Source: an uncultured Oscillospiraceae bacterium
Lineage (GTDB): Bacteria; Bacillota; Clostridia; Oscillospirales; Oscillospiraceae
DNA: 36,739 nt
Assembly: GCA_944386885.1 (NCBI GenBank)
Contig: CALXCU010000121.1
Span: forward strand, 1-36,739
Direction of reading: 5' to 3'
Below, piece by piece: positions 1 to 36,739 of the stretch. The position numbers and the translations under genes are program-made. The notes beneath the pieces are model-generated. The model did no database searches, was not told where the DNA came from, and saw nothing but the letters and a program-made list of their open reading frames with translations. The first letter of the stretch is position 1, and every line of letters begins with the position of its first letter.

Positions 1-2
1 AC

Positions 3-1649
3 AGCGAGGAGCCGGAAGAGCCCGAGAACAGCAATGTGGAGTTCATGTGGTGCGCCAATATTGTGGACGCGATGACCCTTGCAGAGATCGAGGCGGATAC
101 CGCCACCAAGACGGTCACGGTGGCCCCTTGGTGCGGCCGGGATACCTTTACCGAGGTACGTACCGCCAACCTGGGCCTGACCACCAATGGCCAGAAGACG
201 GTTACCACCGGCACGGCCCTCAACTGCCACTACCTGTGGAACGAGGTGGAACAGGCCTACATCTGCGTCGACTGCAAGGACGCACTCACGGCGGAGGAAG
301 CCTCCACCACCGGCGCCCACATCCTGAGCGGTCCCACGTTCCAGTGGAGCGAGGACTACAGCGCCTGTACTGCCCAGTTCCTGTGTACCGTGGACGGCTG
401 CGGCGAGACCTTTGAGTACCCCTGCACCATCACCGCGGTGGACTCCGCCACCGGAACGGGCGCGGACTACACCGCCACGGCTCGGGTGAACAGCCAGAAC
501 TATGCCAGCGAGCCTGTGACGGTGGAGGAGATCCCCGAGCACGAGCACACCTATGGGGAGCCCGCCTTCCAGTGGAGCGACACTTATGCCGCCTGCACCG
601 CCCAGTTTGACTGCACCGTGGCCGGCTGCCCGGAGCAGCAGGTGGTGGCCTGCTCGGTAAGCAGCGCCCTCTCGGAGGACAAGACCACTGTTACCTACAC
701 TGCGGTGTGTACCTTTAACGGGAGCGAATACCAGGACGTCCAGACCGTGACCGTGCCCGCCGGCAGCCATGTGGTGACCTACCACTTCAACAACGGCGCC
801 GCCGACTGGAGCGTGGTGGTGGCCGATGGCGCTGCCGCTACCCGGCCCGGCGATCCTGTCCGCGACGGCTATACCTTCAACGGCTGGTACACCGATGCTG
901 AGTGCACGGCCGCTTACGACTTCGCGGTGGAGGGCGGTGTAACGGCCGACCTGGACCTGTACGCCGGCTGGACGGAGGTAGAAACCCCCGATCCCGGCGA
1001 TGACAATGACGATGGCGATGACAATGTTACGGTACCCGACGACGATGACGACGTGGGGACCACCAATCCTCCCGAGGAGGAGATCGACGACGGCGAGACT
1101 CCCCTGGGTGGCCTGCCCTTTACGGATGTGCCCGCCGACGCCTGGTTTGCCCCCGCGGTGGAGTACGTCTATGGCGCGGGCTACATGACCGGTATCTCGG
1201 ACACGGTCTTTGCTCCCAACATGCCGCTGACCCGCAGCATGATGGCCCAGATCCTCTATAACATGGAGGGCCGTCCCGACACCGCCGGCCTGGAGAATCC
1301 CTTTACCGACGTGCCCGATGACGCCTGGTACGCCAAGGCTGTCACCTGGGCCGCCAGCGAGGGGGTTGTGGCCGGCGTGGGCCAGAACCTCTTCCAGCCC
1401 GAGGGCGTGCTCACCCGGGAGCAGCTCTCCGCCATGCTCTACCGCTATCAGGGCAGCCCCGCGGTGGGGAGCGTGGAGATGAGCTTCACGGACGCCGCCT
1501 CCATTTCGGACTGGGCTCAGACCGCCATGGAGTGGGCGGTTTCCCAGGGCGTGCTCTCCGGCAAGGGCAACGGTATCCTGGACCCCCTGGGCCAGGCCAC
1601 CCGCGCCGAGGTCGCCCAGATGCTCATGAACTTCGCCCAGAGCAAGTAA
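3..1649 (+). CDS. S-layer-anchored surface protein, 3' part (InlB-type repeat plus three SLH domains)
   Basis: The reading frame is open back to base 3 without a convincing start (a GTG at 36 has no ribosome site), so the gene begins before the window. The visible part contains two similar Cys-containing repeats (about 336-455 and 564-660) sharing FQWS..Y.ACTAQF.CTV.GC. Next comes a Listeria-Bacteroides (InlB B-type) repeat at about 771-975 ending in LYAGW, an Asp-rich acidic linker at about 985-1065, and three S-layer homology domains (about 1110-1275, 1297-1455, 1480-1640) with the FTDVP.DAW pattern. In this family SLH triplets bind secondary cell-wall polymer, so the protein should be displayed on the cell wall through its C terminus. 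The repeats ahead of them suggest adhesion or matrix interaction (inference). A strong terminator follows directly. Confidence 0.85.
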   Translation, partial: SEEPEEPENSNVEFMWCANIVDAMTLAEIEADTATKTVTVAPWCGRDTFTEVRTANLGLTTNGQKTVTTGTALNCHYLWNEVEQAYICVDCKDALTAEEASTTGAHILSGPTFQWSEDYSACTAQFLCTVDGCGETFEYPCTITAVDSATGTGADYTATARVNSQNYASEPVTVEEIPEHEHTYGEPAFQWSDTYAACTAQFDCTVAGCPEQQVVACSVSSALSEDKTTVTYTAVCTFNGSEYQDVQTVTVPAGSHVVTYHFNNGAADWSVVVADGAAATRPGDPVRDGYTFNGWYTDAECTAAYDFAVEGGVTADLDLYAGWTEVETPDPGDDNDDGDDNVTVPDDDDDVGTTNPPEEEIDDGETPLGGLPFTDVPADAWFAPAVEYVYGAGYMTGISDTVFAPNMPLTRSMMAQILYNMEGRPDTAGLENPFTDVPDDAWYAKAVTWAASEGVVAGVGQNLFQPEGVLTREQLSAMLYRYQGSPAVGSVEMSFTDAASISDWAQTAMEWAVSQGVLSGKGNGILDPLGQATRAEVAQMLMNFAQSK

Positions 1650-1676
1650 GCAAGAGCCCCTTTGACCCAAACGGCG

Positions 1677-1715
1677 AGAGCCGCCGCCTGCATTGCAGGC
1701 GGCGGCTCTTTTTTT
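1677..1715 (+). terminator. Rho-independent terminator of the SLH surface gene
   Basis: A perfect 16-bp inverted repeat (1677-1692 with 1694-1709) is followed by seven T residues (1709-1715), 27 bases after the stop codon of the SLH gene. The minus-strand flank carries no T run, so it should work mainly in the plus direction. Confidence 0.9.
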
Positions 1716-1718
1716 GGC

Positions 1719-2018
1719 CTATGACGGGTCTCTTCGGATGGTATAGCCCAGCTTTTGGATGAGACGGAGGGTGTCCATGGCGGTGGACCGGTCGTAGGCC
1801 TTTTCCGAGGCCGGGAGGGCCTCGTAGGGGATCAGGCAGGGTGTGGTCTTGTCCCGGTCGCTGCGCTCAGGGCCCCAGCGCCAGCCCTCCCGGATCCGTC
1901 CGGCCGCCCACACCTCGTGGACGTTCTTGGCCAGGAGCTCGGCCAGCTCTTCCAGCTCGGACGGGAGGGCGACATCCTCCAGGGGGATGGGGCGGGGCGT
2001 ATACGTCTGCAAATTCAT
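1719..2018 (-). CDS. Small RyR-domain protein
   Basis: A 99-residue protein with no signal peptide. Residues about 20-95 match the RyR domain first named in ryanodine receptors and also found in bacteria. The recognisable core runs from the VHEVWA segment through GWRWG, DKTTPCL(I)PY and YDRSTA to LRLIQKLGY. The ATG at 2018 is preceded by TAGGAG about ten bases upstream, which supports this start. In animals the domain is a channel module. In bacteria it often makes up small stand-alone proteins whose role is not settled, and nucleotide-like ligand binding has been suggested. It sits between a terminator on one side and a secreted protease gene on the other, so context does not fix a function. 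Confidence 0.8.
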   Translation of the reverse strand: MNLQTYTPRPIPLEDVALPSELEELAELLAKNVHEVWAAGRIREGWRWGPERSDRDKTTPCLIPYEALPASEKAYDRSTAMDTLRLIQKLGYTIRRDPS

Positions 2019-2060
2019 ACTAGCATTCTCCTAACGGCGGGGCGTATGCCCGGTTTGTTG

Positions 2061-2105
2061 TAAAGAAGGCGCAGGCGGGGCTGGCCGGGGCCGGTCCCGC
2101 CCGCC
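2061..2105 (-). terminator. Probable terminator of the protease gene
   Basis: Downstream of the protease stop on the minus strand there is a G+C-rich imperfect hairpin (GGCGGG paired with CCCGCC, with an inner GGCC/GGCC stem) followed by TTCTTT. It is a plausible but not ideal intrinsic terminator, because the U tract is interrupted and begins several bases after the stem. Confidence 0.4.
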
Positions 2106-2117
2106 GGAGCGAAGAGG

Positions 2118-4580
2118 TTACTGTACGTTCACCAGGAGCAGGGGCGGCAGCTCCAGCTCGGTGTTGGGGATCTCCGCGAGCCAGAGGTAGCAGGTGCCCG
2201 TGCCCACGGCGGTGAGCTTGCCGCCCGAGAGCTTGGCGACACTCTCGTCGCTGGAGTAGGGCTGGCAGAGGCTGGTGAGATCCTGGATGGAGCCGTCCGC
2301 TTTCTCACCGTAAATGCCGACCTGGAGCGTGCGGCCCACCGAGAGGCTCAGGGAGTCGATCTCCGAGTTGAGGCTGGTGTTGTCGTTCTTGATGGCCCAG
2401 AAGAGGCGGACATAGCCGTCCTCGGGCTGGGGCTCAGGCTGGGCGGCGTGGACGGTGATGGTGACCGGCGCCGGGATTTTCACGGTCTCATCGCTGACGC
2501 CGGCAAAGGAGAACGTCAGCAAGGTCGTGCCGGGGGCATGGCCGGTGACGCTTCCGGAGGGAGTGACCGTGGCAATGGAGGGGTCCAGAGTGTAGAGATT
2601 ACTCTGCTCTGTGACGTCGGCCTCCGAACCGTCCGAGTAGACCGCATAGAGACGCAGGCCCAAGTGGATCTCATCTACCTGGAGCTCCAGGGAATCCTCC
2701 GACCAGCGGTAGGAGACGATCTCCTTGGCGGGCTGGGGCTGTTCCTCCTGCGGCTGGGTGACGGTGGCTTGGATGGGTGCCGGAATAGAGACGCCGGCGG
2801 CCGAAGCCATGCTGATGTAGGCGCTGCCCGGGCCCTTGGCGGAGACCGCGCCGGAGGAGGAAACGGTTACAATGCTCTCATCCGTTGAGTAGAGTCCAGC
2901 CTGGGATGTAACGTCTGCGGTTGTGCCGTCGCTATAGTGGGCGGTAACGGTGACGCTGACACTGTCCCCCACATTCAGATCCAGGCTGGAGACGGAGTAG
3001 GTGTAGGAGGTGACTTCTTTCTCAGGCTGAGGGGTGCTGCCGCCGGGCAGGGTGACGCCGCTCAGGTCCAAAATGCCGTTGCGGGCGGCCGATTTGAGGG
3101 CGGATTCGATCTGGGCGGGGGCGGCGCTGCTGTCCGCGAGATAGAAGAGGGAGGCCGCTGCGGACACATGGGGCGCGGCCATACTCGTGCCGTCCAAGGA
3201 GCGGAGAGAGCCGCCGGGGACATAGGCCTTGATATCCACGCCGGGGGCAAGGATATCCTCGCCGTCGTTGGAGAAGTAGGCCGTCTTGCCGCTGGAGTCC
3301 ACCGCGCCCACGGCGATGACGCCGTCATATTCCGCGCCGAGATGGGCAGGGCAATAGTACTTGGCGTCGGAGGACTCGTTGCCCGCCGAGACGCAGACGG
3401 TGGTACCCTTCTCCACCGCCTCGGCGATGGCCGCGTCGATCAGATCGGAGCTGGACTTGGGGCCGCCCAATGAGAGATTGATGATGTCGGCGCCCTGAGC
3501 GGTGGCGTCCACGATGCCGGAGACGACCTGGGACGTGGCGCCCTCGCCATTCTCGTCCAGGACCCGTTCGGCCAGGATGTCCACATCCAAATCGCCCACG
3601 CAGTCCAAGATGGTGCTTGCAACATGCGTACCGTGATAGTGTTCGTCATCCGGGTCGCTGTCGCCGTCTACAAAATCCTGGCCGTTGATCACCCGGCCGG
3701 AGAGGGCGGGGACGCTGTCGTCCACGCCGGTGTCCACCACCGCCACCAGGGCGTGGCCGGTGAGCGCCGCGGCGTACTGGTCGATGAACGCGTCAAAACC
3801 ACTGGACGCCACGCCCCAGGAGTTGTGGCTGCTGGCGGAGGCGGAGGCGCCGGAAGGGCTCTCCACCGGAGGGAGGTACGCGTCGGGCGCGGCGGTGTAG
3901 CCCTGATCCTGGAGGGATTCGCAGGCGGCCTTGGCCTCGGTGGGCGAGCCGTACTGGAGCACAAAGAGGAAGCTCCCGTTGTAGAGGACCTCCTCCGCGC
4001 CGGAGGTGTCGGGGCGCGTGTCGCTCCAGACCAGTACCCGGCTGGTCTGCCAGGGGGCGGAGATGACCACGCTGCTGGTCTCCTGCACCCACTGCACATC
4101 CAAACCAAGCGTCTCTGAGACGATGCGCAGGGGCACAAAGACACGGTCGTCGGCGGCAGTGGTGGGCGTATCCGACGCGATGGACACGCCGTTGCTCTCG
4201 ATGTAAGACGCGCCCACCGGGCAGCGGATCTCATCCCCCTGGGCGGTGGTGATGACCACGCAGTTGCTGTCCGCATCCCAATCCACCGTGGCGCCGGTGG
4301 CCTCCGCCACATAGCGGATGGGCAGAAGGGTGCGGCTGCTGGCCGTGTCCACCATGGGGGCCACGTCCATCTGAATGGTCTGGCCGTCCAGTTCCAGCTC
4401 CTGAGAGCCCAGCGTGAGGGTCATCTGCCCAAAGTAGTAATCCTCATCGGTGGCCGCCACCAGGCTGGCCAGGTCGGAGGCAAAGGTGCTGTTCCCCGCG
4501 GCGGCGGCGGGGAGGGGGAGAGCGCTGGCGAGCAGGGCCAGGGAGAGCAGAGACGTACGGAGAAGCTTTCCGAATTTCAT
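2118..4580 (-). CDS. Secreted subtilisin-like serine protease (S8) with CuAO-N-type and Ig-like domains
   Basis: An 820-residue exported protease. Residues 1-28 form a signal peptide (MKFGKLLR, a hydrophobic core, then AAAAG). Residues about 55-175 are two copies of the copper-amine-oxidase N-terminal-like stalk repeat, with LLPIRYVAEATG and VPLRIVSETLG segments. The peptidase S8 domain spans about 270-510 with the full triad visible: Asp283 (VVDTG), His316 (HGTHVAS) and Ser466 (DGTSMAAPH), plus the oxyanion Asn401 (SAGNES). Three Big-2/Ig-like repeats follow (about 522-615, 622-720, 725-820). No SLH domain or sortase motif is seen, so attachment, if any, must be by another route. The start chosen is the ATG at 4580 with GGAGGT seven bases upstream, because the signal peptide begins there. 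An in-frame ATG at 4661 also has a very strong ribosome site and would add 27 residues. Confidence 0.85.
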   Translation of the reverse strand: MKFGKLLRTSLLSLALLASALPLPAAAAGNSTFASDLASLVAATDEDYYFGQMTLTLGSQELELDGQTIQMDVAPMVDTASSRTLLPIRYVAEATGATVDWDADSNCVVITTAQGDEIRCPVGASYIESNGVSIASDTPTTAADDRVFVPLRIVSETLGLDVQWVQETSSVVISAPWQTSRVLVWSDTRPDTSGAEEVLYNGSFLFVLQYGSPTEAKAACESLQDQGYTAAPDAYLPPVESPSGASASASSHNSWGVASSGFDAFIDQYAAALTGHALVAVVDTGVDDSVPALSGRVINGQDFVDGDSDPDDEHYHGTHVASTILDCVGDLDVDILAERVLDENGEGATSQVVSGIVDATAQGADIINLSLGGPKSSSDLIDAAIAEAVEKGTTVCVSAGNESSDAKYYCPAHLGAEYDGVIAVGAVDSSGKTAYFSNDGEDILAPGVDIKAYVPGGSLRSLDGTSMAAPHVSAAASLFYLADSSAAPAQIESALKSAARNGILDLSGVTLPGGSTPQPEKEVTSYTYSVSSLDLNVGDSVSVTVTAHYSDGTTADVTSQAGLYSTDESIVTVSSSGAVSAKGPGSAYISMASAAGVSIPAPIQATVTQPQEEQPQPAKEIVSYRWSEDSLELQVDEIHLGLRLYAVYSDGSEADVTEQSNLYTLDPSIATVTPSGSVTGHAPGTTLLTFSFAGVSDETVKIPAPVTITVHAAQPEPQPEDGYVRLFWAIKNDNTSLNSEIDSLSLSVGRTLQVGIYGEKADGSIQDLTSLCQPYSSDESVAKLSGGKLTAVGTGTCYLWLAEIPNTELELPPLLLVNVQ

Positions 4581-4586
4581 AGTGAG

Positions 4587-4592
4587 ACCTCC
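4587..4592 (-). promoter_or_regulatory. Ribosome binding site for the 4580 start of the protease
   Basis: GGAGGT on the minus strand lies seven bases before the ATG at 4580, where the signal peptide begins. This is the main support for the shorter protease. Confidence 0.7.
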
Positions 4593-4664
4593 ATTCTTCT
4601 CATACAGTTTTTTGTAGTTGAGAGAGGGAAACGCGGGTGGACTGCGGCTTGGAAGGTTCATAGG

Positions 4665-4676
4665 CTCACCTCCTTT
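4665..4676 (-). promoter_or_regulatory. Second strong ribosome binding site, for an in-frame ATG at 4661
   Basis: AAAGGAGGTGAG on the minus strand is close to a perfect anti-SD complement and sits at ideal spacing before an ATG at 4661, in frame with the protease and with no stop in between. Either the protease has two starts, or the first supplies a longer signal-peptide N region. Confidence 0.6.
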
Positions 4677-4714
4677 GGATGAGTCCAGTATATTCCTGGC
4701 GGAATCTTAAAAAA

Positions 4715-4729
4715 AGATTAATATAATCT
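4715..4729. repeat. 15-bp palindrome, candidate operator
   Basis: AGATTA-ATA-TAATCT is a perfect 6-3-6 inverted repeat. It overlaps the -35 zone expected for the minus-strand TATACT at 4687-4692 and lies about 280 bases upstream of the plus-strand operon. The geometry fits a repressor or activator site, but chance in AT-rich DNA cannot be excluded. Confidence 0.4.
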
Positions 4730-5000
4730 AATATAGAGTGCCCTTAAAAATGAAACTCTTAAAAATAGAAAAGCGATCAGAAAATAGTTTTAAGGGAAAA
4801 GGTGCTGCGGGTGAAGCAAGTCCCGGAAGCTTTGTGGACTATTTCCGGTTTGCTCACAGGAAACTGTGCACGCGAACAAAGCGCGGGGCGAAAGGAAGAA
4901 AAAACATATGCTGGTGCCACATGTCTGGATTGTCGAATCTGGCTAAAATATGACTTATAAGTGGGTGTGTTTCTATGCAAGATGAAGTGAGACGATAGGG

Positions 5001-6383
5001 GTGGATTGTGTGGACGGCCTTTTAAACTGGATGAAAATCCGGTATTCTGAGATTGCTCCTCAGATCTCTGCCATCAATCAGGCGATCTGGACCTATGCGG
5101 AACCGTCTGGAGAGGAATACCGGTCGGCTCGCCTGCTGGAACAGACCCTTCGGGACAACGGATTTACCGTAACCGTTGGAGTATGCGGCCACCCCACCGC
5201 CTTTGTGGCGGACTATGGTACGGGGAAGCCGGTGGTGGCCTTCCTGGGAGAATACGATGCGCTGCCCGGCCTGTCTCAGGCCGCCGGCGTACCGGCGCCC
5301 ACCCCCCTGCCGGGCGGCGGCTGTGGACATGGATGCGGCCACTGCGCGCTGGGCAGCGGCTCCCTGGCGGCGGCGCTTCTGGCCCATCAATATCTGGAGG
5401 AGAAGGGATTGCCCGGAACGGTCCGGTATTACGGCTGCTGCAGCGAGGAGACGGACGGCGTCAAACCCTACATGGCCCGGGCAGGGCTCTTTAACGATGT
5501 GGACTGCGTCTTCGCCTGGCACCCCGGCGGCGAGACCGGCGTGCCCAACGTGGCCTTGGCCGCTATGGAGTCCTTCCAAGTCATCTTTACCCAGGATTCA
5601 GAGGATAGGGCAGACCGGACGCTGGAGGCCTGCGAACTGACAAATGTGGCGGTCAATTACCTGCGGGAGCACGTCCCCAGCGGTGTGCGGATGCACTATG
5701 CCTATCTGGATGCCGGCCGGCCGGCCGCTGAAAAGGGGCGCTTTCAGAACAGCCTGGCCTATACGGTGCGGGCCCCCCGGGCCCGGGCGGTGGAAGAGGC
5801 GGCGCAGCGGGTACGCGCCTGTGCTCGGGGCGCGGCGAAGATGACGGGGACCGCCTGCGAAATCCGCCCCCAGAGCCGCTATGCCGACCGGTTTCAGAAT
5901 TCTGTGGTGGCCGCCCTGCTCAGTGAGGCGGCCCAGGCGGTAGGTCCCCCGGCATGGGATGCAGCCGACCAAGCCCTGGCCAGGGCCTTTACCGCCCGCT
6001 ATGACGGGGCGCAGTCCCAGGCGCTGCGAGAGCTGATCCGCCGGAAGTATGGCCCGGCGCGGGAGGAAGAGCGGATGGCCTGCCCGCTGGACAGCGGCGT
6101 GGAGCCCTTTGACCCGGCGGTGTGCCGGTACAACAGCGCCTCCTCTGATGTGGGAGACGTGGGGTATGCCGCCCCCACCGCCAGCATGCGGGTGGCTTGC
6201 GCCGCCCTGGGCACACCGGCCCACTCCTGGTTTATGACCGGGATGATCGGCAGTTCCATCGGAGAAAAAGGGATCGCCTGTGCAGCCCAGATCCTGGCGC
6301 TGGCGGCCATCCGGGTCTTTGAGGAGCCCCGGCTCCTGGCGGGGGCCCAGGAGGAGCGCCTGAGGCGGGTTCGGGGCGGATGA
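5001..6383 (+). CDS. M20 family amidohydrolase (AbgB-like), atypical, lid histidine missing
   Basis: About 460 residues of the M20D/AbgB type (p-aminobenzoyl-glutamate hydrolase subunit B and relatives, metal-dependent amide hydrolases). The metal-site motifs are present: GHGCGH (109-114), the Glu pair (149-150), His174 in WHPG and His408 near the C terminus. The segment that in the next gene reads GVAAHAG in the dimerisation/lid domain is absent. The alignment drops from residue 192 to about 207 with roughly eight residues deleted, so the lid histidine is lost. It may be a specialised partner subunit, an altered-specificity enzyme or partly inactive. The start is uncertain: GTG 5001 lacks a good ribosome site and GTG 5010 is better placed behind AGGGGTGG. 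It is the first gene of the island, 54 bases before its paralogue. Confidence 0.85.
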   Translation: MDCVDGLLNWMKIRYSEIAPQISAINQAIWTYAEPSGEEYRSARLLEQTLRDNGFTVTVGVCGHPTAFVADYGTGKPVVAFLGEYDALPGLSQAAGVPAPTPLPGGGCGHGCGHCALGSGSLAAALLAHQYLEEKGLPGTVRYYGCCSEETDGVKPYMARAGLFNDVDCVFAWHPGGETGVPNVALAAMESFQVIFTQDSEDRADRTLEACELTNVAVNYLREHVPSGVRMHYAYLDAGRPAAEKGRFQNSLAYTVRAPRARAVEEAAQRVRACARGAAKMTGTACEIRPQSRYADRFQNSVVAALLSEAAQAVGPPAWDAADQALARAFTARYDGAQSQALRELIRRKYGPAREEERMACPLDSGVEPFDPAVCRYNSASSDVGDVGYAAPTASMRVACAALGTPAHSWFMTGMIGSSIGEKGIACAAQILALAAIRVFEEPRLLAGAQEERLRRVRGG

Positions 6384-6437
6384 GGCCCGGTGGAGGGCTG
6401 CCAATGGGGAGCAACCAGATACGAAGGAGGAACCATT

Positions 6438-7880
6438 ATGACAAGTGAGTATGCGGCCGGCCTGGTAAAAGAGGCTGTGGACCGTCGGGAAGAGATGCTG
6501 AACGGCCTGAGCGACGATATCTGGAACTATGCGGAAGGGGGATTCCAGGAATTCCGCTCTGTGGAGCGGCTGTGCCAGGCCCTGGAGGCTGAGGGGTTTT
6601 CCATCACCCGGGGGCTGGCGGGGATCCCCACCGCATTCCAGGGCGTATGGGGGAATGGACACCCCGTGGTGGGCCTGCTGGGGGAATTTGACGCCCTGCC
6701 CGGCATGAGCCAGGAGGGGGCCTGCGCCAAGAAACAGGCAGTGACGCCGGGGGGCTACGGCCACGGCTGCGGTCACAACCTCCTGGGGGTCGGGGCGCTG
6801 GCCGCGGCGGTGGCCATCAAGGACTATCTCCAGAACAGCCAGAGGCCCGGCACGGTGATCTACTTTGGAACCCCCGCTGAAGAGGGCGGCGGCGGAAAGA
6901 CCTTCCTGGCCCGGGACGGCGTGTTTGCGGGGGTGGATTTTGTCTATACCTGGCACCCGGGCTCCATCAACCAAATGCGGGCCAATCATATGGCGGCCAC
7001 CCTGTCCAAGACTTACGAATTCCACGGCGTAGCCGCCCACGCGGGCGCCGCCCCCCATCTGGGCCGCAGCGCGCTGGATTCCTGCGAACTGATGAACGTG
7101 GGGTGCAACTACCTGCGGGAACATGTGCCCTCGGACATTCGCTTCCACTACGCCTACCTGGATGCCGGCGGACGGGCGCCCAATATTGTGCAGGACCACG
7201 CGGCGGTAAAATATTTGGCCCGGGGGCCCTACATCCGCCAGGTCATGGAGGTGTTTGAGCGCATTGACGCCATTGCCGAGGGAGCGGCCCTGATGTGCGG
7301 CACCAAAGTGAGCAGCCAGACCGGCGCTGGTTACTCTGAATTCACCCAGAATGTGACTCTGGCCCGGGTGCTGGACCGGGCGCTCCACGAGATTGGGGGC
7401 CCCGTGTGGGATGAGGAGGACTACCGTCTGGCCAAAGCCATGACCGATTCCCTCACCGAGAGCGAGAAGGAGGCCCAGCGGGCCATGATCCTGGAGCGCT
7501 ATGGAGCCGGAGCCCTGGAGGACAAGCTGGCCCACCCTCTGGATACCGTTGTGGGGGACTATACCCCGGAGAAATGTACCTTTGTCTCGGGGGCCACCGA
7601 CGTGGGGGATGTGAGCTTTGTGGTCCCAACGGCCAAACTCAACGTGGCCACCAACGCGCTGGGGACCCAGCTGCACTCCTGGCAGATGGTGGCCCAGGCC
7701 GGCTCGTCCATCGGACGAAAGGGAATGCTGGCGGCGGGGAAGGTAATGGCGCTGGCCGCAATTTATGTCATGGAGGACCCGGCGCTGCTGGAGGAGGCTA
7801 AGACCGAGTTCCAGAACAAGAACGGCGGCGTGTACCACTGCCCGCTGCCGGCGGACGCCGTCCCCCCGAAAGAGATCTGA
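6438..7880 (+). CDS. M20 family amidohydrolase, AbgB-like
   Basis: A 480-residue cytoplasmic M20D peptidase-family amidohydrolase, related to the AbgB subunit and to amino-acid deacylases. All hallmark residues are visible: GHGCGH (108-113), the catalytic/metal Glu148-Glu149 (PAEE), His173 (WHPG), lid-domain His201 (GVAAHAG) and His413 (LHSW). It should hydrolyse an amide bond such as N-acyl or aminobenzoyl amino acid, but the substrate cannot be read from sequence. The start at 6438 is set by AAGGAGG seven bases upstream of the ATG; an earlier GTG at 6390 has none. In E. coli, AbgA and AbgB work as a heterodimer, so pairing with the atypical paralogue just upstream is reasonable (inference). 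Confidence 0.9.
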   Translation: MTSEYAAGLVKEAVDRREEMLNGLSDDIWNYAEGGFQEFRSVERLCQALEAEGFSITRGLAGIPTAFQGVWGNGHPVVGLLGEFDALPGMSQEGACAKKQAVTPGGYGHGCGHNLLGVGALAAAVAIKDYLQNSQRPGTVIYFGTPAEEGGGGKTFLARDGVFAGVDFVYTWHPGSINQMRANHMAATLSKTYEFHGVAAHAGAAPHLGRSALDSCELMNVGCNYLREHVPSDIRFHYAYLDAGGRAPNIVQDHAAVKYLARGPYIRQVMEVFERIDAIAEGAALMCGTKVSSQTGAGYSEFTQNVTLARVLDRALHEIGGPVWDEEDYRLAKAMTDSLTESEKEAQRAMILERYGAGALEDKLAHPLDTVVGDYTPEKCTFVSGATDVGDVSFVVPTAKLNVATNALGTQLHSWQMVAQAGSSIGRKGMLAAGKVMALAAIYVMEDPALLEEAKTEFQNKNGGVYHCPLPADAVPPKEI

Positions 7881-7907
7881 TGCGGCGCGGATTTGGGAGG
7901 TTAAGCT

Positions 7908-8858
7908 ATGCTCAAATATATACTCAAGCGGCTTTTACAGGCCATCCCCACATTTCTCATCATCACCATCGCGGTATTTGTTCTCTCCAACGCGGCGCCG
8001 GGCAGCCCGGTAGACCTGATCAAGGCCGCCGGAGACCTGACGCCGGAGGCGGAGCAAGAGCTGCGGGTACAACTGGGGCTGGATAAGCCGGTGGCCGTAC
8101 GCTATCTGATCTGGCTGGGTGATATGCTCCATGGAGATTTCGGCACCTCGACCCGTACCAACCAGCCGGTGTGGAGCCTGGTGCAGGAGCGCATCGGCCC
8201 CACGCTGGTGCTCACCCTGACCTCGCTGGTGTGTTCCCTGCTCATTGCCATACCGCTGGGCATCATGGCATCCCTGAGACCCTACTCCATATGGGATACA
8301 GTCTCCTCTTTCCTGGCCTTCCTGGGGGCGTCTACGCCGAACTTCTTTGTAGCCTTGGTGGCGCTGTATATTTTTGCAGTCAAGCTGGGCCTGCTGCCCT
8401 CCATGGGCATGTACTCCAGTAATGGCGGAGGATTGGGTGATTTGGCGCTGCATCTGGTGCTGCCGGTATCCATTACGGTCATCCGTATGATGGGTACCTA
8501 CATCAAGCAGACCCGGGGCAGTATGCTGGACGTGATGAACGAGGAGTATGTCAAGACCGCCCGGGCCAAGGGCCTGGGCGAGGGGACGGTGGTCATCAAG
8601 CATATCCTGCGCAACGCGCTCATCCCCATCGTCTCCTGCATCGGCCTGAACATCCCCTATCTGGTGGGCGGCTCTACCGTCACCGAGCAGATCTTTGGCT
8701 GGCCGGGCATGGGGAGCCTGCTGGTGCTGTCCATCAACCAGCGGGACTACAACGTGATCATGGCCATCACCGTGCTCATTGCCGCGGCGGTGTTGGTCGT
8801 CAATCTGCTGATCGACCTTCTCTATGCTTATCTAGATCCCAAGATCCGCCTGGACTGA
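7908..8858 (+). CDS. Peptide-type ABC transporter permease (DppB/OppB family)
   Basis: A 316-residue inner-membrane permease with the N-terminal MLKYILKRLLQAIPTFLIIT segment typical of DppB/OppB, six predicted membrane helices, and the cytoplasmic EAA loop (about residues 205-235, ending ILRNALIPI) that docks with the ATPase subunits. The family imports di- and oligopeptides, nickel, opines and related small molecules. The ribosome site GGGAGG lies seven bases before the ATG. It is followed ten bases later by its partner permease and forms a complete importer with the next four genes. Confidence 0.95.
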   Translation: MLKYILKRLLQAIPTFLIITIAVFVLSNAAPGSPVDLIKAAGDLTPEAEQELRVQLGLDKPVAVRYLIWLGDMLHGDFGTSTRTNQPVWSLVQERIGPTLVLTLTSLVCSLLIAIPLGIMASLRPYSIWDTVSSFLAFLGASTPNFFVALVALYIFAVKLGLLPSMGMYSSNGGGLGDLALHLVLPVSITVIRMMGTYIKQTRGSMLDVMNEEYVKTARAKGLGEGTVVIKHILRNALIPIVSCIGLNIPYLVGGSTVTEQIFGWPGMGSLLVLSINQRDYNVIMAITVLIAAAVLVVNLLIDLLYAYLDPKIRLD

Positions 8859-8873
8859 GAAGGAGGGGTGGAA

Positions 8874-9734
8874 ATGTCGAAAAAAGAGACGAAAAAAGAA
8901 CATTTTCTCTATAACTTTGCCAAGCATAAACTGGCCGTGGCGGCGCTGGTCATCCTGGTGCTGGAGATCTTGGCGGTGATTTTCCTGCCCGTCATAATGG
9001 GGCTGGACCCGGTGACCTCGGACACTTCGGCGTTCAGTGCGCCGCCCGGCGGGGCACATCCCCTTGGCACAGACGACGCGGGGCGGGATCTGCTGGCCCG
9101 CCTGTTGACAGGCGGCCGGGTGTCCATGCTCATCGGCCTGGGGGCCACGCTGGTCAGTGTGGCGGTGGGCCTGCCCCTGGGGCTGGTGGCCGGCTACTAC
9201 CGGGGCAAGCTGGAGACCCTGATTATGCGCGCGGCGGATATCTTCCTCTCCTTCCCCTCCCTGGTGCTCAACTTGGTCATCGTGGCCGTGTTTGGCTCCA
9301 GCGTGGAGCTGCTGATCGTAACCATCGGCGTGCTCCACTGGCCGGCGGTGGCCAAGCTGATTTACGGCAATGTCCTCTCGGTGCGCAGCCGGGAATTCGT
9401 GGAGGCGGAGCGGGCCATTGGCAGCAGCGATGCAAAGATCCTCTTCCGCACGGTGCTGCCCAACTCCATCGCCCCGCTGTGGGTATCCCTGGCTTTCCGC
9501 ATCTCCAACGCCATGCTTACGGAGTCCGCGCTGAGCTTCCTGGGGGCCGGCGTACAGCCGCCGCAGGCCTCCTGGGGCAATATTATCCAGGCCGCCAATA
9601 ACCTCAATGTACTTATGAACCGCTGGTGGCAGTGGATCCCCGCCGGACTGTGCCTGATGCTCACCATCGTGTGTCTCAATTTTGTGGGCGAGGGCATCCG
9701 AGACGCGCTGGATCCCAAAATGAAGCGCCTGTGA
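8874..9734 (+). CDS. Peptide-type ABC transporter permease (DppC/OppC family)
   Basis: A 286-residue permease of the DppC/OppC type. It has a charged N terminus, a first membrane helix at about 20-40, a periplasm-side loop with PLGTDDAGRDLLAR, which is diagnostic for this family, then five more helices and the EAA loop (RAIGSSDAKILFRTVLPNS). The ATG at 8874 is preceded by AAGGAGG at good spacing; a GTG two codons earlier overlaps that site and is less likely. It forms the membrane channel together with the preceding gene. Confidence 0.95.
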   Translation: MSKKETKKEHFLYNFAKHKLAVAALVILVLEILAVIFLPVIMGLDPVTSDTSAFSAPPGGAHPLGTDDAGRDLLARLLTGGRVSMLIGLGATLVSVAVGLPLGLVAGYYRGKLETLIMRAADIFLSFPSLVLNLVIVAVFGSSVELLIVTIGVLHWPAVAKLIYGNVLSVRSREFVEAERAIGSSDAKILFRTVLPNSIAPLWVSLAFRISNAMLTESALSFLGAGVQPPQASWGNIIQAANNLNVLMNRWWQWIPAGLCLMLTIVCLNFVGEGIRDALDPKMKRL

Positions 9735-9751
9735 GAAAGGAGGGGCCATCC

Positions 9752-10732
9752 ATGTCTGAAGTGATTTTAGAGGTTGAGAACCTCCAGGTGAAATTCCGCG
9801 TCAGCAAACGCGACATGCTGACGGCCATTCAGGACGTCTCCTTTCGGGTCCATAAAAAGGAGATCCTGGGTATCGTGGGCGAGTCGGGCTGCGGCAAGAG
9901 CGTGACCGCCAATACCATCCTGCGCCTGCTCCCGTCCCAGACCAGCCAGATTTCCAACGGCAAGATCCTCTTCCATGGCCAGGACCTGGTCCAGCTCTCC
10001 AACAAAGAGATGCGGCAGATCCGGGGGGACAAGATCTCCATGATTTTTCAGGAGCCCATGACCTCCCTGAATCCGGTCTATCGCATTGGAGACCAGATGG
10101 TGGAGATGTACCGGGCGAAAAATAAGCATATGAGCAAAAAAGAGGCCTGGCAAAAGGCCATACATATGCTGGAGATGGTGGATATTCCCTCTCCGGAACA
10201 GCGGATGAAGGACTACCCCCACCAGCTCTCCGGCGGTATGCGCCAGCGGGTGATGATCGCCATGGCCCTCTCGGCCCGGCCGGAGCTGCTCATCGCCGAC
10301 GAGCCGACCACCGCCCTGGATGTGACGATTCAGGCCCAGGTGCTCCAGCTGATGAAGCAGCTCCAGGAGGAGATGGACACCGCCATCCTCCTCATCACCC
10401 ACGACATGGGCGTGGTGGCCGAAATGGCCGACACGGTCATGGTAATGTACGCCGGCGAGGTGGTGGAGTACGCCGATGTAACGACCATTTTCAACCGGCC
10501 CCTGCACCCCTATACCAGGGGACTGCTGGCCTCCCTGACCCGGGCGGACCGGGATATGGGGCGCCTGAGCAGCATTGAGGGCACGGTCCCGCCCCTGAGC
10601 CAGATGCCGGAGGGCTGCCGGTTCAACACCCGCTGTCCGGATTGCCAGGCGGCCTGCAAGGAGAAAGCGCCGGCGCTGCTGGAGGTAGAGCCCAACCACA
10701 TGGTGCGCTGCCTCCGGTGCGGGAAAGTTTGA
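9752..10732 (+). CDS. ABC transporter ATPase (DppD/OppD family)
   Basis: A 326-residue ATP-binding subunit. Walker A GESGCGKS is at residues 43-50, the signature is LSGGMRQR, Walker B is [12 protein letters not shown], and the switch His is in ITHDMG. The C-terminal Oligo_HPY region contains four Cys residues (near 287-324) of the type that binds an iron-sulfur cluster in some DppD proteins. The ATG at 9752 has AAAGGAGG upstream; the longer open frame before it has no family similarity. The stop TGA overlaps an ATG in the next frame, so translation is probably coupled to the second ATPase. Confidence 0.95.
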
Positions 10733-10746
10733 TGGGAGGTGAGCGC

Positions 10747-11727
10747 ATGGCAGAGCCTTTGATGAAAATCCGGGGGCTAAAAAAACAGTTCCGGATAGGC
10801 CATGGCAAGAAAGCCCCGGTTCTCCGGGCGGTGGATGGGATTGATCTGGATGTATATACCGGCGAGACGGTGGGTCTGGTGGGCGAGTCGGGGTGTGGAA
10901 AATCCACCTTCGGCAAGGCCATCATCAACCTCAACCCCCCTACCGAGGGGAGCGTCGCCTACCAGGGCACGGAGATCGCCCACTACAACACCCGCCAAAT
11001 GCGTCCGCTGCGGAAAGAACTGCAATTCATTTTCCAGGACCCCTATGCCTCCCTGGACCCCCGCAGAACCATTTTTGACCTGGTCAAAGCGCCGCTGGAC
11101 GCCTTCCGCATCGGCACCGAGCAGGAGCGGGAGGAACAGGTGGAGACCATCCTCGGGTTTGTGGGCATGGACCAGTTCCAGTTCCGCAAATTTCCCCATG
11201 AGCTCTCCGGCGGACAGCGCCAGCGGGTGGTCATCGCCCGGACCATGGTCCTGAAGCCCAAATTCATCGTCTGCGACGAGCCCGTGTCTGCCCTGGACGT
11301 GTCGGTGCGGGCCCAGGTGCTCAACCTGATGAAAGATGCCCAGAGCAAGCTGAACGTATCCTATCTCTTTGTCTCCCACGACATGAGCACCGTGCGCTAC
11401 CTGTGCGACAAGGTAGCCGTCATGTACCTGGGCCGCCTGGTGGAGTTTGGCAGCCGGCACGATATTTTTGAGCACCCCCTTCACCCCTATACCAAGGCCC
11501 TGCTCTCGGCGGTGCCCATCCCCGACGTGGGGGTCAAGCGGGAGCGCATCCTGCTGGAAGGGGACGTGCCGAGCCCACTGCATCCCCCGGCCGGGTGCCG
11601 GTTCAGCAACCGCTGCCCCTACCGGCAGGAGGGCTGTTCCCACATCTCCGGTGACCTGATTCAGGTGAATGAGACCCACGCGGTGTCCTGTCCCTATGCA
11701 GCCCGGCCGGAAGCGCCGACGAAATAG
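10747..11727 (+). CDS. ABC transporter ATPase (DppF/OppF family)
   Basis: A 326-residue partner ATPase. Walker [10 protein letters not shown] is at about 46-54, the signature is LSGGQRQRV, Walker B is [12 protein letters not shown], and the switch region is VSHDMSTV. It also ends in an Oligo_HPY region ([12 protein letters not shown], with CRFSNRCP). The start at 10747 is preceded by GGGAGGTGAG. An ATG at 10732 overlaps the previous stop, but the ribosome site would then lie inside the gene. It completes the heterodimeric motor of the importer. Confidence 0.95.
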
Positions 11728-11755
11728 ACCCCACCCACAACAAAAAGGAGGAGCA

Positions 11756-13399
11756 ATGATGAAGACCAACACCAAAAAGAGAGCCCTTTGCCTGCTGCTT
11801 GCGGTTCTGATGCTGGCCACGGTACTGGCTGGGTGCGGAGGAGGAAACCCCTCCTCCAGTGAGACGGGAAGTCCCAGCGCTGGAAACAACGGCGAGGAGA
11901 TCGTCATCAACATGGCCATGAACTCCGGATGGACGGATTTGATTCCGTACAATGGGGCAACTGGCGGAAATTACAGCATTCTCGTCCTGTCTTTGATTTA
12001 TGACCGCCTGTTTGCACTGGACGACAACGGCGATCCCATTCCCCGCGGCGCGGACAGCTGGGAGATCTCGGAGGACAAGATGTCCTGCACCTTCTACCTG
12101 AACCAGAACGCCAAGTGGCATGACGGGGAGCCTGTCACCGCCGAGGACTATGTGTTTGCGGCCGAAATGATTACCGACCCGGACTGCGGCGTCACCTCCA
12201 AGAGCCACTACTATATTTTAACCGGCACCGATACCAGCGGTAATGCCGACGGTACTCCTCTGGGCGTAGAAGCACTGGATGAATACACCGTGAAGTACAC
12301 CTTTGATGAACCCGTCAGCGAGAGCAGCACCTTTACGCTGTATATTTTCTCTTACATCCCCCTGCCCAAGCACCTGCTGGAGGACGTGGACCCCGCCGAC
12401 TATCTGACTCTGGACCTGTGGAACCACCCCATCGGCAGCGGCCCTATGAAATTTGAGAGCACCATCGCCGGCAGCGAGCTGGTCCTGACCTCGAATGAGG
12501 ACTATCATCTGGGCGCCCCCAAATTTGACAAGATGCGTATCCAGGTCATGAATGCCGACAGCTCTGTGGCCGCCATGCTGGCCGGGGACATCGATGTCAT
12601 GTACCCTGCCCCCACGAAAGATAATTTTGCCACCCTCGAAGCCTCCGGCACCCTCTCCTGCTACTATATGCCCTACCCAACCTCCCAACGCTGCATCTAT
12701 ATTAACAATCACCTTATTACCGACAGCCGGGTCCGCCGGGCCATGGATATGGCCATTGACCGGGAGGCCATCGCCGCTATGCTGGAGGGTGAGCCCATCG
12801 AGACGCCCGTACCGCTGGCCAGCAAATTCCTAGATCCCGACGTGACCTACACCTATGACCCGGAGGCGGCCAAGGCCCTGCTGGACGAGGCCATTGCCGA
12901 CGGCGCCTACGATCCAAGCGTCCCCATTAATCTGGTCACCGGGACTGCCGCCGAGGGCGAGAACATCTGCAGCCTGGTACAACAAAATCTGGCCGCCATC
13001 GGCATGAATATTGAGGTGCAGAAGATGGAGGCCGCCACTATGTTCGCCGGCTTCTATGACGACACCGTTGCTATGGGCACGATTACCAAGCCTGCCAGTC
13101 TGAACCCCATGTATATGCGCACCGCCCTGACCAATAAACGTACCTCTTACCTACAGTGGCCCACCGAGCTTTGGGACGATATTGCCATGAAGTTTATCAA
13201 TGCCAAGAGTGAAGAGGAAGAGGTTGAGGTCATGAAGGAGTTCCAGGAGACCTGGGTGGAGCAGGTGCCCGGCCTGTTCATGGCCGCCACCTATGAGCAC
13301 TATGCCTACAGCCCCCGCTTGGGCGACGGCGAGAGCCTGGGCCTGGAGTACTCTAACCTGGGTTCCACTCCGGTATGGCGTTGGAATGTGAAGGCCTGA
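11756..13399 (+). CDS. Extracellular solute-binding lipoprotein (SBP_bac_5 family)
   Basis: A 547-residue substrate-binding protein of the DppA/OppA family. Residues 1-26 are a lipoprotein signal peptide with lipobox LAGC; Cys27 would be lipidated and anchor it to the outer face of the membrane. A Gly/Ser-rich linker follows, then the SBP_bac_5 fold (AKWHDGEPVTAEDYVF, HPIGSGPMKF, DSRVRRAMDMAIDREAI). It determines what the importer takes up. The family covers peptides, opines, nickel chelates, sugars and glutathione, so the ligand is open. AAGGAGG precedes two adjacent ATG codons (11756 and 11759); either may start. Confidence 0.95.
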   Translation: MMKTNTKKRALCLLLAVLMLATVLAGCGGGNPSSSETGSPSAGNNGEEIVINMAMNSGWTDLIPYNGATGGNYSILVLSLIYDRLFALDDNGDPIPRGADSWEISEDKMSCTFYLNQNAKWHDGEPVTAEDYVFAAEMITDPDCGVTSKSHYYILTGTDTSGNADGTPLGVEALDEYTVKYTFDEPVSESSTFTLYIFSYIPLPKHLLEDVDPADYLTLDLWNHPIGSGPMKFESTIAGSELVLTSNEDYHLGAPKFDKMRIQVMNADSSVAAMLAGDIDVMYPAPTKDNFATLEASGTLSCYYMPYPTSQRCIYINNHLITDSRVRRAMDMAIDREAIAAMLEGEPIETPVPLASKFLDPDVTYTYDPEAAKALLDEAIADGAYDPSVPINLVTGTAAEGENICSLVQQNLAAIGMNIEVQKMEAATMFAGFYDDTVAMGTITKPASLNPMYMRTALTNKRTSYLQWPTELWDDIAMKFINAKSEEEEVEVMKEFQETWVEQVPGLFMAATYEHYAYSPRLGDGESLGLEYSNLGSTPVWRWNVKA

Positions 13400-13421
13400 T
13401 CGCAAAACAAGGAGGCGTTTT

Positions 13422-14636
13422 ATGACCCAGACCATCACGGAGGGGCACATTACGGACATCCCCCTGTCGGAGGTCCTCGCCCGGCGGGCGCGGGTCCTCC
13501 AGCGGGTGGCGGAGAGCGGGTGCCGTGGGATGGTGTTCTTTTCGGCGGCATCCCAGACCTATCTGACTGGCACGGCCCTCATCGCCACCGAGCGGCCCAT
13601 TGTGCTGATCCTGAAGGAGGACGGTCACACCTCCCTGCTGGTTCCCCGGCTGGAGCTGGAGCACGCCAGGGACTGCGCCAAGGGGGTGGACCGCCTGGAG
13701 TGGTACCCGGAGTACCCCTCCCTGAAGCACCCCATGGCCTACCTGGCCGATCTGCTCTCCAGCCTGGACCTGGACCGGGGGCACGTCGCGGCCGACAGCG
13801 ACGGCTATGGTCCGCACTTCGGCTACCGGGGCCCCAAGCTCAGCGGCATGTGCGGGGATATGGAGCTCACCCTCCTGCCCCGTCTGGTGGAGGAGCTCAA
13901 GGCCATTAAGAGCCCCTTTGACCTGACCCTGCTCCGGGAGAGCGCGCGCTGGGCCAACCTGGCCCACGCGCTCCTCCAGGAGTATACCAAGGAAGGCCTG
14001 GGCGAGATCGAGGTCAGCGACCGGGCCTCCCACGAGGCCACCCAGGCCATGCTCAAGGCCCTGGGGCCGGATTTCCGGCCCAACCACGGCACCAATGCCC
14101 ACGCGGTCTACCGGGGGCAGATTGGGCCCAATTCCTACTTTCCCCACTCCGTGACCGCCAACCGGGTGTTTCGCCGGGGGGATACCCTGGTCACCGGGGC
14201 CACCGCCCCGGTGCTGGGGTGCAACACGGAGCTGGAACGGGTGCTCTTCTTGGGTGAACCCCGCCAGGAGCAGGTCCTCTTCTACGAGCACGCGCTGGCC
14301 ATCCAGGACATCGCCCTGCACACCATCCGCCCCGGCATCCCCTGCGCCCAGGTGGACCAGGCGGTGATGCGCTACTATGAGGAGAACGACCTGATGCTCT
14401 ACTGGCGGCACCACACCGGCCACAGCGTGGGCTTCGCCAAGCACGAGAGCCCCTTTTTCGACCAGAACGACCAGACCATCATCCAGCCGGGCATGGTCTT
14501 TACCATTGAGCCCGGACTGTATGTGGCAGGGCTGGGGGGTTTCCGGCTCTCGGACACGGTGGCGGTCACCGAGACGGGAGTGGAAAAAATCACCTATTAT
14601 CCCACACAGATCGACCAGATCATCTGCGACCCATAG
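13422..14636 (+). CDS. M24 'pita-bread' family protein, creatinase/ectoine-hydrolase type, metal ligands altered
   Basis: A 404-residue protein with an N-terminal creatinase-type domain (1-150) and a C-terminal M24 domain (155-400). Of the usual five metal ligands only His334 (GHSVG) and Glu363 (TIEPG) are kept. The first Asp position is Gly259 (VTGATAP), the second is Glu270 (GCNTELER) and the last Glu is Ser377 (FRLSDT). Creatinase and some relatives also lack metal ligands and hydrolyse amidino C-N bonds, and the GCNTELER stretch resembles creatinase more than aminopeptidase P. A non-metal amidinohydrolase or amide hydrolase is therefore likelier than a proline peptidase. The start is the ATG at 13422 behind AAGGAGG. 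It lies directly after the transporter genes. Confidence 0.85.
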   Translation: MTQTITEGHITDIPLSEVLARRARVLQRVAESGCRGMVFFSAASQTYLTGTALIATERPIVLILKEDGHTSLLVPRLELEHARDCAKGVDRLEWYPEYPSLKHPMAYLADLLSSLDLDRGHVAADSDGYGPHFGYRGPKLSGMCGDMELTLLPRLVEELKAIKSPFDLTLLRESARWANLAHALLQEYTKEGLGEIEVSDRASHEATQAMLKALGPDFRPNHGTNAHAVYRGQIGPNSYFPHSVTANRVFRRGDTLVTGATAPVLGCNTELERVLFLGEPRQEQVLFYEHALAIQDIALHTIRPGIPCAQVDQAVMRYYEENDLMLYWRHHTGHSVGFAKHESPFFDQNDQTIIQPGMVFTIEPGLYVAGLGGFRLSDTVAVTETGVEKITYYPTQIDQIICDP

Positions 14637-14664
14637 CCGCAGCAGAAAACAGATGAGGTGAACC

Positions 14665-15831
14665 ATGCTTTTTATCCAAAACGGTTATATCAAACCCATG
14701 GTAGGGCCCGACCTGCCCTCGGGCTGCATCCTGATTGACGACCAGGGAAAGATCGCCCGGGTGGCGCCCGAAATGGAGGCCCCAGAGAGCGCCCGGGTCA
14801 TCGACGCCGGCGGACGGCTGGTGACGCCCGGCTGCGTGGAGGCCCACTGCCACGTGGGCCTGGATAACGAGGGCACCAACTGGGAAGGCCATGACTTCAA
14901 CGAGATCATTGACCCCATCTCCCCCCACCTGCGGGCCATTGACGCCATCAACCCCCAGGACGAGGGCTTTACCATGGCCCTCCAAGGGGGCATCACCGCC
15001 GTCTGCACCGGCCCGGGCAGCGCGAATGTGGTGGGCGGCACCTTTGCGGCCATCAAGACGGCCGGCAAGCGGGTGGACAAGATGGTCATCAAAAATCCGG
15101 TGGCCATGAAATGTGCCTTCGGCGAAAACCCCAAGCGGTGCTATGGCGTCAACCTAAAAAAAGCCCCTATGACCCGCCTGGGCATCGCCGGGATGCTGCG
15201 GGAGCTGCTCTTCCGCACCCGGGCCTACCGGGACAGCAAGCTGGCGGGAAAAGAGCCCCCCTTCGACATGAAACTGGAGGCGATGCTCCCGGTCATCAAC
15301 GGCGAGCTGCCGTTGAAGGCCCATGCCCACCGGGCGGACGATATTTTGACCGCTGTGCGCATTGCCAAAGAATTTGGCCTGAAGATGACGCTGGACCACT
15401 GCACGGACGGGGCGCTCATCGCCGACGAGCTGGCGGAAGAGGGGTTCCCCGCCTTTGTTGGGCCTCTCTTTGGCGCCAAGAGTAAAGTGGAGGTGCGCAA
15501 CAAGTCCTTTACAACGCCCGCCGTGCTCCATGCCGCCGGGGTGCCGGTCAGCATCATTAGTGACGGCCCCTATAACACCTTGCAATACCTCACCCTCTAC
15601 GCGGGCTTGGCAGCACGCTCGGGGTTGGATAAAGAGGAGGCTTGGCGGGCCATCACCATCAACCCCGCCGTACAGACCGGCATCGGCGCCCGGGTTGGGA
15701 GCCTGGAGCCGGGCAAGGACGGCGATGTGGTCATCTGGACGGCGGACCCTCTGAGTCAGGTGGGCGGCGAGGCCTATCTCACCATTGTGGACGGAGAGGT
15801 GGCCTACCGCAGCGAAGAGGCGGCAGGCTGA
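14665..15831 (+). CDS. Metal-dependent amidohydrolase (imidazolonepropionase-like)
   Basis: A 388-residue TIM-barrel amidohydrolase. It has the short beta-sandwich ends typical of the superfamily (residues 1-55 and the C terminus with GKDGDVVIW), HxH at His61 and His63 (EAHCH), candidate ligands His220 (KAHAH) and His245 (LDHC), and the catalytic Asp300 (IISDGP). Lys149 could be a bridging ligand, though I cannot prove this. Relatives hydrolyse cyclic or linear amide bonds, including imidazolonepropionase, cytosine deaminase-like and N-acyl amino acid hydrolases. The start is the ATG at 14665 behind GAGGTGAAC. It adds a fourth C-N hydrolase to the island. Confidence 0.9.
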   Translation: MLFIQNGYIKPMVGPDLPSGCILIDDQGKIARVAPEMEAPESARVIDAGGRLVTPGCVEAHCHVGLDNEGTNWEGHDFNEIIDPISPHLRAIDAINPQDEGFTMALQGGITAVCTGPGSANVVGGTFAAIKTAGKRVDKMVIKNPVAMKCAFGENPKRCYGVNLKKAPMTRLGIAGMLRELLFRTRAYRDSKLAGKEPPFDMKLEAMLPVINGELPLKAHAHRADDILTAVRIAKEFGLKMTLDHCTDGALIADELAEEGFPAFVGPLFGAKSKVEVRNKSFTTPAVLHAAGVPVSIISDGPYNTLQYLTLYAGLAARSGLDKEEAWRAITINPAVQTGIGARVGSLEPGKDGDVVIWTADPLSQVGGEAYLTIVDGEVAYRSEEAAG

Positions 15832-15862
15832 ACGGCCCGGCGGGGCGGAAGGAGGAGATGAC

Positions 15863-17248
15863 TTGAGGGCGCAGGCAGAGACGGAAGCGGACCGGGATCA
15901 GAGGATGCTGGAGACGCCGGAGCCTCAGCTGGTGGTGCGGCTGGCCATTCCGTCCATCATCACCATGCTCATCTCCTCCATTTACAATATGGGCGATACC
16001 TACTTTGTCTCCGCCCTGGGCAACAGCGCAGCGGGGGCGGTGGGGGTGGTCTTTTCCCTCATGTCCATCATTCAGGCGGTGGGCTTTACCCTTGGCATGG
16101 GTTCAGGCAACCTGGTGGCCCGCCAGCTGGGGGCTGGACAGCGGCAAGAGGCTGACGGAACCGCCAGCGTGGGTTTTTTTACCGCGCTGGCCCTGGGCGG
16201 AGCCATCGCCCTGGTGGGCACGCTCTTCCGGGAGGAGCTGGTCCGTTTTTTAGGGGCCACCGACACCATGGCCTGGTATGCGGAGGAGTATGCCACCTAT
16301 ATCCTCTACGCCGCTCCCCTGATGTGCGCCACCTTCCAGATGAACAACATCCTCCGCAGCGAGGGTAAGGCTGCCCTGGGTACCTGTGCCATGGCCAGCG
16401 GAGGCCTTTTGAATCTAGGGCTGGACCCACTGCTGATGTTTGTATTCCGCATGGGGATCACCGGCGCGGCGGTAGCCACAGCGGTGAGCCAGTGCGTGAG
16501 TTTTGGCATCATGCTCTCAATGTACCTGACCGGCCGGAGCACCGTCCGGCTGGATATCCGGCTGGTACCAAGGCACCTGTCCGCACTTCCGCAGATCGTG
16601 CTGGTGGGTTCCCCTTCCCTGTGCCGGCAGGGCCTGGCCAGCCTGGCCTCGGTGACCCTCAACCGGGCGGTGCGGGCCTATGGAGACCCAGCTCTGGCCG
16701 CTATGACCGTTGTGGCCCGGGTGGTCCATTTTCAGGGCAGCGTCATGCGGGGTATGGGGCAGGGATGCCAGCCAGTGACCGGCTATAACTTCGGGGCAAG
16801 GCGGTACGACCGGGTAAAAAGGGCCTACCGCTTCACGGTGCGGACCAGCACCCTCTTACTGGCGGCGGCCTCCGTGGTGATTTTTCTGTGGGCCCCGGAG
16901 ATCTTGGCCCTGTTCCGGGCGGAGGACCAGGAGGTCATCTGCATGGGGACTTTTGCCCTGCGGCTCAACTGCCTGACCGCTCCCCTCTCTGCCCTGATTA
17001 CCACCACCAACATGACGCTCCAGGGTACGGGGAAAGCGGGCAACGCCCTCTTTCTCTCCAGCTGCCAGCAGGGGCTCTTTTTCCTGCCGCTGATTTATGT
17101 GCTGCCCGGCTTGCTGGGCCTGCCGGGGGCCCAGGCGGCTCAGCCGCTGGCCGACCTGGCGACCTTCCTGGTAAGCCTGCCCTTCTACTGGGGACTTGCC
17201 CGCCGCATGGACCGGCTGGCGCGGGAGGGGCAATTCCAGAGAGATTAA
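15863..17248 (+). CDS. MATE family multidrug/metabolite exporter
   Basis: A 461-residue integral membrane protein with twelve predicted helices in two MatE halves (signature areas SIYNMGDTYFVSALG and GMGQGCQPVTGYNFGA). The family exports organic cations and drugs in exchange for H+ or Na+. The most likely start is the TTG at 15863, because AAGGAGGAG lies at proper spacing before it and no ATG is nearby until 15905. Its place inside the catabolic run suggests removal of a pathway product or toxic intermediate (inference). Confidence 0.9.
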   Translation: MRAQAETEADRDQRMLETPEPQLVVRLAIPSIITMLISSIYNMGDTYFVSALGNSAAGAVGVVFSLMSIIQAVGFTLGMGSGNLVARQLGAGQRQEADGTASVGFFTALALGGAIALVGTLFREELVRFLGATDTMAWYAEEYATYILYAAPLMCATFQMNNILRSEGKAALGTCAMASGGLLNLGLDPLLMFVFRMGITGAAVATAVSQCVSFGIMLSMYLTGRSTVRLDIRLVPRHLSALPQIVLVGSPSLCRQGLASLASVTLNRAVRAYGDPALAAMTVVARVVHFQGSVMRGMGQGCQPVTGYNFGARRYDRVKRAYRFTVRTSTLLLAAASVVIFLWAPEILALFRAEDQEVICMGTFALRLNCLTAPLSALITTTNMTLQGTGKAGNALFLSSCQQGLFFLPLIYVLPGLLGLPGAQAAQPLADLATFLVSLPFYWGLARRMDRLAREGQFQRD

Positions 17249-17271
17249 AACGCAACTGCGAGGTGTTTGAT

Positions 17272-18672
17272 ATGACGCACTATACCCAAATGCTGGCGGA
17301 CTACCTGGCCGGCCTGCGGGGCGGGGATATCCCGCCGGAGACCCTTGACCGGGCCAAAAAGCTGACCATGCATACCATTGGCGCGGCCCTGGCGGCCAAG
17401 CATATGCCCTGCGTGGCCAGGGCCCTGTCCACAGCGGAGGACACCGTCGGCTCGGGCGGGGAACATCTGGCCACGATCTGGGGCCAGCCGGACAAGGCAC
17501 CCCTGCTGGGGGCGGTCTTTGTCAACTCCACTGCGGCGGATACCCTGGACTGGGAGGACTGCTCCTGGACGGGCCACCCCACCGCCGGGTTCGTGCCGGT
17601 TGCCTTTTCCATGGCGGAGGCCATGGGCAGCAGCGGCCTGGACTATCTGACCGCCATGATCGGCGGCTTTGAGGTCTACCAGCGCATCGCCGGTTACATC
17701 CAGCCTCCCCAGGACTGGAACCTGGGCAAGCAGGGCTGGGGCCTGGCCACCTGGCAGATCTTTGCCGCCTCCATGCCGGCGGGCAAGCTGATGGGCTGCG
17801 ATGGCGAGCAATTCAATCTGCTTATCGGCGCCACCGGCTGTGCCACCACAGTGGTGGAGACCATCATCCACCGGCAGATGTCGGACTTTTACCACCTGCA
17901 ATTTGGCTTTACAAGCCTGAACGGAACCATGCTGGCCCGCATGGCTAAGCGGGGCGAGCTGGACAACCTCTACAACATTCTGGATGTGGAGGGCGGCTAT
18001 GCCTTTATGATGCGCGGCTTTGAAAATGACGGCTGGCTGGACCGGAATCTGGGCACGGAGTACCTCTTCAATGAGATCCTCTTCAAGCACTGGCCGGCCA
18101 ACATGTGGATCCAGACTCCGCTGGACTGCCTGGACCAGATGAAGCGGGAGCACGGCTTCCAGGCGGAGGACATCCAGTCCATCGACATCACGCCCGGCTT
18201 CCAGGCCCGGGACGCCTATGACCCGAAGGGTTATCACAGCGTGAAGCACGGCCAGTTCTCCATTCCCTATTGCCTGGCGGCCTACCTGCTGAGAGGAGAG
18301 GCCGGGCCCGACTGGTTTGCGCCAGAGGCGCTGAAGGACCCCGCCATGCTGGATATGGCCTCCCGGGTGCATCTGGACAGAGAGCAGGTCCTGCCCCTGC
18401 GCAAGTGCTTTAACACATTTATGGAGGGCTCCTTCCCCAAAGTGGAGATGACCGTCACCCTGAAGGACGGCGCAGTCCTCCGGGGGGAGATGCAGTTCCC
18501 CAAGGGCCATCCCCGTAACCCCTTCGACTGGGCGGACAGCGAGAAGACCTTCCGCACCGGCGCCCGGGTGGCCGGCCTCACTCAGGAGAAAACCGAGCGC
18601 TTTATAGCTCTGTGCAGGGATCTGGAGCACTTGGAGGACCTGCACGAGATCGCCGATTGTTTAGGAGTGTGA
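17272..18672 (+). CDS. MmgE/PrpD family protein, copy 1
   Basis: A 466-residue member of the MmgE/PrpD family, whose known members include 2-methylcitrate dehydratase, cis-aconitate decarboxylase and iminodisuccinate epimerase. All work on polycarboxylates without cofactor. The helical N-terminal domain carries the conserved DTLDWEDCSWTGHPTAGF segment (about 90-112) and the lid domain follows (about 270-400). The start is the ATG at 17272 behind GCGAGGTG. A second copy of equal length lies 4,795 bases downstream with no net indel; their 3' ends are almost identical while their 5' ends differ widely. Confidence 0.9.
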   Translation: MTHYTQMLADYLAGLRGGDIPPETLDRAKKLTMHTIGAALAAKHMPCVARALSTAEDTVGSGGEHLATIWGQPDKAPLLGAVFVNSTAADTLDWEDCSWTGHPTAGFVPVAFSMAEAMGSSGLDYLTAMIGGFEVYQRIAGYIQPPQDWNLGKQGWGLATWQIFAASMPAGKLMGCDGEQFNLLIGATGCATTVVETIIHRQMSDFYHLQFGFTSLNGTMLARMAKRGELDNLYNILDVEGGYAFMMRGFENDGWLDRNLGTEYLFNEILFKHWPANMWIQTPLDCLDQMKREHGFQAEDIQSIDITPGFQARDAYDPKGYHSVKHGQFSIPYCLAAYLLRGEAGPDWFAPEALKDPAMLDMASRVHLDREQVLPLRKCFNTFMEGSFPKVEMTVTLKDGAVLRGEMQFPKGHPRNPFDWADSEKTFRTGARVAGLTQEKTERFIALCRDLEHLEDLHEIADCLGV

Positions 18673-18676
18673 AAAA

Positions 18677-19741
18677 ATGAAAAAAATCGCGGTTGTGGGC
18701 GGCGGGTCCACGGGCCACACGGTGGCCACGGTCCTCTCCCTCTGGGGGCACGAAGTGCGTCTGTGTGACAGTGAGGCCTATAGCCCTGTGCTGGAGCAGA
18801 CCAGGGCGCTGGGTGAGATGAAGCTGGTGGGCAGCCTGGGCGAGGCCAGCGCCCACATCCACATGGTCACCACCGACGTGGAGGCAGCCCTGACAGACGC
18901 GGATCTGGTGATCTGCTGTACCGTCGCCAACCGGGACCAGGAGACGGCGGAGCGAATCGCCCCCTTCCTGCGCCCGGACAGCGTGGTATTGCTGAGCAGC
19001 GGCGGACTGGGGTCCTATCTCTATCGGAAGGTCTTTGATGGAATGGGCCTCACCGGCGTGGTGGTGGGCGAGACCTGCGGGAACCTCTTCCCCTGCCGGC
19101 TGGAAGCGCCGGGCGTGGTGCGGGTGGGCCTGCCGCTGATGAAGAAAAGAGCGGCGGCCTTCCCCAATTCGGATACCCAAAAACTGATCGACGCCTTCGA
19201 GGGGGTCTTTGCGTTTGACCGGGCGGACTGCATCCTGGAGGCCGCCCTCAATGGTCCCAACCTCATTGGGCACATTGTCCTGACCATTCTCAACGCCGGG
19301 GCCATTGAAAATGCCAAAGACACCTACTACGTTTTCCAACAGGGTGTGTGCCGCAGCGCCATGAACCTGGCCGACGCCATGTTTGCCGAGAAGAAGCAGG
19401 TCATGGACGCCCTGGGACTCCCGGCGGGCAGTTCCCCCTCGGGCAGCTATCGGAAGTACCTGGACCCCTCGGTCCACGACTATGATGACTTCAAGCGTCT
19501 GGCCGGGCCGGACCAGGTGACCAACCGCTATATCTCCGAGGATACCCCCACGCTGGTGTGTCTGTTCCTCTCCGTGGCCCGGGCACTGGGGATCGATACC
19601 CCGTTCTTCCAGGCCATGGAGCGGGTGGCCTCGGCCGTCAATCAGGCCGACTACTACGCCGACGGCCGCACCCTGGAGAACCTGGGACTTGGCCATCTAA
19701 AGGGCGCGCAGGTGCTGGAATACTTCCGGACCCAGCGCTGA
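18677..19741 (+). CDS. Octopine/opine dehydrogenase family oxidoreductase
   Basis: A 354-residue enzyme with an N-terminal Rossmann fold (VVGGGSTGH, residues 6-14) and a C-terminal NAD/NADP octopine-nopaline dehydrogenase domain (about 180-345, with the LEAALNGPNLIGH and YRKYLDPSVHDYDDF areas). The family reduces an imine of an amino acid and a 2-oxo acid to a secondary amine dicarboxylate, or does the reverse. Here the reverse oxidative cleavage would fit a catabolic island (inference). The start is the ATG at 18677 behind TAGGAG, four bases after the previous stop, so the two are translationally close. Confidence 0.9.
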   Translation: MKKIAVVGGGSTGHTVATVLSLWGHEVRLCDSEAYSPVLEQTRALGEMKLVGSLGEASAHIHMVTTDVEAALTDADLVICCTVANRDQETAERIAPFLRPDSVVLLSSGGLGSYLYRKVFDGMGLTGVVVGETCGNLFPCRLEAPGVVRVGLPLMKKRAAAFPNSDTQKLIDAFEGVFAFDRADCILEAALNGPNLIGHIVLTILNAGAIENAKDTYYVFQQGVCRSAMNLADAMFAEKKQVMDALGLPAGSSPSGSYRKYLDPSVHDYDDFKRLAGPDQVTNRYISEDTPTLVCLFLSVARALGIDTPFFQAMERVASAVNQADYYADGRTLENLGLGHLKGAQVLEYFRTQR

Positions 19742-19773
19742 AAGAGCGAGTTTGAGAAAAAGGAGGACGCGAT

Positions 19774-20538
19774 ATGTCCTATGGAACACTGGGGCGCCTG
19801 GCGGTAGTCTGTCCGGCGCCGGGGTGCAATGTGACCACTCAGCTGCACCGAAACTTGCATCCGGATATCGGCATCTCCAGCATCCCGGTCCAGTATGACG
19901 AGGTGACCTGCGCGGGCATCCAGGCCATGAGCGAGCGAACGGTGGATGCGGTCAAGATCTTTCGCAGCTATCACCCGGACATGGTGTTTTTCGGCTGCAC
20001 CACGGGCAGCCTAATTGGCGGCGACGGGTATGACCAGCGCCTGGGCGAGGCGCTGAAAGCGGCTACCGGCGCGCGGTATGCCTCTACCACCACCACGGCG
20101 GTGCTCCGGGCCCTGGAGGCGCTGGAAGCGGGCCGGATGACCATCGTCACCCCCTACCCGGACGAGGTCAACGAGCGGGAAAAGGTATTTTTGGAACATC
20201 TGGGCTACCAGGTGGACGAGATCCGGGGCCTCAACCACCGGGACCCGAAATACATCCCGTTGACTCAGCCTCAGGAGATCTATCACTTGGCCAAGGCGGC
20301 CTGGCGGCCTGGCGGAGACGCGTTGTTCATCAGCTGCACCGGGCTGTGTATCCTGGAGGTCATCCCCGCGCTGGAGGCCGAGCTGGGCGTACCGGTGGTC
20401 ACCAGCAATCAGGCTTCGATCTGGGATATCGGGGAATTCTTTGGGGCCCACGGCCCCCGGAGCCGGGAGCTGGGGCGGCTCTTTACCCTGCGCGCCTCCA
20501 ACCGAGACGAGGTGGAGCTGAACCAAAAAGCGATGTAA
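19774..20538 (+). CDS. Maleate isomerase / arylmalonate decarboxylase-like (Asp/Glu racemase superfamily)
   Basis: A 254-residue protein of the maleate cis-trans isomerase group. The two active-site cysteines sit at Cys75 (FGCTTGS) and Cys188 (ISCTGL), the arrangement of maleate isomerase, whereas arylmalonate decarboxylase keeps only the second. It should act on a small dicarboxylate: isomerisation, racemisation or decarboxylation. EutA of ectoine-utilisation clusters belongs to the same group. The start is the ATG at 19774 behind AAGGAGG. Confidence 0.85.
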   Translation: MSYGTLGRLAVVCPAPGCNVTTQLHRNLHPDIGISSIPVQYDEVTCAGIQAMSERTVDAVKIFRSYHPDMVFFGCTTGSLIGGDGYDQRLGEALKAATGARYASTTTTAVLRALEALEAGRMTIVTPYPDEVNEREKVFLEHLGYQVDEIRGLNHRDPKYIPLTQPQEIYHLAKAAWRPGGDALFISCTGLCILEVIPALEAELGVPVVTSNQASIWDIGEFFGAHGPRSRELGRLFTLRASNRDEVELNQKAM

Positions 20539-20554
20539 CAAGGAGGAAACGCCC

Positions 20555-21172
20555 GTGATCTTTGACTGCAAAATGGGAAACAACACGCCGGAGGAACTGC
20601 GGGACAAGGAGAATATCCGCGAGCTGGTGGAATACGAGCGCTACTGCCGGGACTATGAGCACTGGGAGCAGATGCGCGCATGCTATTTTGACGACGCCCA
20701 GGTGTGTACCTCCTGGACCACCGCCAACATCGACGATTTTGTGGAGGGTTCCCGCCGCCGGGCGGGTATCCCACCCCGGCACAAGATCTTCAATACCATC
20801 GTCTGGCTCAATGGAAACCGGGCCTGCGCCGAGTGCATTGCGGTCATCCAGATCCGCTGTCAGCTGGATGGGGACACGGTAGACATGACCACTCATACCC
20901 GCATCCATTTCCGGTTGGAGAAGCGGGCGGGCGTGTGGAAAATCTGCTGGATGAGCGGGGTATACGAGAAGGACACGATGCACTCGGCCTACGCCAATGG
21001 CAAATTTACCACTACGCCCGAGCTGCTCAGCGCCTACCGGCCCTCCTATGCCAACATGATGTACCGGCAGGTCCGGTATGGCGGGCATCCCAACCCGGAT
21101 ATGGCCGGAGAGGACCGGCCTGAGACGGTGGAGGCCATGTACCGGGAGAGCAGTGCCTGGCTGGGCCTGTAG
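20555..21172 (+). CDS. NTF2/SnoaL-like domain protein
   Basis: A 205-residue protein starting at a GTG with AAGGAGG upstream. Residues about 15-150 match the SnoaL-like cone fold (ENIRELVEYERYCRDYEHWE, followed by the YFDDAQV strand and a VWKICWMSGVYE strand). Members bind small hydrophobic or carbonyl compounds and act as isomerases, dehydratases or small subunits of dioxygenases. No catalytic residue can be assigned with confidence. The C-terminal 50 residues (Tyr- and Met-rich) extend past the usual domain. Confidence 0.75.
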   Translation: MIFDCKMGNNTPEELRDKENIRELVEYERYCRDYEHWEQMRACYFDDAQVCTSWTTANIDDFVEGSRRRAGIPPRHKIFNTIVWLNGNRACAECIAVIQIRCQLDGDTVDMTTHTRIHFRLEKRAGVWKICWMSGVYEKDTMHSAYANGKFTTTPELLSAYRPSYANMMYRQVRYGGHPNPDMAGEDRPETVEAMYRESSAWLGL

Positions 21173-21182
21173 TGCGCAAAAA

Positions 21183-21206
21183 GCAGCTGCCCGGGTGGGC
21201 GGCTGC
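21183..21206 (+). other. Intercistronic hairpin
   Basis: A 10-bp stem containing one G-U pair (21183-21192 with 21197-21206) with a 4-base loop lies between the SnoaL-like gene and the next gene. No T run follows, so it is more likely an mRNA processing or stability element than a terminator. Confidence 0.5.
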
Positions 21207-21232
21207 TGCGGTTTGAAAGGAGGATAAACGCC

Positions 21233-22015
21233 ATGATCAATGTAGGTCTTTTGGGAAGCGGCCGGTTGGGCCATGTCATCGCCGGGGCCATCGCCCAGGG
21301 AAAGGTACCGGAGTGCCGGCTGGTGGGGGTGCTGGGGCGGTCCAAGGAACGCTTATTTCCCATGGAGGAACAGTACGGCTGCCGGGCCTGCCAGAGCCCG
21401 GAGGAACTGCTGGCCCTGGAGCCCCGCTACATGGTTGAGGCGGCCACCCCCCAGGCCCTTCAGGAACACGCCATCCCCTTTCTGGAGGCCGGATGCAGCG
21501 TCATTTGCCTGTCTATGGGGGCGCTCTACGACCAGAAGTTCTATGATGCCGCCGCCCGGGCGGCCCGGGCGGGCGGAAGCAAGCTCTACCTGGCTTCGGG
21601 CGTACTGGGCGGCTTCGATCTGGCGGCCACCCTGTCTATGATGGGAAAGCTGAAGGGGACCCTCATCAAGTACAAATATCCGAACGATTCCGGCCGGTGT
21701 CCACCGGCGTTGATGGAGCTGCCCGACCAATTTGAGGGCAGCGCCCGGGAGGGCTATCAGCTCTCGCCGGCCCATTTGAACGTGGCGGTGGCCGCGGCGC
21801 TGGCCTGCGGCGGGCTGGATCAGACCCGCCTGCGGATCGAGCCGATCACGGACGAGCCCTCCGACAGCTTTGGGCTGGATCTGGAGGGAGAATTCGCCGG
21901 AGCGGCCGTGCGCATCCGGCAGGGAGGCTTTGGCGGGCCCTCGCAAGGGACGGCACTGGCCGCCTGGAGCGCCGTAGCACTGCTCAAGCGGCTGACGTCT
22001 CCCATTACGTTCTAA
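21233..22015 (+). CDS. Aspartate-dehydrogenase-like NAD(P)-binding protein
   Basis: A 260-residue protein with a Rossmann motif (LLGSGRLGH, 6-14) and the C-terminal domain of L-aspartate dehydrogenase (ASGVLGGFDLAATLS, about 121-135, and SPAHLNVAVAAALA). In classical enzymes of this family an N-x-H-E motif followed by an NPKTS loop binds aspartate. Here the equivalent region reads PSDSFGLDL and GGPSQGT, so the histidine and the loop are not preserved. A related imine or amino-acid substrate other than aspartate is likely (inference). The start is the ATG at 21233 behind AAAGGAGG. It may cooperate with the opine-dehydrogenase-like enzyme. Confidence 0.8.
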   Translation: MINVGLLGSGRLGHVIAGAIAQGKVPECRLVGVLGRSKERLFPMEEQYGCRACQSPEELLALEPRYMVEAATPQALQEHAIPFLEAGCSVICLSMGALYDQKFYDAAARAARAGGSKLYLASGVLGGFDLAATLSMMGKLKGTLIKYKYPNDSGRCPPALMELPDQFEGSAREGYQLSPAHLNVAVAAALACGGLDQTRLRIEPITDEPSDSFGLDLEGEFAGAAVRIRQGGFGGPSQGTALAAWSAVALLKRLTSPITF

Positions 22016-22066
22016 AGAAAGCGGAATTGAAATACAACTGAAATTTTAAAATGCGAGGTGTAAAAA

Positions 22067-23467
22067 TTGACCGAGTATACCAAGAATTTGGCCCGATACA
22101 TTGCCAACGTCCGGTACGAGGACATCCCCGCTGAGACCATCGACCGCGCCAAAAAGCTGACCATGCACTGTGTCGGCGCGACTTTGGCCGCGCTGCCCAG
22201 CCCCAGCGTCCGCTACGCAATAAACACCGCCCGGGACACTGTGGGCGAACAGGCGGCGCTCATGTCCACCGCCTGGGGCCTGCCGGGTAAGATGCCCATG
22301 AACGGCGCCATTTTCATCAACTCCACCGGCGCAGACACCCTGGATTGGGAGGACTGCTCCTGGACGGGCCACCCCACCGCCGGGTTCGTGCCCGTGGGCA
22401 TGGCGGTGGCCGAGGCCCTCAACAAGCCGGGGCGGGATTACCTGACCGCAATCATCAGCGGGTTTGAGATCTATCAGCGGGTGGCCGGCTCCATCCAGCC
22501 GCCCCCCGATTTTGACATCGTGAAAAACGGCTGGGGCCTGTGCTCTTGGCAGATCTGGGCCTGCTCGATGCCCGCGGGCAAGCTGTTGGAGTGTAATGAA
22601 GAGCAGTTTAATCTCCTCATGGGGGCCACCGCCTGCGAGACGCCGGTCATCGACACCATCATCCACAAGCAGATGTCCGATTTTTACCACCTGCAATTCG
22701 GTTTTACGGGGATGAACGGCACCATGCTGGCCCGGATGGCCAAGCGGGATGAGCTGGACAACATGTACGACATCTTCGATATCGAAGGGGGCTATGCCTT
22801 CATGATGCAGCGGGGCGACCATCCGGAGTGGCTGGAGCGCAATGTGGGCAGCGAGTACATGTTCAACGAGATCCTCTTCAAGCACTGGCCGGCCAACATG
22901 TGGATTCAGACTCCGCTGGACTGCCTGGACCAAATGAAGCGGGAATACGGTTTCCAGGCAGGGGACATCCAGTCCATCGAAATCACGCCCGGCTTCCAGT
23001 TCCGGGACGGCTACCGGCCGGAGGGCTACCGCAGCGTCAAGGACGGCCAGTTCTCCATCCCCTACTGCCTGGCGGCCTACCTGCTCAAAGGAGAGGCCGG
23101 GCCCAACTGGTTTGATGAAAAGCACCTGAACGACCCGGAACTGCTGGACATGGCCTCCCGGGTACACCTGGACAAGGAGCAGGTCCTGCCCCTAAAGCAG
23201 TGCTTCAATATCTTTACCGGCGGGTCCTTCCCCAAAGTGGAGATGACCATTACCCTGAAGGACGGCGCAGTCCTCCGGGGGGAGATGCAGTTCCCCAAGG
23301 GCCATCCCCGCAACCCCTTCGACTGGGCAGACAGCGAGAAGACCTTCCGCACCGGCGCCCGGGTGGCCGGCCTCACCCAGGAGAAAACCGAGCGCTTTAT
23401 GGCTCTGTGCAGGGATCTGGAGCACTTGGAGGATATGGCCCAGCTGGCCGAGTGCCTTCAGGGCTAA
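22067..23467 (+). CDS. MmgE/PrpD family protein, copy 2
   Basis: A 466-residue paralogue of the copy at 17272, with the same DTLDWEDCSWTGHPTAGF segment and no net length change. Translation starts at TTG 22067 behind GCGAGGTG, the same ribosome site as copy 1. The last 209 bases before the C-terminal variable end differ from copy 1 at only six positions, while the first 120 bases agree at roughly two thirds. It is the last gene of the island; six bases separate its stop from the convergent regulator gene. The AT-rich 50-base gap before it (22016-22066, with ATTTTAAAAT) could hold an internal promoter, but no clear hexamers are visible. Confidence 0.9.
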   Translation: MTEYTKNLARYIANVRYEDIPAETIDRAKKLTMHCVGATLAALPSPSVRYAINTARDTVGEQAALMSTAWGLPGKMPMNGAIFINSTGADTLDWEDCSWTGHPTAGFVPVGMAVAEALNKPGRDYLTAIISGFEIYQRVAGSIQPPPDFDIVKNGWGLCSWQIWACSMPAGKLLECNEEQFNLLMGATACETPVIDTIIHKQMSDFYHLQFGFTGMNGTMLARMAKRDELDNMYDIFDIEGGYAFMMQRGDHPEWLERNVGSEYMFNEILFKHWPANMWIQTPLDCLDQMKREYGFQAGDIQSIEITPGFQFRDGYRPEGYRSVKDGQFSIPYCLAAYLLKGEAGPNWFDEKHLNDPELLDMASRVHLDKEQVLPLKQCFNIFTGGSFPKVEMTITLKDGAVLRGEMQFPKGHPRNPFDWADSEKTFRTGARVAGLTQEKTERFMALCRDLEHLEDMAQLAECLQG

Positions 23468-23473
23468 CAGAGT

Positions 23474-24640
23474 CTATGCGCCTGCGGTCTCATAAAACAG
23501 GTAGGCCAGACGCAAGGTGAGGATATCGTCCAACTGGTACACGCAATACCCTGTCAGCTCCTCGATCCGTTTGAGCCGGTGCTGCAGGGTATTGCGGTGT
23601 ATATAGAGCTTCTGAGCGGTCTCGCCCATATTCATATTGTTCTTGAAGTAGGCGTCCAGAGTCTCTAGGTAGAGCTCCCGCTGAGGGTGGTCCAGAATTC
23701 GCTGGAAGGTATGCCGGACAATCTGCCGTTTTACATCCGAGGGGAGGTAGGAGGCAATATTGCCCAAAATCAGATGCCGGCCGGAGAGAATGGGCAGCTG
23801 GGGAAACATGCGCTCCCCAAGCTGAAAAGCTTCCAGCATCTGATTGTACTGTCCCCGATAGTCCTCCAGAGAACAACACCGCGGACCGATCATCACCTTG
23901 GCGGCCAGGCAATAGTTATCCCGGGCGTCCTCAAGGATGAGACTGCAAATCTCGAGCAGCTTTTTTTCGTACTGGGCAGGCGCATGGCTGCGGTCAGCGC
24001 ACAGGACAAAGACGGCCTCATGCTCCAGATCGGGCAGAATCAGGTCCCCGCGGAAGGTAAAGCGCATCCGAAAAAGCTCCAATACGTTGGTCAGGGCATT
24101 TTTGAACAGCGGCCCGCCGTTCCCGCCGGAGAGCGGGGAAAAGCGCGTGAGCAGGATGGTGCGCGGGATGTCCGGTTCAATATGCTGGGAGGCCAGCGCC
24201 TCCCGCAGGCGGATCTGGTCGGTGTGTGGAGAGAGCAGGCGCATGAGGACCTGGCTGTGGGAGGCGTTGCGGATCGTGCTTGACTGGATGTCAAACTCCC
24301 GCTCCAGCATCATCTCGGCGATGGCCTTCGCCATCTCGAGATAGGGGGCGACTTGCGCCTCCGGGCCGGAGAGCCCCACCGCCCCCACAAGCTGATTGCG
24401 CACAAACAGGCAGCGGCCGCTGCCGCACTCCTTGACGGGGGGGATCTTGAGCTGGGTATTCCAGCTGCGGCTGCGGTATTCCGCCATGCGCAGACAGGCG
24501 TCCTTATGGCGCCTGCCCATTACACGCAGGTCGCTGGCGCCCACAATGATGCCGTCGGCGTTGATCACCACCACGTCATAAGGCTGGGTCGCCTCTAATT
24601 TTTTTACCAGCCGTCCGGCCAGGACAGGAGTCAATTCCAT
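23474..24640 (-). CDS. CdaR/PucR-type transcriptional regulator (sugar-diacid recognition domain)
   Basis: A 388-residue one-component regulator. Residues about 3-130 match the putative sugar-diacid recognition domain, the middle is a GGDEF-like PucR region, and residues about 320-385 form the PucR-type helix-turn-helix (MGETAQKLYIHRNTLQHRLKRIEELTG region). In E. coli CdaR responds to glucarate-type diacids and activates its target operons. The ATG at 24640 has AGAAGG eleven bases upstream; a TTG at 24649 lies too close to that site. It is convergent to the 14-gene island and divergent from the redox operon, so it could control both (inference). Confidence 0.85.
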   Translation of the reverse strand: MELTPVLAGRLVKKLEATQPYDVVVINADGIIVGASDLRVMGRRHKDACLRMAEYRSRSWNTQLKIPPVKECGSGRCLFVRNQLVGAVGLSGPEAQVAPYLEMAKAIAEMMLEREFDIQSSTIRNASHSQVLMRLLSPHTDQIRLREALASQHIEPDIPRTILLTRFSPLSGGNGGPLFKNALTNVLELFRMRFTFRGDLILPDLEHEAVFVLCADRSHAPAQYEKKLLEICSLILEDARDNYCLAAKVMIGPRCCSLEDYRGQYNQMLEAFQLGERMFPQLPILSGRHLILGNIASYLPSDVKRQIVRHTFQRILDHPQRELYLETLDAYFKNNMNMGETAQKLYIHRNTLQHRLKRIEELTGYCVYQLDDILTLRLAYLFYETAGA

Positions 24641-24707
24641 CGCATGCAACGCCTTCTTTTGAAAAACCCGCGCCCAAGGGCATATGAGGAAAGGAAACTA
24701 TTTATTT

Positions 24708-24736
24708 ATTTTAGCACAGCCGCAAAGGGTCCACAA
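24708..24736 (-). promoter_or_regulatory. Sigma-A-type promoter of the regulator gene
   Basis: On the minus strand TTGTGG (24731-24736) and TAAAAT (24708-24713) are separated by exactly 17 bases, with a TG one base before the -10 (extended -10). It lies 67 bases before the ATG at 24640. Confidence 0.55.
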
Positions 24737-24820
24737 CGGGTTTTTATTGATAAAAGCAATGGAAAATATTGAAATGCCGGTCCCATCCGCATCGCGCGGG
24801 GGTAAAAGAGGAGAAAACGT

Positions 24821-26092
24821 ATGGGCAAATATGCGATCATTGGGTTTGGATGTGCCGGTTATCACGCGGCAAAGGCCCTGCGGGAGCGGGCACCGGAGAG
24901 CCGGATCCACGTCTATTCCGACACCGGAGAGGGGCCGGCCAACCCTATGCTGACCACCTATTATGTGGCAGGAAAAATTTCCAGAGAAGCGCTGTTCCCC
25001 TTGGGCGGGCAGGCGGAGATCGCCCGGGCCTTAGACTTGGAGCTCCATGCCTGCGCGCCGGTCCAGCGAGTCTGGGCTAGGGAACATGTGGTGGAGCTGG
25101 CGGATGGCTGGCGGGAGAATTACGACGGCATTGTGCTGGCTACCGGTTCCCATGCCCTGGTCCCGCCCATTCCGGGCCGGCCGGAAAAGGACGTCTATGT
25201 GATGCGTACGCCAGGGGATGCCGACGCCCTCCTGAAGCGAATCAAGCGGGGAATTTCCTCCGCCCTGGTGATCGGCGCCTCCTGGGTTGGAATTAAGGTG
25301 GCGGAGGCCCTGTATGCCCATCAAGTTCCTACGGTGATTGCGGATATGGCGCCCCGTATTTTTCCGACGGCTACCCTGCCCGAGGTGGCGGAGGAGATCC
25401 ACACCCGGCTGGAGACCATGGGGATCGGTCTGAAATTCGGCTGCGGTGTCAGCGCCATGGACCGGAGTCCCGCAGGGATTCTCTCCCGGTTCAGCGACGG
25501 GAGCGAGCTGCAGTCGGAGATTGTGGTTCTCTGCCTGGGCGTCCGGGCGGCGGTGGAATGCCTGGACCGGGAGGAGATCCAAATCGGCCGGGCGGTTCAA
25601 GTCAACGAGCGGATGGAGACCAGCGTATCGGGAGTTTATGCGGCGGGGGACTGCTGCGAAGCGCGGGAGCTGCTGACCGGCCAGTGGATGGCGGTCAACC
25701 TGTGGGCCAACGCCGGGATGCAGGGCCGCATCGCGGGGTGCAATCTGGCGGGCGGAGATGAGGTTTATCAGGGCAATCTGCTGCACAATATCACCCACGC
25801 GCTGGGCATGGATTTCATCGGGATTGGGGACAACCGGGCAGAGGGCCGGCGGCTGACTTACCGGGCCCCAGAGGGCTGGCGGCTGGACCTGGTGTGCCGG
25901 GAGGGACGGCCGGTGTGTGTCAACCTCTTGGGCAATGAGGGGCTGTCCGGGCCGCTGAAGGCGGTTCTGCTCAAGCAGACAAAGGGAGGACCGGCGGCGC
26001 TGAGTACCGAGGAATCCGTCACACTGACGCGGGCCGGAATGCCGCCGGAAATCATCCGAACACTGGGAGGAGCAAAGTATGCTGACGCTTGA
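24821..26092 (+). CDS. FAD-dependent pyridine nucleotide oxidoreductase
   Basis: A 423-residue flavoprotein of the NirB/rubredoxin-reductase/NADH-oxidase type. It has an FAD-binding GFGCAG at 8-13, the GIVLATGSHALVPP linker, the NAD-binding Rossmann segment VIGASWVGIKVAEAL (about 148-162) and the second FAD motif GVYAAGDC. There is no CxxxxC redox pair, so it should pass electrons to a protein partner. The start is the ATG at 24821 behind AGAGGAG. The gene overlaps the molybdoenzyme gene by 14 bases, which suggests it delivers reducing power to, or takes it from, that enzyme through the ferredoxin. Confidence 0.9.
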   Translation: MGKYAIIGFGCAGYHAAKALRERAPESRIHVYSDTGEGPANPMLTTYYVAGKISREALFPLGGQAEIARALDLELHACAPVQRVWAREHVVELADGWRENYDGIVLATGSHALVPPIPGRPEKDVYVMRTPGDADALLKRIKRGISSALVIGASWVGIKVAEALYAHQVPTVIADMAPRIFPTATLPEVAEEIHTRLETMGIGLKFGCGVSAMDRSPAGILSRFSDGSELQSEIVVLCLGVRAAVECLDREEIQIGRAVQVNERMETSVSGVYAAGDCCEARELLTGQWMAVNLWANAGMQGRIAGCNLAGGDEVYQGNLLHNITHALGMDFIGIGDNRAEGRRLTYRAPEGWRLDLVCREGRPVCVNLLGNEGLSGPLKAVLLKQTKGGPAALSTEESVTLTRAGMPPEIIRTLGGAKYADA

Positions 26093-28220
26093 ACAGAAGA
26101 TCCGCGCCAAAATTCCGGGAGCGGATACGGGAATTGAGATCAAAAAGACAGTGTGCGACATCTGCGCCCCGGACCATCACTGCGGGATTGACGCCTATGT
26201 CAAGGACGGGAAAGTACTCAAGGTGGAGGGCACACGGGAACATCCCTACAGCCACGGGAGCCTGTGTACCAAGGGACTGTGCAGCCGGGAATATATCTAC
26301 CGCTCCGACCGGCTGCGCACCCCTCTGCGGCGGGTAGGGCCCAGGGGGGCGGGACGGCTGGAGCCCATTACCTGGGAGGAGGCCTACCGGGCCGTGGCCG
26401 AGGGGCTCAACCGGGTAAAAAAGACCTATGGGCCCCACAGCGTAGCCTTTTTTGCCGGACACGGAAAATGGTTCCGGCCCATGATGCAGCGCTTTGCCTA
26501 CGACTTCGGCTCGGTGAATTTTGGCAGCGACTGCAGCGTGTGCAATGTGTCCCTCATCTTTGCCCGGATCATCAGCGCCGGGTGCAATTACAGCCCGGAT
26601 ATTGCCCACGCCAACACCTTTCTGGGCTGGGCCTTTGGAGGTTACTATTCCAGCTACCACGATGTCCAGGAGGTGGCCGCTCTGAAAGAGCGGGGCGGCA
26701 AGGTCATTCTCATTGACACCCGGGTGACCCCGGCGGCAAAAAATCTGGCCGATCTCTTCCTCCAGATCAAACCGGGAACCGATGGGGCCCTGGCGCACGG
26801 CTTTGCCAAGCTCATTATAGAAAACGGCTGGATGGACCGGGACTTTGTGGAACAGCACACCTTTGGCTTTGAAGAGTACAAGGCCTATGTGCAGCAGTTT
26901 GACCGGAAGACGGTGAGCAAAATCACCGGCGTGCCGGAGGAGCTCATCTACGAGGCGGCCAAACTCTACGCCACCAACGGCCCGGCCTGCATCAACGAGG
27001 TCTGCTTTAACCTTGCCCACAACTACAACGGCCAGCAGAACTACCGGGCCATCACCGGTCTCAACGCACTGACCGGGAATTTTGACCGGGCGGGCGGAGC
27101 GCTGCCCGCGGTTGGGACCTATAACATGCGCAGCGCCGGTTTTCCGACCCGGGAGGGAGCCTTCAGCGGGGCAAACCGCCCAGAGCACCCCCGCATTGGC
27201 GAGGGGCGCTTTCCCCTCTGGGATATGCTCTGGGGGGAGTATCAGGCGGTCACACTGCCTGAACAGATCCTCGGCGGAGGGGACTACCCAATCAAGGCGC
27301 TCTTCGCCGCGGGACTGAATGTGCGGATGCTGCCTGACACGAACAAAACCCTCCGGGCGCTGGAGGCACTGGACTTTTTTGTGGACACGGATCTCTTCCT
27401 GACGGATGCGGCCCAGTATGCCGACATCGTCCTGCCTGTGTGCAGCTCCTTCGAGCGGGGAGAACTGAAGGTCTATCCAGGGGGCTACGCCATGATGACT
27501 GAGCCGGTGATCCCGCCCCTCTACCAGTCCAAGACCGACGTGGAGATTTTCTCCGAACTGCTGCCCTACTTAGGGCTGAAGGATGAGCTGCTGGAGCAGG
27601 GATATGACGCCTGTATCGACTGGATCCTGGAGGGAACCGGACTGAGCGTGGAGAGCCTGCGGGCGGCGGGCGGAGCCGTGAAGGCGCCGGTGGCCCGGGA
27701 ATACATCCCGGGCAGCTATGTGGCAGGTGGGATGAAGACCCCCTCGGGCAAGTGGGAGTTCCACGCCCAAATGCTGGACCGGTTTACGCAGTCCCATCAT
27801 TTGGAGCCCTTGGCCACCTATGTGGATTGCTTTGCCGATGACCGGGACCCGGCCCTGGCGGAGGACTACCCCTATATCCTGACCACCGGGACCCGGGTGC
27901 CCAATACCATTCACTCCCGGCTGCACCAGGTGCCCTGGGCCAGAAGTTTGCGGCCTTCCCCCCTGCTGGAGATCAGCAGGAGCGATGCGCAGGAACTGGG
28001 AATAGCCCAGGGAGAACCGATAGAGGTGGAGACGCCCCAGGGGAGGGTGTGTGCCCCGGCTAAAATCAGCGGCAAGATCCAGAAGGGCAATGTGCTCCTG
28101 GTCCACGGGTATGGAGCGTGTGACGCCAGCAGCCTGCTCTCCTCGGATCACCTGGACCCCTATTCCGGGTTCCCGTGCTACCGCTCCAGCCGCTGTATGC
28201 TGAGAAAGGCGGAAGAATGA
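26079..28220 (+). CDS. Molybdopterin oxidoreductase, DMSO-reductase family, catalytic subunit
   Basis: A 713-residue enzyme binding bis-MGD molybdenum/tungsten cofactor. An N-terminal [4Fe-4S] motif is formed by Cys26, Cys29, Cys35 and Cys63 with spacing CX2CX5CX27C; the middle spacing is longer than the common CX3C. Cys155 (SVCNVS) occupies the Mo-ligand position used by Cys in NapA-type enzymes. The C-terminal dinucleotide-binding domain is at about 600-700. No twin-arginine signal is present, so it acts in the cytoplasm. Cytoplasmic relatives include transhydroxylases and assimilatory reductases, and the substrate cannot be read. The start is the ATG at 26079 behind GGGAGG, inside the 3' end of the flavoprotein gene. 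Confidence 0.9.
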   Translation: MLTLEQKIRAKIPGADTGIEIKKTVCDICAPDHHCGIDAYVKDGKVLKVEGTREHPYSHGSLCTKGLCSREYIYRSDRLRTPLRRVGPRGAGRLEPITWEEAYRAVAEGLNRVKKTYGPHSVAFFAGHGKWFRPMMQRFAYDFGSVNFGSDCSVCNVSLIFARIISAGCNYSPDIAHANTFLGWAFGGYYSSYHDVQEVAALKERGGKVILIDTRVTPAAKNLADLFLQIKPGTDGALAHGFAKLIIENGWMDRDFVEQHTFGFEEYKAYVQQFDRKTVSKITGVPEELIYEAAKLYATNGPACINEVCFNLAHNYNGQQNYRAITGLNALTGNFDRAGGALPAVGTYNMRSAGFPTREGAFSGANRPEHPRIGEGRFPLWDMLWGEYQAVTLPEQILGGGDYPIKALFAAGLNVRMLPDTNKTLRALEALDFFVDTDLFLTDAAQYADIVLPVCSSFERGELKVYPGGYAMMTEPVIPPLYQSKTDVEIFSELLPYLGLKDELLEQGYDACIDWILEGTGLSVESLRAAGGAVKAPVAREYIPGSYVAGGMKTPSGKWEFHAQMLDRFTQSHHLEPLATYVDCFADDRDPALAEDYPYILTTGTRVPNTIHSRLHQVPWARSLRPSPLLEISRSDAQELGIAQGEPIEVETPQGRVCAPAKISGKIQKGNVLLVHGYGACDASSLLSSDHLDPYSGFPCYRSSRCMLRKAEE

Positions 28221-28739
28221 ATGAGATACTATATCCTGTTCCACCCGGAGAAATGCTGCGCCTGCGGGGCCTGCGCGGTGGCCTGCATGGATCAGAACGA
28301 CGTGGACGTCCAGCACGGGGAGAAGGGTTACCGCGCGGTGTATGAATATGAAGATGCCGGCGGCGCCATGGGCGAATGCACCTATCTGTCGATCTCCTGC
28401 CGGCACTGCGCCGATGCGCCCTGCGTAGCGGGCTGCCCAACCGGCTGTTTGAGCAAGGAGCCCTCCACCGGTATGACAGTGGCCGAGCGCAGCCGCTGCA
28501 TCGGCTGCCACTCCTGTGCCATGGCCTGTCCCTTTGGCATCCCCCGGTTCAGCGCCGGGGATGGCAAGGTCCTCAAATGCGACGGCTGCTTTGTCCGCCT
28601 GGCCTGTGGTCTCCAGCCAGCCTGTGTCCGGGCCTGCGCCTTTGGGGCCCTCACATGCGTGGATGAGGCGGAGTTCCGCCGCCTGGAGGAGAATCATGCC
28701 ATCTCGGCCATGCTCCGGGCAGTCAACCAGACCGGTTAA
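28221..28739 (+). CDS. Four-cluster ferredoxin subunit (DmsB/HycB type)
   Basis: A 172-residue iron-sulfur protein. Its four Cys groups start at Cys12 (CxxCxxCxxxC), about residue 60 (CRHCADAPCVAGC), about residue 93 (CIGCHSCAMAC) and about residue 116 (CDGC, then two further groups). This is the usual electron-transfer partner of DMSO-reductase-family subunits. It starts one base after the molybdoenzyme stop. No membrane anchor gene (DmsC/NrfD type) follows, so the complex should be soluble. A 12-bp palindrome (28732-28743) spans its stop codon. Confidence 0.9.
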   Translation: MRYYILFHPEKCCACGACAVACMDQNDVDVQHGEKGYRAVYEYEDAGGAMGECTYLSISCRHCADAPCVAGCPTGCLSKEPSTGMTVAERSRCIGCHSCAMACPFGIPRFSAGDGKVLKCDGCFVRLACGLQPACVRACAFGALTCVDEAEFRRLEENHAISAMLRAVNQTG

Positions 28740-28782
28740 CCGGCTGTACCTGGGACCCATCAACTGTTTTAAGGAGGAATCT

Positions 28783-30492
28783 ATGGAACCATGGACCTTT
28801 TCCGGGCTGCCCTATGTGCGGCCTGATTTTCAATTGGTCAAGGCCCGTCTGACGCAGGTGGAGGCGGACATCCGGGCCGCAGACAGCGCGGCACAAGTAT
28901 GGGAGGCTATCCAGGAGTTCGACGCAGAAGACCGCGCCCTCTCCACCCAAACCACCATCGCCCATATCCGCCATACGCTGGACACTGCAGACCCGTTTTA
29001 TGAGCGGGAAGAGACCGCCCTCCAGGACGGTCTCTTCTCCGTCACGCCTCTGACGCTGGCCATCTATCGCGCGCTGAGGGAGAGCCCCTTCCGGGGGGAG
29101 ATTGAGACGAGGCTTGGAAAGCAGTATTTCGTACAGATGGAGATTCAGCAAAAGCGCTTCTGTGAGGCAAATATCCCCCTCATGCGCCGGGAAAACCAGC
29201 TTAAGGACGAGTACCAGAAGATCATGGCTTCCGCCGCCATCCCCTTTGAGGGGAAAACCCTCAACCTCTATGGGCTCCGAAGGTACTTTGAGGGGGAGAA
29301 TCGCGCCCGGCGGGCCGCCGCCTTCCGGGCCTACTCCGACTTTTACCACGCCCAAGAGAGGCGCTTAGAGGAAATCTGGGATGAACTGATCGCCATCCGC
29401 AACCAGATGGGGCGTAACCTGGGGTTTGAAACCTATATCCCGCTGGGGTATCTCCAGCAGCGGCGGGCCGACTACGGGCCGGAAGAGGTGGCCGCCTTCC
29501 GGGAACAGGTACGTACGGTGCTGGTCCCACTGTGCGAGGAGCTCTACCGGGCCCAGGCGAAGCGGCTGGGCGTGGAGCGGGTCATGGCCTATGACGAGAA
29601 GCAGATCTTCCCCGACGGGAACGCCGCCCCAGTGGGAGACGAGGCCGCGCTGGTGGAGGCGGCCCGGCGGATGTACCACGATTTGAGTCCGGAGACGGCG
29701 GAGTTTATCGATTTTATGATCGGCCATCAGCTCATGGACCTGACCAACCGCCCCGGGAAGGCGGCGGCCGGGTACATGACCAGCCTGCCGGTATTAAAGG
29801 CGCCCTTTGTCTTTTCCTGCTTCAACGGAACCACCGGCGACGTACAGGTTCTGACCCACGAGATGGGCCATGCGTTCGCGGGCTACCTGACCATGCGCGC
29901 CCAGCCGGTCAAGGACTTTTTTGCCAAATCCACTGACATCTCCGAGATCCACTCTATGTCCATGGAGCAGTTTTCCTATCCCTACGCAGAGCTGTTCTTT
30001 GGCGCAGGTGCGGATAAATTCCGCTTCGCCCATCTCCAGGAGGCCATTACCTTTGTGCCCTTCGGCGTGGCCATTGATGAGTTCCAGCATATTTGCTATA
30101 GCCGCCCGGAGCTGACGGCCAAAGAGCGGACCTGGGAGTGGCACAAGCTGGAGCAGAAATATATGCCCTGGCGGACTTATGACCCGGAGGACGGGTTTAT
30201 GGCCCGGGGCGGCTATTGGTATCATAAGCTGCATATTTTCCTCTACCCCTTTTATTACATCAACTATACCCTGACCACCATGGGCGCCATGGAATTCAAG
30301 CAGAGGATGGCCCAGGACCCCCAGGGGACCTGGCAGGACTATCTGCGCCTGTGCCGCTCGGGCGGGAGCCGGGGGTATTTTGACACGCTGCGGTATGCGG
30401 GCCTGTCGATTCCATTCGAAGCCGGTGCAGTGGAACGCTGTACCCGCTATGCCCGGGAGATTCTGCTGCGGGAGGCGGAGCGGTACGCCTAA
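28783..30492 (+). CDS. M3 family oligoendopeptidase (PepF-like)
   Basis: A 569-residue cytoplasmic zinc metallopeptidase. The catalytic motif HEMGH is at 359-363 (VLTHEMGHAF), and the third zinc ligand is Glu388 in ISEIHSMSMEQF. This is the normal length for the M3B group, which cuts short peptides of about 6-20 residues. The start is the ATG at 28783 behind TAAGGAGG. It is the last gene of the redox operon; in that context it may process imported peptides, but its link to the redox genes is not obvious. Confidence 0.9.
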   Translation: MEPWTFSGLPYVRPDFQLVKARLTQVEADIRAADSAAQVWEAIQEFDAEDRALSTQTTIAHIRHTLDTADPFYEREETALQDGLFSVTPLTLAIYRALRESPFRGEIETRLGKQYFVQMEIQQKRFCEANIPLMRRENQLKDEYQKIMASAAIPFEGKTLNLYGLRRYFEGENRARRAAAFRAYSDFYHAQERRLEEIWDELIAIRNQMGRNLGFETYIPLGYLQQRRADYGPEEVAAFREQVRTVLVPLCEELYRAQAKRLGVERVMAYDEKQIFPDGNAAPVGDEAALVEAARRMYHDLSPETAEFIDFMIGHQLMDLTNRPGKAAAGYMTSLPVLKAPFVFSCFNGTTGDVQVLTHEMGHAFAGYLTMRAQPVKDFFAKSTDISEIHSMSMEQFSYPYAELFFGAGADKFRFAHLQEAITFVPFGVAIDEFQHICYSRPELTAKERTWEWHKLEQKYMPWRTYDPEDGFMARGGYWYHKLHIFLYPFYYINYTLTTMGAMEFKQRMAQDPQGTWQDYLRLCRSGGSRGYFDTLRYAGLSIPFEAGAVERCTRYAREILLREAERYA

Positions 30493-30509
30493 GAAACCGA
30501 AAAAGAACA

Positions 30510-30553
30510 AGGCGGAGCGGGAGACCGGGAAGGGCCCCGCTCCGCCTGTTTTT
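30510..30553. terminator. Bidirectional intrinsic terminator
   Basis: A perfect 12-bp stem (30510-30521 with 30536-30547) is followed by GTTTTT on the plus strand and by TTGTTCTTTTTC on the minus strand. It closes the plus-strand redox operon and the minus-strand efflux/SLH operon. A second GC hairpin (30565-30596) without a T run lies between it and the SLH stop. Confidence 0.85.
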
Positions 30554-30614
30554 CTGACAGAGCGAACCCCCGGGGGCCAGGCGGCCCCGGGGGGTTTGCC
30601 AGAATGGGACGGGT

Positions 30615-32687
30615 TTATGCCGTGAGGATGACCCGGACTACGGCATCCTCCCCGATGGTCCCGCTGTAGTAGACGGTAAAGGTGTCCGCATAGGACTTGG
30701 CCGCCGAGAGGCTGGTCCACTGCCCGCTGTCGGAGTTGTAGACCTGCACCTCATCGCTGATGCTGACCCGGACGCCATCCAGGACCACGGCATCCTCCCC
30801 GTCGAAGGCCGAGCGGGCCACGCCCTCCGCCTCCTCCAGGGTCACTACGCCGGCGGTCTTACCGTCGCTGGTGGCGGCAACGCCGCCCACGGTGTTGTTG
30901 CGCACCGAGTTGGAGCCGGTAATATATTCCTCAGTTGTGCCGCTGCTGTTCTCCACCGCTACCGTCCGGTTGGTGACCTGCATGTCCCCGGACCCCTCAG
31001 TTTGGGTGCCGGTGCGCAGGAAGCCATAGGTGTAGGCGTTTCCGGTCACGTCGTCTAGGACGATGACCGCCACCTCGCCAGCGGCGTTGGTCCCAACATA
31101 GGAGATGTCACTGGCGCTGACGGTGCCGGTTACAATGTCCTCCAGTTCCACCCGGACAGCCAGGCTTCGGCCCACCCGGTCATAGACGGCCACGTCACTG
31201 GCCAGAGGCACTCCGCCCAAGGTGCCGGCAGCCACATTCAGGGAACCGGAGATACTGCTGCTGGTGATACGGTACAGTGCAATTTCCCCAATACCGGTGG
31301 AGTTTACCCGTACCAGCTCGCCGACCTCTACCGAGGTGCTGGAGCTGCGCGCTCCGGAGACGGTCAACCCGTTGAAAAGCTCGACCGCACTGTTCTCACC
31401 GGCGGAGGTGACCAGGCCCAAAATCTGAGCGGTCAGATCGTCGGGGTCGCAGGCATAGGCCACCTCCCCTGCGCCGTTGAGGACCACGGTGACGCGCTCC
31501 CCTACCTGAAACTGGGTGAGGGTATCCAGGGCCTCGTCGGCCACTTCCAGCTCCATCCCCAGCAGGGTGATGGAGGTGGGATTGGCGGCGTTGGGGCTGG
31601 CGTTCTCATAGTAGCCGGTGAGGGTGACGCCCTCATAGGCGGTGGCCTCCGAGGCGGTCACCAGGTCCACCGTGCCGGAGGAGCTATAGTAGAGAGTTAC
31701 GCTCTCACGGCCCTCCAGCTCGTACCAGGCTGCGCCATAGGTGGTGACCTCTTCATCCAGGATGAGGGCGGTGGAGCTGGAGAGAGAGTAGGTGTTTCCG
31801 CTTGCGTCGGTTACGCCGGCGGCATCCGCTTCGGCCAGCGCAAGGGTGCGTACAGTGTCGCCGCCCGGCAGGAAACCGCTGACCCGTCCCTGCTCATCTA
31901 GGAGGAGAGTACCCCGGCGGTTTACCAGAGTGTCTGGGAGGTCTGTGGCCTGCTCATACCAAGTCAGTCCCCGAGCCGAGTCATAAACCAGAGCTGTGTG
32001 AAGGCTCCCGTCGGCGGCTTCCGCGTCGTTGGAGAGGAGTGCCGCGTCCTCCACGGTGGAGGAGGCCAGGAGGGAGATATAGTCCTGCCCCTGGGCGGTG
32101 TCGCCCTGGATCATGGCGTAGAGGAGCAGGGCGGCCTCTCCACGGGTGAGGGCGGCGCCGGAATTGGAAGAAATACCCTCCATCAGGCCCAGAGTAGCGG
32201 CCTTCTGCATGTAGTCCTCCGGCCAGAGGGGCCCCACATCCTCATCCGTGTAGCCCATCAGGCGCAGAACGATGGTCACCGCCTGGCCAACGGTGACGGA
32301 GTCATCGGGACCGAAGCGGCCGTTGCCGTATCCGTTGATGAGGCCCTCGCTCTGGGCCAGGTTCACATAGGCCGCCGCCCAGTGGGAGGCGCTCAAGTCG
32401 GAGAAGAGCGTGCGGTAGGCGCTGCTCTGGACCTGGTCCCCATGGCCCTCGGCCAGCACCGCCAGAACACAGAACTGGGCCCGGGTCAGCAGGTCGTCCG
32501 GGTGGTATCCCCCGTCAGAATAGCCCGAGACGATGCCCAAGCTGGAGAGAACGGCCACCGCTTCCGCGGCGTCCGGGTCGGTCACATCGGAGAACGACGC
32601 GGCCTGGGCCGTGGAGAAGAGGGAGGGGCCCAGCAGGCTCAGGGCCAGGACCAGAGCCAGGAGGGCGGAGAACACGCGGGTTTTCAT
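30615..32687 (-). CDS. Surface protein with three N-terminal SLH domains
   Basis: A 690-residue secreted protein. A signal peptide covers about residues 1-30 (MKTRVFSALLALVLALSLLG, ending TAQAA). Three S-layer homology domains follow (about 31-190: FSDVTDPDAAEAV, LFSDLSASHWAAAY, LWPEDYMQKAATLG). The remaining 500 residues are Ser/Thr/Val-rich beta-type sequence without a domain I recognise. The protein should be bound to the wall polymer by its N terminus. The start is the ATG at 32687 behind AGAGGTG. It follows the MacB-type permease by 18 bases, as the last gene of the efflux operon. Confidence 0.85.
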   Translation of the reverse strand: MKTRVFSALLALVLALSLLGPSLFSTAQAASFSDVTDPDAAEAVAVLSSLGIVSGYSDGGYHPDDLLTRAQFCVLAVLAEGHGDQVQSSAYRTLFSDLSASHWAAAYVNLAQSEGLINGYGNGRFGPDDSVTVGQAVTIVLRLMGYTDEDVGPLWPEDYMQKAATLGLMEGISSNSGAALTRGEAALLLYAMIQGDTAQGQDYISLLASSTVEDAALLSNDAEAADGSLHTALVYDSARGLTWYEQATDLPDTLVNRRGTLLLDEQGRVSGFLPGGDTVRTLALAEADAAGVTDASGNTYSLSSSTALILDEEVTTYGAAWYELEGRESVTLYYSSSGTVDLVTASEATAYEGVTLTGYYENASPNAANPTSITLLGMELEVADEALDTLTQFQVGERVTVVLNGAGEVAYACDPDDLTAQILGLVTSAGENSAVELFNGLTVSGARSSSTSVEVGELVRVNSTGIGEIALYRITSSSISGSLNVAAGTLGGVPLASDVAVYDRVGRSLAVRVELEDIVTGTVSASDISYVGTNAAGEVAVIVLDDVTGNAYTYGFLRTGTQTEGSGDMQVTNRTVAVENSSGTTEEYITGSNSVRNNTVGGVAATSDGKTAGVVTLEEAEGVARSAFDGEDAVVLDGVRVSISDEVQVYNSDSGQWTSLSAAKSYADTFTVYYSGTIGEDAVVRVILTA

Positions 32688-32705
32688 GGGACACACCTCT
32701 TTCTA

Positions 32706-33887
32706 TTAGTCGGCCCGCAGGGCGTCCACGGGCTGGAGATTGGAGGCCTTCACGGCCGGATAAATGCCAAAGATGATGCCGATAGCCACCGAAAAGGTGA
32801 AGGCCCCTGCGGTGACCAGGGCGCTGGGCAAGAGAATCAGGTCATACATGGCCTTGCCCAGAACCAAGGAGAGGCCGAAGCCCAGGGCGATACCGATGAG
32901 CCCGCCCATGCCGCTGAGGATGCCCGCTTCTACGAGAAACTGGGTGATGATCTCGCTGCGGGGGGCGCCGATGGACTTTTTGATGCCGATCTCCCGGGTG
33001 CGCTCGGTGACGGTGACCAGCATGATGTTCATAATGCCGATCCCTCCCACCAGCAGAGCGATGGAGGCAATGCCCCCCAGCACCACGCTCATGGAAGCCG
33101 TCTCCTCGGTGCTCTCGGTCATGGCGGAGTTTCCATTTTCCAGGCTGTACTCCCCTACGCTGGAGGAGACCAGCTCGGCCAGATAGACATCCAGAGCGTT
33201 GAGCACCGTGTCCACATGGTCGGAGGTGTCCACCTTTACGGTGATCGCCGTCACATCGGCGCTCTGGAGGAGCTCGCGATTCAGGCTATAGGGCACCGAA
33301 ATCATATGATCCATAGAGTCCTCTGCGCCGCCGTCTTTCTGGTAATAAGTCCCTATTATGGTAAAGGGGATGCCGCTGAGGTAGACAGTCTCCCCAATAG
33401 GGTCGGTGTAAGGAAAGAGGGTGTCGGCCACATAGGAGCCCAGGACGCAGACCTTGCTGCGCTGCTGAATGTCATAGTAGCTCAGATCCCGGCCATCTTC
33501 CAGGGTGTAGTTATTGCAGGCGGCAAACTGGTCGCTGCCCAGATAGATGGTGCAGGTATCCAGGGTGGTGGTGCGGTACTTTACCGGCAGGTCGGTGGTG
33601 GCAGAGGGAGAGACCCCTTCCACCATGTCCCCCAGGGTTTCATTTCCATACGTATAGACTGCGTCATACACATCCACCGCCCGGGTGCGGTCGTACCAGG
33701 TGAGGGTGATGTTGACCTTGTTGACGCCCAGCTTCTCGTAGTAGGCGGTGATATCCGCGTTGTAGCCCGAGACCATCGCCACCAGGACGAGCACGGCGGT
33801 GACGCCGATAATGATGCCCAGCATCGTCAGGAAAGAGCGGCCCTTTTTCTCCTGAATGGAGTCCAGGGCCATGATGAGTGCGTTCAT
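32706..33887 (-). CDS. MacB-type ABC transporter permease (FtsX family)
   Basis: A 393-residue membrane protein with the MacB/FtsX layout: one N-terminal helix (about 18-42, SFLTMLGIIIGVTAVLVLVAM), a large extracellular domain (about 45-265) and three C-terminal helices (about 270-380), ending in the PVDALRAD tail common to this family. Family members do not import solutes. They use ATP to drive export or extraction of peptides, antibiotics or lipoproteins through the adaptor protein. The start is the ATG at 33887 behind GGAAGG; the longer frame before it runs into the ATPase gene. Confidence 0.9.
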   Translation of the reverse strand: MNALIMALDSIQEKKGRSFLTMLGIIIGVTAVLVLVAMVSGYNADITAYYEKLGVNKVNITLTWYDRTRAVDVYDAVYTYGNETLGDMVEGVSPSATTDLPVKYRTTTLDTCTIYLGSDQFAACNNYTLEDGRDLSYYDIQQRSKVCVLGSYVADTLFPYTDPIGETVYLSGIPFTIIGTYYQKDGGAEDSMDHMISVPYSLNRELLQSADVTAITVKVDTSDHVDTVLNALDVYLAELVSSSVGEYSLENGNSAMTESTEETASMSVVLGGIASIALLVGGIGIMNIMLVTVTERTREIGIKKSIGAPRSEIITQFLVEAGILSGMGGLIGIALGFGLSLVLGKAMYDLILLPSALVTAGAFTFSVAIGIIFGIYPAVKASNLQPVDALRAD

Positions 33888-33903
33888 AGCCTTCCCACCC
33901 CCG

Positions 33904-34620
33904 TCAGCCGGCCCCGACCGCGGGTACCAGGACCCCGTCCCAGACGCTGTCGTGGACGATATGGCCGTCCCGCACCTGGACCGTGCGGCGGGCCTGTGCG
34001 GCGATGGAGTTATCATGGGTGATGAGGATGACGGTGGTACCTCCGGCGTTGAGTTCCTTCATCAGTGAGAGGACCTGAGTGCCGGTTTTGGAATCCAGAG
34101 CGCCGGTGGGCTCGTCGGCCATGAGGACTGGGGAGCCCGTGGCGATGGCCCGGGCGATGGCCACCCGCTGCTGCTGTCCACCGGAGAGCTGGGTGGGGCG
34201 GCTGTCCGCCTTGGAGAGGATCTCTACTTGTTCCAGGGCGGCCATTGCCCGCTCTTTCCGCTGGGCAAGAGGGATTTTCTGATAGAGCATAGGCAGGGCC
34301 ACATTCTCCCACACTTTCAGAGAGGGAATCAGGTTATAGCCCTGGAAAATAAAACTGATCTGGCGGGAGCGGATGAGTTCCAGTTCACGGCGGCTCTTCT
34401 CCCGGATGGGAACCCCGTCCAGATAGTACTCGCCGTAGGTGGGGACATCCAGGCAGCCGAGGATGTTCATCATGGTGGACTTTCCCGAACCGGAGGCCCC
34501 GATGACCGCTACGAACTCTCCGCGGTCAATTTCAAGAGAGACGCCGTCCAGGGCGTTGACCTGGTTTTCCCGGCCTTCGCCGTAGATCTTATAGACGTTT
34601 TGCAGCTGAATGAGACTCAT
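33904..34620 (-). CDS. MacB/LolD-type ABC transporter ATPase
   Basis: A 238-residue ATPase with Walker [10 protein letters not shown] (about 41-49), signature [14 protein letters not shown], Walker [13 protein letters not shown] and the switch His in LITHDNS. The length and the GALDSKTG tail are typical of the LolD/MacB ATPase group. The start is the ATG at 34620 behind AAGGAGG. It partners the permease 16 bases downstream and the adaptor 12 bases upstream. Confidence 0.95.
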
Positions 34621-34632
34621 AATAACGCCTCC

Positions 34633-36450
34633 TTAACCCATGGGGCCGCCACCGGGGAAGCCCCCTCCCCCGCCGCCGGAGAACCCGCCGCCAGAGAATC
34701 CGCCGCCGGAGAAGTCGGGCATCTGGCCGCCGCCGGGGAAGCCGCCCTCGCTGTTCTCTTCCCCACTCTCACTGGTGCTGTCCCCGCCGGAGGGAGCGGC
34801 CTGCTGATAGCGGGTGAAGACCACATCGCCCTCCTCTGCGCCGGAGAGGATGCGCACATACTGGCTGTTGGACTCGCCGATCTCCACCGGCACGGCGTAG
34901 AAGCCTTCGGGCACGTCCTCGGCCTCCACGGCGTTTTCCGGCGCGGTATCGGATTGGATGTATAGGCAGGTCTCCCCATCGGAGGACTGCTTCAGAGCGG
35001 AGATGGGGGCCAGGAGCCCTTCGGAGGTGTCGCCTACTTGGATGGAGTAAGATACGTTTACGCCGGCGGAGAGCGCCCCGTCACTGGGGATCTCAATGGT
35101 CGCCGGGAAATAGGCCACGCCGCTGGAGTTGGTGGCTTCATAGCTCACCTCCGTCACCGTGCCGGTAAAGGATTGATCGGCGTCGCTGCTGGATCCCGAG
35201 CGGGTGATGGCCACTTCGGTACCGACGGTGACATTTTCAATGTCCAGCTCATCGATGTTTACCTGGATCTCCATCGTGTCCAGATTGTAGATGACCACCG
35301 CTGTGCTCCCGGACTGCCGGGGGGATTCTCCGGCGGTGACCCCCACCTGGATGACCTGCCCGGAAATCTCGGCGGTGACGGCGTAGTCGGCTCGGTCCTC
35401 CTCGGTTTCGGCAATGAGCTCCTCATAGTCGGCAATGCGCTTCTGCGCCTGGGTAATTTGATTCTGGACACTGGTCAGCTGATCCTCGTACTCGCTGCCG
35501 TCTACCACAAAGAGGGTCTCGCCCTGGGTGACTGTACCGTATGCCACCGGAGTGGCAGTCGTGAGCTCACCGCTGGTCTCGGCGGTGAGGGTCTCGGTGT
35601 TGTTATACTCCAGGGTGCCCGAGATGGCTGAGTAGATAGGTGTTCCGGCGCTGGAGAGGACATAGGACGCGCAGCTCATACCCTCGGTGAGGGCGCCGGG
35701 GTTTTCCACAGTGATGGTTACCGCAAAGCACTGCGTCCCCTCGGTGGTGTAGCGGGAAACCTTCTGGATGTCGGTGACGGTGCCCTCCAGGTTGAGCATT
35801 AGGCTGGAAATGGATACCTGAGCGGCGGATCCAATGCGGATCTCGTCCTCATAGGCGTAGCTATAGTACTCGGTGAGCTTCATAGCGCTGTCGTCCACCA
35901 GTACAGCCAGAGCAGTCCCGGTTTGAACGCTGTCCCCTGCCTCCACGTTTACCTGGGTAACGGTGCCGGAAAAGGGGGCGGTGACCGTCAAGTTGGCCAA
36001 GGATTCCTGGAGATCGGCCAGGTTGTCTTGATAATCCTCCAGAGATTCCTGGAGGGAGGTAATCTCGTCTTCGTACTCACCAATGAGCTCATCCAGCTCC
36101 GAGTCGTCCTGCTCGTAGAGCAGATCTCCCGCCTCTACGGTATCGCCGGCCGCTACATAGACAGCGGTGACCTCGGCGGTCGAGGCGGTGGTGACGCTTT
36201 GGCTGTCCCCCGGAAGGGTGACGCCGGTGCCGGTGATGGTAGTGGCCAGACTCCCAGTGGTCAGGGTCTCGGTGAGCATCTCCAGCTCTTCCTCCTGAAA
36301 GAAGAGAGTGTAGATCCCAAAGGCGGCCCCACCCAGCAGGACCAGTACAATCAGGGAGATGAGCAGCCGCCGAATGGGAAAGTGGCGGCGGTGCTTTGCG
36401 GGGGCGGAAGGAGCGGCCGGACCGGCCGCGGGAGATAATTCCATTTGCAT
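34633..36450 (-). CDS. HlyD/MacA-like efflux adaptor (membrane fusion protein)
   Basis: A 605-residue adaptor. A cytoplasmic Pro/Ala-rich N terminus is followed by one membrane helix (about 28-50), a biotinyl-lipoyl-like half (about 90-112), a short coiled coil (about 117-155), the second lipoyl half (AGDSVQTGTA), then beta-barrel domains with a second lipoyl/coiled-coil repeat (about 310-380). The C-terminal 50 residues are extremely Gly-rich (repeated FSGGG units), which is unusual for the family. In Gram-positive bacteria such adaptors couple MacB pumps to the wall. The start is the ATG at 36450 behind TAGGAGG. It is the first gene of the minus-strand operon. Confidence 0.9.
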   Translation of the reverse strand: MQMELSPAAGPAAPSAPAKHRRHFPIRRLLISLIVLVLLGGAAFGIYTLFFQEEELEMLTETLTTGSLATTITGTGVTLPGDSQSVTTASTAEVTAVYVAAGDTVEAGDLLYEQDDSELDELIGEYEDEITSLQESLEDYQDNLADLQESLANLTVTAPFSGTVTQVNVEAGDSVQTGTALAVLVDDSAMKLTEYYSYAYEDEIRIGSAAQVSISSLMLNLEGTVTDIQKVSRYTTEGTQCFAVTITVENPGALTEGMSCASYVLSSAGTPIYSAISGTLEYNNTETLTAETSGELTTATPVAYGTVTQGETLFVVDGSEYEDQLTSVQNQITQAQKRIADYEELIAETEEDRADYAVTAEISGQVIQVGVTAGESPRQSGSTAVVIYNLDTMEIQVNIDELDIENVTVGTEVAITRSGSSSDADQSFTGTVTEVSYEATNSSGVAYFPATIEIPSDGALSAGVNVSYSIQVGDTSEGLLAPISALKQSSDGETCLYIQSDTAPENAVEAEDVPEGFYAVPVEIGESNSQYVRILSGAEEGDVVFTRYQQAAPSGGDSTSESGEENSEGGFPGGGQMPDFSGGGFSGGGFSGGGGGGFPGGGPMG

Positions 36451-36482
36451 AGGATCAGCCTCCTATTCCGATTTCGCCTCCA

Positions 36483-36488
36483 AGTATA
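36483..36488 (-). promoter_or_regulatory. Candidate -10 element of the efflux operon
   Basis: TATACT on the minus strand lies 32 bases before the adaptor ATG in an AT-rich gap. No good -35 hexamer is visible at the right spacing, so the call is weak. Confidence 0.3.
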
Positions 36489-36646
36489 CGGGAGAAAGCT
36501 GAAATTGCTCTGAAAAGTAAGGGTGAGCAGAAATATTTTTAAAATATGCCCCGTTTCGCCCTCATCCGGCTGGATGTTATGAAGATATTCCCCATGTGCC
36601 CTGCAAATCTCCGCTAGACCTTGTTTGAAAAATCGAGAGAATTGTG

Positions 36647-36739
36647 TTAAATCAACAAGATAGCGATAGCGGCAAGGTAAACGAAGGCCAGGAATGAGGC
36701 ATCCAGTTTGTCATATCTGGTGGCAATTCTGCGGAACCA
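36647..36739 (-). mobile_element. IS5-type transposase, C-terminal end (truncated by the window)
   Basis: The last 30 codons of a minus-strand frame read RRIATRYDKLDASFLAFVYLA and end in a stop at 36647. This is the typical C terminus of IS5-family DDE transposases, in which ATRYDKL carries the last conserved block. The upstream part lies beyond the window. The AGACCTTGTTTGAAAAAT stretch beginning at 36618 may be one terminal inverted repeat, with CTAG (36614-36617) as possible target duplication. Confidence 0.75.

Follow-up and report, generated by a model that had tools for sequence, protein, structure and literature searches.

Positions 5001-30492 of the window, the whole stretch of 36,739 nucleotides that was analysed, carry 21 genes which we read, tentatively and with somewhat less than even confidence, as one catabolic island for an opine- or iminodisuccinate-like secondary-amine carboxylate that would be imported as a conjugate. 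Families were assigned by Pfam and NCBIfam profiles, with NCBIfam scores set against curated cut-offs, and all families named in the original prediction were recovered at their positions. Fourteen co-directional genes had been counted; our analysis finds 16, from 5001 to 23467, with gaps of 4-60 bp and a ribosome-binding site visible at most of them. These are followed by a CdaR-type regulator on the opposite strand and four more genes encoding a flavoprotein, a molybdoenzyme, an FeS protein and an M3 peptidase. Two genes, for the SnoaL-like protein and the M3 oligoendopeptidase, are absent from the earlier description. The features are as follows; percentages are amino-acid identities to the counterpart in a second genome, G766.

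5001-6383, plus strand, M20 amidohydrolase a (M20a; PF01546; 64%)
6390-7880, plus strand, M20 amidohydrolase b (M20b; PF01546; 74%)
7908-8858, plus strand, Opp-type permease 1 (PF00528; 88%)
8868-9734, plus strand, Opp-type permease 2 (PF00528, PF12911; 86%)
9752-10732, plus strand, Opp-type ATPase 1 (PF00005, PF08352; OppD best match; 86%)
10747-11727, plus strand, Opp-type ATPase 2 (PF00005, PF08352; 81%)
11756-13399, plus strand, SBP_bac_5 substrate-binding protein (PF00496, 232 bits; 76%)
13422-14636, plus strand, M24 dipeptidase-like hydrolase (PF00557, PF01321)
14665-15831, plus strand, amidohydrolase (PF07969, PF01979; 82%)
15863-17248, plus strand, MATE exporter (PF01554; 73%)
17272-18672, plus strand, PrpD1, MmgE/PrpD subfamily with DWEDC..xGHP motif (PF03972, PF19305)
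18677-19741, plus strand, opine-dehydrogenase-family protein (ODH; PF02317)
19774-20538, plus strand, EutA-like two-cysteine isomerase, Asp/Glu racemase superfamily (PF17645)
20555-21172, plus strand, SnoaL-like protein (PF13577; 86%)
21233-22015, plus strand, aspartate-dehydrogenase-like (AspDH-like) protein (PF03447, PF01958; 48%)
22067-23467, plus strand, PrpD2, 73% identical to PrpD1 (PF03972; 86%)
23474-24649, minus strand, CdaR/PucR-type regulator with diacid-recognition domain (PF05651, PF13556; 72%)
24650-24820, no strand, intergenic region of 171 bp separating the divergently oriented regulator and redox genes
24821-26092, plus strand, FAD/NAD(P) oxidoreductase (Pyr_redox_2; PF07992; 72%)
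26079-28220, plus strand, DMSO-reductase-family molybdoenzyme (PF04879, PF00384, PF01568)
28221-28739, plus strand, DmsB-like 4Fe-4S protein (PF13247)
28783-30492, plus strand, M3-family oligoendopeptidase of 569 aa (PF01432; 76%)

All 21 genes are present in G766, a single-contig genome from another genus of the same family, in identical order and relative orientation, with 48-88% amino-acid identity between the island proteins, while five proteins that flank the island in the window lack a counterpart in G766. Loss of this gene order in relatives had been named beforehand as grounds for abandoning the idea of a unit; instead, the shared stretch spans exactly the first to the last gene, in agreement with the earlier view of one unit. 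Second codon positions are conserved between the two copies and third positions have diverged. The complete island was found in only these two genomes. RpoB, the sole housekeeping gene compared, is 87% identical over 844 aa (tblastn) between G766 and the genome of the window, and since the majority of the island genes fall below this value (the two best reach 88 and 86%), there is no sign of recent transfer between them. In the window, the region upstream of M20a and the intergenic region between the regulator and the flavoprotein gene share no 14-mer at up to 2 mismatches, and a shared operator was therefore rejected; the same comparison in G766 gave one weak 14-mer match (two overlapping rows). 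Counts of promoter-like sites were 0 (expected 2.4) and 8 (expected 5.0), those of terminator-like sites 6 (expected 7.2) and 16 (expected 13.6), and no Rfam family reached its gathering score in the window. Many unannotated open reading frames in the examined loci are antisense shadows.

A smaller core recurs more widely. It comprises PrpD, the EutA-like two-cysteine isomerase, ODH, the flavoprotein, the molybdoenzyme and the FeS protein, and is complete at 15 of the 21 sites having a PrpD match. These counts record presence or absence only, as copy numbers above one are partly double counts (G005, EutA of G766, several molybdoenzymes) coming from overlapping or split stretches. Each complete site has an importer, which is DASS-like at 10, SBP5/Opp at 2, an amino-acid permease at 2 and TRAP at 1; the site G002:C19 likewise has an amino-acid permease. 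As controls, 37 loci centred on generic homologues of the opine dehydrogenase were examined, and at the same thresholds none of them has a PrpD, EutA, flavoprotein, molybdoenzyme or FeS gene. Such homologues are themselves frequent outside the unit (113 of 398 genomes). The DWEDC motif is likewise absent from all 37, and the PrpD of G402 lacks it. A contig scan of named relatives returned 12 loci with distant ODH relatives, and the one examined, L044, has no other core gene; L042 and L043, outside both the core and the control counts, have ODH alone. On plasmids, relatives of PrpD are below 30% identity (best 20 of 543 records) and those of ODH below 29% (18 of 18 records). Because the redox genes accompany PrpD, ODH and EutA at 15 sites, the redox operon belongs to the unit, as had been predicted. 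Gene content, conserved order and a six-family core with exchangeable importers are thus established at sequence level, and the Opp importer and the hydrolases are accessories of the version in the window, outside the core.

PrpD1 has the canonical MmgE/PrpD fold in its AlphaFold model (mean pLDDT 88.5; Foldseek), and its nearest PDB folds are cis-aconitate decarboxylase (6r6u) and iminodisuccinate epimerase (2hp0/2hp3), with a Foldseek probability of 1.00 and a TM of 0.82/0.85 for 2hp0. Of the two, cis-aconitate decarboxylase is the better match both by E-value and by profile score (135 bits, versus 103 for the epimerase). Taking the residue numbering and roles of cis-aconitate decarboxylase as we presume them to be, D93, H102 and K272 of the window align with its D93, H103 and K272. 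H102 is retained, and K272 in 19 of 20 sequences. However, the subfamily is only about 22% identical to canonical members, and in all 20 sequences Cys97 replaces Thr97, Asn277 replaces His277 and no lysine occurs at 203-207, where Lys207 of the decarboxylase aligns across a 2-residue gap. PrpD2 of the window has a lysine at 201, and some other PrpDs of the subfamily have one near 215. The family-wide carboxylate-binding residues, including two lysines, that are listed in PMC12290011 are not retained as a set. Given Cys97, Asn277 and the missing lysine, iminodisuccinate-like binding is not assured for this subfamily. A PHROGs search with PrpD1 returned nothing. The same 2025 methylsuccinate-isomerase paper reports PrpD homologues, mostly uncharacterised, in 19.2% of GTDB species, and a 1,4-dicarboxylate as the feature common to characterised substrates (PMC12290011).

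ODH matches N-(1-D-carboxylethyl)-L-norvaline dehydrogenase (PDB 1bg6; 1.9e-32) over nearly its full length, and within its Octopine_DH domain His199, invariant in 10 of 10 sequences, aligns with the 1bg6 histidine. It is nevertheless a distant relative, and members of the module are 31-55% identical to the ODH of the window. The EutA-like protein had been described as maleate-isomerase-like. Both active-site cysteines expected of two-cysteine racemases and maleate isomerases, Cys75 and Cys188, are indeed invariant (10 of 10), but the highest-scoring families are arylmalonate decarboxylase, with 111 bits against a cut-off of 225, and EutA, with 101 against 318. Arylmalonate decarboxylase has Gly74 in place of the second cysteine (PMC4996985) and was rejected as an identity, the second cysteine being present in all ten.

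Of the earlier assignment of an aspartate-dehydrogenase-like protein, the domains PF03447 and PF01958 stand, but the NIHEI stretch of the A. fulgidus enzyme (2dc1 alignment) is replaced in both the window and the G766 protein. The histidine of this stretch we take to be catalytic. With the stretch changed and a score of 104 bits against a cut-off of 267, a canonical L-aspartate dehydrogenase was rejected. Among the 13 other complete sites, 10 have an OCD (mu-crystallin; 4m54) protein close to the core, whereas the window carries the AspDH-like protein in its place. In the two OCD proteins scanned, alanine dehydrogenase is the best match (122-185 bits, cut-off 409), SbnB ranks second among family matches (118-168 bits, cut-off 327) and the iminosuccinate reductase BhcD reaches 59-97 bits against 500. 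SbnB is described in PMC9485241 as an NAD+ enzyme that releases 2-oxoglutarate and L-DAP by hydrolysis of the secondary amine ACEGA.

Cys155 of the molybdoenzyme aligns with the molybdenum ligand in all 11 rows (10 genes), and in none of them is it followed by the histidine which, after Cys or Sec, is present in three aligned formate dehydrogenases; with 304 bits against a cut-off of 666 for the alpha subunit, a formate dehydrogenase was rejected. Assimilatory nitrate reductase NasBC is a cytosolic NADH-FAD-molybdenum system, and the island similarly combines flavoprotein, FeS and molybdenum proteins, but the molybdoenzyme scores only 181 bits with NasC (cut-off 1100). The DmsB-like protein reaches 122 bits with TIGR02951 (cut-off 214). 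Molybdopterin synthesis (PF06463) is present in four of four genomes tested. The loss of canonical catalytic signatures from the PrpD, AspDH-like and molybdenum proteins, as read from alignments, makes new specificities likely for all three.

Among the accessory proteins, M20a and M20b (42% identical to each other) score above the TIGR01891 cut-off of 154 (163 and 236 bits), as do the MATE exporter with TIGR00797 (210 bits) and the M3 protein with TIGR02289 (505 bits, cut-off 442) above theirs. The M24 protein is best matched by PepQ (115 bits, cut-off 630) and reaches only 43 bits with ectoine hydrolase. The start of ATPase 1 was placed at the ATG at 9752 from its ribosome-binding site. The M20 pair recurs at G002:C101, where it and a similar Opp block directly adjoin molybdenum-FeS genes, and, interrupted, at G004:C75. 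AbgA/AbgB, the p-aminobenzoyl-glutamate hydrolase, similarly consists of adjacent, unequal M20 proteins of one subfamily, but the importer here is Opp-type and no AbgT-type transporter occurs among the island families.

Relatives of several core enzymes (iminodisuccinate epimerase, carboxyethyl-norvaline dehydrogenase, SbnB) act on N-linked dicarboxylates, and from this we infer the class of substrate; the catabolic direction and the individual steps are proposed in the same spirit. The Opp-type ABC importer would take up a peptide or N-acyl conjugate, from which M20a/M20b, M24, the amidohydrolase and M3 would release an unusual amino-dicarboxylate. The two PrpDs may invert or dehydrate the carbon adjoining a carboxylate, as in iminodisuccinate epimerase, and the two-cysteine EutA-like enzyme may racemise or isomerise. 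ODH, working in the oxidative direction, would split the secondary amine into an amino acid plus a 2-oxo acid, and the imine enzyme, AspDH-like here and OCD/SbnB-like at other sites, would process the leftover imine or amino acid. A presumably cytosolic NAD(P)H-FAD-FeS-molybdenum complex might catalyse a two-electron reaction, a reduction being most likely, with the CdaR-type regulator as diacid sensor and MATE for overflow or product export. The original prediction had an amide- or amidine-containing compound converted to a dicarboxylate; our analysis points more to a compound that is already an N-linked di- or polycarboxylate, one that would enter as a peptide or N-acyl conjugate in the window version and probably as the free carboxylate (DASS-like, TRAP) at other sites. 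As had been claimed, the matches listed from the open-access literature include no described pathway that combines these genes.

The most serious competitor, although we consider it unlikely, is that the core degrades a 1,4-dicarboxylate or tricarboxylate, ordinary or branched, which contains no secondary amine and resembles methylsuccinate, aconitate or hydroxyaspartate; ODH would then be a dehydrogenase of 2-hydroxyacids or a related enzyme, and the peptidases would merely supply amino acids. DASS-like, TRAP and diacid-sensor parts suit any dicarboxylate, the PrpD profile favours cis-aconitate decarboxylase, and a 1,4-dicarboxylate is the sole common feature of the known PrpD substrates (PMC12290011). 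On the other side, every one of the 15 complete cores includes ODH, and 12 of them have an imine enzyme (OCD or AspDH-like) nearby; both observations indicate C-N chemistry. Rather improbable is the catabolism of aromatic or phenolic acid-amino acid conjugates of the hippurate or indole-acetyl-aspartate type, in which M20a/b would split the amide, the molybdenum complex would dehydroxylate the acyl part and the remainder would process the amino acid. Hippurate and IAA-amino-acid hydrolases belong to the amidohydrolase subfamily (TIGR01891) whose cut-off both M20 proteins exceed. Gut bacteria also have catechol dehydroxylases of the DMSO-reductase family (PMC11574389); none of these is among the solved structures listed for comparison with the molybdoenzyme. 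Against this reading, the M20a/b pair was seen at none of the 13 other complete core sites and Pfam reveals no aromatic-pathway family in the island.

An island that made and recycled an opine-type metallophore through a racemase-like EutA, ODH, MATE and the SBP_bac_5 importer would resemble what we take to be the part list of the cnt (staphylopine) system, and ATPase 1 scores 263 bits with CntF. This reading is quite improbable, as the CntF cut-off is 385 and OppD scores higher (368 bits, below its own cut-off), the binding protein reaches 64 bits against 800 for CntA, and the nicotianamine-synthase domain PF03059, which may not cover staphylopine CntL, is absent from four of four genomes (three of them drafts). 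Moreover, four C-N hydrolases, the M3 peptidase and a diacid-sensor regulator suit breakdown, and no relative of the window MATE was seen at the 13 other complete sites. This last count also weighs against the idea that amino acids are built into a specialised metabolite for export, which we judge very improbable: MATE exporters, SnoaL-like proteins and imine reductases are found in clusters of that kind, but the island has a complete importer and five hydrolases, and no synthetase or ligase family (Pfam). A variant of ectoine/hydroxyectoine utilisation (Eut/Doe) is scarcely credible. EutA-like, M24 and M20 proteins in the window and OCD relatives of EutC elsewhere are parts of that pathway, but the scores are 101 of the required 318 bits for EutA, 43 of 613 for ectoine hydrolase, 48 of 550 for DoeB2 and 102 of 472 for EutC, island proteins reaching none of the curated cut-offs (EutA, ectoine hydrolase, deacetylase), and we know of no role for ODH, PrpD or a molybdenum complex in ectoine utilisation.

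Beyond the catabolic island itself, it is possible, though on balance doubtful, that the core represents an undescribed modular pathway that enables bacteria, probably anaerobic ones, to use natural secondary-amine polycarboxylates of an opine- or chelator-like kind, with different importers and hydrolases fitting the one core to free acids or to peptide and N-acyl conjugates. Its parts would be a proposed new MmgE/PrpD subfamily with a cysteine in the active-site loop, ODH, the two-cysteine isomerase and a cytosolic NAD(P)H-dependent molybdenum reductase. The recurrent unit joins families of enzymes that are frequent in annotations yet little characterised, and offers a concrete route to their substrate; since importers are exchanged around a fixed core, solving a single case would assist the annotation of a series of clusters. 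Should the substrate be opine- or chelator-like, the island would reveal the fate of such compounds in the habitats of these bacteria, and the breakdown of amino-carboxylates would gain a molybdenum-dependent step.

The window's contig, C121, belongs to a 2.38-Mb draft genome with a completeness of 97.5%. The original prediction had proposed a catabolic system at 5001-30492, and every one of the families that it named there was borne out by Pfam and NCBIfam scans. The features are given below, where percentages are identities between the window and G766, a single-contig genome from another genus of the same family.

36-4661 and 30615-36450: flanks with SLH-domain proteins, a subtilase with a copper-amine-oxidase N-terminal domain and an HlyD-ABC-MacB exporter
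5001-23467, + strand: 16 co-directional genes, starts taken from ribosome-binding sites and gaps of 4-60 bp, in the order M20a (64%), M20b (74%), two permeases (88% and 86%), two ATPases (86% and 81%), SBP_bac_5 (76%), M24 (81%), amidohydrolase (82%), MATE (73%), PrpD1 (78%), the opine-dehydrogenase-family gene ODH (72%), EutA-like (71%), SnoaL-like (86%), AspDH-like (48%) and PrpD2 (86%)
~18472-18591 and ~23267-23386: near-identical block of PrpD1 and PrpD2, respectively, from DNA identity by block
23474-24649, opposite strand: CdaR/PucR-type regulator with a diacid-recognition domain (72%)
24821-30492, + strand: flavoprotein (72%), molybdoenzyme or Mo protein (79%), 4Fe-4S or FeS protein (72%) and M3 peptidase (76%)

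A gap of 171 bp separates the regulator from the redox genes. The stretch GCTAAAATAT (window 4661-5000) lies 5' of M20a, is found 5' of M20a in G766 too, and could be a promoter element.

A gene order conserved in no relative had been named as grounds for rejecting the proposed system. G766 keeps all 21 island genes with order and relative orientation unchanged; its gap of ~0.7 kb between the FeS and M3 genes could hold a small additional gene. Five proteins from the window's flanks (two SLH, S8, MacB and HlyD) were searched for in the 46-kb stretch of G766 and gave nothing at E 1e-3; at the DNA level the flanks matched it only with a 195-base piece inside an ABC ATPase gene. RpoB is 87% identical over 844 aa between both genomes, so nothing indicates that the island was transferred recently. 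Among the 20 genes read in frame, second codon positions are more alike (0.69-0.95 identical) than third positions (0.50-0.72), and these genes have therefore been kept by selection.

The island is real and conserved, and it contains a reusable core of six families, namely PrpD, EutA-like, ODH, flavoprotein, Mo and FeS. We compared 28 sites, the window among them, using ODH, Mo, M20b, amidohydrolase and PrpD as queries. A PrpD match of at least 200 bits was obtained at 21 sites, and 15 of them have all six core families; because the sites were located through core genes, this set is not an unbiased sample. Three of the six incomplete sites are fragments of the window's own genome ending at contig ends (C105, C136 and C117). 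Five of the six core families are found at G718:C4, on a contig of 8.8 kb. The contig of G402:C107 is 7.8 kb long and carries PrpD and ODH; this PrpD reads DWNDM instead of the subfamily motif DWEDC and therefore falls outside the subfamily. The remaining site, G780:C56 (locus L161, 8939-13529), is counted as a true exception: on a longer contig, a DWEDC-subfamily PrpD lies between TRAP transporter genes and no other core gene was detected in the site comparison, so members of the subfamily can function without the core.

Forty loci around ODH matches were also inspected, of which L071, L072 and L110 were counted as sites. The remaining 37, which represent some of the ODH matches listed, served as controls. 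With the site-comparison thresholds, PrpD, EutA, flavoprotein, Mo and FeS members were all absent from these 37, as was the DWEDC motif; a protein of the ornithine-cyclodeaminase/mu-crystallin family (OCD) occurred in one (L096). At a looser threshold, a 27% flavoprotein match (L092) and a 22% CdaR match (L086) appeared. The core is uncommon. Among the 398 genomes of the phylum, 9 had Mo relatives at E <=1e-150, as compared to 113 with generic ODH homologues. The PrpD subfamily occurred in 7 of the 120 genomes of the window's family and in 3 of 9 in the family of genome G425; the counts of 9 and 7 include the window's own genome.

An importer is present at all 15 complete sites and its kind differs between them: Opp/SBP5 at two (the window and G766), DASS-like at ten, an amino-acid permease at two (G002:C19 and G004:C50) and TRAP at one (G034). 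The DASS-like label reflects weak scores, as PF03600 is barely above the cut-off in L034 and L032, the proteins of L030, L037 and L071 have no Pfam match, and the NCBIfam dass model gives 38-40 bits against a cut-off of 199; the members are 30-82% identical to one another. The imine enzyme is AspDH-like in the window and G766 and an OCD protein at 10 of the 13 other complete sites, while none was seen in the site comparison at G002:C38, G004:C104 and G034.

Partial copies were also localized. G002:C101 (L137, 368-15605) contains SBP5, the M20a and M20b genes, two permeases and two ATPases, plus another SBP5 frame that is shorter; Mo and FeS genes follow directly after this Opp/M20 block and another, different Mo-FeS pair lies divergent before it. 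The importer and M20 block is therefore linked to redox genes independently of the window. In G004:C75 (L138) the M20b gene is interrupted (9605-11169), an M3 relative is present and importer genes beyond the permeases were not detected; this copy is perhaps decaying. The window's own genome has more module pieces, cut off by contig ends, of which C105 (L033) and C136 (L115) appear to belong to a single DASS-type cluster; C117 (L041) holds another copy.

The 14 aligned PrpD sequences share D90, LDWEDC (92-97), TGHP (100-103), K272 and N277; in a wider set, Cys97 and Asn277 are found in 20 of 20 and K272 in 19 of 20. In the alignment with cis-aconitate decarboxylase, the subfamily has Cys in place of Thr97 and Asn in place of His277. 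Lys is seen in none of the 20 at positions 203-207, which align with Lys207 beside a short gap, and in some members one occurs a few residues off. For the AlphaFold model of PrpD1 (mean pLDDT 88.5), human cis-aconitate decarboxylase ranks first by E-value and iminodisuccinate epimerase first by TM-score. According to PMC12290011, the conserved residues of the MmgE/PrpD family include two Lys and several His, and a 1,4-dicarboxylate is common to all known substrates. PrpD1 and PrpD2 DNA is 97% identical over codons 400-440 as compared to 56-87% in other blocks, which looks like recent gene conversion.

Cys155 of the Mo protein occupies the alignment position of the Cys/Sec ligand in three formate dehydrogenases. 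All 11 aligned rows have it (10 genes, with one split into two pieces), and none of the 11 has the His that comes next in these formate dehydrogenases. Molybdopterin synthesis (PF06463) was found in all four genomes tested. MoaA lies near 3832-4209 on one contig with a module copy (G002:C16, L128), and on contig C136 of the window's own genome a MobA-like gene (L115, 11341-11982) separates FeS from OCD; cofactor supply may travel with the module. In G266:C134 (L120, 7876-18961), from another family, a Mo relative has an aminotransferase on one side and, on the other, an Opp importer with an M17 aminopeptidase; the remaining core families were not seen in the site comparison. This context agrees with peptide-derived substrates for the Mo clade and is possibly another peptide-linked use. 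Other Mo relatives (G362, G428) adjoin TRAP or MFS transporters. Distant ones with in-frame TGA (G320:C1:476131-478212 and G366:C1:76570-78651) are possibly selenocysteine formate dehydrogenases.

Cys75 and Cys188 of the EutA-like protein are invariant (10 of 10 aligned). According to PMC4996985, a second Cys occupies, in the superfamily's racemases, the position of Gly74 in AMDases. With its two invariant Cys, the protein is ruled out as an AMDase and fits racemases and isomerases. The AspDH-like proteins of the window and of G766 both have other residues in place of the NIHEI stretch found in A. fulgidus AspDH. The closest solved relative of ODH is 1bg6 (1.9e-32), with one His aligned; His199 is invariant in 10 of 10.

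Three lines of relatives point at N-linked carboxylates as a candidate substrate class. The ODH relative 1bg6 acts as a dehydrogenase on carboxyethyl-amino acids, iminodisuccinate epimerase has the PrpD fold as well, and the OCD proteins of other sites are related to SbnB, an NAD+ enzyme hydrolysing the secondary amine ACEGA according to PMC9485241. None of the three is close enough for substrate transfer, and two lines have better-scoring relatives, namely cis-aconitate decarboxylase for PrpD and alanine dehydrogenase for OCD.

A described pathway with the island's gene set was not found in an open-access library, in part of the queries among the titles listed; known enzyme families are combined here in a new way. 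Its substrate would most likely enter as a peptide or N-acyl conjugate, to be hydrolysed by M20a/b, M24, the amidohydrolase and M3. The PrpD pair and the EutA-like protein would then most likely perform stereochemical or dehydration chemistry beside a carboxylate, ODH and the imine enzyme would cleave a C-N bond oxidatively, and an NAD(P)H-FAD-FeS-Mo complex would carry out a two-electron step, with the pathway most likely under the control of the diacid-sensing regulator.
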